Source: Mycobacterium sp. Marseille-P9652 (GTDB lineage: Bacteria > Actinomycetota > Actinomycetes > Mycobacteriales > Mycobacteriaceae). From it: DNA of 50,946 nucleotides. The DNA lies in assembly GCF_902652685.1 (NCBI RefSeq), contig NZ_CACRUY010000039.1:1-50946 (forward strand). Reading direction: 5' to 3'. The translations under genes were made by a program, and so were the position numbers. This document shows positions 1 through 50,946 of the stretch, in pieces. The stretch's first letter is position 1. Each line of letters starts with the position of its first letter. The notes beneath the pieces are model-generated. The model was given only the letters and a program-made list of their open reading frames with translations, did no database searches and had not been told where the DNA came from.

Positions 1-123
1 GTCCAGCTCCGTGTCGATGCGGCGCGGGTCGAAGGTTTCAGGCTGGAACATCTCCAGCTGGATGGCGGCGCTGGACGTGATGTAGTTGACCACGACGAGC
101 CAGCCCTGCGCCTGATGCCACGT
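1..123 (-). CDS. Partial unidentified protein at window edge
   Basis: An open minus-strand frame of 41 codons without a stop runs off the left edge. It encodes a natural-looking segment with a hydrophobic stretch (WLVVVNYITSS) followed by an acidic/basic stretch (ETFDPRRIDTELD). I do not recognise the family. The neighbouring frames give low-complexity arginine-rich translations, so this frame is the likely coding one. Its position beyond a PGRS remnant next to the thrS region matches where M. tuberculosis has Rv2616 beyond PE_PGRS45, but identity is not established. The sequence becomes unlike protein above about base 125, where the frame meets G/C-rich PGRS DNA, so the gene appears broken there. 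Confidence 0.4.
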
Positions 124-149
124 GTTGGCGCGCCCGGGAGGCCACCGCC

Positions 150-318
150 TCGCTTGCGGCGGGTCGGGGGGGGGTTGCGCGGCGGCGCCGGGGGGCCCGG
201 TGGCCCTGGCGGCGCGCTGGGCACCGGCGGCGCCTTCGGCACCGGGTCCACCAGCAACGGCAACCCCGGCGGCAACGGGACCGGCGGTGGCCCCGGCGCG
301 CCCGGCCAGCACGGTTAA
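150..318 (+). pseudogene. PE_PGRS C-terminal remnant
   Basis: The last roughly 55 codons of a glycine/alanine-rich frame end at TAA 316-318, with typical PGRS composition (GGA-GGx repeats such as GGALGTGGAFGTG, then a short tail ending GAPGQHG). No PE domain or start is present: upstream of about base 150 the sequence passes through a run of G and C into an unrelated minus-strand frame. PE_PGRS genes are normally several hundred codons long, so this is a remnant left by deletion or by collapse of repetitive sequence during assembly. In M. tuberculosis a PE_PGRS gene occupies the same place beside thrS. Confidence 0.55.
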
Positions 319-346
319 TCCTCCCTGACACCGATACGGTGTCCGG

Positions 347-970
347 GTGACCCGCGACCATCCCAGGCACCCCGGCGGCGGCTTCAACCCGCCCGAGCCC
401 ACTACCAAGGGTGGGCCCGATTATGGCCGGTTCATCGACGCGGTCCGCAAGATGCAGGACCACGCCCGCGCCGTCGACGCCCCCGACAAGGTGATCACCG
501 AGGCCGCCGACCTGCTGGAGAAGGTGTCGGCGCTGCTGAGCCCGTTCGACGCCGACGAGTGGCACTCGCCGTCGGGGCGGCGGATGGACCTGCCGATGCG
601 CGGCAACATCCTCACGGTGCCGATGGGGGCACGCAAAACCGATGACGGGCGCATCGAGGGCTGGGCCCGGTTCGGCAGGTACCACCTGGGCCGCAATGGC
701 GCCGTGCACGGCGGCTGCCTCGGCATGCTGTTCGACACCGTGCTCGGCCTGGCGGCGGTGATCCTGACCGGGAGCCGTCGCCAGCGCACCGCCTACCTCA
801 AGATCGACTACCGCAACATCGTGCCGATCGAAAAGGAGTTGCGGTTCGACGCCGGGGTGGATCGGGTGGAGGGCCGCAAGATTTTCGTGTCGGGGCGGCT
901 GATGGACGGCGACACCCTGCTCACCGAGGCCGACGCCCTGTTCGTGCGGCTCAAGCCTGGCCAGCCCTGA
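347..970 (+). CDS. PaaI-type hotdog thioesterase
   Basis: A 207-residue protein starting at GTG. Residues about 100-205 form a single hotdog fold typical of PaaI/YbgC-like acyl-CoA thioesterases, with the signature [18 protein letters not shown], whose HGG packs against the thioester and whose aspartate is the expected catalytic carboxylate. The N-terminal 100 residues are a mycobacterial extension that is charged and probably helical. The family hydrolyses acyl- or aryl-CoA esters in the cytoplasm; the substrate cannot be told from sequence. It is followed after 64 bases by thrS in the same direction, with a possible thrS promoter between them, so co-transcription is uncertain. Confidence 0.8.
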
Positions 971-987
971 GGCCAGTCGTCCCCCGA

Positions 988-993
988 TAGCAT
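988..993 (+). promoter_or_regulatory. Possible -10 box of thrS
   Basis: TAGCAT fits the mycobacterial TANNNT -10 pattern and lies 41 bases upstream of the thrS ATG. No convincing T-box or attenuator structure was seen in the short leader. Not tested. Confidence 0.3.
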
Positions 994-1034
994 GGGCACG
1001 ATCAATCACCCCACACTTTTGGAGACCCTGCCGC

Positions 1035-3089
1035 ATGAGCGCCCCCGCTGACCCGACCCTCGCAGCCCCGATCCGGGTGCCCGCGGGGACCACCACGGCC
1101 GCCGCGGTCGGCGAGGCGGGGCTGCCGCGGCGGGGCGCGCCCGACGCGGTCGTGGTGGTGCGCGACGCCGAGGGCAAGCTGCGCGACCTGAGCTGGGCGC
1201 CCGACGCCGACGCCGAAGTGGTCCCCGTCGCCGCCAACACCGACGAGGGCCGCAGCGTCATCCGGCACTCGGCCGCGCACGTCCTGGCCCAGGCGGTGCA
1301 GGACCTCTTTCCCGGGGCGAAATTGGGCATCGGCCCGCCGATCACCGACGGCTTCTACTACGACTTCGACGTCCCCGACCCGTTCACGCCCGAGGACCTC
1401 GACAAGCTCGAGAAGCGGATGCGCCAGATCGTCAAGGACGGCCAGCTGTTCGCCCGGCGCGTCTACGAGTCGAAGGATCAGGCCCGCGCGGAGCTGGCCG
1501 ACGAGCCCTACAAGCTCGAGCTCGTCGACGACAAATCGGGCGACCCGGACGTCATGGAAGTAGGCGGTGATGAGCTCACCGCCTACGACAACCTCAATCC
1601 CCGCACCCGCGAACGGGTTTGGGGAGACCTGTGCCGGGGTCCGCACATCCCCACCACCAAACACATCCCGGCGTTCAAGCTGACCAGGAGCTCGGCGGCC
1701 TATTGGCGCGGCGACCAGCAGAACGCCAGCCTGCAGCGCATCTACGGCACGGCGTGGGAATCGCAGGAGGCGCTCGACCGCCATCTCGAGCTGCTCGAGG
1801 AGGCGCAGCGCCGCGATCACCGCAAGCTGGGCGCCGAGCTGGACCTGTTCAGCTTCCCGGACGAAATCGGTTCGGGCCTCGCGGTTTTCCACCCCAAGGG
1901 CGGCATCGTGCGCAGCGAGCTGGAGGACTACTCGCGGCGCAAGCACGCCCAGGCGGGCTACGAGTTCGTCAACACCCCCCACATCACCAAGGAGCAGCTG
2001 TACATCACCTCGGGCCACCTCGAGTGGTACGCCGAGGGCATGTTCCCGCCGATGCACATCGACGCGGAGTACAACCCGGACGGCACGGTGCGCAAGCCGG
2101 GGCAGGACTACTACCTCAAGCCGATGAACTGCCCGATGCACCACCTGATCTACCGCTCCCGCGGCCGTTCGTACCGCGAACTTCCCTTGCGGCTCTTCGA
2201 GTTCGGCAGCGTCTACCGGTACGAGAAGTCGGGCGTGGTGCACGGGCTGACCCGGGTGCGCGGCATGACGCAGGACGACGCCCACATCTACTGCGCCGCC
2301 GAACAGATGCGCGACGAACTGGCGTCGCTCCTGCGGTTCGTGCTGGACCTGCTGGCCGACTACGGGCTCAACGACTTCTACCTCGAGCTGTCCACCAAGG
2401 ACCCGGAGAAGTTCGTCGGCTCCGACGAGGCGTGGGAAGAGGCGACCGACGTGTTGCGGGAGGTGGCCGAAAGCTCCGGCCTGCAACTGGTTCCGGATCC
2501 CGGAGGTGCGGCGTTCTACGGCCCCAAGATCTCGGTTCAGGTCAAGGACGCGCTGGGCCGCAGCTGGCAGATGTCGACCATCCAGCTCGACTTCAACATG
2601 CCGGAGCGATTCGATCTCGAGTACACGGCCGCCGACGGCACGCGGCGGCGGCCGGTGCTGATCCACCGGGCGCTGTTCGGGTCGATCGAACGGTTCTTCG
2701 GCATCCTCACCGAGCACTATGCCGGCGCGTTCCCGGCGTGGCTGGCCCCGGTTCAAGCGGTCGGCATCCCCGTGGCCGACGAGCACCTGCCCTACCTGGA
2801 AGACGTTGCAGCACAATTGAAGTCGCACGGTGTGCGGGTCGAGGTGGACGCCAGCGACGACCGGATGGCCAAGAAGATCGTCCACCACACCAACCAGAAA
2901 GTGCCGTTCATGTTGCTGGCCGGCGACCGCGACGTGCAGGCCGGGGCGGTCAGCTTCCGCTTCGGTGACCGCACCCAACTCAACGGCGTGCCCCGCGACG
3001 ACGCGGTCGACGCGATCGTGAAGTGGATCGCCGACCGGGAGAACGCCGCTCCGACAGCCGATCTGGTGAAAGTGGCGCGAGGTGAGTGA
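1035..3089 (+). CDS. thrS: Threonyl-tRNA synthetase
   Basis: A 684-residue class II aminoacyl-tRNA synthetase that charges tRNA-Thr. Domains in order: TGS (about 1-65), editing domain with the zinc-type HSAAH motif (H78, H82), catalytic core (about 280-570) and C-terminal anticodon-binding domain. The core shows the three zinc ligands that select threonine: C366 in MNCPMHH, H417 in DDAHIYC and H544 in LIHRALFGS, with spacing like that of E. coli ThrRS. Motif 2 is the [13 protein letters not shown] region. Length is normal for mycobacteria. The stop overlaps the GTG start of the HIT gene by 8 bases, so the two are probably co-translated. Confidence 0.97.
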
Positions 3090-3654
3090 CGAGCAGCGGG
3101 CCGAGCGCGCCGAGGAGACGATCCTCGACACCGGCGTCGGCCAGCGCGACCACCTGATCCGGCTGTGGACGCCGTACCGGATGACCTACCTGGCCGAATC
3201 GCCGATGAAGCGCGAGAACGCCGGGCCGGCGGAGCCTTTCACCGACATCCCACGGATGTCGGACGAGGAGGGCTTGGTGGTTGCCCGCGGCGACCTGGTC
3301 TACGCCGTGCTGAACCTGTACCCCTACAACCCCGGCCACCTGATGGTGGTGCCGTACCGGAAGGTGTCGGAGCTCGAGGACCTGAGCGAGGCCGAGAGCG
3401 CCGAGCTGATGGCGTTCACCCAGAAGGCGATTCGCGTCATCAAGGCCGTGTCGCGGCCGCACGGCTTCAACGTGGGCATGAACCTGGGCACGTCGGCGGG
3501 CGGCTCGCTGGCCGAGCACCTGCACGTCCACGTGGTGCCGCGCTGGGGCGGGGACGCCAACTTCATCACGATCATCGGCGGGTCGAAGGTGATCCCGCAG
3601 CTGCTGCGCGAGACGCGCCGGCTGCTGGCCACGGAATGGGCCAACCAGCAATGA
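3082..3654 (+). CDS. HIT-family Ap4A phosphorylase
   Basis: A 190-residue histidine-triad protein. The triad HLHVHVV is at H146, H148 and H150, followed by PRW and then the GGDANF segment typical of the mycobacterial Rv2613c group. The M. tuberculosis member has been characterised as a diadenosine tetraphosphate phosphorylase, degrading Ap4A with phosphate, rather than a hydrolase. Ap4A is a by-product of aminoacyl-tRNA synthetases, so overlap with thrS upstream is functionally sensible. The GTG start at 3082 lies inside thrS; its stop overlaps the ATG of the phosphatidyltransferase gene by 4 bases. Enzymatic class is inferred from homology. Confidence 0.88.
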
Positions 3655-4283
3655 GTAAGGTGCCGTTCCTGTCCCGGGCGGCATTCGCGCGGGTCACCAC
3701 CCCGACCGCCCGCGCCTGCCTGCGCCTGGGACTCACCCCGGACATCGTGACCGTCCTCGGCACCACCGGGTCGGTGGCGGGAGCCGTGGCGCTTTTCCCG
3801 ATGGGCAAGCTGTTCGCGGCCTCGTGCGTGGTGTGGTTCTTCGTCCTGTTCGACATGCTCGACGGCGCGATGGCCCGGGAGCGCGGTGGCGGCACCCGGT
3901 TCGGCGCGGTGCTGGACGCGACGTGCGACCGGGTGAGTGACGGCGCGATATTCGGCGGCCTGCTCTGGTGGATCGCGTTCGGAATGCACGACAAGCCGCT
4001 GGTGGTGGCGACGCTGATCTGCCTGGTGACCTCGCAGGTGATCTCCTACATCAAGGCGCGCGCCGAGGCCAGCGGTCTGCGCGGTGACGGCGGCATCATC
4101 GAGCGGCCCGAGCGGCTGATCATCGTGCTCGCCGGCGCCGGCGTGTCCGACTTCCCGTTCGTCGCCTGGCCGCCGGCCCTGCCGATCGCGATGTGGGCGC
4201 TCGCGGTGGCCAGCGTGGTCACGTGCGTGCAGCGGCTGCGCACGGTGTGGACGTCCCCCGGCGCGACGGAGCGCATGCCGTGA
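3651..4283 (+). CDS. pgsA: Phosphatidylinositol-phosphate synthase
   Basis: A 210-residue integral membrane CDP-alcohol phosphatidyltransferase. The complete catalytic signature D-x2-D-G-x2-A-R-x8-G-x3-D-x3-D is visible with D68, D71, G72, A75, R76, G85, D89 and D93; these bind the metal ions and CDP-diacylglycerol. About six transmembrane segments follow the pattern of the family. By position, before patA and pimA, it is the mycobacterial PgsA1 enzyme that joins inositol 1-phosphate to CDP-diacylglycerol, making the PI-phosphate precursor of PIMs, LM and LAM. The start ATG at 3651 overlaps the HIT stop (ATGA). Confidence 0.93.
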   Translation: MSKVPFLSRAAFARVTTPTARACLRLGLTPDIVTVLGTTGSVAGAVALFPMGKLFAASCVVWFFVLFDMLDGAMARERGGGTRFGAVLDATCDRVSDGAIFGGLLWWIAFGMHDKPLVVATLICLVTSQVISYIKARAEASGLRGDGGIIERPERLIIVLAGAGVSDFPFVAWPPALPIAMWALAVASVVTCVQRLRTVWTSPGATERMP

Positions 4284-5194
4284 TCCTCGATCTGGGCGGG
4301 AGGGCCACCGACTGGGCGTACGCGGCCGGCTGGATGACCGTGCGCTCGCTGCCGGAATTCGCCGCGCGCACCGCGTTCGACGCCGGGGCGCGCTACGCGG
4401 CCCGCGGCGGCGGGCCCGAGCAGCTGCGCAAGAACCTGGCCCGCGTGATCGGGGTGCCGCCCGCCGAGGTGCCGGACGCGCTGATGCGCGCGGCGCTGGC
4501 GTCCTACGCCCGCTACTGGCGCGAGGCGTTCCGCCTGCCGACGATGGACCTGCGCGCGGTGGCCCGCGAACTCGACAAGTCGATGCAGCCGAGCAAAGAC
4601 AATTTGGACGCCGCGCTGGCGAAGGGCCGCGGGGCGGTGTGCGCGCTACCGCACAGCGGCAATTGGGACATGGCCGGGGTGTGGCTGGCGCAGACGCGCG
4701 GCACCTTCACCACCGTCGCCGAACGCCTCAAACCCGAGTCGCTGTATCGGCGTTTCGTCGCCTACCGGGAAACCCTCGGGTTCGAGGTGCTGCCGGCCTC
4801 CGGCGGCGAGCGGCCGCCGTTCGAGGTGCTGTGCGAGCGGCTCCGTGACAACCGGGTGGTCTGCCTGATGGCCGAGCGCGACCTCACCCGCTCGGGCGTG
4901 GAGGTCGACTTCTTCGGCGAGCCCACCCGGATGCCCGCGGGCCCCGCCAAGCTGGCGATCGAGACCGGGGCGGCGCTGCTGCCGGCGCACTGCTGGTATG
5001 AGGCCGACGGCTCACGCGTCTGGATACAGCCGCCGCTGGACTGCAGTAGCGGCGACGTCGGGGTGATCACCCAGGCGCTGGCCGACCGGTTCGCCCACAA
5101 CATCGCCGGCCACCCGGAGGACTGGCACATGCTGCAGCCGCAGTGGCTGGCCGACCTGTCCGAGGCGCGACAGGCCCGGCTGAAGGCGACCTGA
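4280..5194 (+). CDS. patA: PIM acyltransferase PatA
   Basis: A 304-residue membrane-associated acyltransferase of the LpxL/HtrB-like family. The catalytic H-x4-D motif is in PHSGNWD with H125 and D130, almost the same numbering as the known mycobacterial PatA. It moves a palmitoyl group from acyl-CoA to the 2-linked mannose of PIM1/PIM2 on the cytoplasmic face of the membrane. GTG at 4280 is chosen because it overlaps the pgsA stop (GTGA) and gives the expected length; in-frame codons further upstream would extend into pgsA. Translationally coupled to pimA downstream (ATGA overlap at 5194). Confidence 0.92.
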   Translation: MILDLGGRATDWAYAAGWMTVRSLPEFAARTAFDAGARYAARGGGPEQLRKNLARVIGVPPAEVPDALMRAALASYARYWREAFRLPTMDLRAVARELDKSMQPSKDNLDAALAKGRGAVCALPHSGNWDMAGVWLAQTRGTFTTVAERLKPESLYRRFVAYRETLGFEVLPASGGERPPFEVLCERLRDNRVVCLMAERDLTRSGVEVDFFGEPTRMPAGPAKLAIETGAALLPAHCWYEADGSRVWIQPPLDCSSGDVGVITQALADRFAHNIAGHPEDWHMLQPQWLADLSEARQARLKAT

Positions 5195-6318
5195 TGCGGA
5201 TCGGGATGGTGTGTCCGTACTCGTTCGACGTGCCGGGCGGGGTGCAGTCTCACGTGCTGCAGCTGGCCGCGGTGATGCGGGCGCGCGGGCACGAGGTGAG
5301 CGTGCTGGCGCCGTCGTCGCCGCACGCCTCGGTGCCCGACTACGTCGTCTCGGCGGGCCGCGCCGTCCCGATTCCCTACAACGGCTCCGTGGCGCGGCTG
5401 CGGTTCGGCCCGGCGACGCACCGCAAGGTCAAGAAGTGGCTCGCCGACGGCGATTTCGACGTCCTGCACCTGCACGAGCCGAACGCGCCGAGCCTGTCGA
5501 TGCTCGCGCTGAACATCGCCGAGGGGCCGATCGTGGCGACGTTTCACACGTCGACCACCAAATCGCTGACCCTCACGGTCTTCCAGGGCATCCTGCGCCC
5601 GATGCACGAGAAGATCGTCGGCCGCATCGCGGTCTCCGACCTGGCCCGGCGCTGGCAGATGGAGGCGCTGGGCACCGACGCAGTGGAGATCCCCAACGGC
5701 GTCGACGTCGACTCGTTCGCCTCCGCGCCGCCGCTCGACGGCTATCCGCGGCCGGGCCGGACGGTGTTGTTCCTGGGCCGCTACGACGAGCCCCGCAAGG
5801 GCATGTCGGTGCTGCTCGACGCGCTGCCGCGGGTGGTCGAGCGCTTCGCAGGGGTGCAGCTGCTCATCGTCGGCCGCGGCGACGAGGAGGAACTGCGCGA
5901 GCAGGCCGGCGAACTCGCGGCCCACCTGCGTTTCCTCGGGCAGGTCGACGACGCCGCGAAGGCGTCGGCGATGCGCAGCGCCGACGTCTACTGCGCCCCG
6001 AACACCGGGGGCGAGAGCTTCGGCATCGTGCTGGTCGAGGCGATGGCCGCGGGCACCGCCGTGGTGGCCAGCGACCTGGACGCGTTCCGGCGCGTGCTGC
6101 GCGACGGCGAGGTGGGGCGGCTCGTGCCCGTCGGTGACGGCGCCGCCCTGGCCGCCGCACTGATCGCCGTGCTCGAGGACGACGCGCTGCGGCGGCGGTA
6201 CGTCGCGGCCGGCGCCCAGGCGGTGCAGCGCTACGACTGGTCGGTGGTGGCGAGCCAGATCATGCGGGTGTACGAGACGGTCGCCGGCTCGGGCGCCAAG
6301 GTTCAGGTGGCCAGCTGA
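5194..6318 (+). CDS. pimA: Phosphatidylinositol mannosyltransferase PimA
   Basis: A 374-residue GT-B fold glycosyltransferase of family GT4. It transfers mannose from GDP-mannose to the 2-position of the inositol of phosphatidylinositol, the first committed step of PIM, LM and LAM synthesis, at the inner face of the plasma membrane. The N-terminal domain carries the glycine loop FDVPGGVQSH (residues 11-20). The C-terminal domain has the EX7E motif in GGESFGIVLVEAMAAG, with E274 and E282 binding the sugar nucleotide. Length is like the M. tuberculosis enzyme. Overlaps patA upstream and the Nudix gene downstream. Confidence 0.95.
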   Translation: MRIGMVCPYSFDVPGGVQSHVLQLAAVMRARGHEVSVLAPSSPHASVPDYVVSAGRAVPIPYNGSVARLRFGPATHRKVKKWLADGDFDVLHLHEPNAPSLSMLALNIAEGPIVATFHTSTTKSLTLTVFQGILRPMHEKIVGRIAVSDLARRWQMEALGTDAVEIPNGVDVDSFASAPPLDGYPRPGRTVLFLGRYDEPRKGMSVLLDALPRVVERFAGVQLLIVGRGDEEELREQAGELAAHLRFLGQVDDAAKASAMRSADVYCAPNTGGESFGIVLVEAMAAGTAVVASDLDAFRRVLRDGEVGRLVPVGDGAALAAALIAVLEDDALRRRYVAAGAQAVQRYDWSVVASQIMRVYETVAGSGAKVQVAS

Positions 6319-7355
6319 TGACGTGGCTCATCGTGGCCGTCGCGCTGCTGGTCGTGGCGCTCGCCGTGGCCGGCGCCTGGGCGTACCGCACGGCCAACCG
6401 GCTGGACCGGCTGCACGTCCGCTACGACCTGTCCTGGCAGGCGCTGGACGGCGCGCTGGCGCGGCGGGCGGTGGTCGCCCGCGCGGTCGCGATCGACGCC
6501 TACGGCGGCGCGCCCGAGGGCCGGCGGCTGGCGGCGCTGGCCGACGCCGCCGAGAACGCGCCACGCACCGCGCGCGAAGCCTGCGAGAACGAACTCTCGG
6601 CCGCCCTGGCGCTCGTCGACCCGGCGTCGCTGCCGACGGGCCTCATCGCGGAGCTCGCCGACGCCGAGGCTCGCGTGCTCCTGGCCCGGCGGTTCCACAA
6701 CGACGCGGTGCGCGACACGCTGGCGCTGCGTGAGCGATTCCTGGTGCGCACGTTCCGGCTGGGCGGAACGGCCGCCCTGCCAAGCTATTTCGAGATCGCC
6801 GAGCGGCCGCACGCGCTGGCGCACGGCGATCACGGCGTGCTCAACCACCGCACGTCGGCGCGGGTCGTGCTGCTCGACGAGGCGGGCGCGGTGCTGCTGC
6901 TCTGCGGGTCGGACCCGGCGGTCGACGAGGATCAGCCGCACACCGTCGCCCCCAGGTGGTGGTTCACGGTGGGCGGCCAGGTGGGGCCGGGGGAGCGGCT
7001 GGCCGAGGCCGCCGCCCGGGAACTGGCCGAGGAGACCGGCCTGCGGGTCGCGGCCGCCGACATGATCGGGCCCGTCTGGCGGCGCGACGAGGTGTTCGAG
7101 TTCAACGGCTCGCTGATCGACAGCGAGGAGTTCTTCTTCGTCCACCGCACCCGCCGGTTCGAGCCGTCCTGCCTCGGCCGGACCGAACTCGAGCGACGGT
7201 ACATCCACGGGCACCGCTGGTGTGACGCCGACGACATCGCCGGCCTCGTCGCGGACGGGCAGACCGTCTACCCGATCCAGCTGCCCGAACTGCTCGGCCA
7301 GGCCGCCGAAGTCGCCGCCAGCCGCGCGCCGCGGCAGCTGCAGTCGATCCGCTGA
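6318..7355 (+). CDS. Membrane-anchored Nudix hydrolase
   Basis: A 345-residue protein beginning at an ATG that overlaps the pimA stop. Residues about 3-22 are a single hydrophobic anchor. Residues about 25-160 are a helical, alanine/arginine-rich region. The C-terminal half (about 170-335) is a Nudix domain with a perfect box G-x5-E-x7-REL-x-EE-x-GL near residues 219-241, so metal binding and pyrophosphohydrolase activity are expected. It corresponds in position to Rv2609c, a conserved membrane protein at the end of the PIM operon. Substrate unknown; cleavage of a nucleotide-linked metabolite near the membrane is a guess from context. Confidence 0.82.
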   Translation: MTWLIVAVALLVVALAVAGAWAYRTANRLDRLHVRYDLSWQALDGALARRAVVARAVAIDAYGGAPEGRRLAALADAAENAPRTAREACENELSAALALVDPASLPTGLIAELADAEARVLLARRFHNDAVRDTLALRERFLVRTFRLGGTAALPSYFEIAERPHALAHGDHGVLNHRTSARVVLLDEAGAVLLLCGSDPAVDEDQPHTVAPRWWFTVGGQVGPGERLAEAAARELAEETGLRVAAADMIGPVWRRDEVFEFNGSLIDSEEFFFVHRTRRFEPSCLGRTELERRYIHGHRWCDADDIAGLVADGQTVYPIQLPELLGQAAEVAASRAPRQLQSIR

Positions 7356-7372
7356 GCCACCCCTTGACGCCC

Positions 7373-7425
7373 AACGTCGAGTTGTAGCGGCTAGTCGGCG
7401 CTCGGGACGACAACAACTCGACGTT
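7373..7425. repeat. Intergenic inverted repeat, copy A
   Basis: Perfect 13-bp arms, AACGTCGAGTTGT at 7373-7385 and its reverse complement at 7413-7425, separated by 27 bases. It lies between the Nudix gene and pdxS. A closely related element is found at 27348-27404, also between genes. It could be transcribed as a hairpin terminating the PIM operon, but there is no clear T-run, and the recurrence suggests a dispersed repeat. Confidence 0.7.
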
Positions 7426-7449
7426 CGGCGGGAGCTTTTTGGCCACCAC

Positions 7450-7455
7450 TAGACT
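7450..7455 (+). promoter_or_regulatory. Probable -10 box of pdxS
   Basis: TAGACT matches the mycobacterial sigma-A -10 consensus TANNNT and is 33 bases upstream of the pdxS GTG, leaving a short leader containing the purine-rich ribosome binding site GAAGGAGAG. Confidence 0.45.
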
Positions 7456-7487
7456 GGTGCACGCACCAAGACGATCGAAGGAGAGTT

Positions 7488-8390
7488 GTGGATACCCACG
7501 CCCAGTCCGGCCAGACCGGAACGGCGCGCGTCAAACGCGGCATGGCCGAGATGCTCAAGGGCGGCGTCATCATGGACGTCGTCACCCCCGAGCAGGCCCG
7601 CATCGCCGAGGGCGCCGGCGCCGTCGCCGTGATGGCGCTGGAGCGGGTGCCCGCTGACATCCGCGCCCAGGGCGGCGTGTCGCGGATGAGCGACCCCGAC
7701 ATGATCGAGGGCATCATCGAAGCCGTCACCATCCCGGTGATGGCCAAGGTGCGCATCGGGCATTTCGTGGAGGCGCAGATCCTGCAGAGCCTCGGCGTGG
7801 ACTACATCGACGAGTCCGAGGTGCTGACCCCCGCGGACTACTCCCACCACATCGACAAGTGGAAGTTCACTGTGCCGTTCGTGTGCGGGGCGACCAACCT
7901 CGGCGAGGCGCTGCGGCGCATCAGCGAGGGTGCGGCCATGATCCGCTCGAAGGGCGAGGCCGGCACCGGCGACGTCTCCAACGCGACCACCCACATGCGG
8001 GCCATCAGCGGCGAGATCCGCCGCCTGACGTCGCTGTCCGAGGACGAATTGTTCGTCGCGGCAAAGGAATTGCAGGCCCCCTACGACCTCGTCGTCGAGG
8101 TGGCCCGGGCGGGCAAGCTGCCGGTGACGCTGTTCACGGCCGGCGGCATCGCGACGCCGGCCGACGCGGCGATGATGATGCAGCTCGGCGCGGAGGGCGT
8201 GTTCGTCGGCTCCGGCATCTTCAAGTCCGGCGCGCCCGAGCACCGCGCCGCCGCGATCGTCAAGGCCACCACCTTCTACGACGACCCCGACGTGCTGGCC
8301 AAGGTGTCGCGCGGGCTGGGCGAGGCGATGGTCGGCATCAACGTCGAGGAGATCGCACAGCCGCACCGGCTGGCCGAGCGCGGCTGGTAA
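7488..8390 (+). CDS. pdxS: Pyridoxal 5'-phosphate synthase subunit PdxS
   Basis: A 300-residue TIM-barrel synthase subunit of the deoxyxylulose-5-phosphate-independent vitamin B6 pathway. It condenses ribose 5-phosphate, glyceraldehyde 3-phosphate and ammonia to PLP; the ammonia comes from PdxT. The conserved start of the barrel ([17 protein letters not shown]), Schiff-base lysine K87 in MAKVRIGHF, and the second lysine in [10 protein letters not shown] (about residue 155) are present. GTG at 7488 follows a good Shine-Dalgarno sequence. The thioesterase and pdxT follow within 10 bases and an overlap respectively, giving a pdxS-tesB-pdxT operon as in other mycobacteria. Confidence 0.96.
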
Positions 8391-8400
8391 GAACGTCTCC

Positions 8401-9243
8401 GTGTCGATCGAGCAGATCCTCGATCTCGAGCAGCTCGAGGTCAACATCTACCGCGGGCGCGTGTTCAGCCCGGAGTCGGGCTATTTCCAGCGCACGTTCG
8501 GCGGTCACGTGGCCGGCCAGTCGCTGGTGTCGGCGGTGCGCACCGTGGAACCCGGCCACCTGGTGCACTCCCTGCACGGCTACTTCATCCGGCCCGGGGA
8601 CGCCAAGGCGCCGACGGTGTTCATCGTCGAGCGCATCCGCGACGGGGGCTCGTTCTGCACCCGGCGCGTCAACGCCATCCAGCACGGCGAGACCATCTTC
8701 TCGATGTCGGCGTCGTTCCAGGCCGACCAGGAGGGCATCAACCACCAGGACGCCATGCCGGAGGCACCCCCGCCCGACGCCGACCTGCCGGGGCTGAACT
8801 CGATCAAGGTGTTCGACGACGCCGGGTTCCGCCAGTTCGAGGAGTGGGACATCCGGATCGTCCCGCAGGACCGCTTGCAGCGCCTGCCAGGCAAGGCCTC
8901 GCAGCAGCAGGTGTGGTTCCGCCACCGCGACCCCCTGCCCGACGACCCGGTGCTGCACATCTGCGCGCTGGCCTACATGAGCGACCTCACGCTGCTGGGC
9001 TCGGCGCAGGTCAATCACCTCGACGAGCGCGAGCACCTGCAGGTGGCGTCGCTGGACCACGCGATGTGGTTCATGCGGATGTTCCGGGCCGACGAGTGGC
9101 TGCTCTACGACCAGTCGTCGCCGTCGGCCTGCGGCGGGCGGGCGCTGTGCCAGGGCAAGATATTCAACCGGGCGGGGGAGATGGTCGCGGCGGTGATGCA
9201 GGAGGGACTGACCCGCTTCCCGCGCGGATACACCCACCGGTGA
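8401..9243 (+). CDS. tesB2: Acyl-CoA thioesterase II (TesB2)
   Basis: A 280-residue double-hotdog thioesterase. The N-terminal hotdog shows [17 protein letters not shown]; the C-terminal hotdog ends with the conserved [20 protein letters not shown] region, and the family Asp/Thr/Gln active-site set is expected between them (D in the [10 protein letters not shown] segment visible). It hydrolyses medium- and long-chain acyl-CoA in the cytoplasm. It corresponds to Rv2605c and keeps the unexplained position between pdxS and pdxT. GTG at 8401, 10 bases after the pdxS stop; the stop overlaps the pdxT GTG. Confidence 0.92.
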
Positions 9244-9836
9244 GCGCCCCGAAGATCGGCGTCCTGGCGCTGCAGGGCGACACCCGCGAGCACCTCGCGG
9301 CGCTGCGCGAGGCGGGCGCCGAGTCGATGCCGGTGCGCCGCCGCGACGAGCTGGAGGCGGTCGACGGGCTCGTGATCCCCGGTGGCGAGTCGACCACGAT
9401 CAGCCACCTGCTGCTGGACTTCGACCTGCTGGAGCCGCTGCGGGCGCGGCTCGCCGAGGGGTTGCCGGCGTACGGCGCATGCGCGGGAATGATCCTGCTG
9501 GCCACCGAGATCCTGGACGCCGGCGCGCGGGGCCGGCAGGCCATTCCGCTGCGCGCCATCGACATGACCGTGCGGCGCAACGCCTTTGGCCGGCAAGTGG
9601 ATTCGTTCGAGGGCGACGTGGCGTTCGCGGGCTTCGACGACCCGGTGCGAGGCGTGTTCATCCGGGCGCCGTGGGTCGAGCGCACCGGCGACGGCGTGCG
9701 GGTGCTGGCGAGCGCCGCGGGCCACCCCGTCGCGGTCCGGCAGGGCCCCATGCTGGCGACGGCGTTCCACCCGGAGGTGACGGGCGACCGGCGGGTGCAC
9801 CAGTTGTTCGTCGACATCGTGACCGGCGAGGCGTGA
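9240..9836 (+). CDS. pdxT: Pyridoxal 5'-phosphate synthase glutaminase PdxT
   Basis: A 198-residue class I glutamine amidotransferase that supplies ammonia to PdxS. The catalytic triad is visible: nucleophile C81 in YGACAGMIL, and H177 with E179 in AFHPEVTGD. The oxyanion-region PGGEST is at residues 47-52. The GTG at 9240 overlaps the thioesterase stop (GTGA), which decides the start; longer versions of the frame run back through the thioesterase gene. Length is normal for actinobacterial PdxT. Confidence 0.95.
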
Positions 9837-9844
9837 CGCCGACC

Positions 9845-9890
9845 GCCACGCTGGCGTGACACCCGGCGCCGAGTGCCACGCTGGCGTGAC
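9845..9890. repeat. Direct repeat with small palindromic core
   Basis: The 16-mer GCCACGCTGGCGTGAC occurs at 9845-9860 and again at 9875-9890, a 30-base period. Each unit can fold into a small hairpin (CACGC-TG-GCGTG). Located between pdxT and yebC, so it may act as a terminator-like structure or be a dispersed intergenic repeat. Confidence 0.65.
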
Positions 9891-9914
9891 GCTCGGCGGC
9901 CCTCGGCGCCCACG

Positions 9915-9920
9915 TAGACT
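9915..9920 (+). promoter_or_regulatory. Probable -10 box of yebC
   Basis: TAGACT, the same hexamer as in front of pdxS, lies 43 bases before the yebC ATG; the leader contains AAGAGGAGAG as ribosome binding site. Confidence 0.45.
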
Positions 9921-9962
9921 CGTTGGGCGAAGTTTGATGCAAGAGGAGAGGTACACCACGCG

Positions 9963-10718
9963 ATGAGCGGCCATTCCAAGTGGGCCACCACCAAGCACCA
10001 GAAGGCCGTCAAGGACGCCCGCCGCGGCAAGGAGTTCGCCCGGCTGATCAAGAACATCGAGGTCGCCGCCCGTACCGGCGGTGGCGACCCGGCCGGCAAC
10101 CCGACGCTCTACGACGCGATCCAAAAGGCGAAGAAGACCTCGGTGCCCAACGACAACATCGAGCGCGCCCGGAAGCGGGGCGCGGGCGAGGAAGCCGGCG
10201 GAGCCGACTACCAGACGATCATGTACGAGGGCTACGGGCCCAACGGCGTCGCCGTGCTGATCGAATGCCTGACCGACAACCGCAACCGCGCGGCCGGCGA
10301 GGTCCGGGTGGCCGTGACCCGCAACGGCGGCAACATGGCCGACCCGGGCTCGGTGTCCTATCTGTTCACCCGCAAGGGCGTCGTCACGCTGGAAAAGAAC
10401 GGGCTGACCGAGGACGACCTGCTGACGGCCGTGCTGGACGCCGGCGCCGAGGACGTCAACGACCTGGGCGACAGCTTCGAGATCATTTCCGAGCCCACCG
10501 ACCTGGTGGCGGTGCGCACTGCGCTGCAGGACGCCGGCATCGACTACGAGTCCGCCGAGGCCAGCTTCCAGCCGTCGGTCAGCGTGCCCGTCGACGTCGA
10601 GGGTGCCCGCAAGGTGTTCAAGCTCGTCGACGCCCTGGAAGACAGCGACGACGTGCAGAACGTCTGGACGAACGTCGACTTGTCCGACGAGGTTCTGGCC
10701 GCCCTCGACGAGGACTGA
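9963..10718 (+). CDS. YebC/PmpR family regulatory protein
   Basis: A 251-residue protein of the YebC/TACO1 family with the universal start [19 protein letters not shown] and the family's three-domain length. Members act either as DNA-binding regulators or, as shown for several bacterial and mitochondrial homologues, as translation factors that help ribosomes through difficult stretches. In many bacteria the gene precedes ruvCAB; here ruvC is 5 kb downstream, separated by minus-strand genes and a TetR gene. The stop abuts the stop of speE with no intervening base. Confidence 0.92.
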
Positions 10719-12260
10719 CTACTCGTACCCGTGGCGCATGTCGTCGACGATGCGCGGGTTCTCCAGCGTCGACGGGTCCAGCGCACGCGGCCCGGTGTCG
10801 GTGGAGAACACCGTCGCGGCGTCGAGCACCTGCTGGTTGAGGAAGCGCAGCGGCGGCGCGTTCGGCGGCACCCGGGGAACCGGCGGGACATCCCCGCGGC
10901 GGGCCAGCGCGAAACCCCAGTCGCCGAACGTGGGCACGTGCACGTGGTACGGGGTGACCGCGTAGCCGGCGGCCCGGACCGTCGACACCGTGCGCCAGAA
11001 GGCGGTCGACGTCGAGAACGGGCTGCCCGCCTGCACCACCATCAGCCCCCCGGGCGCCAGCGCACGCGTGACGAGCGCGTAGAACTCGGTGGAGTACAGC
11101 CGGCCCAGCACCGGGGTGTCCGGGTCGGGGAGGTCGACGAGCACCGCGTCGAAGCGCTCGGAGGACGCCCGCAGCCACGTCATCGCGTCGTCGATCACGA
11201 CGTTCACGCGGGGGTTGTCCAGTGAGCCGCCGTTGGCCTCGCGCATGGTGGTGCGCGCCAGGTCGATGACCGCGGGGTCCAGTTCGACCTGCACGATCCT
11301 GCCGATGCCCGGCTGGCGCAGCAGCTCGCGGGCCGCCAGCCCGTCGCCGCCGCCGAGCACCAGCACCGATCGCGCCCCGGCGCCGAGGGCCGGGTAGACC
11401 AGGCTCTCGGTGTACCGGTACTCGTCGCGGGTGGAGAACTGCAGCCCGCCGTCGAGGTAAAGCCGCATGTCGGCGCCGCGACGGGTCACCACGATCTCCT
11501 GGTAAGGCGTGTGCCGGTAGGCGATGATCGGGTCGGCGTAGAGCCGCTGGCGGCTGGTCGTCTCGACGTCGTGGGAGCGCACGAGCAGCGTGCCCAGGAG
11601 CGCGACGGCCGCCGCCAGCGCGCACAGCGCCGTCGCGAGCTGCCGGACGGGAACGGCGCGGCGCAGCAGGAAGACGGCCACGACGGCCGCGGCCGCCAGG
11701 TTGATCATGCCGGTCGCCGCCGCGCCGCGGATCATCCCCAGCTGCGGCAGCAGCAGGAACGGCCACACCAGCCCGCCGAGCAGCGCGCCGAGGTAGTCGG
11801 CGGCGTTGAGGTTGGCCAGCGTCCGTCCGGTGTCGGCGGCCGCGTCGGCCTCGCCCGCGACGCGCCCGCGCTGCAGCAACGTCATCAGCAGCGGCACCTC
11901 GGCGCCCACCAGGCCGCCGATCAGCGCCGTGCCCAGCGCCAGCACCCACGTCGACTCATCGTCGATGAACGCGAACACCGTGTACAGCGCGGCCGCGGAC
12001 AGGCCGCCGACGACGCCCAGCAACGCCTCGACCGCCACGAAGGTGATCTCGGCGTGCGCCAGCAGCGGCTTGACCAGCAGCGCGCCGGCGCCCAGCGCGG
12101 CGATGTAGCCGGCCACGATCAGCGAGGTGGCGACGATTCCGCCGCCGTTGAGGCTGGCCGAAAGCGTCAGCAGCGCGAGCTCGTAGACGATGCCGCATGC
12201 CGCGCACGCGGCGACCGCGGCCAGCAGCACCGCCCGCCAGCGCGGGGAAACGGCCGTCAT
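10719..12260 (-). CDS. speE: Membrane-fused spermidine synthase
   Basis: A 513-residue fusion. Residues about 10-230 contain about seven transmembrane helices; residues about 235-500 are an aminopropyltransferase domain with the Rossmann motif [17 protein letters not shown], the following acidic [12 protein letters not shown], and the catalytic-region DLPDPDTP. It would transfer an aminopropyl group from decarboxylated SAM to an amine, but the membrane domain suggests the acceptor may be in or near the envelope. It matches Rv2601. The ATG start overlaps the DUF350 stop by 4 bases, so it is the last gene of a five-gene minus-strand operon starting near 14280. Confidence 0.88.
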
Positions 12261-12712
12261 GAGATGGCGGCGGCGATGACCCCGCCCACGGCCACCAGCA
12301 TGGTGGCCGTCGCGAAGGCCGCCGGGTGCAGCGTCTCCTCGTCGACGTGCTCGCGGAAATGCCCGGGCACGGCGACCTGCACGATCAGCAGCGCCCCGCC
12401 CTGCAGCACGACGCCGACCAGCCCGTACACCGCCACCCCGATCAACCCCTGGCCGAGCTGGCTGTAGCTGCTGGCGATCGCGCTGATGATGACGATCGCG
12501 AGCGCCACGTACATCGCCGACGCCAGCACGACCGCGTTGGGGCGGCGGTCGATGAACACGAGCCGGCGCAGATTCCCGGGCGTGAGCACGTCGACCATCA
12601 GGAAGCCGGCGATCAGGACTGCGACCCCGACGAGGAAATAGAGGACGACGGCGACCACGCCTTGGGCGATCGTGCCCATGTTGAGGGCGCCGAAATCGAG
12701 GGCCAGATACAT
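12257..12712 (-). CDS. DUF350 membrane protein
   Basis: A 151-residue polytopic protein of the DUF350/YjfL type with four hydrophobic segments and a short loop containing TPGNLRR and DRRPNAVV. It corresponds to Rv2600. The ATG at 12712 is preceded by an AAGGAG ribosome binding site, so I prefer it over the longer frame that extends upstream. Function unknown. DUF350 genes travel with speE-like, DUF4178, DUF4247 and DUF2617 genes in many bacteria; here all five are together, suggesting a shared envelope or polyamine-related role. Confidence 0.85.
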
Positions 12713-12726
12713 GCCGATCTCCTTAC

Positions 12727-13158
12727 TCACTTGATGCCGCCCGGGCCGCCCGGGCTGCCGCCGGTGCCGCCCGCCGGGGATCCCGGGCTGAACCCGGGGC
12801 CGAGGAAGATGAACCCGCCGTGGCTGTACCGGGCGCCGAGATCCTCGACGCGGATGGTGCACGGGCGGGTGCCGTCGGGGCCGACGATCACGATGTCGCC
12901 GCTGTAGCGCAGGTATTCGCTGTCGCCCTCGGCGGCGCGCGCCGCCGGGGCCTGGTAGCCGGCGAGCGTGTCGGCCACGTCGTCCGGCGACCCGCTGCAG
13001 TCGTAGCGTGTGCCGTCGGCGTCGCGGGCGTACTCGCGGTAGTGCGAGGCGATGTAGGAGTTGACGTCCGTGTGCAGCAACATGATTCCGGGCACCAGGC
13101 ACGCGACGGCGGCGGCCGCCAGCCCGCCGGCGATCAGGAGGAGGCGGTTGCGGGTCAC
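12727..13158 (-). CDS. DUF4247 family membrane protein
   Basis: A 143-residue protein, the same length as Rv2599. One N-terminal hydrophobic segment (about residues 5-27) acts as signal anchor; the outside domain has two cysteines (in YDCSG and RPCTI), probably disulfide-bonded, and a Gly/Pro-rich tail that ends [14 protein letters not shown] at 13158 is chosen because it overlaps the DUF2617 stop by 4 bases. Function unknown. Confidence 0.8.
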
Positions 13159-13658
13159 GGGCGCCACCGGCTCGTCGTGCGGACCACCATCCCGCCCGGG
13201 GTTCGGTGTTCCGGATACAGATGCCAGGTCTGCCAGCGCCAGCCGGCGCCGTCGGGTACGGCCGTCAGCGCGGTGAGCGCGGCGTCGTCGCCGGGGAAGG
13301 TGCCGCCGAGCCAGTCGGGTTCCCGGGCGCACCGCGCGCGCAGGTCACTCGCGATGCGCCGGAAGGTCGCCTCGTCGTGGGTGTCGGTCCGCGACTCGAG
13401 GTGGTAGCCCGGCGCGTCCGTGCGTTCCGGCAGCGCGGCGCCGCGCGCGGCGCACGACACCTGCTCGCAGAAGCGGTCGGCGCCGTGCTCGACCGCGACG
13501 ACGTGCGAGGCGCCGAGGACGCCGAGCAGCAGCGCGCCGCCGTCGGGGTGGCTCAGCCGGCAGGTCGCGAGCGGGGTCGGCGCGGGCGCGTTGAGCAGCA
13601 GCCCGAGCGCCCGGCCGGACACGTCCGTCGGGGCGACGGCGAGCTGATGAAGCGGCAC
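13155..13658 (-). CDS. DUF2617 family protein
   Basis: A 167-residue soluble protein corresponding to Rv2598. It has no signal peptide or membrane segment. DUF2617 has no assigned biochemical function. It contains the typical Trp-rich C-terminal part ([14 protein letters not shown]). The start is GTG at 13658, 10 bases after the DUF4178 stop. It is translationally coupled to the DUF4247 gene by a 4-base overlap. Confidence 0.8.
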
Positions 13659-13668
13659 CGAGGCACTC

Positions 13669-14280
13669 CTATGGGGACGGGGGCGCCGCGTACACGGTGA
13701 GTTCGCCGGTCCGGACGGGCTTGCCGGTCGACACCTCCCAGGGCGTTTCGGGGGCCCAGCGTTCGAACGAGAGCAGCGTCTTCTCGTCGGCGCTGGCGCA
13801 GTCGACGAACTCCATCTCCCCGCCGGCGGGCAGGCCCGTCGTGCCCTCGGTCGTGTACGAGGCGCGACCGCGCTCGGACTCGTGGAAGGTCACGCCGTCG
13901 ACGACGTAGGGGTCGCCGGGCTGCAGTGTCACGTCCTTGCGGGCGACCCACATCGCGAGCTCGAGGCGACCGTCGTCCTCCTCGACGCTGAACCAGAGGG
14001 GCTCATCGCCGCCCTCCAGCAGGTGCTCCCACCACACGAACGGCCCCTCGCGGTAGGTGACCGACCCGCGCACCACGTAGTCGACGCCGCCGTAGCTGAC
14101 GATCGCGCCTGGGCCGAGCTGTCGCGGGCCGAACTCCGCGGGCGCGTCGGCCGAGAGCGGGTCGGTGCGCGCCGCGCGCGGCCGGGCCGTCGGCGTCTTA
14201 CCCCGGCGCAGCGCCACGACGAGGACGACGACGGACGCGATGAACAACACCGCGGCGAGCACGAGGAGCAGCGGTCCCAC
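13669..14280 (-). CDS. DUF4178 membrane-anchored protein
   Basis: A 203-residue protein with one N-terminal transmembrane helix (residues 2-25), a short basic linker and a DUF4178 domain (about 50-200) containing the WWEHLLEG and EPLWFSVEED segments. It corresponds to Rv2597. GTG at 14280 is chosen over an upstream in-frame codon because the helix then begins immediately and the length fits the M. tuberculosis homologue. It is the first gene of the DUF4178-DUF2617-DUF4247-DUF350-speE operon. Function unknown. Confidence 0.78.
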   Translation of the reverse strand: MGPLLLVLAAVLFIASVVVLVVALRRGKTPTARPRAARTDPLSADAPAEFGPRQLGPGAIVSYGGVDYVVRGSVTYREGPFVWWEHLLEGGDEPLWFSVEEDDGRLELAMWVARKDVTLQPGDPYVVDGVTFHESERGRASYTTEGTTGLPAGGEMEFVDCASADEKTLLSFERWAPETPWEVSTGKPVRTGELTVYAAPPSP

Positions 14281-14299
14281 GCGAGGAAATGTACAGCTT

Positions 14300-15151
14300 T
14301 TACGGCGCCACGCTCCGCGACTGCCGCAGAAACGCGCCGATCTCGGCGGCGGTGCGTTCCGGCTGGTCAAGCATCGTCAGGACGTACGCGTCGTCGATGT
14401 GGCGCCGGCGGGCACCGCGCAGCAGGGCGGCCAGCCGCTCGGCGTGGCTTCGGGGCATCACGGGGTTGTCGCTCCACAGCACCAGCGCCGGGCCGGCGAA
14501 GCCCGACAGCGCGTTGGTGGCCCGGATGAGTTCGCCGCGGTCGAACCGGGTGCGGCAGTATTTGACGAGGTCGCGGCGAATTCGCCGGTCGGCCAGCGCG
14601 GGTGCCAGCCACGCGTCGACAATGCGTTGCGGCACAGGGCTTTTGGCCATCATCCCGAAGATGGGATATTGCCGGCGCAGCCAGCCGGCCTTGAGCATTC
14701 GCAGGGTCGCGCGCACCGTGAGGTCGGTGCGGACCGCGAGCGCGACCACCTTGCCGGGAAAGCCCGGCGGGAAGTTGTCGAACGCCTCGCAGGGGCAGAT
14801 CACCAGCCGGCCGATCCGCGCGTCGCAGCCGGTGTCGGTGAGGAACAGCGGACCGCCCCAGTCGGTGACCACCAGGGTGACGTCGGAAAGGTCGAGCGCG
14901 TCGAGGAAGTCCGCCAGGATGCCCACCATCCCGGGCATCGTCAGGTCGGCGTCGGGCCGCATCGGGACGCGGTGGCCCCCGAGGGGCAACACCGGCAGCA
15001 GGTAACGGAAGCCCGAGGGCAGGTGTGGCAGCGCCAGGTCCCACTGCGCGTCGTTCATGAGCAGGCCGTGCAGCAGCACGACCGGCGGTCCGGCCGGGTC
15101 GCCGAGCTCGCGGTACTCGACGGTCCCGGCGGCGACATCGACGGATTTCAT
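14300..15151 (-). CDS. Alpha/beta hydrolase, Asp nucleophile type
   Basis: A 283-residue alpha/beta-hydrolase. The oxyanion motif VVLLHGLLMN is at residues 23-32 and the nucleophile elbow reads VVTDWGG, so the nucleophile is aspartate as in haloalkane dehalogenases and epoxide hydrolases rather than serine. A C-terminal histidine is in RRHIDDAYVL. No signal peptide. It is divergent from a TetR gene with a 66-base gap that holds overlapping palindromes, so it is probably the repressor's target. Substrate unknown: an epoxide, halide or ester of lipophilic origin is possible. Confidence 0.85.
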   Translation of the reverse strand: MKSVDVAAGTVEYRELGDPAGPPVVLLHGLLMNDAQWDLALPHLPSGFRYLLPVLPLGGHRVPMRPDADLTMPGMVGILADFLDALDLSDVTLVVTDWGGPLFLTDTGCDARIGRLVICPCEAFDNFPPGFPGKVVALAVRTDLTVRATLRMLKAGWLRRQYPIFGMMAKSPVPQRIVDAWLAPALADRRIRRDLVKYCRTRFDRGELIRATNALSGFAGPALVLWSDNPVMPRSHAERLAALLRGARRRHIDDAYVLTMLDQPERTAAEIGAFLRQSRSVAP

Positions 15152-15164
15152 GGCGGCTCCTTCG

Positions 15165-15196
15165 CTAGAACATCAATTCTAGAATGTATGCTCTAG
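15165..15196. promoter_or_regulatory. Overlapping palindromes, candidate TetR operator
   Basis: Two 18-bp inverted repeats overlap: 15165-15182 (CTAGAA-N6-TTCTAG, perfect 6-bp arms) and 15179-15196 (CTAGA-N8-TCTAG). They lie between the divergent hydrolase and tetR starts, AT-rich against a GC-rich background, as expected for an operator that controls both genes. Confidence 0.7.
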
Positions 15197-15217
15197 TGTG
15201 ACTGGAAGGGAGGCGCG

Positions 15218-15829
15218 ATGGCAAGGTCCACCCGGGAGGCGATCCTCACCGCGACCATGGAGCTCCTGCGCCGCAAGGGGTACGACGCGGTGGGCATGAA
15301 GGAGATCGTCGCGGCGTCCGGCGCGCCTATCGGGTCGCTCTACCACCACTTCCGCGACGGCAAGGTGCAGATCGCCCGCGAGGCCCTGATCAACGCCGGT
15401 GACGCCTACGCCCAGCTCATTCCGTCGGTCATGGAGGCTCACACGGACCTCGGCGACGGGGTGGAGGCGGCGTTCGCCCAGGCGGCCGAGGACATGCGCG
15501 CCACCGGCTTCGCCAACATGTGCCCCGTGGCCAGCGTCGCGGGCGAGGTCGCCGACACGGTCGAGCCGCTGCGCGACGCCTGCGCGTCGGTGTTCACGTC
15601 GTGGTTCGACTCGGGCGCCGCGTATTTCGCCGCTCGTGGGGTGCCCCCCGAGGTCGCGCGGGAGGTCACCGTCGCGCTAGTGGGCGCGCTCGAGGGCGCC
15701 TTCGTGCTGGCCCGTACGCTGCGCGACACGGAGGCGCTGCTCGCGGCCGGCCGGGCGCTATCCCCCCGGTACCGCGGCGTCGCGCTGTCGCCGCGTGTCG
15801 TGCGCGCCGATGTCGCACCGAGCCGCTAG
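15218..15829 (+). CDS. TetR family repressor
   Basis: A 203-residue regulator. Residues about 5-55 form the helix-turn-helix domain (TREAILTATMELLRRKGYDAVGMKEIV, then IGSLYHHFRDGK); the C-terminal ligand domain resembles the LmrA/YxaF type, with the NMCPVASVAGE motif region. It most likely represses itself and the divergent hydrolase through the palindromes in front of it, and is released by a small lipophilic ligand. The ATG at 15218 follows GGAAGGGAGG. Confidence 0.9.
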   Translation: MARSTREAILTATMELLRRKGYDAVGMKEIVAASGAPIGSLYHHFRDGKVQIAREALINAGDAYAQLIPSVMEAHTDLGDGVEAAFAQAAEDMRATGFANMCPVASVAGEVADTVEPLRDACASVFTSWFDSGAAYFAARGVPPEVAREVTVALVGALEGAFVLARTLRDTEALLAAGRALSPRYRGVALSPRVVRADVAPSR

Positions 15830-15868
15830 CCTAATCGAACAGGCGTTCGGCAGCAGGCGGGAGCGGGA

Positions 15869-16435
15869 ATGCGGGTGATGGGTGTCGATCCGGGGCTGAC
15901 CCGGTGCGGCCTGTCGGTCGTCGAAACCGCGCGCGGGCGGTCCGTGGTCGCCCTCGACGTCGACGTGGTGCGCACGCCATCGAGCGTCCCCCTGGCGAAG
16001 CGGTTGCTGGCGATCAGCGACGCGGTCGAGCACTGGCTGGACACCCACCGCCCGGACGTCGTCGCCATCGAGCGGGTGTTCTCCCAGCTGAACGTGACGA
16101 CCGTGATGGGCACCGCCCAGGCCGGCGGGGTGGTCGCGCTGGCCGCGGCCAGGCGCGGGATCGACGTGCACTTCCACACGCCCACCGAGGTCAAGGCCGC
16201 GGTCACCGGCAACGGCACCGCGGACAAGGCTCAGGTCACGGCGATGGTGACGAGAATCCTTGCGCTGCAGGCGAAGCCGACGCCTGCCGACGCCGCGGAC
16301 GCGCTCGCCCTGGCGATCTGCCACTGCTGGCGAGCCCCGATGCTGGCGCGGATGGCTCAGGCCGAGGCGCTGGCCGCCCAGCAACGGCACGCCTACCGGG
16401 CCAAATTGGAAGCCAAGCTGAAGGCCGCGCGGTGA
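15869..16435 (+). CDS. ruvC: Holliday junction resolvase RuvC
   Basis: A 188-residue RNase H-fold endonuclease that cuts Holliday junctions symmetrically at the end of recombination. The four catalytic acids are visible: D7 (VMGVDPGLT), E68 (VAIERVF), D141 and D144 ([11 protein letters not shown]). Length is normal for mycobacteria, with a basic C-terminal tail. The start is ATG at 15869. The stop overlaps the GTG of ruvA by 4 bases, the classical ruvCAB arrangement. Confidence 0.96.
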
Positions 16436-17028
16436 TCGCCTCGGTGCGCGGGGAGGTGCTCGAGGTGGCGCTCGACCACGCGGTGATCGAGGCCGCCGGT
16501 GTCGGCTACCGCGTGAACGCGACACCGTCCACGCTGGCCACCCTGCGGCAGGGCAGCGAGGCCAGGCTCGTCACCGCGATGATCGTCCGCGAGGACTCGA
16601 TGACGCTGTACGGGTTCGCCGACTCGGAGACGCGCGACCTGTTCTTGATCCTGCTGTCGGTTTCGGGGGTGGGGCCGCGGCTGGCGATGGCGACGCTCGC
16701 CGTCCACGACGCCGCCGCGCTGAGGCAGGCGCTGCACGACGGCGACGTCGCCGCGCTGACCCGGGTGCCCGGCATCGGCAAGCGTGGCGCCGAGCGCATG
16801 GTGCTGGAACTGCGCGACAAGATCGTCGCCCCGGGACCGGCCGCCACCGGCGCCCCCGCGCTGAACGGCCACGCGGTGCGCGGCCCCGTCGTGGAGGCGC
16901 TGGTCGGGCTAGGGTTCGCGGCCAAGCAGGCCGAGGAGGCCACCGATAAGGTGCTGGCCGCAGAGCACGACGCGACGACCTCCGGGGTCCTGCGGGCGGC
17001 CCTCTCGCTGCTGGGTAAGTCCCGATGA
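16432..17028 (+). CDS. ruvA: Holliday junction DNA helicase subunit RuvA
   Basis: A 198-residue junction-binding protein that loads RuvB rings. It has the N-terminal OB fold ([12 protein letters not shown]), the two helix-hairpin-helix motifs ([15 protein letters not shown] and [20 protein letters not shown]) and the C-terminal RuvB-contact domain (VEALVGLGF...AEEATDKVL). The start is GTG at 16432, overlapping ruvC. A repeat element of about 78 bases lies between its stop and ruvB. Confidence 0.96.
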
Positions 17029-17103
17029 CCCGCGCCGGCGACGATGCAGAGCGCAGCGATGAGGTGGGGGCACCTCCCGCTTGCGGGGGAGAGCGGCGCA
17101 ATT
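17026..17103 (+). repeat. MIRU-type element at ruvA-ruvB junction
   Basis: The sequence between the ruvA stop and the ruvB start resembles the mycobacterial interspersed repetitive unit described between senX3 and regX3. It begins at the ruvA TGA followed by CCCGCGCCGG, carries GATGCAGAGCG, then GAGGTGGGGGCACC, then TTGCGGGGGAGAG, and ends in GGCGCAATTGACC, where the ruvB TTG start sits. Such elements insert at start/stop overlaps in operons. Identification is from memory of the family, not from an alignment. Confidence 0.75.
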
Positions 17104-18160
17104 GACCGACGACGAATACGAGGAACGCGACGTGTCGCCCGCCCTGACCGTCGGCGAGGGCGACATCGACGTCAGCCTGCGGCCACGGTCGCTGAACGAG
17201 TTCATCGGGCAGCCCCGGGTGCGCGAGCAGCTGCAGCTCGTCATCGAGGGGGCGAAGAACCGGGGCGGCACGCCGGACCACATCCTGCTGTCCGGCCCGC
17301 CGGGCCTCGGCAAGACGTCGCTGGCCATGATCATCGCGGCCGAGCTCGGGTCGGCGCTGCGGGTGACGTCGGGGCCGGCGCTCGAACGCGCCGGCGACCT
17401 GGCCGCGATGCTGTCCAACCTGGTCGAGCACGACGTGCTGTTCATCGACGAGATCCACCGCATCGCGCGGCCCGCCGAGGAGATGCTCTACCTGGCCATG
17501 GAGGACTTCCGGGTCGACGTGGTGGTCGGCAAGGGGCCCGGCGCGACTTCGATCCCGCTGGAGGTGGCGCCGTTCACGCTGGTCGGGGCCACCACCCGGT
17601 CGGGCGCCCTGACCGGCCCGCTGCGCGACCGGTTCGGCTTCACCGCGCACATGGACTTCTACGAACCCGCCGAGCTGGAACGGGTGCTGGCCCGCTCGGC
17701 CGGCATCCTGGGCATCGAGCTGGGCGGCGACGCCGCCGCCGAGATCGCCCGGCGCTCCCGGGGGACGCCGCGCATCGCCAACCGGCTGCTGCGCCGGGTC
17801 CGCGACTTCGCCGAGGTGCGCGCGGACGGCCTGATCACCCGCGACGTCGCCAAGGCAGCGCTCGAGGTCTACGACGTCGACGAGCTGGGCCTGGACCGGC
17901 TGGACCGGGCGGTGCTGTCGGCGCTCACCCGCAGCTTCGGCGGCGGTCCTGTGGGCGTGTCGACGCTCGCCGTCGCGGTGGGCGAGGAGGCCGCCACCGT
18001 CGAGGAGGTGTGCGAACCTTTCCTCGTGCGCGCCGGCATGATCGCGCGCACCCCGCGCGGGCGGGTCGCCACCGCGCAGGCCTGGACGCACCTCGGCCTG
18101 ACGCCGCCCGCCGGGGCTGTCGGGCTCGGACAACCGGGGTTATTCGACACCATCGACTAA
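17102..18160 (+). CDS. ruvB: Holliday junction helicase motor RuvB
   Basis: A 352-residue AAA+ ATPase that drives branch migration. Walker A GPPGLGKT is at residues 65-72, Walker [10 protein letters not shown] around 112-120, sensor and arginine-finger segments follow, and the C-terminal winged helix contains the RTPRGRVAT motif. I choose TTG at 17102 because residues from there ([19 protein letters not shown]) resemble the start of M. tuberculosis RuvB; a longer frame would read through the MIRU-type repeat. Separation from ruvA by the repeat probably removes the original translational coupling. Confidence 0.95.
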
Positions 18161-18175
18161 GGCAAGGAGGACGAG

Positions 18176-18559
18176 ATGCTCACGGCCGGATTGGTGTTCG
18201 CGGCGCTGGCCGCCCTCCTGCACGTATACATCTTCACGATGGAGTCCCTGACCTGGACCTCGGCGCGCACCCGGGCGGCGTTCGGCACCACCGCCGAGGA
18301 GGCCGAGACCACCAAGCTGCTCGCGTTCAACCAGGGCTTCTACAACCTCTTTCTGGCGATCGTCACCGGCATCGGGGTCGCGGCGCTCGCCCTCGGGCAT
18401 CGCCCCGTCGGCGCCGCGCTGACCTTCGCCGGTGTGGGCTCGATGGCCGCCGCCGCGGCGGTCTTGGTGCTGTCGGCGCGCGACAAGGCCCGCGCGGCGG
18501 TGGTTCAGGGCGCGTTTCCCGTGGTCGCGATCGCGTTGCTGCTCCTCGGCCTGCGCTGA
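18176..18559 (+). CDS. DUF1304 small membrane protein
   Basis: A 127-residue protein with four hydrophobic segments and the DUF1304 pattern HVYIFTMESLTW near the start and FNQGFYNLFLA in the middle. Members are inner-membrane proteins of unknown function. It follows ruvB by 15 bases with a strong AAGGAGG ribosome binding site, so it is likely expressed from the ruv operon. Confidence 0.85.
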   Translation: MLTAGLVFAALAALLHVYIFTMESLTWTSARTRAAFGTTAEEAETTKLLAFNQGFYNLFLAIVTGIGVAALALGHRPVGAALTFAGVGSMAAAAAVLVLSARDKARAAVVQGAFPVVAIALLLLGLR

Positions 18560-18642
18560 CACGGCGATCCCCGAGTGTGGGCCAGGTTACATCGGGGTCT
18601 CCTGGGGTAATCAGCGCTCACCCGATTACTCGAGGAGTTGTC

Positions 18643-19308
18643 ATGAGAAACGCAGAATACGACCGCCCGCACCGGGTGGGCATGCCCCGCTCGCGCGGCG
18701 CGCTCAGCGGATTGCTGCTGATCCTGCTGGGGGCGTGGGGAGCCCTGATCCCGTTGATCGGACCCGCCGTCAACTGGGCGTACACGGCCGACCCGGCCTG
18801 GACCTGGACCACCGCGAAGGGCTGGCTCGAGGTGCTGCCCGGAGTGGTCACCGCCGTGGGCGGGCTGCTGCTCCTCGTGTCCGGCAACCGCGGAAGCGCG
18901 GTCCTGGGTGGCTGGCTGGCGGTCGTCGGTGGCGCCTGGTTCGTGGTGGGCCAGGCCTTCGCCCCGACGCTGAGCATCGGCGACGTCGGTCAGCCGGTGG
19001 CGTCGACGGACCTCAAGCGAGCCCTGCTCGAGATCACCTACTTCACCGGCCTGGGTGCGTTGATCGTCTTCCTCGGCGGAGCGGCCCTGGGTCGCGTCGC
19101 GGTGCGGCACGCGCGTGACGTCGTCGTGGCCGACCGCGCGGCGGTGGCGGCCCCGGTCGCGGCCGGCGCGGCCCCGGCGGGCGAACCGGCGATGTACGAC
19201 GAGTCGCGCGTGGCGGCCGAGCCGGAGCCGCGGGCCCGCGGTGGGCTGTTCGGACGGCGCGACGGCGGCGGCCTGTTCCGCCGGCACCATCACCACGCCG
19301 GCGTCTAA
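18643..19308 (+). CDS. Tandem paralogous membrane protein, copy 1
   Basis: A 221-residue polytopic membrane protein of unknown function. It has about four hydrophobic segments within residues 18-150 (SGLLLILLGAWGALIPLIGP; VLPGVVTAVGGLLLLVSG; VLGGWLAVVGGAWFVVG; FTGLGALIVFLGG), then a cytoplasmic-looking tail ending in a histidine cluster (RRHHHHAGV). It is closely similar over its first 165 residues to the next gene, so the pair arose by tandem duplication. ATG at 18643 is preceded by GAGGAG. I do not recognise a named family; a mycobacterial membrane protein is the safest description. Confidence 0.75.
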   Translation: MRNAEYDRPHRVGMPRSRGALSGLLLILLGAWGALIPLIGPAVNWAYTADPAWTWTTAKGWLEVLPGVVTAVGGLLLLVSGNRGSAVLGGWLAVVGGAWFVVGQAFAPTLSIGDVGQPVASTDLKRALLEITYFTGLGALIVFLGGAALGRVAVRHARDVVVADRAAVAAPVAAGAAPAGEPAMYDESRVAAEPEPRARGGLFGRRDGGGLFRRHHHHAGV

Positions 19309-19329
19309 AGCTGGGCGTCTAAAGCGCCG

Positions 19330-19368
19330 CACACCGGTAGCCCGCCCGCAGGGCCGGCTACCGGTGTG
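19330..19368. terminator. Hairpin between tandem paralogues
   Basis: Perfect 13-bp arms CACACCGGTAGCC (19330-19342) and its reverse complement (19356-19368) with a 13-base loop, just after the first paralogue. No T-run follows, as is common for mycobacterial terminators. Confidence 0.6.
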
Positions 19369-19452
19369 GTCGCGCGGGTTAGATCGCGGCCCGGCGGGTA
19401 CCCGTATCGGGCCGGAATTCGGGCCGGCGCCATAGGAGGGGAGACAAGGGGA

Positions 19453-20148
19453 ATGAGAAACGCTGACAGGGACTATCCCGGCGCGCTGACGATGCCGCGC
19501 TCGCGCGGTGCGGTGAGCGGCCTGCTGCTGCTCATCTTGGGCGCCTGGGGGGCATTGATCCCGTTCGTCGGTCCTCGAATCAACTTCGCGTACAGCCCCG
19601 ATCAGGACTGGGCGTGGAATTCGGCGCGCGGCTGGCTCGAGGTGCTGCCGGGGGCCGCGACGGCGCTGGGCGGCTTCCTGCTGATCGTCGCCGGCAACCG
19701 CGTGGCGGCGATGCTGGGCGGCTGGCTCGCCGTCCTGTCCGGCGCGTGGTTCGTCGTCGGCAACCAGGTCGCCCCGCTGATCGGGATCGGCTCGCCGGGC
19801 GACCCGATCGCGGCGACCGAGCGCAAGCGGACCGTCCTGGAGATCTGCTACTTCACCGGGCTGGGCGCGCTCATCATCTTCATCGGCGGCGTCGTCCTGG
19901 CGCGCACCGCCGTGCGCCTGGCCCGCGATGTTCCCGCGGTGACGGCGACCCCGCCGGCGGAGGCGCAGGCCGCGGCGCCCTATGACGAGTCACTGGAGGA
20001 ACCGGTGTCCTCGGGTGCGCTGACCAAGCCGCGGGTGGACCGCTACGGGCCGGCCAGCGCCCAGCCCAGGCGCGGATGGCGCCGACCGGGCGCCGGCTCG
20101 GGTTCGAGCCAGAACGCCGCGTACCTGAGGTGGCCGCACCCCCAGTAA
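19453..20148 (+). CDS. Tandem paralogous membrane protein, copy 2
   Basis: A 231-residue paralogue of the preceding gene. Shared blocks include MRNA at the start, MPRSRGA, the LLxLGAWGALIPxxGP helix, RGWLEVLPG/KGWLEVLPG, LGGWLAV, AWFVVG and CYFTGLGALIIF. The tails diverge: this copy has a proline/arginine-rich tail ending WPHPQ instead of the histidine cluster. The duplicated gene keeps its own ribosome binding site and is separated by a hairpin, so the two may be expressed separately. Function unknown. Confidence 0.75.
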   Translation: MRNADRDYPGALTMPRSRGAVSGLLLLILGAWGALIPFVGPRINFAYSPDQDWAWNSARGWLEVLPGAATALGGFLLIVAGNRVAAMLGGWLAVLSGAWFVVGNQVAPLIGIGSPGDPIAATERKRTVLEICYFTGLGALIIFIGGVVLARTAVRLARDVPAVTATPPAEAQAAAPYDESLEEPVSSGALTKPRVDRYGPASAQPRRGWRRPGAGSGSSQNAAYLRWPHPQ

Positions 20149-20159
20149 TTCGGGCAAAC

Positions 20160-20196
20160 ACAACTCGCCCGGTCCTCTCGGGACCGGGCGAGTTGT
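20160..20196. terminator. Strong bidirectional terminator
   Basis: Perfect 16-bp arms, ACAACTCGCCCGGTCC at 20160-20175 and its reverse complement at 20181-20196, with a 5-base loop. It lies between the convergent membrane-protein gene and car, and ends in TTGTTGT on the plus strand and AACACAA/TTGTGTT on the minus strand, so it can stop transcription from both sides. Confidence 0.85.
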
Positions 20197-20207
20197 TGTC
20201 GCGGTAC

Positions 20208-23200
20208 TTACAGCAGCCCGAGCAGCTGCAGGTCGGTGATGTACTTGACGATCACCGGCGGCGAGACGTGCGGGATGTCCTTGTCGGGGCCGATCTTCGC
20301 CTCCTGCACCGCCGCGCGGAACCGGTCCGTCGGGGCCAGCGACCCGCGCAACGGCTTCTCCGGCCGCTGGTAGTTGTGCAGCAGCGGCAGCAGCGAGTAC
20401 TGGCGCTGACGGTCCGGCAGGGCCCGCAACGAGGTCTCGAACCGGTGCAGCCAGTCGGAGTAATCGGCGATCCGCCGGATCGAATAGCCGGCCTCGACCA
20501 GCCAGTCGACGTACTCGTCGAGCCCGATCCCGTCGTCGTACGGGTTCATCACGTGGTACGTCTCAAACCCGGCACCGTCCAGCGCCTGGGCCCCCAGCGT
20601 GGAGATCGCCGCGGCGATGAACTCCACCGGCAAGCCGTCGTAGTGGGCGCGCTGTCGGTTGCCCTCGGCGTCCAGCTCGTAGAACGAACCGGGCGCGATG
20701 CCGGAGGCGACCAGGCTCAGCATCAGCCGGGTGAACATGTCCGGCAGGTTGAGCTGACCGGCGTAGGTGGTGTCGGCGAGGATCATGTCGCACCGGAACA
20801 CCGCGACGGGCAGGCCGCACAGGTCGTGCGCCTCGCGGAGCAACACCTCGCCGGCCCACTTGCTGTTGCCGTAGCCGTTGGCGTAGTTGTCGTTGATCGC
20901 CCGTGTCGCGCTGATCTGCCGGATGTCGGCGTCCTCGACGAACTGGCCAGGCTGGATCTGGTCGCCCACCCCGATCGTCGACACGTAGGTGAACGGCTTC
21001 AGCTTGGTGGTCAGCGCGATCCGGATCAGCTCCGCGGTGCCCAGCGCGTTCGGGCCGAACAGCTCGCTGTACGGCAGCACATGGTTCACCAGGGCCGCCG
21101 GGTCGACGATCAGGTCGACGGTGTCGGCGAGCCGCTGCCACGTCTGCGGGTCGAGGCCCAGGTTGGCCTCGCCCTTGTCGCCGGCGAGCACCTCCAAGTG
21201 GGCCGCGAGCTCGCGGTAGTGCGCGAGCAGGGCGGGGTCGCCGCTGTCGAACGTCTTGTCCAACCGGGCCCGGGCCTCCTCGTCGGACTTGGCGCGCACC
21301 AGGGCGATCACCTTGCCGCCGGCCAGGTCCATCCGCTCGAGCCACTCCAGGGCCAGGTAGCGGCCCAGGAAGCCGGTCGCTCCGGTCAGCAGCACGGTCC
21401 GCACCTCGGCGGCCGGCTTCGGCAACCCGGGCGCGGCGGACAGCGTCGCCTCGTCGAGGAACTTGTCGAGCGTGAGGTCGCTTGCGCGCACCTCAATCGC
21501 GTCGCGGCCGTGCAGCGAGGAGAAGGTCGGGCGCTTGGTGCCCTGACGCTCGGCCTCGATGTAGGCGGCGATCGCGGCCAGGTCATTGGCCGGGCTGACG
21601 ATGACACCCACCGGCACGTCGATGTCGAAGATCTCGCGCAGCAGGTTGCCGAATGTCAACGCCGACAACGAGTCTCCACCGAGTTCGGTGAAGTGGGCGT
21701 CGGGCGCCAGGTCGGTGGCCGCCGTGCCCAGCATGGCCGCCGCGGCCCTGCTCACGGTCTGCAGCACGGGCGCGTCGGCGCCGCTGTTGCGCAGCTCGGC
21801 CAGCTCGTTGGCCTGCCCCTCGGCCAGGTCGGCGTAGAGCTGTTCCAGCCGCTCGCCGTAGTGCTGCTTCAGCTTCGGCCACGCCAGCTTGCGGATCCCG
21901 GTCAGCAGCCCGTTCTCCAAAGTGAACGGGGTGGTCTCGATGATGAAGTCGCGCGGCACCTCGTAGGACTGCAGGCCGGTCTCCCGGGCGACGTTCTGCA
22001 GCGAGTCGGCGATCCTCGGCTTCAGCGCCTCCAGGTCGCCATCGGCCAGGGCCTCGTCGGTCGGCACGACGACGGCCAGCAGGTAGGGCTGCGCGCTGTT
22101 GCCGTAGACGTAGATCTGGCGGATCAGCGGGCTGTTGCCGAACACCGCCTCGAGCTTGGCCAGGGTGACGAACTCGCCCTGCGCGAGCTTGAGCACGTTG
22201 TTGCGGCGGTCGACGTACACCAGACGGTCGGGTGCGATCTCGGCGAAGACGTCGCCGGTGCGGTAGTAGCCGTCCTCGTCGAACACGCCCGCGGTGGTCT
22301 CGGCGCGCTTGTAGTAGCCGGGGAACATGTTCTCGGTCCGCAGCAGCAGTTCACCGCGCGGGTGCGGCCGGTCGGTGGAGAAGTAGCCCAGGTCCGGGAC
22401 GTCGACCAGCTTGTAGTCGATGACCGGCGGCCGCTGGATCTCGCCGTCGAACAACACCATCCCGGCCTCGGTGGAGCCGTAGCCGTCGAGCAGGTGCATC
22501 TCGAGCAGGGCCTCGACCCACTCGCGCAGCTCGGGCGAGGTGGGCGCCGAGCCCGTCATCGCGAAGATGAACCGCCCGCCGAGCTGGTATTGGCGCTGCT
22601 CGTCGATGACCTCGGCCTCGACGGCCCGGCGCTCCTCGGGGTCGGTGCGGTCGGACAGCCGCCGCTCGACCTGCCGCTGGAACTCGCCGTACAGCGTCTC
22701 CCAGATGCGGGGCACGAAGTTGAGCTCGGTCGGCCGCACCAGCTCGAGGTCCTCGAGCAGCGTCGAGAGGTCGCTCTTGGCGGCGAAGTAGGCGGTGCCG
22801 CCGTTGCCGAGCGTGCCGTAGAGGATGCCGCGTCCCATGACGTGGCTCATCGGCATGAAGTTGAGGGTGATCGACGCGGCCGTCTCCCCGAACCAGTTGC
22901 GGCTGGAACGGCGGAACATCTTGCCGACGTTGCTCTGCGGGTACATGGCCCCCTTGGGCGCGCCGGTGCTGCCGGAGGTGTAGATCAGCAGCGCGAGCGA
23001 GTCCTCGTCGCGGGCTGCCGGGAAGTCCGTCTCGGGCAGGGTGGCCCCGAGTTCGAGGAGGTCGGCCAGCGCGCGGACGCCGACTCCGAGGCCGGCCAAT
23101 CGCTCGCGGACGGCGTCGACGGCCTCCCGCTCGTCGTCGACCTCGGGGTGGTAGTCGAACACGATGAGCTCCGACGGTGCGGGCCCGCCCTCGATGAGTT

Positions 23201-23723
23201 CGGCGGCCTCGGTGAGCTGGTCGACACTGGCGGCGACGACGCTCGGCTCGGTCTCGGCGATGATCGGCTGCAGCTGGGCGGTCGCGGCGCTGGTCTGCAG
23301 CGGCACGGACACGGCACCGATCTGGCCCAGCGCCATGTCGATGGTGGCGTAGTCGACGCTGTTGAAGCCGAGCACGCAGACGCGGTCGCCTGCCGAGACC
23401 GGCCCGTCGGCCAGGGCGCGGGCCAGAGCACCGACGCGTTGGCCCAGCTCGCCGTAGGTGATCGTCTCGTAGCGGGGGAGCAGCGCCAGCGTCGTGCGCC
23501 CGGTGGCGGGGTCCTTGACGTATTCCACCGCGCGCTGCCCGAGCGCGGGCCGCTCGGCGTAGCCGTTCAGCAGCGTCCGCACGATCTCCGGCAGGCGCAG
23601 GCCGGGCTGCTCGAGGGCCGCGGCGATCGCCGGGTCGGGCGCGGCGGCGGCGAACTGCGGGTCGGTGGCGGTCAGGTGGTCGATGCGGCGGGCGAGTCGC
23701 TCGTCAATGGTGGGTGTCGACAT
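20208..23723 (-). CDS. car: Carboxylic acid reductase (FadD9-type)
   Basis: A 1171-residue three-domain enzyme that reduces carboxylic acids to aldehydes using ATP and NADPH. The adenylation domain (about 1-640) has [12 protein letters not shown] at 247-258; the carrier domain has LGGDSLSAL with the phosphopantetheine serine near residue 684; the thioester reductase domain (about 750-1171) has the NADPH-binding TGATGFLGR near 778 and the YGNSKWAGE catalytic Tyr/Lys segment. It corresponds to M. tuberculosis FadD9 (Rv2590) and keeps the same neighbour, gabT. Physiological substrate unknown, possibly fatty acids. It requires activation by a phosphopantetheinyl transferase encoded elsewhere. Confidence 0.95.
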
Positions 23724-23873
23724 GCGGTTCCTTACAAATGGAAGTTAGTGAGCTTGATTCGCGCCAACAGCGCTGCCGTTTAGAACGTTAGCTAAAGTAA
23801 CTTTAATCCTCCATGGGCAGTGCCGTGGGCGGTGATGTGAGATTGCCCACCGGCGCGGGCGCCGGGCTTCGGG
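23724..23873 (-). promoter_or_regulatory. AT-rich leader of car
   Basis: This 150-base gap between gabT and car contains an unusually AT-rich stretch (about 23730-23812) with short palindromes TTAGCTAA and AAAGT-A-ACTTT. It probably holds the car promoter and a regulator site; no regulator gene is adjacent. Confidence 0.4.
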
Positions 23874-25214
23874 TTACAGATCGCCCAGCGTGCTGACGAG
23901 GACGTCTATTCCCTCCGCCAGCAACTCATCGCTGATGGCCAGTGGGGGCAGCAGGCGGATGATGTTGCCGAACATGCCGCAGGTCAGGACGATCACTCCG
24001 GCCGCGTGGGCGGCCTTGGACCACTTCTTGGCCAGTTCCCCGTCGGGCTCGGTGGATCCCGATTTCACCAACTCGACGGCGATCATCGCGCCGCGGCCCC
24101 GTACCTCGCCGATCCGGTCGTCGCCCGCCTGCAGGCGCAAGAGCGGCTCGGTGATCAGCCGTTCCATCTGTCGCGCCCGCTCGACGAGGCCGTCCTTCTC
24201 GATCGTCTCGATCGTCGCCAGCGCCGCGGCACAGGCAACGGGGTTTCCGCCGAATGTGCCCCCCAAACCGCCCAGGTGCGACGCATCCATGATTTCGGCG
24301 CTCCCGGTGACCGCCGACAGCGGCAGGCCATCGGCGATCCCCTTGGCGGTGCAGATCAGGTCCGGTTCGATCCCCTCGTGTTCACAGGCGAACATCGCGC
24401 CCGTCCGCGCGAACCCGGTCTGCACCTCGTCGGCGATGAACACCACCCCGTTGTCGCGGCACCAGTCCCGCAGCGCCGGCAGGAAACCCTCGGCGGGGAC
24501 GATGAAACCGCCCTCGCCGGCGATCGGCTCGATGATGACGGCGGCCAGGCTGTCGGCGCCGACCTGGCTGTCGATGATGGTGATGGCGCGGGCGGCGGCC
24601 TTCTCGCCGTCGGTGGCCAGTTCCTTGTCCAGCAGGCCGTCCCGGAAGGGGTAGGACATCGGGGCCCGGTACACCTCGGGAGCGAAGGGGCCGAAGCCGC
24701 TCTTGTAGGGCATGGACTTGGCGGTGAGCGCCATCGCCAGGTTGGTGCGGCCGTGGTAGGCGTGATTGAACGCCACCACCGCGGGCTTGCGGGTGTGGGC
24801 GCGCGCGATCTTGACGGCGTTCTCGACGGCCTCGGCGCCGGAATTGAAGAGCACCGAGCGCTTTTCGCCGGAGCCGGGGGTGATCCGGTTGAGCTCCTCG
24901 GCGACCGCGACGTACTGCTCGTAGGGGGCCACCATGAAACAGGTGTGGGTGAACTCGGCGACCTGCGCCCGCACCGCGTCGACGACCCGCGGCGCCGAGT
25001 TGCCGATCGTGGTGACGGCGATGCCGGAGCCCAGGTCGATGAGCCGGTTGCCGTCGACGTCCTCGACGATGCCGCCGCCGGCGCGCGCGACGAACACGGG
25101 CACCGACACGTTGACCCCGTGGGAGACGGCGGCGGCGCGGCGCTTGGTGAGCTCCAGCGATGCGGGGCCGGGGATTTCGGTGACCAGCTGGCGGCTTTGC
25201 TCGAGGCTGGCCAC
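23874..25214 (-). CDS. gabT: 4-aminobutyrate aminotransferase
   Basis: A 446-residue class III PLP aminotransferase converting GABA and 2-oxoglutarate to succinic semialdehyde and glutamate. The PLP region FIADEVQTGFARTG and the Schiff-base lysine in TAKGIADGLPLSAVTG are present, together with NSGAEAVENAVK and the HAYHGRTN segment. GTG at 25214 is preferred: it gives VASLEQSRQLVTEIPGP, resembling the M. tuberculosis start, and GAGGAG lies 10 bases upstream; another in-frame GTG lies five codons upstream. Divergent from yajC, as in M. tuberculosis. Confidence 0.94.
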   Translation of the reverse strand: MASLEQSRQLVTEIPGPASLELTKRRAAAVSHGVNVSVPVFVARAGGGIVEDVDGNRLIDLGSGIAVTTIGNSAPRVVDAVRAQVAEFTHTCFMVAPYEQYVAVAEELNRITPGSGEKRSVLFNSGAEAVENAVKIARAHTRKPAVVAFNHAYHGRTNLAMALTAKSMPYKSGFGPFAPEVYRAPMSYPFRDGLLDKELATDGEKAAARAITIIDSQVGADSLAAVIIEPIAGEGGFIVPAEGFLPALRDWCRDNGVVFIADEVQTGFARTGAMFACEHEGIEPDLICTAKGIADGLPLSAVTGSAEIMDASHLGGLGGTFGGNPVACAAALATIETIEKDGLVERARQMERLITEPLLRLQAGDDRIGEVRGRGAMIAVELVKSGSTEPDGELAKKWSKAAHAAGVIVLTCGMFGNIIRLLPPLAISDELLAEGIDVLVSTLGDL

Positions 25215-25355
25215 TCTCGTTCTCCTCACCGCGGCGCGCGTCTCACGTCGCGGTTAAAGCCTAGCCGTCGCCCGCCGCCCGCGGCCTGCCAAACTGGACG
25301 GGCAGACTGGACGCAACACCAGTGGCGAAAAAGAAAGACGGGTCTCCGGGTCGCT

Positions 25356-25706
25356 ATGAACTCCCTTGTCATGTTCCTGCCGTTCCTGCTCATCATGGGC
25401 GGCTTCATGTACTTCGCGTCGCGGCGCCAGCGGCGCGCGATGCAGGCCACCATCGACCTGCACGAGTCGCTGCAGCCGGGCGACCGGGTGCACACCACGT
25501 CGGGCCTGCAGGCCACCGTCGTCGACATCACCGACGACACCGTCGACCTCGAGATCGCGCCCGGTGTGGTGACGACGTGGATGAAGCTCGCGATCCGCGA
25601 CCGCATCCTGCCCGACGACGACCTGGACGACGACGGGACCGAGGCCGACGGCCTGGCCGGCACCGAGGGCGTCGAGGGCTCCGCCGGCGTCGCCAAAGAT
25701 TCCTGA
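25356..25706 (+). CDS. yajC: Preprotein translocase subunit YajC
   Basis: A 116-residue protein with one N-terminal transmembrane helix (MNSLVMFLPFLLIMGGFMYF) and the basic SRRQRRAMQ stop-transfer region, followed by the YajC core with PGDRVHTTSGL and the highly acidic C-terminal tail. It forms a membrane complex with SecD and SecF that assists protein export. ATG at 25356 is chosen because the helix starts at once and matches the M. tuberculosis protein; longer versions of the frame overlap gabT on the other strand. It precedes secD by 69 bases, with a possible second promoter (TAGGCT at 25721). Confidence 0.92.
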   Translation: MNSLVMFLPFLLIMGGFMYFASRRQRRAMQATIDLHESLQPGDRVHTTSGLQATVVDITDDTVDLEIAPGVVTTWMKLAIRDRILPDDDLDDDGTEADGLAGTEGVEGSAGVAKDS

Positions 25707-25775
25707 CGCTCGTCACCACGTAGGCTCTGTCGGGGTCGGGAACCGATTCCCGGGCCAGAAGGGAAGGGAAGGAAC

Positions 25776-26180
25776 GTGGCATCGTCTTCGGCGCCGGTGC
25801 ATCCTGCCCGCTACCTGTCGGTGTTCCTGCTCTTGCTCGTCGGCGTCTACCTGCTGGTCTTCCTCACCGGTGACAAGCGCGCGGCTCCCAAGCTGGGCAT
25901 CGACCTGCAAGGCGGCACCCGCGTCACGCTGACCGCGCGCACACCCGACGGCTCGCGCCCGAGCCGGGAGGCGCTGGCCCAGGCGCAGCAGATCATCAGC
26001 GCCCGGGTCAACGGGCTCGGTGTCTCCGGGTCCGAGGTCGTCGTCGACGGCGACAACCTGGTGATCACGGTGCCCGGGAACGACGGGACCCAGGCCCGCA
26101 ACCTCGGGCAGACGGCCCGGCTGTACATCCGCCCAGTCATCCTCGCGGTGCCGGCCCAGCCCGCCCAGCAGAAACCGCGG
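25776..26180 (+). pseudogene. secD: secD, 5' fragment only
   Basis: The first roughly 130 codons of SecD are intact: an N-terminal transmembrane helix ([18 protein letters not shown]), then [17 protein letters not shown], the [11 protein letters not shown] segment and ARLYIRPV. In mycobacteria the full protein is about 570-600 residues with a Pro/Ala-rich linker and a six-helix RND-type domain. Here recognisable sequence ends as the linker begins. The frame stays open to 26912, but only as the antisense of another gene. The remaining SecD, all of SecF and the following genes are missing. SecD/SecF are important for export, so an intact copy should exist in the organism; a sequence misjoin is the likely cause. 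Confidence 0.85.
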
Positions 26181-26315
26181 CAGCCCGCCGGCGCGCCCCC
26201 CGGGCGGCCGCGCCGGGGCGAGGGCGGCGGGGGGGCGGGGGCGGCGGGGCGGCGGCCCGGGGCGGCGGGGCCGCCGGCCTCCTGGCGCCCCGCGGGGGGG
26301 GTGCGGGGCCCGCCG
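26165..26315. other. G/C-only junction between two loci
   Basis: An extreme stretch linking the secD fragment to the opposite-strand beta-propeller gene. Bases 26221-26280 contain only two A/T bases, mostly G runs on the plus strand. Neither reading direction gives a normal protein through it. It looks like poor-quality sequence or an assembly bridge, or less likely the scar of a rearrangement. Confidence 0.7.
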
Positions 26316-27316
26316 CCCGCCATGATCAGCCCCTGCGGGGTGACCGCCGGCGGCGTCTGCGCCAGGAACCCCAGCGGCGCCGACCACTTCGGCTTCCCGT
26401 CGGCGGCCCGCAGCGCCCACAGCCGCTGGTCGCGGCCGTTGACGTACACGGTCGACCCGTCGGCGGAGAGGACCGGGCTGCCGATGACGCCGGCGCTCAC
26501 GGCGTCGCTCGTCCAGTCGCGCACCAGCAGCGGGGTCTGCCCGGGGTGGTACTTGAGCCCCACCAGCGCCGCCGCCGGCGCGCCCGGCTGCCAGACGCCG
26601 ATCACCACGGTCCCGCCGGCCGCCGCGAAGGCGGGCGCCGCCGCCACCGGGCAGCCCTCGCGGGCGGGCGCGCAGTCGGCGAGCCCGCGGGTGGCGTCCG
26701 TCGGGTCGACGCCATCGACGAGGTCCAGCGGGGTGCCGACCACCTCGCCGCGGTGGGCGTTGAACACCAGCACCTGGCCCAGGTGGGTGGTCACCAGCAG
26801 GAGGCCGGGCCCGAGGAAGCGGGGGGTGGTGGGCATCCCGATCACCGGCGCGCGCCACCGGGTCCACTGCGTCACCGGGAAGGAGAGGAAGGCCCCCGGC
26901 TGGCCGACGTAGAGGTTGTCGAAGCCGTCGAACAGCGGCCCCGCGAAGCCGCCGCCCTGGACGAGCCGGACGCACCAGCGCTGCCGGCCCTTGTCGTCGT
27001 TCTCCCACTCCATCAGCGAGCACCCGCCGGGCGTCTGCGCGTTGAGGGCCAGGTAGTTGCGCGCGCTGAGCGCCGGACCGGCCGCCAGGCTGCCCTTGAC
27101 CGACCGCGTCCACTGCAGCGACAGCTTGGCCGCCCCGCCGACCGGGGTGTAGCCGCTGTTGGCGGCGTCGCCGAACTGCGCGGGCCAGCCCTGCGCGGGG
27201 GAGGCGTCGACCCAGGAGTCGGTGTCGCCGCAGCCGCCGAGCCCGAGTGTCAGCAGGGCCGCCAGAACCACGGATGACCAACACCGGAGCCCACGCGGGA
27301 GATGTCGGGCAAGCAC
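26310..27316 (-). pseudogene. PQQ-like beta-propeller lipoprotein, 3' end lost
   Basis: The minus-strand frame encodes at least 330 natural residues. Its start has a signal peptide and lipobox (LLTLGLGGCG, lipid cysteine about residue 29), then beta-propeller blades with the repeating pattern [46 protein letters not shown]. It should be an outer-face lipoprotein of the PQQ/BamB-like fold, resembling the Rv3035 type next to the Rv3034c-type acyltransferase. After GLIMAGGG (near 26320) the frame enters the G/C junction and then reads antisense to secD, so the last blades are missing. GTG at 27316 is my start; an upstream start is possible. Confidence 0.75.
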
Positions 27317-27347
27317 GTGGTTTTCCAAAGTCCTTGAGTTCTGGGGC

Positions 27348-27404
27348 CGAACGTCGAGTTGTTTAGGCACACACCCCCGCAACGACGCAACGACTCGACG
27401 TTCG
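27348..27404. repeat. Intergenic inverted repeat, copy B
   Basis: Arms CGAACGTCGAGTTGTT (27348-27363) and AACGACTCGACGTTCG (27389-27404) are complementary at 15 of 16 positions with a 25-base spacer. The arm core AACGTCGAGTTGT is shared with the element at 7373-7425. It lies between the divergent lipoprotein and acyltransferase genes. Confidence 0.7.
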
Positions 27405-27464
27405 AACGACGGATTGCAGGTACAGGTGAGGGTAACCCGTGACGATCGCGTCTCGGGCCATCGC

Positions 27465-27470
27465 TAGGCT
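27465..27470 (+). promoter_or_regulatory. -10 box of a probable leaderless gene
   Basis: TAGGCT fits TANNNT and ends only 8 bases before the ATG at 27479, which would place transcription start at or next to the start codon. No Shine-Dalgarno sequence is needed for such leaderless mRNAs, which are common in mycobacteria. Confidence 0.5.
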
Positions 27471-27478
27471 TTCCGGCC

Positions 27479-28216
27479 ATGACGAGCATGTGGGGGGCCC
27501 CGGTTCACCGCCGCTGGCGGGGATCGAACCTGCGGGACCCGCGGCAGGCCAAGTTCCTCACGCTGGCCTCGCTGAAATGGGTGCTGCGCAACCGCGCGTA
27601 CACGCCCTGGTACCTGGTCCGCTACTGGCGGCTGCTGAAGTTCAAGCTGGCCAACCCGCACATCATCACCCGCGGCATGGTGTTTCTGGGCAAGGACGTC
27701 GAGATCCACGCGACGCCCGAGTTGGCGCAGCTGGAGATCGGCCGCTGGGTGCACATCGGCGACAAGAACACCATTCGCGCGCACGAGGGCTCGCTGCGCT
27801 TCGGCGACAAGGTTGTGCTGGGCCGCGACAACGTGATCAACGCCTACCTCGACATCGAGCTCGGCGACTCGGTGCTGATGGCCGACTGGTGTTACGTCTG
27901 CGACTTCGACCACCGCATGGACAACATCAACATGCCCATCAAGGACCAGGGGATCGTCAAGTCCCCGGTGCGAATCGGACCCGACACGTGGGTCGGCGTG
28001 AAGGTGACGGTGTTGCGCGGCACGTCGATCGGGCGCGGGTGCGTGCTGGGCTCGCACGCGGTGGTGCGCGGGGAGATCCCCGACTACTCGATCGCCGTCG
28101 GGGCGCCGGCCAAGGTGGTCAAGAACCGCCAGCTGTCGTGGGAGAACTCGGCCGCGCAGCGCGCCGAGCTGGCCGCCGCGCTGGCCGACATCGAGCGGAA
28201 GAAGGCCGCCCGCTAG
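27479..28216 (+). CDS. Left-handed beta-helix acyltransferase
   Basis: A 245-residue protein with hexapeptide repeats from about residue 70 to 215 (VEIHATPE, LEIGRWVHIGDKNTIRAHEG, VVLGRDNVINAYLDIELGD, PVRIGPDTWVGVKVTVLRGTSIGRGCVLGSHAVV), the fold of bacterial O-acetyl- and acyltransferases. The C-terminal VGAPAKVVK motif is typical. The likely catalytic histidine is in the DFDHRMDNI loop. It resembles the Rv3034c-type transferase. Substrate unknown; a sugar or glycolipid acceptor is usual. Divergent from the beta-propeller lipoprotein. Confidence 0.85.
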   Translation: MTSMWGAPVHRRWRGSNLRDPRQAKFLTLASLKWVLRNRAYTPWYLVRYWRLLKFKLANPHIITRGMVFLGKDVEIHATPELAQLEIGRWVHIGDKNTIRAHEGSLRFGDKVVLGRDNVINAYLDIELGDSVLMADWCYVCDFDHRMDNINMPIKDQGIVKSPVRIGPDTWVGVKVTVLRGTSIGRGCVLGSHAVVRGEIPDYSIAVGAPAKVVKNRQLSWENSAAQRAELAAALADIERKKAAR

Positions 28217-28341
28217 GTCAATGGCGGTGACCCGCAGCGCCCGGCTTCGCCTGTTGGTGGCGACCCGTCCCCAGCTCCGCGGGGGCCCATCGCCCGGCTA
28301 CGCCGCGCTCGCGATCGCCACGGCCGCGCTTGCGATCCCCG

Positions 28342-28896
28342 CTAGGGGTTCGGCTCCGGGTGGTCGTCGACCTTGAAGTCGAAGGTGACGTCGCCGGCGT
28401 CGACGTTGGTGACCGTGACGTTCACCCCGTACGTCTGGGTGCCGTCCTTGAGCTGGCACCGCAGGGTCGCGCCCTGAACGCCCTTGAGGTTGTCGGGGCA
28501 CGTCACCGAATCGGGCCGGCTCCCGACCTGCTGGGCGAGCTTGTCGCTGATCTCGCTGGCCACCTGGACCTTGTCGACGGTCTCGACCATGTCGAACTTG
28601 ACGTTGCTGCCCTCGACGCTGGTGACGGTGACGTTGACGTTGAAGGTCTGGTTCTTGACCTTCATCGTGCAGTTCAGCTGCGCGCCGACCTTGGCGGGCA
28701 GGTCGTTCGGGCAGTCCACGGTGTCGGGCTTGTTGCCGGCCGCGTCGGTCAGCTTGGAGGTGATCTGGCTCGCGACGTCCTTCTTGTCCACCGCGTGCGA
28801 CGACGATCCGACGGAACACGAACAGGCGCCGGTGCCGACCATCAGGCCGGCCGCGGCGGCCGAGAGCAGCGCTGCGCGAACGATCGAGTGAGCCAT
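28342..28896 (-). CDS. Lipoprotein with two DUF4333 domains
   Basis: A 184-residue exported protein. The signal peptide (residues 1-24) ends in a lipobox GTGAC with the lipid cysteine at about 25. Two tandem DUF4333 repeats follow: the first with KKDVASQITSKL, CPNDLPAKVGAQLNC and VNVTVTSVEG; the second with VASEISDKLAQQVG, CPDNLKGVQGATLRC and VNVTVTNVDAG. Each has a Cys pair likely to form a disulfide. The second of two adjacent ATG codons is chosen because it has better spacing to GGAGG and gives the length of the M. tuberculosis Rv3033-type protein. Function unknown; surface location likely. Confidence 0.82.
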   Translation of the reverse strand: MAHSIVRAALLSAAAAGLMVGTGACSCSVGSSSHAVDKKDVASQITSKLTDAAGNKPDTVDCPNDLPAKVGAQLNCTMKVKNQTFNVNVTVTSVEGSNVKFDMVETVDKVQVASEISDKLAQQVGSRPDSVTCPDNLKGVQGATLRCQLKDGTQTYGVNVTVTNVDAGDVTFDFKVDDHPEPNP

Positions 28897-29010
28897 CATC
28901 CCCTCCGATGCCAGGGTCACAGCGGGTTTACTGTGAGTCGGCTGATAATGGCATGCCAACTAGCTTGGAGTAAACGATTCGTTCCGAGAGTGCGTGGGAC
29001 GGTGCGGCGC

Positions 29011-30339
29011 TCAGATGCCCTGGTAGCGACGCAGCGCCTCGGCGCGTTCGGCGGCGTGGTCGACGATGGGTGCCGGATACCCTTGCGGGCGTTCGCCTTT
29101 CAGCAAATGGACGTCGTCGGCGGCGCGTAGTTCCGGCACCCACTGGCGGATGTAATCGCCGTGGGGATCGAATTTCTCGCCCTGTGTGGTCGGGTTGAAC
29201 ACGCGAAAGTAGGGCGCCGCATCGGTGCCCGATCCCGCGCACCATTGCCAGCCGTGCTGATTGTTGGCCATGTCGCCGTCCACCAGTTGCTCGAGGAACC
29301 ATTCGGCACCCCACTGCCACGGCAGGTGGAGGTCCTTCACGAGGAACGACGCCACGATCATCCGCACCCGGTTGTGCATGTAGCCGATCTCGCGAAGTTG
29401 ACGCATGCCCGCGTCGACGACGGGAAATCCGGTTTCCCCCGCCTTCCAGGATTCGAAGCGCCGCTTGGCCTCCGGCCCGGTGTCGACTTCGATGGCGTCG
29501 AAGTTGCTGTTCCAGTTTCGCCACGTGCTGGCCGGCCAGTGATGCAGGACGTCGGCGTAGAAATCACGAAATGCCAACTCGCGCAGGTACGCAGCCGCCC
29601 CGGGGTTGCGGCCGTCGAGGTCGGCGGCCAGCGTGCGCGGGTGGATGGTGCCGAACTTCAGGTGCGCCGACATCCGGCTGGTGCCCTTGACGTCGGGGCG
29701 GTTGCGGTCGTCGCCGTACCGCTTTAACCCGTTGTGGACGAACGACTTCCACTGCTCCAGTGCGGCGGGCTCGCCGGCGGGGACGTCGAGCGTGGCGCCC
29801 GGGTCGGGGATGTCGCACGCCGGGGTCCGCAACTGCGCGGGATCGATCCAGCGCGCCGATCCCGCGCCCGACTGCGCGGGCGCGCGCCAGCCCACCTCAC
29901 GCCACTGGCGCAGGAACGGCGTGAACACCCGGTAGGGCGAGCCGTCGTTCTTGGTGACCCGGCCGGGCGACACCAGGTACGGCGACCCCGTCGCGACCAG
30001 CGGCACCGTGCCCAGCGCCGCGCGCACCCGTTCGTCGCGGCGTTTCCCGAACGGCGCGAAGTCCTCCGAGATGTGCACCGCCGCCGCGTCGATCTCGGCG
30101 GCGATGCGGGGGATCGCCTCCTCGGGCCGCCCGCGGGTGACCAGCAGCCGGCCGCCGAGGTCGTCGCGCAGGCGGCGCAGCGAATCACCCAGGAACTGCA
30201 GGCGGCGTGGGCCCGACGACGCCTCCAGCCGCGGGTCCAGCACGAAACAGGCGAGCACTTCCCCGTCGCGGGCGGCGGCGGCCAGGGCGGGGTGATCGCT
30301 CAGCCGCAGGTCGCGGCGAAACCACAGCAGGCTAGGCAC
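29011..30339 (-). CDS. phr: Deoxyribodipyrimidine photolyase
   Basis: A 442-residue class I photolyase/cryptochrome-type protein that repairs cyclobutane pyrimidine dimers using blue light and reduced FAD. The N-terminal antenna-binding domain starts VPSLLWFRRDLRLSDHPAL. The FAD domain shows KGTSRMSAHLKFGTIHPR, LRELAFRDFYADVLHHWP and the diagnostic TGFPVVDAGMRQLREIGYMHNRVRM region followed by LPWQWGAEWF and the NNQHGWQWCAGSGTDAAPYF block. GTG at 30339 fits the family start and lies 14 bases after the TspO stop. M. tuberculosis lacks this gene. It is the last gene of the mmpL-tspO-phr operon. Confidence 0.94.
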   Translation of the reverse strand: MPSLLWFRRDLRLSDHPALAAAARDGEVLACFVLDPRLEASSGPRRLQFLGDSLRRLRDDLGGRLLVTRGRPEEAIPRIAAEIDAAAVHISEDFAPFGKRRDERVRAALGTVPLVATGSPYLVSPGRVTKNDGSPYRVFTPFLRQWREVGWRAPAQSGAGSARWIDPAQLRTPACDIPDPGATLDVPAGEPAALEQWKSFVHNGLKRYGDDRNRPDVKGTSRMSAHLKFGTIHPRTLAADLDGRNPGAAAYLRELAFRDFYADVLHHWPASTWRNWNSNFDAIEVDTGPEAKRRFESWKAGETGFPVVDAGMRQLREIGYMHNRVRMIVASFLVKDLHLPWQWGAEWFLEQLVDGDMANNQHGWQWCAGSGTDAAPYFRVFNPTTQGEKFDPHGDYIRQWVPELRAADDVHLLKGERPQGYPAPIVDHAAERAEALRRYQGI

Positions 30340-30353
30340 CTTCGCAGAATCCC

Positions 30354-30827
30354 TCAGCGGTTGAGCCGCCAAACATGGGTGGCCAGCACCGTGGCGAAGC
30401 TGGTCCACACCGCGTACGGCGACATGGCCAGACCGGCCCGCGGGTCGGCCTGCGCCGTGCGGCGCACCAGGTCGGCGCTGCTGGCCGCCAGCACCGCCGC
30501 GCCGATCGCGGACGCACCGAGCCGGTGGTACCGGAAGAACAACCAACTCCAGCTGCCGTTGAGCACCAGGTTCACCCCCAGCGCCGCGGTGTAGCGGCGC
30601 GCCTCGTCGTCACGGCCCGCCGCGCGCAACCGGTCGATGGCCACCGCTGACGACGCCGCGATGTCGGTGTAGAGGCTGGTCCACACGATCGGGAAGACCA
30701 CGTTCGGCGGCTGGTAGGGCGGCTTGCGCAGCCGGTCGAACCACACGGTCCGGGCGCTGGCGACGCTCCCGGCGCCCGCGGCGGTGGCGACGGCGGCCGA
30801 CGTCGCGGCCAGTATCGACTTCTTCAC
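30354..30827 (-). CDS. tspO: TspO/MBR family membrane protein
   Basis: A 157-residue five-helix protein of the tryptophan-rich sensory protein / benzodiazepine receptor family. Signature parts are WFDRLRKPPYQPPN, FPIVWTSLY, ALGVNLVLNGSWSWLFF and SPYAVWTSFATVLATHVWRLN. Bacterial TspO proteins bind porphyrins and tetrapyrroles and are linked to light and oxygen control of pigment genes in Rhodobacter. The ATG overlaps the mmpL stop (ATGA), and the photolyase gene follows by 14 bases, so all three should be co-expressed. A role in photo-oxidative stress, such as handling photosensitising porphyrins, is inferred from this context. Confidence 0.92.
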   Translation of the reverse strand: MKKSILAATSAAVATAAGAGSVASARTVWFDRLRKPPYQPPNVVFPIVWTSLYTDIAASSAVAIDRLRAAGRDDEARRYTAALGVNLVLNGSWSWLFFRYHRLGASAIGAAVLAASSADLVRRTAQADPRAGLAMSPYAVWTSFATVLATHVWRLNR

Positions 30828-32956
30828 AGCGTGCTCTCCTCTTGTAGGGCCCTATCTTCTTGCGTACGAGCATGTTTGGCGCGCCTCGGAACGGCCGGCC
30901 ACCAGACGCGGTCGCCGATCAGGGCGAACAGCGCCGGGATGACGAGCGTCCGCACGACGAACGTGTCGAGCAGGATGCCCAGGCCGACGATGATGCCCAG
31001 CTGGGTGAGCACGATCAACGGCAGCACGCCCAGCACGCAGAAGACGGCGGCCAGCACGATGCCCGCGCTGGTGATGACGCCGCCCGTGGCCGACACGGCG
31101 CGGACCATGCCGCGGCGCGCGCCGTGGTCGGCCGCCTCCTCGCGGGCGCGGGTGACCAGGAAGATCGTGTAGTCGACCCCCAGCGCGGCCAGGAAGAGGA
31201 AGGCGAACAACGGGGTGCTGTTGTCGAGCGCCGGGAAGCCGAACACGTGGATGCTGGACCAGCCGCCGAGGCCCAGCGCGGCCAGCGCGCCCAGGATCGT
31301 CGCCGCCAACAGGATCGGCGGCGCCAGCGCCGACCGAAGCAGCGCGAGCAGCACGAGGAAGATCACGCCGAGGATGGCCGGGATGACCAGGTGCCGGTCG
31401 TGGGTGGCGGCGTCGCGCACGTCGAGCGCCTGGGCGTCGGGGCCGCCCACCAGCGCCCCGGCGTCGGCCGCCCGCGCCGAGGCCCGCAGCGCCGCGATGG
31501 TGGCGAACGCGCGGTCCGAGGCGGGCGGCGCGTCGATCACCACCGACCACTTGGTGAGGCCGCTCGCCGACCGGCCCGACGGGGTCGCCGAGACGACGCC
31601 CGGGGTGGCCGCGACTGCCTCTTGGACGCGGGGCGCGGCGGCCGTGGAGGCGACGACGAGGGTGGGGTTGGCCAGCCCGGCGGGGAAGTGCGCCGCCACG
31701 ATGTCGTAGCCGGTCACCGAGTCGGCGCGCACCCGGAACTGCTCGGTCTGCGACAGGCCGATCCGCGTTCCCAACAGACCGGTGGCCAGGGCCGCCAGGA
31801 CCACGACGGTGACCGCCCCCACCGCCGCCGGACGCCGGGCGACCCACTCGGCGACCCGGTGCCACGGCCCGGACTCCAGGGTGTCGCGGTCCCCGGGGTG
31901 CGGGATGAACGGCCAGAACAGCCGGCGGCCGAGCAGCCCGAGGAGCGGCGGGAGCACCGTGAGCACCGAGACCGCGGCCACGAGCAGGCCGCACGCCGCG
32001 AGGGCGCCGAGGCTGCGGGTGCTGGGCGTGGAGGCGAACAGGAGGGTGAGCAACGCCAGCACGACGGTGGCGTTGCTGGCGACGATGGCCGGGCCGGCCA
32101 TGCGCACCGCCCGGCGCAGCGCGTCACGATGGTCTTGGCGCAGCGCGCCAGCATCCACCGGGTGGCGCGACAGCTCCTGCCGGTAGCGCGAGATCAGCAG
32201 CAGCGCGTAGTTGGTCCCCGCGCCGAACACGAGGACGCTGGTGATCCCCGACGTGGCGCCGTCGAAGCTCAGCCCGAGCAGCGGAGCCACCGCCGTGCCG
32301 GCCGCGGCGGCGACGCGGTCGGCGAAGCCGATCACCACCAGCGGCACCAGCCACAGCACCGGCGAGCGGTAGGTGGCGATCAGCAGCAGGGCCACCACCG
32401 AGGCCGTCACCGCCAGCAGGGTGACGTTGGCGTCGGTGAACGCGCTGGCGATGTCGGCCCCGAAGGCGGGACCCCCCGTGACGTGCGCCTTGAGGTCTTC
32501 GGGCAGCCCCTTCGCGGCGGCCGCGCGCAGCGCGGCGACGCGGTCGTTGAGGTCCAGTCCCGACAGGTCGGCGCTGACGGGGACGACGCCGATGGCCGCC
32601 CTGCGGTCCGCCGAGACCGTCACGGGCGGGCCGCCGCCCGCGTCGGTGCCACCGGCGACCCCCTGCATCCGGTCCCGGGCGGCCCCGGCGGCGGCCGTGT
32701 CGGCGGCGCTCAGCTCGGCGCCGTCCGGGCGGCTGACCACGAGGATCAGCGGCGCGCGGTCGCCGCCGGGGAACTGCCGGGCCAGCGCGTCGACCCGGGC
32801 GGAATCCGAGTTGGGCGGGACCGACAGCGGCGCCTGGCCGGCCGCGGCGTTCCCGCCGACGAGCACCATGAAGCCGATGCCCAGCAGCACGACGGCCAAC
32901 CCCAGCAGCCACGACCGCCGCCCCGTCACGGCGCCGGCCACACCCTCCCATGCCAT
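30824..32956 (-). CDS. MMPL-family RND transporter
   Basis: A 710-residue transporter with 12 predicted helices: one N-terminal helix (LLGLAVVLLGIGFMVLVGG), an outside domain, five helices with a GAGTNYALLLISRYRQEL motif, then a repeat of the layout with LGVDYTIFLVTRAREEA. The paired GxxxDY/GTNY motifs carry the proton-relay residues of MMPL proteins. It is shorter than classical mycobacterial MmpL proteins (about 950 residues) and resembles the compact YdfJ-like class. First gene of the mmpL-tspO-phr operon; its ATG is 6 bases from a long palindrome. An export role for carotenoid glycosides or other lipids is plausible but unproven. Confidence 0.9.
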   Translation of the reverse strand: MAWEGVAGAVTGRRSWLLGLAVVLLGIGFMVLVGGNAAAGQAPLSVPPNSDSARVDALARQFPGGDRAPLILVVSRPDGAELSAADTAAAGAARDRMQGVAGGTDAGGGPPVTVSADRRAAIGVVPVSADLSGLDLNDRVAALRAAAAKGLPEDLKAHVTGGPAFGADIASAFTDANVTLLAVTASVVALLLIATYRSPVLWLVPLVVIGFADRVAAAAGTAVAPLLGLSFDGATSGITSVLVFGAGTNYALLLISRYRQELSRHPVDAGALRQDHRDALRRAVRMAGPAIVASNATVVLALLTLLFASTPSTRSLGALAACGLLVAAVSVLTVLPPLLGLLGRRLFWPFIPHPGDRDTLESGPWHRVAEWVARRPAAVGAVTVVVLAALATGLLGTRIGLSQTEQFRVRADSVTGYDIVAAHFPAGLANPTLVVASTAAAPRVQEAVAATPGVVSATPSGRSASGLTKWSVVIDAPPASDRAFATIAALRASARAADAGALVGGPDAQALDVRDAATHDRHLVIPAILGVIFLVLLALLRSALAPPILLAATILGALAALGLGGWSSIHVFGFPALDNSTPLFAFLFLAALGVDYTIFLVTRAREEAADHGARRGMVRAVSATGGVITSAGIVLAAVFCVLGVLPLIVLTQLGIIVGLGILLDTFVVRTLVIPALFALIGDRVWWPAVPRRAKHARTQEDRALQEESTL

Positions 32957-32962
32957 ACCACA

Positions 32963-33001
32963 AGCATTTCAGTTGCTTAACCATTAATCAACTGAAATGC
33001 T
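32963..33001. promoter_or_regulatory. 39-bp palindrome, candidate MarR operator 1
   Basis: Perfect 13-bp arms AGCATTTCAGTTG (32963-32975) and its reverse complement (32989-33001), with an inner TTAA-CCA-TTAA. The core at 32968-32996 reads TTCA-N5-TTAA-N3-TTAA-N5-TGAA. It is strongly AT-rich and lies between the divergent mmpL (6 bases away) and idi2 genes, so binding would control both. The same layout is found twice before the crt operon at 47505 and 47588. Confidence 0.8.
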
Positions 33002-33128
33002 GTCCCCGAGCACTGGGCGAGCGAAGTTGCGCCGGGCGGCGCGCGGTGGAAGGCAAAATGGTGAGCATGCACTGGACGCGGGCGGCGAGCCCGCCGGTCA
33101 CCGGCCGAAGAGTCGCGGCGGGCCGGCC

Positions 33129-34169
33129 ATGAGCGCCGACCCGCGCGCGATGAGCACCCGCAAGCGACGGCACATCGACGTGTGCCTGACCGAGCGGGTC
33201 GACTACGAGGCGCTGAGCACCGGGCTGGAGCGCTACCGGCTGCCCTACAACGCGTTCACGCAGACGAACCTCGCCGACATCGACCTGTCCACCGAGTTCT
33301 TCGGCGCCGCGCTGCGGGCCCCGGTGCTGATCGGCGCGATGACAGGCGGCGCCGAGCTCTCGCGGACCATCAACCGCAACCTCGCGACCGCCGCCCAGCA
33401 ACTCGGCGTCGGGATGATGCTCGGTTCCCAGCGGATCATGCTCGACAGCGCCATGGGCGAGCGCGCGGCCCGCAGCTTCGCCATTCGCGACCTGGCTCCG
33501 GACGTGCTGTTGTTCGGCAACATCGGGCTGTCGCAGGTGACGAAGGCCGTCGTGCCGGACCTCGTGAAGGCCCTCGACCGGGTGGGCGCCGACGTGCTGG
33601 CGGTGCACACCAACCCGCTGCAGGAGGCCATGCAGCACAACGGGGACACCGACTGCACCGGGTCGCTGGGCAGGCTGCGCGAGGTCGCCGACGCGATCGG
33701 CTATCCCGTGCTGCTCAAGGAGGTCGGCCACGGGATCGGTGGGGCCGCCGTCGCGGAACTGCTTGGGGCCGAGGGCAATCTGCCGGTGGCCGGCATCGAC
33801 GTGGCGGGTGCCGGGGGCACCTCCTGGTCACGCGTCGAGCAGTTCGTCCGCTACGGCGAGCTGCGCTACCCGGACCTGGCGGACTGGGGCATCCCCACCG
33901 CGCGGGCGATCGTGGAGGTGCGCGAGGCCCTCCCGGGCGTCCCCCTGGTGGCGTCCGGCGGGATCCGCACGGGCATGGACGCGGCCAAGGCGATCGCACT
34001 GGGCGCCGACGTGGTGGCGATCGCCCGGCCGCTGCTGGCGCCCGCGATCGAGTCCGCGGCCGCGGTAGTCGACTGGCTGCAGCCGTTCCTCGACGAGCTG
34101 CGCGTCTGCCTGCACGGCTGCGGCGTGGCGGACGTCGCGGGCCTGCGCGCCGTCACCCCGATCCAGTGA
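33129..34169 (+). CDS. fni: Type 2 isopentenyl-diphosphate isomerase
   Basis: A 346-residue FMN-dependent TIM-barrel isomerase that interconverts IPP and DMAPP, the building blocks of carotenoids. Visible family blocks: [10 protein letters not shown] at the start, [11 protein letters not shown] (64-74), [27 protein letters not shown] (metal/substrate region), [27 protein letters not shown] and [20 protein letters not shown] at the flavin phosphate site. ATG at 33129 is chosen; a second ATG seven codons later is possible. It is separated from the glycosyltransferase by 7 bases. As mycobacteria make IPP by the MEP pathway, this isomerase likely adjusts the DMAPP/IPP ratio when pigment is made. 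Confidence 0.93.
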
Positions 34170-34176
34170 CTCCGAC

Positions 34177-35427
34177 ATGTCCGTGATCCTGGCGTACGGC
34201 TCGCCCAGCCTGGGCCACCTGCTGCCCATCGGCGCGCTGTTGCGCGAGCTCGCGCGGCGGGGCCACGAGGTGCACCTGCGCTCGATGTCCACCGGCGTCG
34301 CGACCATGCGCGCGGCCGGGGTGTATGCCGAGCCGGTCGACCCCGCGATCGAGGCGATCGTCGGGGAGGACTGGCGGGCCCGTAACGCGTTGGGGGTGCT
34401 GAAGCGTTCGATCGACGTACTGTGCCGGCGCGCCGTCCTGGAGGTCGGCGACCTGCGTCGCGCGGTGGAGGAGATCCGCCCCGACGCGGTCATCATCGAC
34501 GCGAACTGCTGGGGCGCGATGTCGGCGGCCGAGGCGGGATCGGTTCCGTGGCTGATCTTTTCGCCCTTCACCCCCTATCTGGCCTCCCGAGGGGTGCCGC
34601 CCTTCGGGCCGGGGATGCGGCCGCTGCCGGGCGTCGCCGGCGCCGTCCGTGACGCCTGCGTGCGCCCGATCGTGCGCTACCTGTTCGACGCGCCAATGCT
34701 GCCGCGGGTCAACGCGATTCGCGCCCGCCTGGGTGTGCCTGCGGTCGCTTCGGTCGACGAGTTCATGCGACGTGCGCCGCTGCTGCTTGCGGTCGGCGGT
34801 GAGCCGTTCGAATACCCGCACCCCGACTGGGGCGATCTGGTGCACCACATCGGGGCGTGCGTGTTCGAACCCTCGACCGCGAGCGCACCCGAGTGGGTGG
34901 AGGCCATCGACCGGCCGCTGGTGCTGGTGAACACCTCCTCGATCAAGCAGCCCGATTCCGCGCTCGGCCGAACGGCATTGCAGGCGCTGGCCGACGAGGA
35001 GGTGCACGTGGTGGCGACGTTCCCGGCGGGCGTGCCCCGGGACCTGCCGCGTCCCTCCAACGCCACCGTGTGCCGGTTCGTTCCGCATGCGGCCATCCTC
35101 GACCGGGCCAGCTGTGCGATCACCCACGGCGGAATGGGCACGACGCTCAAGGCCCTCGACCGCGGGGTTCCCGTGGTGGTGGTCCCCTTCGCGCGCGACC
35201 AGGCCGAGGTCGCCCGGCGCGTGCAGGTCGCCCGGTGCGGGGCTCGCCTGCCGGCCAGCAGGCTCACCCCGGACAGGCTGCGGGCCGCGGTCCGCACGGC
35301 GATCACGATGGCCGACGGCGCGCGCCGAGTGGCCGCGGGCTTCGCCGCGACGGGAGGCGTCGCGCACGGGGCCGACCTGATCGAGCAGCGGGTGCTCGGC
35401 TTCACCGCCGAGCGGCCGGTGCACTGA
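34177..35427 (+). CDS. UGT-like glycosyltransferase
   Basis: A 416-residue GT-B fold enzyme of family GT1. The N-terminal acceptor domain starts MSVILAYGSPSLGHLLPIGALL; the C-terminal donor domain has CRFVPHAAILDRASCAITHGGMGTT, with the HGG nucleotide-sugar motif near residue 316, then ALDRGVPVVVVPFARDQAEVARRV. Related enzymes glycosylate macrolides, sterols and carotenoids (CrtX). Its operon with idi2 and its shared operator with the crt cluster suggest a carotenoid or other isoprenoid acceptor. The stop directly abuts the convergent marR stop. Confidence 0.82.
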   Translation: MSVILAYGSPSLGHLLPIGALLRELARRGHEVHLRSMSTGVATMRAAGVYAEPVDPAIEAIVGEDWRARNALGVLKRSIDVLCRRAVLEVGDLRRAVEEIRPDAVIIDANCWGAMSAAEAGSVPWLIFSPFTPYLASRGVPPFGPGMRPLPGVAGAVRDACVRPIVRYLFDAPMLPRVNAIRARLGVPAVASVDEFMRRAPLLLAVGGEPFEYPHPDWGDLVHHIGACVFEPSTASAPEWVEAIDRPLVLVNTSSIKQPDSALGRTALQALADEEVHVVATFPAGVPRDLPRPSNATVCRFVPHAAILDRASCAITHGGMGTTLKALDRGVPVVVVPFARDQAEVARRVQVARCGARLPASRLTPDRLRAAVRTAITMADGARRVAAGFAATGGVAHGADLIEQRVLGFTAERPVH

Positions 35428-36015
35428 CTAGCGCGCGGCGCGCCGCCGGCCCCTGGTGGTGGCCGCCTTGGTCTCGGCGGCCTTCCCCTCGGCCACCCCG
35501 CCATTCTTCGCGGCCTTGGCGTGTTGCGAGAGCTCGGATTCGAAGTCGGCCATCGCCCCGATCATCGCCGTGAAGACGCGGTGGGCGGCGGCGAGGTCCC
35601 GGTCGGAGAGGCCCGCCAGCGCCGAATGCAGTTGCGCGCCAAGCGGAGTGAAGAAGGAACGGGCCAGCGCCATGCCGGGCTTTTCGTAGCGGAGCAGCGA
35701 CTTGCGCCGATCGCCCGGGTCGGGCTCGCGGCGGATGTGGCCGGACTCGATCATCCGGTCCACCAGGTAGGTGATCGCGGCCGGTGAGACGTCCATGCGC
35801 TGACGCAGCTGGGCCAGCGTCAGCGGTTCACCCGCCGTCTCGGCGACCATGATGTGCAGCAACGCGTGGAAGTCGCTGCCGCCGACGTCGTTCTGGCGGG
35901 CGAAGTGGCGGCCGATGCGGTCAGATTGCGCTGTGATGGCGCGCATGTCGGAAGACATGAGCTTTTCCAGTTCGGCACGGTCGAGTCGCCGATCAGTAGC
36001 GCCGCGCTTGGTCAC
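35428..36015 (-). CDS. MarR regulator 1 with basic tail
   Basis: A 195-residue MarR-family regulator. The winged helix lies at about residues 45-125, with DFHALLHIMVAETAGEPLTLAQL, MDVSPAAITYLVDRMIESGHIRR and the wing PGDRRKSLLRY; helices for dimerisation follow (ARSFFTPLGAQLHSAL). The last about 35 residues are rich in Lys, Ala and Arg (HAKAAKNGG... TTRGRRRAAR), like the tails of mycobacterial HU-type proteins, and would add nonspecific DNA affinity. It is a clear paralogue of the MarR gene at 47651. The probable target is the TTCA/TTAA operator set, but neither paralogue is proven to bind it. Convergent with the glycosyltransferase. Confidence 0.9.
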   Translation of the reverse strand: MTKRGATDRRLDRAELEKLMSSDMRAITAQSDRIGRHFARQNDVGGSDFHALLHIMVAETAGEPLTLAQLRQRMDVSPAAITYLVDRMIESGHIRREPDPGDRRKSLLRYEKPGMALARSFFTPLGAQLHSALAGLSDRDLAAAHRVFTAMIGAMADFESELSQHAKAAKNGGVAEGKAAETKAATTRGRRRAAR

Positions 36016-36173
36016 CTACCCGCATTCTTCTTAGAAGGTACGCCGCTCAGCGTATCGGTGACCGCGCGGTGCGGCCGACCCACGCTGTGGGCGTTTCTCT
36101 TTTCTCGTCGACGGTCAAGTGACAGTACTCGCCTCGCGGGCCGGTCGCGGCACCGGCGGCTCCAAACCGGTGG

Positions 36174-36506
36174 TCAGGTTTTGGCCGGGTCGTGCCCCCA
36201 GTTCATCAGCGAGTGGCGCCAGGCGGTGTCGTCGATGTTGCCCTTGGGCCGCTGCGCCAGGTGGCGCTTGGCGTACCCGACGACCTTGCGCATGTGCGCG
36301 TAGTCGTCGTCGGTGAGGTCGCCCTTCTTCGTGTGCAGTAGCTCGACGATGCGGCGGCCGCTGGCGTGACCGGTCGACTCGTCGCCGTCCCGTTTCTGTC
36401 CCACGCTCTGCGACTCGTCGGAATGCAGCCACTTCTCGAGCTCGCGTGCGGTCATGTTGACCGTCTCGTGGAAGCGGTCCCACGTGTCCTGGTCGTCGTC
36501 GGCCAT
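36174..36506 (-). CDS. DUF3140 domain protein
   Basis: A 110-residue soluble protein covering a whole DUF3140 domain: FHETVNMTARELEKWL at the start, then GRRIVELLHTKKGDLTDDDYAHMRKVVGYAKRHLAQRP, and a Trp-containing end (TAWRHSLMNWGHDP). The family is small, widespread in actinobacteria and proteobacteria, and of unknown function; the core resembles a helical DNA- or protein-binding unit. It follows the HVA1 gene by 12 bases, a common pairing, in a presumed minus-strand operon. Confidence 0.85.
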   Translation of the reverse strand: MADDDQDTWDRFHETVNMTARELEKWLHSDESQSVGQKRDGDESTGHASGRRIVELLHTKKGDLTDDDYAHMRKVVGYAKRHLAQRPKGNIDDTAWRHSLMNWGHDPAKT

Positions 36507-36518
36507 GGTGGTCTCCTG

Positions 36519-36734
36519 TCAGTCCGCGCGGCGCAGCGCGTCGGGCTTGTGCACCGCGTCGGCGCCCGTCTTGTCGCTGCGCACGAGGTATTGCGGGTCG
36601 TCCTTGGAGGCGCGCACCCTGCGCCCGGCCGCCTCCGTGTCGGAGGTGATCTTCCGCTCGACCGTTCCCTCGACCGTTTGGCCGTGGCTCTTCCACTCGA
36701 CCTTGTCGCCCTTGCGAAACGTCTTGTCGCTCAT
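36519..36734 (-). CDS. HVA1-type (DUF2945) small protein
   Basis: A 71-residue protein of the hypervirulence-associated HVA1 family with a Tudor-like fold: FRKGDKVEWKSHGQTVEGTVERKIT, then VRASKDDPQYLVRSDKTGADAVHKPDALRR. Such proteins are small and basic and are frequently next to DUF3140 genes; function is unknown, possibly nucleic-acid binding under stress. ATG at 36734 gives the family length; longer frames upstream are low-complexity. Confidence 0.85.
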   Translation of the reverse strand: MSDKTFRKGDKVEWKSHGQTVEGTVERKITSDTEAAGRRVRASKDDPQYLVRSDKTGADAVHKPDALRRAD

Positions 36735-36762
36735 GCCAATCTGTCCTTCACTCGAGTCGCTC

Positions 36763-38259
36763 TCAACAATGTGCGGGGGCTGCGGCGGCGGTGGTCCCGT
36801 GCCGTGCGGTGGCGGTGATGTCGCGCGCGATGCCCCCGAACACCGCCTCCCGGGACGGTCCCGACGCGCTCCACAACAGTTGTCCCGCAAGGCCGTACGG
36901 CTGGAACATCGCGCGCTGCCGGTAGAGGGAACCGCCGTTGCCGTCGGAGGCGGCGGACAGTTCCAGCCACAGGCGGCCCGGGAGCGGGATGTCGGCCCGC
37001 AGCCGCAGCCGCCGCGGGGCGTCGACGCGTTCCACCCGCCACCAGTCCAGTGCCTCGCCGACGTGCAACCGGTGCCCGTCCAGCGGCCGGCGGCGCGCCC
37101 ACACCACGCCGACGAGCCCGTTGATCCAGCCGCGCAACGGCCAGCCCAGGGGTGACACCGACCAATTGCGCTCGGCGACAGCGGTTTCGATGGCGCGCCA
37201 CAGAGTCGCCGGGTCGGTGGGGCTGCGGTGCTGGCGGACGTCGTCGTACAAAGACCCGCCGGCCCACTGCGGGTCGGTGGGCAGGGGCCGGGACGGCTCG
37301 CCGTTGGTCTCGGCGCGCGTCCACCGGGTGGACAGGTCGTTGTCCCGCGCGTGGGCCAGCGCGAGCTCGACGGCCTCCTCGTAGTGGGTGAGGCCGCCCT
37401 CCGGGTCGGGGATGTGGCGGGCGATGTCGCGGTCGCCGCAGACCACGTCGTTCTCGAGGGACTTCATCAGCGAGACGGCAAGCTGGCGGGGGATGGGGGT
37501 CAGCAGGTCCACCCATGGCGCCGAGAGCCGCGGCGTGAGCAACGGCACCGGCAGCGTCGGGCGCCTGGTGAGACCCGCGACGGCGGCGAATTTGCGGATC
37601 ATCTCCGTGTACGGGAAGCGGTCCGGGCCGCCGATGTCGAACGGCCGGTTGACCTCGGGCGGCAGCTCGGCCGAGTGCACCAGGTAGTAGAGCACGTCGC
37701 GCACCGCGATCGGTTGGACGCAGGTCTGCAGCCAGCGCGGCGTGACGATCAGCGGCAGCCGCTCGGTGAGGTAGCGCAGCATCTCGAAGCTGGCCGAACC
37801 CGCCCCGATGATCGCGGCCGCGCGCAGTTCCACGGTGGGCACGCCCGACTCCATCAGCACCTCGCCGACCTCGGCGCGCGACGCCAGGTGATCGGACAGC
37901 TTCTGGCCCTCCGGGATGATGCCGCCGACGTAGACGATTCGGGACACGCCGGCCTGCGCGGCGGCCCGGGCGACGGTGCGCGCGGCGCGGTGGTCGAATT
38001 CGACGAAGTCCGGCCGCATCAGCGAGTGCACCAGGTAGTAGAGAACCTGCTGACCCTCGAGCGCCGCACGGACGGTGTCGCCGTCGACGACGTCGCCCTC
38101 GACGACCTCGACGTCGCCGCGCCAGCTCACCGCGTCGAGCTTGGCCGGGTTGCGGGCCAGCACCCGCACGGTGTGCCCCTCCGACAGCAGCTGGGGGATC
38201 AGCCGCGTGCCCAGGTATCCCGTGGCGCCGAAGACGGCGCAGCGCAGCGAATCACTCAT
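36763..38259 (-). CDS. SDR oxidoreductase fused to DUF2867
   Basis: A 498-residue two-domain protein. The N-terminal domain (1-290) is an atypical SDR of the NmrA/NAD-binding type with CAVFGATGYLGTRLIPQLL at residues 7-25. The C-terminal domain (about 330-485) is DUF2867, SRPBCC-like, with WRVERVDAPRRLRLRADIPLPGRLWLEL. Comparable fusions occur in actinobacteria and cyanobacteria with no proven substrate. Its ATG overlaps the 3' end of the upstream gene by 8 bases. Stress-linked redox role is inferred only from neighbours. Confidence 0.87.
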   Translation of the reverse strand: MSDSLRCAVFGATGYLGTRLIPQLLSEGHTVRVLARNPAKLDAVSWRGDVEVVEGDVVDGDTVRAALEGQQVLYYLVHSLMRPDFVEFDHRAARTVARAAAQAGVSRIVYVGGIIPEGQKLSDHLASRAEVGEVLMESGVPTVELRAAAIIGAGSASFEMLRYLTERLPLIVTPRWLQTCVQPIAVRDVLYYLVHSAELPPEVNRPFDIGGPDRFPYTEMIRKFAAVAGLTRRPTLPVPLLTPRLSAPWVDLLTPIPRQLAVSLMKSLENDVVCGDRDIARHIPDPEGGLTHYEEAVELALAHARDNDLSTRWTRAETNGEPSRPLPTDPQWAGGSLYDDVRQHRSPTDPATLWRAIETAVAERNWSVSPLGWPLRGWINGLVGVVWARRRPLDGHRLHVGEALDWWRVERVDAPRRLRLRADIPLPGRLWLELSAASDGNGGSLYRQRAMFQPYGLAGQLLWSASGPSREAVFGGIARDITATARHGTTAAAAPAHC

Positions 38260-38665
38260 CGTGGTCGGGGGAGGCGGTATGGGCGGGGTGGCCGTGCGTG
38301 CGCCGGCGCTCCTTCATCCCGGCTTCGTGGAGGTGGCGGCGCCCGTCGGTGAGGGCGGTGCGCACCTCCCGTTCGATCTGTTGGAAGCAGCGGTAGTAGC
38401 CGTCGTCGTAGTCCTCGACGACCTGGAAGCTCCACCGGCCCGGCAGCACGTTGCGCCCGATCAGCTCGTCGGTGATGCGCTGCGCCAGGTCGGCCTGCCC
38501 CAGTTCGCGCAGCTTCGCCACCGCCTCGTCGAGCTGCAGATCGGCGCGGCCGGTAAGCTGGTGAAACGAATACAGGTGTCCGCGTGCCCGTTCGGTCGTC
38601 TCCAGCGCCTCGGTCACCTTGCCCACTGCCTGCGCGACGGCTTGGTCGTCACTGTCGTCGGTCAT
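38252..38665 (-). CDS. Hypothetical helical protein
   Basis: A 137-residue soluble protein, acidic at the start and His/Arg-rich at the end. It is mostly helical, with an HLYSFHQLTGRADLQLDEAV segment followed by ELGQADLAQRITDELIGRNVLPGRWSFQVVEDYDDGYY. I recognise it only as a conserved actinobacterial type without name. It is translationally coupled to the SDR-DUF2867 gene, so the two probably act together. A TTAA-rich palindrome lies about 75 bases upstream. Confidence 0.7.
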   Translation of the reverse strand: MTDDSDDQAVAQAVGKVTEALETTERARGHLYSFHQLTGRADLQLDEAVAKLRELGQADLAQRITDELIGRNVLPGRWSFQVVEDYDDGYYRCFQQIEREVRTALTDGRRHLHEAGMKERRRTHGHPAHTASPDHDE

Positions 38666-38741
38666 CGGTCTCCTCCCCGCGTGTCACCTGGATGACTTCC
38701 CAATGCGCACAGCCTCAATCGCAAAGGAGAATGAAGATCAG

Positions 38742-38761
38742 TTAAGAAACTTAATGATCAA
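38742..38761. promoter_or_regulatory. Degenerate MarR-like site
   Basis: TTAA-N5-TTAA-N3-TCAA in an AT-rich stretch upstream of the 38665 gene. It also contains the palindrome TTAAG-AAA-CTTAA. It matches two blocks of the 29-bp operator pattern exactly, one with a single change, and lacks the fourth, so it may be a weaker site or a different operator. Confidence 0.35.
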
Positions 38762-38808
38762 GAGATAGCGGATTCGGGCCCGGCCACGCTCGGGTGAGGG
38801 AGAGCGGG

Positions 38809-39141
38809 CTAGAGCGGCCGCAGGTTCTTCTTGGCCGCGCGGCGGAGCTGGATCATGCGGGCGGCCCCGACCAGCACGGTGGTGGTGGCACCCGCGACGG
38901 CGGCCAGCAGGTAGCCCACCCCGACCGGCAGGTTCCAGTCGAACATCAAGAAGTGCACGGCGACGTTGTCGGTGTTCTGGGCGACGAAGATCAGCAGGAT
39001 GATGAGGACGAGCAGTCCGAACACCAGCGCCCACCACGCGGCGGCGAGCCGCGTGAACGACGCCGCCCGGTTCGCCCGCGGCGGCACGGCGGTCGCGGGT
39101 CCGGGGGAGGCCGGGGAGGGGACGGACGGGTCAGTGCTCAT
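38809..39141 (-). CDS. LapA-type two-helix membrane protein
   Basis: A 110-residue protein with a disordered Pro/Ala-rich N-terminus (1-30), two transmembrane helices (WWALVFGLLVLIILLIFVAQN and VGYLLAAVAGATTTVLVGAA) and a basic end. The QNTDNVAVHFLMFDWNLPVGV loop is typical of LapA/YciS family (DUF1049) proteins, which help assemble envelope components in other bacteria. ATG at 39141 is chosen since longer frames are not conserved-looking. Confidence 0.82.
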   Translation of the reverse strand: MSTDPSVPSPASPGPATAVPPRANRAASFTRLAAAWWALVFGLLVLIILLIFVAQNTDNVAVHFLMFDWNLPVGVGYLLAAVAGATTTVLVGAARMIQLRRAAKKNLRPL

Positions 39142-39225
39142 GCCGCTGACTAGCCCTAAACGCGGTCGCCCAAACGCCCTGGGCGGTCGGGTTTGGCCGA
39201 CGATTGCGCGGGTTAACCGGTCGCC

Positions 39226-39474
39226 ATGGAATACACGGCGGCAGTGCGGCGCGTCCGGAACGGACAGAAGCGGGTGCTGCGCCTGCAGCGGCGCCTGTGG
39301 CTGGCCGAGTTGGCCCTCTGGCCGGCCGCCATCGCCTGCACGGCGCTGGTCGCGGCCGGCGGGTGGGTGTGGTGGCAACGCAGGTCGCGCGGCCGTCAAG
39401 CCGAGACGGCGGCCAACGCGTGGACGCCCGCCCCTGCACCCGATCCCGCCCCCGAACCGGCGGCCAGCGGGTAG
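39226..39474 (+). CDS. Small membrane protein
   Basis: An 82-residue protein with an arginine-rich N-terminus (RRVRNGQKRVLRLQRRL), one transmembrane helix (LALWPAAIACTALVAAGGWVWW) and a Pro/Ala-rich tail. Third codon positions are almost all G or C, supporting real coding. It is the only plus-strand gene between the LapA-type gene and the DUF2784 gene, whose stop is 6 bases away. No family recognised; inside-basic, outside-Pro/Ala topology is likely. Confidence 0.55.
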   Translation: MEYTAAVRRVRNGQKRVLRLQRRLWLAELALWPAAIACTALVAAGGWVWWQRRSRGRQAETAANAWTPAPAPDPAPEPAASG

Positions 39475-39480
39475 CGGTCG

Positions 39481-39840
39481 TCAGCCCAGGCGCCGGAACG
39501 CCAGCACCGCCCACGAGACGGCGGCGGCGACGAACGCCAGCGCCTGCGCGGCGCCCGTGCGGCCTGTCGGATACACGACGCCCGAGACGTAGCGGTCGAT
39601 GAAGCCCGTCTCCGGCAGCGGATTCATGCCGGCGCGCCGCCGCGCCCACGCTTCCAGGGCCGTCAGGGGGCAGGGCAGTTCCCAACCCACGACCGCGACC
39701 CCCCAGGCGACCACGGGCACGTGCAGCGCCATGGTCTTTGGCCAGCGCAGCGCGAGGAAGCCCCCGACCGGCAGATACATCAGGTAGGCGAAGTGGGCGC
39801 CGACGGTCGCGGCGACGGCGGCGGAGTACCCCTTCCTCAC
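39481..39840 (-). CDS. DUF2784 membrane protein, end of crt operon
   Basis: A 119-residue protein with three or four transmembrane helices and the DUF2784 pattern: AHFAYLMYLPVGGFLALRWP, WELPCPLTALEAWARRRAGM and TGFIDRYVSGVVYP. Function unknown. Its GTG start overlaps the Rieske gene stop by 4 bases (GTGA), which makes it the ninth gene of the crt operon. DUF2784 genes are widespread, so the link to carotenoids is by position only. Confidence 0.82.
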   Translation of the reverse strand: MRKGYSAAVAATVGAHFAYLMYLPVGGFLALRWPKTMALHVPVVAWGVAVVGWELPCPLTALEAWARRRAGMNPLPETGFIDRYVSGVVYPTGRTGAAQALAFVAAAVSWAVLAFRRLG

Positions 39841-40850
39841 GGCCGGTGCGGGGGCTGGGCTGAGCGCAACGCGTACCGGCGCTCGGCGTACGCGATGTCG
39901 TCGCGCCACAGGCGCGCCGCCGCGTACCGCATCAGCGGGGAAACCAGGGGCGCGACGCGCGACGCCAGTCGGAACCCGGGGCGATGCGAGTGCGCGATGG
40001 TGGCCTCGAGCACGGCCGTCCGCGGCCGACCATCGGGCCCCAAACCGATTGGGGTGGCGTGGGTTTCGACGGTGCTGCCCACGCCCTCGCCGTCCACGAT
40101 GCGCATCACGATGGTGCGCGCCTCCGGGCAGCTGAATTCGGCGATGACGGGCACGCCGAGGCGACCGAGCCGGAAGGTGACCGCGACGAGGAAGTGGTCG
40201 GCCTGCTCGGTGGGCGTGGTGAGCACCTCGAGCCGGGTGAACGAGTACGGGTGGAACCACGCGCCGTGCCACGGGTCGAGCCGGTTGGCGATGACGTCGG
40301 CCGGCTCGCAGACCCCGACCATGCCGGCGACGGCGACCATCGTGTCCCCGTCGGGTCGGGCCGGGATCACCGGCTCCTCCAGCGGCGCCTCGCCGCCCAC
40401 CTTGTCGAGCCGGACCCACACCAGCGCGCCGTCGTCGTGGCTGGGCAGCGGGTTCCAGCCGAACTCGCGCCGCGTGCCGTCGAGCGCGAGACCGTGCCAA
40501 CGGCACACCAGCGCCCCGTCGCACACGGCGCCGGTGGCCAGGTCGGCCCCGAGGTGGGGGCAGCTGCGCGGACCCACCCGCAGGCGGTGCAGGTCGTCGC
40601 GCCAGGCGACGACCTCGACGCCGGCGACGCGCGCGCCGAAGGGCCGGCCGGGCCGCACGTCGCGGCTGGCGGCGAACGCGTACCAGTTGCCGGTGGGCCT
40701 GCGCTGCGCGCGTCGCAGCGCGGACTCGATGATCGCGGGGTCGGCGTCCCGGTATGTCGGCCGCTGGCCGGCCCAGGATGTGCGCGGAATGACCTGCAGC
40801 GGTGGGTCTTTCGGCCACCTCCACCGGAGCTGTTCGCGGACGTTCATCAT
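39837..40850 (-). CDS. Rieske protein with DUF5914
   Basis: A 337-residue protein. A Rieske [2Fe-2S] domain at about residues 55-150 carries the complete ligand set C97-x-H99 (SCPHLG) and C116-x2-H119 (VCRWHG). The remainder (about 160-330) matches the mycobacterial DUF5914 type with a hydrophobic pocket-like domain. No mononuclear-iron facial triad is evident to me. It lies directly after crtU with a 4-base overlap, so a redox step in carotenoid ring modification, or electron supply to CrtU, is plausible. Uncharacterised. Confidence 0.83.
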   Translation of the reverse strand: MMNVREQLRWRWPKDPPLQVIPRTSWAGQRPTYRDADPAIIESALRRAQRRPTGNWYAFAASRDVRPGRPFGARVAGVEVVAWRDDLHRLRVGPRSCPHLGADLATGAVCDGALVCRWHGLALDGTRREFGWNPLPSHDDGALVWVRLDKVGGEAPLEEPVIPARPDGDTMVAVAGMVGVCEPADVIANRLDPWHGAWFHPYSFTRLEVLTTPTEQADHFLVAVTFRLGRLGVPVIAEFSCPEARTIVMRIVDGEGVGSTVETHATPIGLGPDGRPRTAVLEATIAHSHRPGFRLASRVAPLVSPLMRYAAARLWRDDIAYAERRYALRSAQPPHRP

Positions 40851-42385
40851 CGCCTGGCTCTTTCACGCGTGGCCAGCCTGCGCAGCAGCGGCGAGCGGCC
40901 TCGGGTGGGTACGGTCTGCAGCGGGTGACCCGCCAGTCCCCATGATCTCAGCAATTCGTTGGCTGCGCACCATCCGGTGGTGGCGGCGCGTTCCATCAGC
41001 GCCACCGGCAGGTCGACGCGGATGGCGTCCCCGGCCAGCAGCAGGCGGGGATGGGGCGTGACGACCCGCGGCCGGTGATCGTAGGTCCCTGGCGCGAACA
41101 GCGGGCAGTCCGCGCGTACCAGCGTCCGCTCGGAAACGATCTGTGCCGCTGCCGTTTCCGGGTAGATCCGGTGCAGCTGGCGCACCGCCTCGGCGCGGGA
41201 ATCCTCGAATTCCATTGCGTAGCAGTGTAGTTCGACGACGGAGCCGGCGTGCGCGCGGGCCCAGTCGGCGGCCTCGCGTTCGTAGCGCTCCAGCACGCTG
41301 ATGTTGTCCAGCGGCTTGTGGCCGGCGGTCCCTAGGAACGCCGGCCGGTCGGCGGCGACGGGGCGGTCGAGCCACAGCCGGTGCACGGCGAAGGGCGGGG
41401 CGATGCGCATCTGGGCGATCTGCGCGCGCCACGCCTCGCCGGACAGGCCATCTGAGGCGGCGACGATGCGCTGCAGGGCCGCGACGTCGGTGGCGAGCAC
41501 GACCGCGTCTGCGTCGAGGTGCTCGCCGGTGTCGGTGTGCACCGTGAAAGGCGCGCCGCCACCCGTCTCGACCCGCAGGGCGCCGGTGCCGAGCCGGAAC
41601 CGCACGCCGTGCTTCTCCAGGTAGCGCTGCAGCGGCCGCCAGAGGGCGGTGTCGTAGTTCGCGGTCGGGACGTCGAAGATGAGTCCCTCGCTGGAGCCGA
41701 GGAAGTAGATGTGGAACATCGCCGCCAGCTCGGCCGCCGACAGCTCCGACGGGTCGGCGAAGAAGCTGCGCGAGAACACCTCGAACGCCAGGTGGCGCGC
41801 CGCCTCGGGGAACCGGATGTCGGCGAGAAAGGTTGCGGCGTCCCGACTGTCGAGCCGCTCGTAGATCCCGGGGACCGACACCGCGGCCAGCGGCGCGGCG
41901 GCCCGGGCGTCGATGACCAGGAAGTCGCGCAACCGGAACGTCGGGCTGCGCGGGGCGAAGGCGACCGCGTTCCACGGCGGGCTCTGTGGCAGCCCGCGGA
42001 AGGTGTCGCGCCGGCCGTCGCCGTCGATCAGCGGGTAGTCGTCGACCGCGGTGAGCATGTCCAGCCGCGGGTCGATCCGGCCGAGCAGCGCGCGCAGGTT
42101 GTAGTACTGGCGGAAGAAGGCGTGAAACCCGCGATTCATGGCGAGTTCGGGGCCCGTCCCGTCGGCGTCCTCGGTCCAGCCGCCGACCCGGCCGCCCAGG
42201 TAGCGCTCGCGTTCGATCACCTCGACGTCGACGCCACGTTCGGCGAGCCCGGTCGCGGCGGTCAGTCCCGCGATGCCCCCGCCGACGACGACCACCCGCG
42301 GCCGAGATGGCAGCGCGGCGGCGTGGGGCAATCCGGCTGCGGCGGGCAGGGTTTCGCGGCGGCGGTCGGTGCCGTACTCAGTCAT
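40847..42385 (-). CDS. crtU: Carotenoid ring desaturase/methyltransferase CrtU
   Basis: A 512-residue FAD enzyme. The dinucleotide motif VVVVGGGIAGLTAATGL is at residues 31-47; the CrtU-type signature NRGFHAFFRQYYNLR at 84-98 and the C-terminal FAD motif LLLAGDAIRVDLPVALMERA are visible. CrtU converts the beta rings of beta-carotene to aromatic rings with a methyl shift, making isorenieratene (leprotene), a pigment known from mycobacteria and streptomycetes. ATG at 42385 overlaps the methyltransferase stop by 8 bases. The alternative is another FAD-dependent carotenoid oxidoreductase; the signature makes CrtU more likely. Confidence 0.85.
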   Translation of the reverse strand: MTEYGTDRRRETLPAAAGLPHAAALPSRPRVVVVGGGIAGLTAATGLAERGVDVEVIERERYLGGRVGGWTEDADGTGPELAMNRGFHAFFRQYYNLRALLGRIDPRLDMLTAVDDYPLIDGDGRRDTFRGLPQSPPWNAVAFAPRSPTFRLRDFLVIDARAAAPLAAVSVPGIYERLDSRDAATFLADIRFPEAARHLAFEVFSRSFFADPSELSAAELAAMFHIYFLGSSEGLIFDVPTANYDTALWRPLQRYLEKHGVRFRLGTGALRVETGGGAPFTVHTDTGEHLDADAVVLATDVAALQRIVAASDGLSGEAWRAQIAQMRIAPPFAVHRLWLDRPVAADRPAFLGTAGHKPLDNISVLERYEREAADWARAHAGSVVELHCYAMEFEDSRAEAVRQLHRIYPETAAAQIVSERTLVRADCPLFAPGTYDHRPRVVTPHPRLLLAGDAIRVDLPVALMERAATTGWCAANELLRSWGLAGHPLQTVPTRGRSPLLRRLATRERARR

Positions 42386-43106
42386 CGGGGGCGTCTGCGA
42401 GGAAGGTGTGAACAATGTTGGCCTCCCAGCCGGGCACCGTTTCGCTGCGCACGGCGGTGAAGCCGGCGTCGGCGAGGCGCTGCCGAAACTTCGTGGCGCC
42501 GTCGAAGGCCAGCACGCTGCGCCACAGGTAGCGGTACAGGCCCGCGTCGCGCGTGCGCCACCACCCGGACGGGATGATGATGCCCCAGCACACGGCGTGC
42601 CAGACGCAGGTGGCCACCCGGGAGTCGCCCACGGAGTATTCGTGCACGGCAAGCGTGCCGCCGGGGCGCAGCAGTTCGCGGAACCTGCGCAGCTGGCCGT
42701 CGCGGTCGTCGACATTGCGGATCAAGTAGGCGGCCAGGATGCCGTCGAACGGGCCGGTGACGCCGTGCTCGGCCAGTTGCTCGACGGGGGAGTGCACGAA
42801 CCGCACCGTCGCCGGCCAGTCCTTGGCGAGCGCGGAGTCGAGCATGCCCTTCGAGGCGTCCACGGCGACGATCTCGGCCTCGGGGGCGGCCGCGAGCAGG
42901 GCGGCCGTCGACGCGCCGGTGCCGCAGCCGGCGTCGAGCAGGCGTAATCCCTTGCCCCTGTTGGGTAGGTGCATGCGCCGTGCCGACAGGGCCAGGTGGG
43001 CGTGATAGCCCGGATTGGCGCCGACGAGGCGGTCGTAAGCCGCCGCCCCGGCATCGAACGCGGCCGACAGGTCGCCCCGCGGCACACCGAGTTCACCCAC
43101 GCGCAC
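42378..43106 (-). CDS. SAM methyltransferase of the crt operon
   Basis: A 242-residue class I methyltransferase of the UbiE/Methyltransf_11 type. SAM motif I LLDAGCGTG is at residues 56-64, motif II IVAVDASKGML follows, and DGILAAYLIRNVDD corresponds to motif IV. Streptomyces crt clusters encode a comparable methyltransferase (CrtT) beside crtU and a lycopene cyclase. Its substrate in carotenoid synthesis is not established. The GTG start overlaps crtYd by 14 bases, showing tight operon structure. Confidence 0.85.
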   Translation of the reverse strand: MRVGELGVPRGDLSAAFDAGAAAYDRLVGANPGYHAHLALSARRMHLPNRGKGLRLLDAGCGTGASTAALLAAAPEAEIVAVDASKGMLDSALAKDWPATVRFVHSPVEQLAEHGVTGPFDGILAAYLIRNVDDRDGQLRRFRELLRPGGTLAVHEYSVGDSRVATCVWHAVCWGIIIPSGWWRTRDAGLYRYLWRSVLAFDGATKFRQRLADAGFTAVRSETVPGWEANIVHTFLADAPDD

Positions 43107-43404
43107 GTTGCCGTTCCCAGAGCAGGAGCACCGCTGTGACGAGGGCGAAGCCGAACAGGAAATCTTCGACGGGAATGTCGAACGGGAAGCGCACGCCGCT
43201 GGTCTGGCGGTCGTCGTAAATGACGACGGGGGCGCTCAGCTTGGTCAGCCACCCGTCGACCGGCACCTGGAAGCCCAGGACGATGAGCATGGACAGCCAG
43301 TAGGCCGGCCGCCGGAACAGGCCGGTGCGCAGCACCGCCAATTCCATTGCGCAGACCGCGATGACGGCCACGACCGCCGGCACTGTGTAACCCAGTCCGG
43401 TCAC
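43093..43404 (-). CDS. crtYd: Lycopene beta-cyclase subunit CrtYd
   Basis: A 103-residue three-helix membrane protein, the second half of the heterodimeric actinobacterial lycopene cyclase. Family parts are VDGWLTKLSAPVVIYDD and VRFPFDIPVEDFLFGFALVT, where the PxE(E/D) motif in a helix is needed for ring closure. GTG at 43404 is set by the 4-base overlap with crtYc. With CrtYc it converts lycopene to beta-carotene in the membrane. Confidence 0.9.
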   Translation of the reverse strand: MTGLGYTVPAVVAVIAVCAMELAVLRTGLFRRPAYWLSMLIVLGFQVPVDGWLTKLSAPVVIYDDRQTSGVRFPFDIPVEDFLFGFALVTAVLLLWERQRARG

Positions 43405-43724
43405 CGCTGGCGGACCTTCCCGAGGATGGTGCTGACGGCGTTGTAGGTCAGCAGGCCGCAGATCGGGATCACGAGAAAGAACAGCACCTCCTCGATCGGC
43501 ACGTGGACGGGCACGCTCAGGCCGCTGATGTAGGCGGCGCTGTAGGTCCACACGTGCGCGGCGACGGCGATCTCGTCCCAGACGAGGAACACGGCCGCGA
43601 CCGGCAGGACGGAGACGGCGAGGCGCCGCCACTGGCGGTAGACACCCGGACCGAACAGCTCGAGCGGCGCGGTGACGGCCAGACATGCGGCGAGAACCAG
43701 AAGGTACTGCCACCGATCGCTCAT
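43401..43724 (-). CDS. crtYc: Lycopene beta-cyclase subunit CrtYc
   Basis: A 107-residue three-helix membrane protein forming the first half of the heterodimeric lycopene cyclase. The conserved motif VHVPIEEVLFFLVIPICGLLTYNAV includes the PIEE acid pair; the VFLVWDEIAVAAHVWTY region is also typical. The ATG overlaps the crtB stop by 4 bases. In some fungi and archaea the two halves are one protein. Confidence 0.92.
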   Translation of the reverse strand: MSDRWQYLLVLAACLAVTAPLELFGPGVYRQWRRLAVSVLPVAAVFLVWDEIAVAAHVWTYSAAYISGLSVPVHVPIEEVLFFLVIPICGLLTYNAVSTILGKVRQR

Positions 43725-44680
43725 GCGGCTCCCGAATTCCGGGGATCAGGGACGTTTGCCGCGCTGCCGCGCGCCCGCCACGACCGTATCAGCCCGACAC
43801 CGGCGACCTGCAGCCGTCGAGCCTTGCCGACGGTGGCCCGGTGGCTGAACACGGCGAAGTCGCTGGCCTCGATGCGGTCCAGGATTTCCGAGTACAGCTC
43901 CGACGCGGTCGCGACGCACGGGCGGGAGCGGGGCGCCAGCGTGGCGATGCCCGCGTCGGCGAAACGGTATGTGTCGCGCGTGATTTCGTGCTGGGCCGCC
44001 AGGGCCTCGCGCACGCGCGGTTCGGTGCGGCGGTTGCGGTGACACCACATGAGCAGGTCGCGGTCGACGCCGTGGGCCGCGAGCTCGTCGGCCGGCAGGT
44101 AGACCCGGCCGCGCAGCAGGTCCTCGTCGACGTCGCGCAGGAAGTTGGTGAGCTGGAACGCCCGGCCCAGCCCGGCGGCGTAGGGCGCCGCCTCCTCGAC
44201 GGGCACCACGGTGCCGAGGATCGGCAGCACCTGCAGCCCGATGGCCTCCGCGGAGCCGCGCATGTAGAGGTTGAGCGCCTCGCGGTCGGGATAGTCGGTG
44301 ACGGTGAAGTCCATCCGCATCGACGCGAGGAAGTCCTCGAACAGCGCGGCGTCGATCCCGTACCGCCGCACCGTGTGGAGGACGGCGGTCAGCACCGGGT
44401 CGCCGGCGTGGTCGCCGGCGAAGAACCGGTCGGTGAGTTGCTGCAGCCGCTCGGCGCGGACGTCGGTGCCCAGCGCCGGGTCGAGGTCGTCGAGGATGTC
44501 GTCGGCGTAGCGGGCGAAGCCGTACAGCGCGTGGATGCCCGGCCGTTGGTCGGGCGCCAGCAGCCGGGTGGCCAGAAAGAACGTCCGGCCGTGCGCGGCG
44601 TTGAGTTCGCGGCAGCGGCGGTATCCCTCGCGCAGGGCGGGATCGTCGATACCGGCCGCGTCCAGTTCGCTGCGCATCAT
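43721..44680 (-). CDS. crtB: Phytoene synthase
   Basis: A 319-residue squalene/phytoene synthase that joins two GGPP molecules to phytoene. Two aspartate-rich motifs that bind diphosphate through magnesium are seen: DDILD at 60-64 and DVDED at 183-187, with YGFARYAD and RGRVYLPADEL around them. Two adjacent ATGs exist (44680 and 44677); the first is listed. Start and stop overlap crtI and crtYc, so it is translated as part of the operon. Confidence 0.96.
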   Translation of the reverse strand: MMRSELDAAGIDDPALREGYRRCRELNAAHGRTFFLATRLLAPDQRPGIHALYGFARYADDILDDLDPALGTDVRAERLQQLTDRFFAGDHAGDPVLTAVLHTVRRYGIDAALFEDFLASMRMDFTVTDYPDREALNLYMRGSAEAIGLQVLPILGTVVPVEEAAPYAAGLGRAFQLTNFLRDVDEDLLRGRVYLPADELAAHGVDRDLLMWCHRNRRTEPRVREALAAQHEITRDTYRFADAGIATLAPRSRPCVATASELYSEILDRIEASDFAVFSHRATVGKARRLQVAGVGLIRSWRARGSAANVPDPRNSGAA

Positions 44681-46215
44681 GGCAATCCAGCTTTCATGTC
44701 GATCTGCGTCGGCCTGCGGTCAGCCCGCCCGCCGTCTGGTCCGGTGACGCGGTCGGCGGCCAGCCGCCCCGAGATCAGCGCGGTGGGCACGCCCACACCG
44801 GGGACGGTGGACGACCCGGCCAGCACGGCGTTCTCGATTCCGCGCACCATGTTGCCCGGGCGGAACGGGCCGGTCTGCCCGAACGTGTGGGCCAGCGCGA
44901 ACGGGCTGCCGGCCGCCATGCCCTGGCGGGCCCAGTCGGCGGGGGTTACGACGTCGAGGACGGTCGCGTCCTCACGGAGGTGGGGCAGCAGCCGGTCGGT
45001 CACCTCGTCGATCATCGTCTCGGTGTAGGTGTCGCGGACGGCGGCCCAGTCGACGGTGCCGCGCTCGAGGTTGGGCGCCGGGGCGAGCACGTACAGCAGG
45101 TCGCGGCCGGCGGGCGCGAGCGTGGGGTCGCTGGCCGTCGGCCGGGTGACGAGCAGCGACGGGTCCCGCATCAGCCGCCCGTCGCGGATGATGTCGGTGA
45201 ACGTCTGGTTCCACTCGTCGCCGAACAGGATGGTGTGGTGCGGCGTCGGGGGCGTGACGGCGCGGCAGCCGATGTGGGCCACCACCGCCGACGGCGACGG
45301 CCGCAGCCGCAGCAGCCGCCGCGGCGTGCGGCCGAGCAGTGCATACGTCTGGGGCAGTTCGGTGGTGAGCACCACGGCGTCGCACGGAATCCGGCCGGTT
45401 TCCTGCGTGCGCACGGCGCTGACCCGGCCGGCGGTGCGTTCCAGGCCGGTGACCGTGGCGCCGTAGCTGAACCGCACACCGGCATCGACCGCGGCGGCGG
45501 CCAGCGCGTCGGGCAGGGCCCGCACACCGCCGCGGGGGAAGAACACGCCCGAGATGGTGTCCATGTAGGCGATGACGGCGTAGGCGGCCAGCGCGTCGCG
45601 CGGCGCGACGCCGGCGTACAGCGACTGGAATGTGAAGACCCGCTGCAGGCGGTCGTCGCTGATGTAGCGCCGGACCATGCGCCCCCACTTGCGGAAGCCG
45701 CCGATCGCGGCGAGTCGGGCCAGCTGCGGGGTGAGCAGCGACAGCGGGGAGTCGAAGTTGGCGGAGATGAACCCGTCGAACTCGACGCGGTACAACCGCT
45801 CCAGCCACTCGCGCAGCCGCTGGTAGCCGGCCGCCTCACCGGCGCCGGCGAACTCCTCGATCGCGGCCGTCATCCGCGCGGCGTCGGAGTGCACGTCGAT
45901 CGCGCTGCCGTCGGCGAACGCGGCGCGGTAGGCCGGGTCGACCGGCAGCAGCTCGAGCCGGCTGGACCGGTCCTCGCCGACGGCGGCGAAGACGTCGTCG
46001 ATGATGTCGGGCATCGTCAGCACCGTCGGGCCCGTGTCGATGCGGTAGCCGTCGACGTCGAGCCGCCCGGCCCGCCCGCCCGGCCACGGGTTGCGCTCGA
46101 CGACGGTGACCGCGCGGCCCCGGCCCGCCAGGTGCAGCGCCGCCGCCAGCCCGGCCAGGCCGGCGCCGACGACCACCACGTGGTCGCCTCGTCCCTCGAT
46201 GGTCCGCATGGTCAC
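44677..46215 (-). CDS. crtI: Phytoene desaturase
   Basis: A 512-residue FAD-dependent desaturase/isomerase that converts phytoene to lycopene in four steps. It has VVVVGAGLAGLAAALHLAGRG near residues 13-33, the GGRAGRLDVDGYRIDTGPTVLTMP segment and the C-terminal bacterial-type FAD motif AVLAGSSTVPGVGVPTALISGRLAADRV. The start ATG lies 21 bases after the crtE stop; its stop overlaps crtB. Confidence 0.96.
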   Translation of the reverse strand: MTMRTIEGRGDHVVVVGAGLAGLAAALHLAGRGRAVTVVERNPWPGGRAGRLDVDGYRIDTGPTVLTMPDIIDDVFAAVGEDRSSRLELLPVDPAYRAAFADGSAIDVHSDAARMTAAIEEFAGAGEAAGYQRLREWLERLYRVEFDGFISANFDSPLSLLTPQLARLAAIGGFRKWGRMVRRYISDDRLQRVFTFQSLYAGVAPRDALAAYAVIAYMDTISGVFFPRGGVRALPDALAAAAVDAGVRFSYGATVTGLERTAGRVSAVRTQETGRIPCDAVVLTTELPQTYALLGRTPRRLLRLRPSPSAVVAHIGCRAVTPPTPHHTILFGDEWNQTFTDIIRDGRLMRDPSLLVTRPTASDPTLAPAGRDLLYVLAPAPNLERGTVDWAAVRDTYTETMIDEVTDRLLPHLREDATVLDVVTPADWARQGMAAGSPFALAHTFGQTGPFRPGNMVRGIENAVLAGSSTVPGVGVPTALISGRLAADRVTGPDGGRADRRPTQIDMKAGLP

Positions 46216-46236
46216 TCCGATACCACCTTCGTCATG

Positions 46237-47352
46237 TCAGACGGCCCTGTCGGTGCAGGCGGCCGCCATGTTGTGCAGCGCGGCGCGCAGCGCGTCGTCG
46301 ATGCCCAGGTCGTCGATCTGCTCGCGCGCCGACGCGACGCGCCCACTGATCATCTCTTCTATCAAGTCGGCCGCGCCGGTGGCGGCGATCAGGCCTTTCC
46401 ACCGGTCGATCGCGGCGTCGTCGAGGCGCTCGGCGTTCATCAGCTCGCCCATCTCCCTGCGGGCGGACGCGTCGGCCAGTTGGTAGGCGGTGACGACGAC
46501 GCTCGTCGCCTTGCGTTCGAGCAGGTCGCCGGCGTTGGGCTTGCCCGTCGTCTCCGGGGTGCCGAAGACGCCCAGCAGGTCGTCGCGAAGCTGGAAGGCC
46601 TCGCCGACGGCGTCGCCGTAGCGGCCGAGGTGCGCGAGGGTCCGCTCGTCGCAGTCGGCCATCGCCGCGCCGATCTCCAGCGGACGGCGCACCGTGTAGT
46701 TGCCCGACTTGCGCCTCGCCACGTCGAGCACGGTCTCCAGCGACGGCAGGCAGCGGACGTCGTTGGCCAGATCGGCGAACTGTCCCACCGCGAGTTCGGT
46801 GCGCATGGCGTCATAGCGCCGGCACACCCGCTGAAGGCTTTGCGGATCGGGGATGTTTTCGCGGAGCATCTGTTCGGCCCAGATCAGGCACAGGTCGCCC
46901 AGCAGGGTCGCCGCGGATTCGCCGAACCGCCAAGCCGAGCCCGACAGGCCGCGCCGGCGATGCCAGTCGGCGAATTGCAGGTGCGCCGCGGGCCGGCCGC
47001 GCCGTTCCGCGGATCCGTCCATCACGTCGTCCTGCAGCAGGGCGAAGGCGTGCAGCAACTCCAGGCTCGCCGCGGCCTTTAATGCCGCGCGGTTCGGCGC
47101 GGCCCCGCACAGCCAGCCCAGGTACATGAAGGTCGAGCGCAGGCACTTGCCGCCCGAGACGAACTCGACGAGCACGTCGCCCGCCACGTCGACCCCCGTC
47201 CCGGCCAGGTCGGTGACCCGGCGTTCGGCGACGAACTCGGCGACCTCGGCGAGGACGGCGCGCCGCACCCCCGACCGCCAGCCGTCGAAGTCGTCCGTGT
47301 CAGGCCAGGTGGGCACCGCCCGGGTGGCGGTCCTCAATGTCAAAGCACGCAT
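46237..47352 (-). CDS. crtE: Geranylgeranyl diphosphate synthase
   Basis: A 371-residue trans-prenyltransferase supplying GGPP. The first aspartate-rich motif DDVMD is at 108-112 (LLQDDVMDGSAERRG) and the second, LRDDLLG, near 256-260, the form usual in actinobacterial GGPP synthases. The residue set upstream of the first motif (SLELLHAFALLQ) has small and large side chains compatible with C20 product. The N-terminus is about 20 residues longer than some homologues, so a later start is possible. First gene of the crt operon, about 150 bases from the nearer operator. Confidence 0.92.
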   Translation of the reverse strand: MRALTLRTATRAVPTWPDTDDFDGWRSGVRRAVLAEVAEFVAERRVTDLAGTGVDVAGDVLVEFVSGGKCLRSTFMYLGWLCGAAPNRAALKAAASLELLHAFALLQDDVMDGSAERRGRPAAHLQFADWHRRRGLSGSAWRFGESAATLLGDLCLIWAEQMLRENIPDPQSLQRVCRRYDAMRTELAVGQFADLANDVRCLPSLETVLDVARRKSGNYTVRRPLEIGAAMADCDERTLAHLGRYGDAVGEAFQLRDDLLGVFGTPETTGKPNAGDLLERKATSVVVTAYQLADASARREMGELMNAERLDDAAIDRWKGLIAATGAADLIEEMISGRVASAREQIDDLGIDDALRAALHNMAAACTDRAV

Positions 47353-47504
47353 TCGCCCACGCGCTCCCTTCCGGATGGTTCGGCTTCGGCAGGCTCCAAC
47401 GGCTCAAACACCGCGGTCATACCCCCGGTCGACGGGGGCAAAACCGCGACGTCCTCGCTGACCGCCGGGCCCTGTCGACGTACACGATGGGTCAAGCTCG
47501 TAGG

Positions 47505-47533
47505 TTCAATTTCTTAAAGATTAATTTAGTGAA
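47505..47533. promoter_or_regulatory. Candidate MarR operator 2 (crt promoter)
   Basis: TTCA-N5-TTAA-N3-TTAA-N5-TGAA, a 29-bp palindromic layout identical in spacing to operator 1 at 32968-32996. AT-rich in a GC-rich genome, between crtE and marR 2. Suitable for repression of the crt operon promoter. Confidence 0.75.
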
Positions 47534-47587
47534 GGTCATCCTGCACGGTCGACGGAGGGTGGGATTGGTGGAGCTGCCCAGCCGCCG

Positions 47588-47616
47588 TTAAGCGACTTAA
47601 CCGTTAACGAACTGAA
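47588..47616. promoter_or_regulatory. Candidate MarR operator 3 (marR 2 promoter)
   Basis: TTAA-N5-TTAA-N3-TTAA-N5-TGAA, one base different in the first block. Its right part CTTAACCGTTAA...AACTGAA closely follows operator 1 (CTTAACCATTAA...AACTGAA). It ends 34 bases before the marR 2 ATG, consistent with autoregulation. Confidence 0.75.
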
Positions 47617-47650
47617 TAATTTCCCATTTGCGGGATATGCTGAGTTCGTT

Positions 47651-48145
47651 ATGGACGCTGACGACCAGCGCTGGGGGCGGGACGCCCTGGAGTGGCTGAT
47701 CTCGGCCGATCTGCGCGAGGTCTCGACCGAATCGGACCAGATCGGCCGCCTGTTCGCGTTGTCACACGACTTGCGGCCCAACGACTTCCGGGCACTTTTA
47801 CACATCATGGTGGCCGAGACCGCCGGGCTGCCGATGACCTCCGGCGACCTCAGTCATCGGATGGGACTGTCGGGGTCGGCCATCACCTACCTGGTGGACC
47901 GTCTGATCGAGGCGGGCCATATCCGCCGCGATTCCCACCCGGATGACCGTCGCAAGGTGGTCCTGAGGCACGGGGACTCAGCCGTCGCGACCGCCCGCTC
48001 GTTCTTCAGCCCGCTCGGCGAACACACCCACATCGCACTCGCGGACCTTCCCGACAGCGACCTGGAGGCGGCGCATCGCGTGCTCACCGGGCTTATCGCC
48101 GCGATGCGCGGGTTTCGGGAGGAACTGGGCGCCCCCCAGGGCTGA
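47651..48145 (+). CDS. MarR regulator 2, divergent from crt operon
   Basis: A 164-residue MarR-family winged-helix protein. It shares with MarR 1 long blocks such as FRALLHIMVAETAG, ITYLVDRLIEAGHIRR, DDRRKVVLR and ARSFFSPLGEH, but lacks the basic tail. It is divergent from crtE with two palindromes in the gap, the arrangement of the Corynebacterium CrtR repressor, a MarR protein that responds to isoprenoid diphosphates such as GGPP. Repression of crt and itself is therefore expected; the ligand is inferred. Confidence 0.9.
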   Translation: MDADDQRWGRDALEWLISADLREVSTESDQIGRLFALSHDLRPNDFRALLHIMVAETAGLPMTSGDLSHRMGLSGSAITYLVDRLIEAGHIRRDSHPDDRRKVVLRHGDSAVATARSFFSPLGEHTHIALADLPDSDLEAAHRVLTGLIAAMRGFREELGAPQG

Positions 48146-48640
48146 CGGCCGTCGTTTCAGACGTCCTCGAGGCCGCATCACTATGGGCGGGGGCGGTCCG
48201 GACTCGGCGGGTGGAGAATATTCCGCCGACCCCTGGTCGGATAATCACCGGACCAATTCAAATAAGAATGGATCCTTCCCGTGTCATCGAATCTTCGAAA
48301 GGCAACAGCTTAGCGGCGCTGGTAATTCAATACAGTCGTCCCGTCGGAGGCGGCGCAACACCGCCGTCGCTGATGTGGACAAGGTCCGCCACGAACTGAA
48401 ATCACCTAGCCGGCAGAACAACCGGTCGTCTATCAGTTGGCAAGCCTAGCCTTCGAGAACGGCTACTTCAGATTTTTCAGTATCGGCGGTTTCATCGCCG
48501 CCAATGGCGGTTTGGGTCGTAGCGCGGATTTCCATAAAGGCAATATTCCGGGCACGAGGTTCGGCTAAGATCACGGCATCACAAGTTCGATTTTGCGGGC
48601 AATGCCATGGCGCGCAGAGTAAGCCGGGGAGTGTTCTTCG
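48146..48640. other. Gene-poor spacer with lower GC
   Basis: About 495 bases with no convincing gene. Short frames exist (for example 48183-48449) but lack normal GC3 pattern and ribosome binding sites. The stretch is visibly richer in A/T than its neighbours (many AATTC, GAATG, TTCGA words), which suggests a degraded or acquired segment between the pigment locus and the sulfotransferase. No palindrome of the operator type or clear promoter was found. Confidence 0.5.
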
Positions 48641-49447
48641 ATGACCATCCACTTCATCTCGGGTCTGCCGCGTTCGGGTTCGACGTTGCTGGCCGCGTTG
48701 CTCCGGCAAAACCCGCGGTTTCAGGCCGGGATGTCCGGTCCGCTGGCCGGGCTGTTCGGCGCTCTTCTGGGTGAGATGAGCGGGCGCAACGAGTTTTCGG
48801 TGTTCATCGACGACACCAGGCGCGAGCGCATCTTGAGGGGATTGTTCGACAACTTCTACGCCGACAGCACCGCCGACGTGATCTTTGACACCAACCGCGG
48901 CTGGTGTCAGTGGATGCCGGCGATCGCGCGGCTGTTTCCAGATGCGAAAGTCATCGCCTGCGTGCGCGAATTGCAGTGGATTGTGGACAGCATCGAGCGG
49001 TTGATCCAGCGCAACGTCTTCAGCCCGTCGTCGATCTTTAACTACAGTGCCGGCGGCACGGTCTACACCCGCGCGCAACAGGTGGTGGGTCCCGACGGCA
49101 TGGTCGGTGGGCCCTACGACGCGCTCAAGCAGGCCTGTTATGGCGCGCAACGGGATCGCCTGCTGTTGGTGCAGTACGAAACGTTGACCGTCGACCCGGC
49201 CACGACGATGAAGGCTATCTACGCGTTCCTGGGCGAGCCACAGTTCGAGCACGATTTCAGCCACGTCGATTACGACGTCACCGAGTTCGACGAGCGGGCC
49301 GGCACCCCGGGCCTGCACACCGTGCGGGGCACGGTGAAGGCAGAACCGCGCGACACCTTGCTGCCCCCGGACCTGTTCAACCGTTTCCTCAACGACGCCT
49401 TCTGGCGCAACCAGGACCGGATTCCGCCCGGGCTGCAGGTCCTGTAG
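48641..49447 (+). CDS. Sulfotransferase family protein
   Basis: A 268-residue PAPS-dependent sulfotransferase fold. The 5'-phosphosulfate loop SGLPRSGSTLLAALL is at residues 6-20 and the 3'-phosphate region VIACVRELQWIVDSIERL near 105-122. Length and the DTNRGW and VQYETLTVDPATTM segments match bacterial Sulfotransfer_3 proteins. The acceptor is unknown; mycobacteria sulfate glycolipids and polyketides. ATG at 48641 with a weak ribosome binding site. Not obviously part of an operon. Confidence 0.85.
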   Translation: MTIHFISGLPRSGSTLLAALLRQNPRFQAGMSGPLAGLFGALLGEMSGRNEFSVFIDDTRRERILRGLFDNFYADSTADVIFDTNRGWCQWMPAIARLFPDAKVIACVRELQWIVDSIERLIQRNVFSPSSIFNYSAGGTVYTRAQQVVGPDGMVGGPYDALKQACYGAQRDRLLLVQYETLTVDPATTMKAIYAFLGEPQFEHDFSHVDYDVTEFDERAGTPGLHTVRGTVKAEPRDTLLPPDLFNRFLNDAFWRNQDRIPPGLQVL

Positions 49448-49804
49448 GGCTTCTCTTTTCGTAACGCTCAGTCGGACGGCCAAGGCGACTTGGCTCGCAC
49501 GTCCTGTCTTCTCGGAGTTGATCGAGCACCGGGTCCTGCCCTGGCGCAGGCTTGGCCAACCGTGGGTGGTGCGATCGTGAGATCTACTCCACCACGTGGG
49601 GCTTGAGGCGCACTTCCTAAGTGCCGTGCCCCGACCGGGATCCACGCTCGGGCTCGGGACGGCGCCGACGAGCTCCGTCGCCGATTTGGCTGGCACCGCA
49701 TCCGACCGGCACGAGTCGTGTTGGGCTCGCTGCCTAAAACCGGCAGCCGCGGCCGGTCCTTTCGGACCCAGCCGCGGCTGCCGTCTTCACCGGCCGACGA
49801 CCTG
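49448..49804. other. Non-coding gap with terminator
   Basis: A 357-base gap between convergent genes. No supported coding frame. It contains the hairpin at 49742-49782 near the PGRS stop; the rest shows no clear signal. Confidence 0.5.
49742..49782 (-). terminator. Intrinsic terminator of the PGRS gene
   Basis: Arms GGCAGCCGCGGC (49742-49753) and its reverse complement (49771-49782), with an inner GGTCC-TTTC-GGACC extension. On the minus strand the hairpin is followed by GGTTTTAGG. It lies 22 bases beyond the PGRS stop. Confidence 0.8.
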
Positions 49805-50946
49805 TTATGGGAAGTTGAGGCCGTTGACGCCGTTGGTGCCGTTGACGTTGCCGATGCCATCGGTGGCCTGCTGCCCGAAGCCGCCGGCGCCGCCAATGCC
49901 GTGTCCGCCGTCACCGCCGTTGCCGCCGTGCCCGACACCGGTCAGGCTGCCCGCGCCACCGGCTCCGCCGTGCCCGCCGACACCGGACGCGTTGCCGTTG
50001 TTGCGGGCGTAGCCGCCGTTACCGCCGTTGCCGCCATAGGCACCGGGGACGGCACCACCGGCACCGCCGGCCGCGCCATAGCCGCCGGTGGCGTTGGCGG
50101 TTACGGTGCCCGCAGCCCCTTGGACCACGGCGAAGCCGCCGGTGCCTCCGTAGCCGCCCGCAGCCCCCGGAACGGTCCCGTTGCCGCCAGCCCCACCGGC
50201 CCCGCCGGTGGCGGTGCCGGTGACAATAGTGCCGGCACCATTGGCGAGTACTGCGCCGCTGCCGCCGGTCCCGCCGTGACCGCGAGAGGCCCCGGTGCCG
50301 CTGTCGCCACCGGCACCGCCGATGGCGTGGGCAGACTTGACGGTGCCGCCGTTGTAGCCGCCGAGGCGGGCGTATTGTCCGCGACCGCCGTAGCTGCCAT
50401 CGTGCCCGGCGCCGCCCGCGCCGCCAATCGCGCTGCTATTAGCGATTGCGCCGCCGAAGAGGGCCCTGACGCTGGCGTAGCCTCCGCTCCGGCCGGCGCC
50501 GCCGTTGGTACCGGCACCGCCCGCGCCGCCGGTGCCGGTGGTGCCGGTAATGGTGCTGTTGCCGTAGGAGCTGACGATGACCCTGCCTCCGTAGCCGGTG
50601 AAGGCGCTGGCGTCACCGGCGCCACCGGCACCGCCGGTGAAGGTGCTGGCACCGATTGAGCCGCCGGTACTCACCCGGCTGTTGACATTGCCGCCGGCGC
50701 CGCCGGTGCCGCCATTGGTGCCGGCGCCGCCGGCGCCACCGGTGAAGGTGCTGTTGGCAACCTTGCCGGTGGAGTCTGCCCGCAAGCGGTTGTAGCCTCC
50801 GTTGCCGCCGTGGCCGCCGTTGCTGCCGGCGCCGCCGGCACCACCGGTGACGTTGCTGCCAGTTACGTTGGCGCCGCCACCGTAAGCCCCGACGCGGCCG
50901 TCAGCTCCGGCACCTCCAACACCGTTATCGCCGGCGCCTCCGGCAC
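49805..50946 (-). CDS. PGRS-like glycine-rich protein, C-terminal part
   Basis: An open frame of at least 379 codons, running off the right edge so the start and any PE domain are not visible. It consists of repeating GGAGGAG and GGxGGxG units broken by Ser/Thr/Ala/Val-rich insertions (for example STFTGGAGG, NSSAIGGAGG, SAHAIGGAGG, GTATGGAGG), and ends NGTNGVNGLNFP. Composition is like mycobacterial PGRS domains, thought to be surface exposed; the S/T/A insertions give a beta-roll-like period of about 40 residues. Family membership beyond PGRS-like cannot be settled here. Confidence 0.75.
   Translation of the reverse strand, partial: AGGAGDNGVGGAGADGRVGAYGGGANVTGSNVTGGAGGAGSNGGHGGNGGYNRLRADSTGKVANSTFTGGAGGAGTNGGTGGAGGNVNSRVSTGGSIGASTFTGGAGGAGDASAFTGYGGRVIVSSYGNSTITGTTGTGGAGGAGTNGGAGRSGGYASVRALFGGAIANSSAIGGAGGAGHDGSYGGRGQYARLGGYNGGTVKSAHAIGGAGGDSGTGASRGHGGTGGSGAVLANGAGTIVTGTATGGAGGAGGNGTVPGAAGGYGGTGGFAVVQGAAGTVTANATGGYGAAGGAGGAVPGAYGGNGGNGGYARNNGNASGVGGHGGAGGAGSLTGVGHGGNGGDGGHGIGGAGGFGQQATDGIGNVNGTNGVNGLNFP

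Follow-up and report, generated by a model that had tools for sequence, protein, structure and literature searches.

The window analysed here, the whole 50,946-nt stretch of contig NZ_CACRUY010000039.1 from Mycobacterium sp. Marseille-P9652 (GCF_902652685.1), carries crt genes, an idi2–glycosyltransferase pair, an mmpL2–tspO–phr locus and two MarR-family genes, marR1 and marR2 (Table 1). Pfam and TIGR profile searches confirmed the gene neighbours that an earlier note on this DNA had given for three putative operators, namely mmpL–tspO–phr, idi2–glycosyltransferase, crtE and marR2. The Pfam match of phr begins at residue 72 of the listed open reading frame, so the true start probably lies near 30340. 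Scans with Rfam and for tRNA genes gave no matches in the window.

Table 1 Genes, operators and promoter elements of the window
Feature	Position	Strand	Evidence or remark
phr, DNA photolyase	29011-30546 (listed ORF)	-	Pfam DNA_photolyase and FAD_binding_7
tspO	30354-30827	-	Pfam TspO_MBR
mmpL2, MMPL-family transporter	30824-32956	-	Pfam MMPL, 337.1 bits
39-bp palindrome	32963-33001		Operator 1 plus two outward AATGCT hexamers
Operator 1, TTCAGTTGCTTAACCATTAATCAACTGAA	32968-32996		0 mismatches; PWM 49.1 bits; between mmpL2-tspO-phr and idi2-glycosyltransferase
Operator 1 boxes	32968-32980 + 32984-32996		Both exact 13-mers
Predicted mmpL2 promoter		-	TTGATT-N17-AATGCT
Predicted idi2 promoter		+	TTGCTT-N17-AATGCT
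idi2/fni, type 2 isopentenyl-diphosphate isomerase	33129-34169	+	TIGR02151, 327.2 bits (cut-off 281.3)
Glycosyltransferase	34177-35427	+	Pfam EryCIII-like_C, UDPGT
marR1, convergent with idi2/glycosyltransferase	35428-36015	-	Pfam MarR_2, 50.4 bits (cut-off 27)
Candidate fourth site, half-degenerate, one exact box TTAAGAAACTTAA	38742-38754		Precedes genes leading to marR1
Rieske/DUF5914 protein	39837-40850	-	Pfam
FAD amine-oxidase-family protein, presumably crtU-like	40847-42715	-	Pfam
Methyltransferase	42378-43106	-	Pfam Ubie_methyltran
Lycopene cyclase part	43093-43713	-	Pfam Lycopene_cyc
crtB, phytoene synthase	43721-44680	-	Pfam SQS_PSY
crtI, phytoene desaturase	44677-46215	-	TIGR02734, 519.9 bits (cut-off 238.1)
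crtE, polyprenyl (GGPP) synthase	46237-47352	-	Pfam polyprenyl_synt
Operator 2, TTCAATTTCTTAAAGATTAATTTAGTGAA	47505-47533		0 mismatches; PWM 48.2 bits; crtE side
Operator 2 boxes	47505-47517 + 47521-47533
Operator 3, TTAAGCGACTTAACCGTTAACGAACTGAA	47588-47616		1 mismatch; PWM 31.8 bits; 34 bp before marR2 ATG
Operator 3 boxes	47588-47600 + 47604-47616
marR2, MarR-family, mmpL2-linked lineage	47651-48145	+	Pfam MarR_2, 46.7 bits (cut-off 27); tree

Direct reading and a pattern search of the window bore out the claimed three copies of TTCA-N5-TTAA-N3-TTAA-N5-TGAA, with no other match in the window at ≤3 mismatches. The first copy lies, as proposed, in a 39-bp palindrome, 34 of whose 39 positions are self-complementary. 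Such a motif had been called improbable by chance in GC-rich DNA, and indeed none of 100 dinucleotide shuffles of the window gave a match to the 29-mer. The 5.70-Mb genome holds six places at ≤3 mismatches, against three for a backwards-read control pattern, and at ≤1 mismatch the window's three sites stand alone, so the motif does not recur frequently at random. One three-mismatch place, on contig C50, was dropped, its letters recurring almost unchanged in three of nine other genomes, as expected of a coding sequence. A PWM scan gave 9.2 bits to the candidate fourth site, with the next-best score in the window at -3.9; this half-degenerate site is the only one upstream of marR1 and is weakly conserved (above 5 bits in 5 of 40 relatives).

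Comparison across relatives resolves the 29-mer into two 13-bp boxes (TTMA-N5-TKAA) that start 16 bp from each other, rather than an indivisible operator. This spacing holds in all 41 exact box pairs of mmpL2–marR regions, and the persistence of lone 13-bp boxes in relatives led us to discard the idea of one 29-bp unit; many sites in other genera are degenerate or single. The mmpL1 promoter at locus L268 has a third exact box 9 bp from the second, and the 16-bp spacing therefore has an exception outside mmpL2–marR regions. A looser two-box pattern matched the strain's own genome at 13 places (≤3 mismatches), compared with 4 for the control. The extra places are on contigs C32, C8, C2, C12, C29 (two) and C38, of which that on C32 falls within an open frame and was set aside. 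On C38, one box stands 6 bp before a small gene that we take to be F420/PPOX-like, and 77-79% relatives of this gene follow marR2 in two Mycolicibacter genomes; the box is no more than a lead.

Conservation over 74 mmpL2 promoters suggests that the outward AATGCT hexamers of the palindrome are -10 elements of divergent promoters. The mmpL2 ATG stands 11 bp from operator 1, and the mmpL2 transcript is probably leaderless. In crtE promoters, no -10 was identified at a fixed distance from the site.

Across the genus, a site at ≤1 mismatch was present in 65 of 148 genomes, whereas the reversed control pattern matched in one of the 148. Each of the 65 encodes a CrtR-like MarR homologue, and none of the 48 genomes without one has a site (Fisher 1.9e-16, near relatives not being independent); the other 35 have the homologue and no site at this threshold. 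The 30 loci kept from the search all adjoin mmpL2/marR, crtE, idi2 or phr. We collected 84 mmpL2–marR intergenic regions by protein or by place; a box at ≤1 mismatch is present in 80 and an exact box in 66, against an average of 0.43 exact in letter-shuffled regions. Sites were also found in 34 of 35 crtE upstream regions and, at ≥10 bits by PWM, in at least 25 of 51 idi2 upstream regions among the matches listed. The PWM derives from the sites of loci L007-L141; for those loci it is the pattern and box counts, and not the PWM scores, that provide independent evidence. Beyond the genus, ten further genera of the family carry boxes, often degenerate or single, in the divergent mmpL2–marR promoter, and the gene pair was kept at 19 of 20 picked distant loci.

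MarR1 and MarR2 are paralogues of 57% identity, both above the Pfam MarR_2 cut-off for the MarR-family winged helix and both encoded by genes linked to crt and/or mmpL genes. In a quick tree, marR1 fell within a clade of 54 rows (support 100) and marR2 outside it; this clade includes crtR of genomes with the published M. kansasii gene order, which stands in for the characterised CrtR sequence. By tree and gene order, MarR1, and not MarR2, is probably orthologous to the CrtR described from mycobacteria. The HTH/wing residues T79, R84, D99 and R101 have a conservation of 1.00 in 169 homologues, and the two proteins probably read the same boxes. We infer that MarR1 and/or MarR2 bind operators 1-3, and marR2 is predicted to be autoregulated via operator 3. 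Genomes whose single CrtR homologue is of the mmpL2-linked kind have sites at mmpL2/marR, and sites are still present in eight genomes in which a MarR1-clade CrtR is the only homologue (E ≤ 1e-20).

PMC9861118 reports that crtE, mmpL1 and fni are derepressed in M. kansasii crtR mutants, that light induces the crt genes, mmpL1 and fni as well as phrB–tspO–mmpL2 and fasciclin genes, and that a M. marinum CrtR mutant is likewise on record; it leaves open whether CrtR controls the photolyase locus. In both species CrtR is a MarR repressor, and the M. kansasii light-induced genes, phrB–tspO–mmpL2 among them, correspond to the set considered here; in the window, too, marR1 runs convergently to the idi2 side. 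Differences from these species are the additional paralogue of the window, MarR2, and its placement of mmpL2 beside idi2. The main text of PMC9861118 describes no operator ('motif' and 'palindrom' each occur 0 times), and no operator element for such a coordinated response was found in the literature searched. The regulon had been thought undescribed; this applies only to the operator and to the direct link, and not to CrtR repression of crtE, mmpL1 and fni or to light induction, which PMC9861118 reports for M. kansasii.

In Corynebacterium glutamicum, PMC5401885, PMC7432914 and PMC6739363 describe CrtR as an autoregulated MarR repressor beside the crt genes that requires TTAA for binding, with GGPP releasing CrtR there and in some other actinobacteria. 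The CrtR target there, as derived from primers, includes one exact 13-mer box whose left arm is the required TTAA, and the window also has a TTAA-containing operator in its crtE promoter. The C. glutamicum regulon is described as one site (crt operon, its own gene and perhaps cg0726), with phrB not largely affected by light, whereas the window has double boxes at several loci and an operator at its phr locus.

For the photolyase locus, we used nine genomes with a MarR1-clade CrtR, seven with the order crtE-I-B-Y-mmpL1-crtR-idi2 (one split over two contigs) and two, G161 and G219, with only crtR-idi2 of that order present there. Eight of the nine have mmpL2. In seven of these eight, an exact box precedes the start of mmpL2 homology by 17-18 bp, and two-box scores reach 9.4-31.2 bits in 7/8; the box of the eighth (L211) is damaged, with a one-base spacing change. 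The operator is kept at the mmpL2–tspO–phr promoter where this locus lies apart from crt, and the exact box at seven of eight mmpL2 genes therefore predicts CrtR control of the photolyase–TspO–MmpL2 locus. In five of the nine genomes checked, the idi2 site scores ≤0.7 bits, being weak or absent. The predicted regulon extends beyond the window, as mmpL1 on another contig has an operator; mmpL1 and a halogenase-like/PKS operon elsewhere are predicted further targets. None of 16 fasciclin loci searched has an operator (best score -4.0 bits), so fasciclin genes were dropped as members and are predicted to lie outside CrtR control.

We therefore favour, with a probability of roughly 0.87, the reading that CrtR-type MarR repressors act through these three operators and so coordinate light-induced carotenoid, precursor, export and photorepair genes. 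Of the single MarR regulon proposed in the earlier note, shared MarR-type control of crt, idi2–glycosyltransferase and mmpL2–tspO–phr is strongly supported by the comparative evidence, but the indivisible 29-mer is not, and the data suggest that one kind of repressor jointly switches pigment, pigment-precursor, transporter and DNA-photorepair genes. One repressor dimer would occupy each 13-bp box. At mmpL2 and idi2 the boxes would fall within the promoter itself, covering the -35 and extending as far as the -10 hexamer, and repressor bound in darkness or in the absence of inducer would thus bar RNA polymerase. Similar blocking is proposed for crtE and marR2 and for the mmpL1 gene outside the window. 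Light, probably via a repressor-releasing metabolite, would then jointly turn on the genes for making carotenoids and supplying their precursors, for export and for DNA photorepair. We infer both where these promoters lie and what the signal is, light or a metabolite.

An unlikely arrangement would have two regulons, with MarR2 acting on mmpL2–tspO–phr and itself, MarR1 (CrtR) on crt and idi2, and operators similar without being interchangeable. The paralogue lineages do differ in gene neighbourhood, and the N5 letters of crtE sites differ from those of mmpL2 sites, but sites persist at both crtE and mmpL2 in genomes that encode one CrtR homologue, the recognition-helix residues are common to both proteins, mmpL2 and idi2 share one site in the window, and marR2 adjoins crtE. 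We give little credence to the sites being read by another regulator that co-occurs with CrtR homologues, a B12-dependent CarH/LitR or a third MarR, with CrtR acting elsewhere. The crtE, mmpL2 and CrtR genes co-occur, so the association with CrtR is partly linkage; yet boxes stand in the divergent mmpL2–marR promoter even in other genera, the pair survives at nearly all distant loci picked, and the C. glutamicum CrtR target has a matching box. LitR/CarH, MerR-family B12 light regulators reported in PMC6739363 to exert light-dependent control of carotenoid genes, belong to a different protein family from MarR1 and MarR2, and the subset of window proteins scanned included none that was CarH-like. 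Chance AT-rich palindromes or terminator-like hairpins without regulatory meaning, suggested by the palindromic, AT-rich and intergenic character of the sites, are refuted by their conservation at the same promoters across the genus, by the shuffles and by the box counts and 16-bp spacing in mmpL2–marR regions.

Returning to CrtR-type repression through the shared boxes, its origin may lie at the MmpL2 exporter rather than at pigment, since the mmpL2–marR pair, usually with a box between, occurs in ten other genera. In this tentative history, to which we give somewhat less than even odds, crt, the IPP isomerase, TspO, photolyase, mmpL1 and the halogenase-like/PKS operon gained the operator later, and a duplication in slow growers left two CrtR proteins on the same boxes, through which a single photoprotection regulon could respond to two signals. 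For the issue that PMC9861118 does not settle, the operator predicts that photolyase–TspO–MmpL2 is under CrtR and that the fasciclin genes are not, and it provides a search motif for the regulon in other mycobacterial genomes. Photochromogenicity has served to classify mycobacteria, as PMC6739363 notes, and such an operator would be the element in the DNA through which the response is coordinated.

A pattern search of the window for TTCA-N5-TTAA-N3-TTAA-N5-TGAA, of which the earlier note had claimed three copies, recovered all three, with no mismatch in operators 1 and 2 and one mismatch in operator 3 (see table). No further window place appeared at up to three mismatches, and none was seen in 100 shuffles. 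The note had also proposed a genome-wide search; across the 5,703,981 bases (128 contigs) of the organism's own genome, only these three sites lay within one mismatch, and allowing three gave six places versus three for a backwards-read control. Operator 1 forms the core of a 39-bp palindrome, as the note had described, with 34 of 39 positions self-complementary, and the gene identities it had guessed agreed with Pfam and NCBIfam. The two CrtR-like MarR proteins encoded in the window, MarR1 and MarR2, are 57% identical.

Operators, candidate sites and related features of the window and of other contigs (C) of the same genome; L, fetched loci
Feature	Position	Description
Operator 1	32968-32996	between mmpL2-tspO-phr and idi2-glycosyltransferase
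Palindrome	32963-33001	39 bp around operator 1
Operator 2	47505-47533	crtE side
Operator 3	47588-47616	marR2 side
marR1	35428-36015(-)	
marR2	47651-48145(+)	divergent from crtE
Half site	38742-38754	single exact box ahead of genes leading to marR1; weakly kept (5/40)
mmpL1-like site	C26:25336-25364 (L005, L173:7337)	overlaps the end of an LCM-methyltransferase gene
Halogenase site	C51:17210-17238 (L004, L172:9211)	two mismatches; ahead of a Trp-halogenase/lycopene-cyclase-like FAD-protein gene, then a type I PKS
Small-gene site	C38:24527-24555 (L284)	single exact box, 6 bp ahead of a small gene
Other genes	3165-10718	CDP-alcohol phosphatidyltransferase, lipid A-type acyltransferase, group 1 glycosyltransferase, NUDIX, SNO glutaminase and YebC genes; presumably the conserved mycobacterial pimA/pdxT region

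The architecture of the operator was examined in 84 intergenic regions between mmpL2 and marR, retrieved through a protein or by their place and excluding 18 of 102 known only through pattern-fetched loci. The 13-mer box TTMA-N5-TKAA was present at up to one mismatch in 80 of the 84 and exactly in 66 (letter-shuffled regions, mean 0.43, maximum 3), and two boxes 16 bp apart occurred in 51 (shuffled mean 0.01). Other regions kept only one good box, often the mmpL2-side one. Because all 41 exact pairs had the 16-bp spacing and single boxes are kept elsewhere, these regions indicate that the 29-mer is two boxes.

At mmpL2, 74 of the 102 promoters could be scored. A hexamer begins at the final A of the box nearest mmpL2; it reads AATATT in 24 promoters, AATGCT in 21 and AATAGT in 6, and its last position is T in 96%. 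The sequence 17 bp upstream of it was TTGATT (42) or TTGCTT (8), letters partly set by the left box. The first ATG or GTG followed 6–7 nt past the hexamer in 46. From this conservation we infer putative -10 and -35 elements and a leaderless start, an arrangement in which an operator over the promoter spacer would repress sterically. At operator 1 the predicted promoter appears to face in two directions, and this would account for the 39-bp length of the palindrome. A -10 matching this arrangement was not identified at crtE promoters.

Across the genus, 65 of 148 genomes had a site at up to one mismatch, against 1 of 148 for the backwards-read control. All 65 were among the 100 encoding a CrtR-like MarR protein (E<=1e-20), and none of the 48 others had a site (Fisher p 1.9e-16, related genomes not being independent). 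Of the pattern matches, 30 loci were fetched, blind to genes, and all of these adjoined mmpL2/marR, crtE, mmpL2/idi2 or phr; the same contexts recurred in 79 loci fetched from named records via MarR proteins. Among 35 regions upstream of crtE, nine of them fetched by the pattern itself, 34 had a site; the counts were 2 of 49 for phr and 9 of 52 for tspO, two genes that mostly lie behind others in an operon. Three loci (L054, L056 and L027; Mycolicibacter and others) have their operator between phr and tspO, not ahead of mmpL2.

A quick tree built from 169 homologues placed MarR1 in a 54-member clade (support 100) together with CrtR proteins from genomes having the published M. kansasii gene order, and MarR2 in an mmpL2-linked lineage; the eight crtE-divergent copies, MarR2 included, formed one group. 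T79, R84, D99 and R101 of the helix-turn-helix and wing were conserved at 1.00 and Y80 at 0.96. Since genomes with a single CrtR homologue of either kind carry boxes, the two paralogues probably recognise a common box.

A looser two-box pattern found four places in the own genome at up to one mismatch, the three window sites and the C26 site, and 13 at up to three versus 4 for the control. The C26 site lies ~155 bp upstream of a gene 68–74% identical to mmpL1 of published-type crt operons; among 30 mmpL1-like loci, 16 had a site, 4 lay within a crt operon, 1 had no site and 9 were paralogues at 63–65% identity. One outer arm of the C51 site deviates (TGTA or GTAA), and 10 of 30 fetched homologues, own included, had a site above 6 bits (position-weight-matrix score). 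In two Mycolicibacter genomes, relatives (77–79%) of the small gene at C38 come directly after marR2.

Repression of carotenoid genes by CrtR-type proteins is already known (PMC5401885, PMC7432914, PMC6739363, PMC9861118). The C. glutamicum target, assembled from printed primers, contains one exact box, and the TTAA reported essential there forms its left arm; this is a single short match in AT-rich DNA and weak evidence by itself. In an M. kansasii crtR mutant, crtE, mmpL1 and fni (idi2) are reported derepressed, and 20 min of light induced 14 genes, including the crt locus and phrB-tspO-mmpL2, with fasciclin genes likewise light-induced; whether CrtR controls genes outside carotenoid metabolism was left undecided there (PMC9861118). 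We compared these loci in nine genomes with a CrtR of the M. kansasii-type (MarR1) clade. The crtE operator was present in 7 of 7 showing crtE there (0–2 mismatches). mmpL2, detected in 8 of 9 on another contig than crt or megabases off, was followed by tspO and phr in all 8. Seven of the 8 had an exact box 17–18 bp upstream of where mmpL2 homology begins; in the eighth (L211) the corresponding box is damaged by a one-base change in its spacing. Seven of the 8, L211 included, had two-box scores at mmpL2 between 9.4 and 31.2 bits; the other, L217, carries a lone exact box there, and 1.5 kb upstream lies a MarR2 gene with a full operator. At this locus (L128/L217, G237:C1:1885327) the exact operator and MarR2-like gene adjoin a gene resembling a serine hydrolase/beta-lactamase by sequence, which separates them from mmpL2. 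The two-box score at idi2 was above 10 bits in 4 of 9. Of 16 fasciclin loci, 0 had an operator (best score -4.0 bits). This distribution predicts direct control by CrtR for the crt and photolyase loci and not for the fasciclin genes. Our search, mainly of the main text of open literature, found no report of a mycobacterial CrtR operator or of a photolyase locus tied to one; what appears new here is thus a predicted multi-locus, double-box, two-paralogue CrtR regulon.
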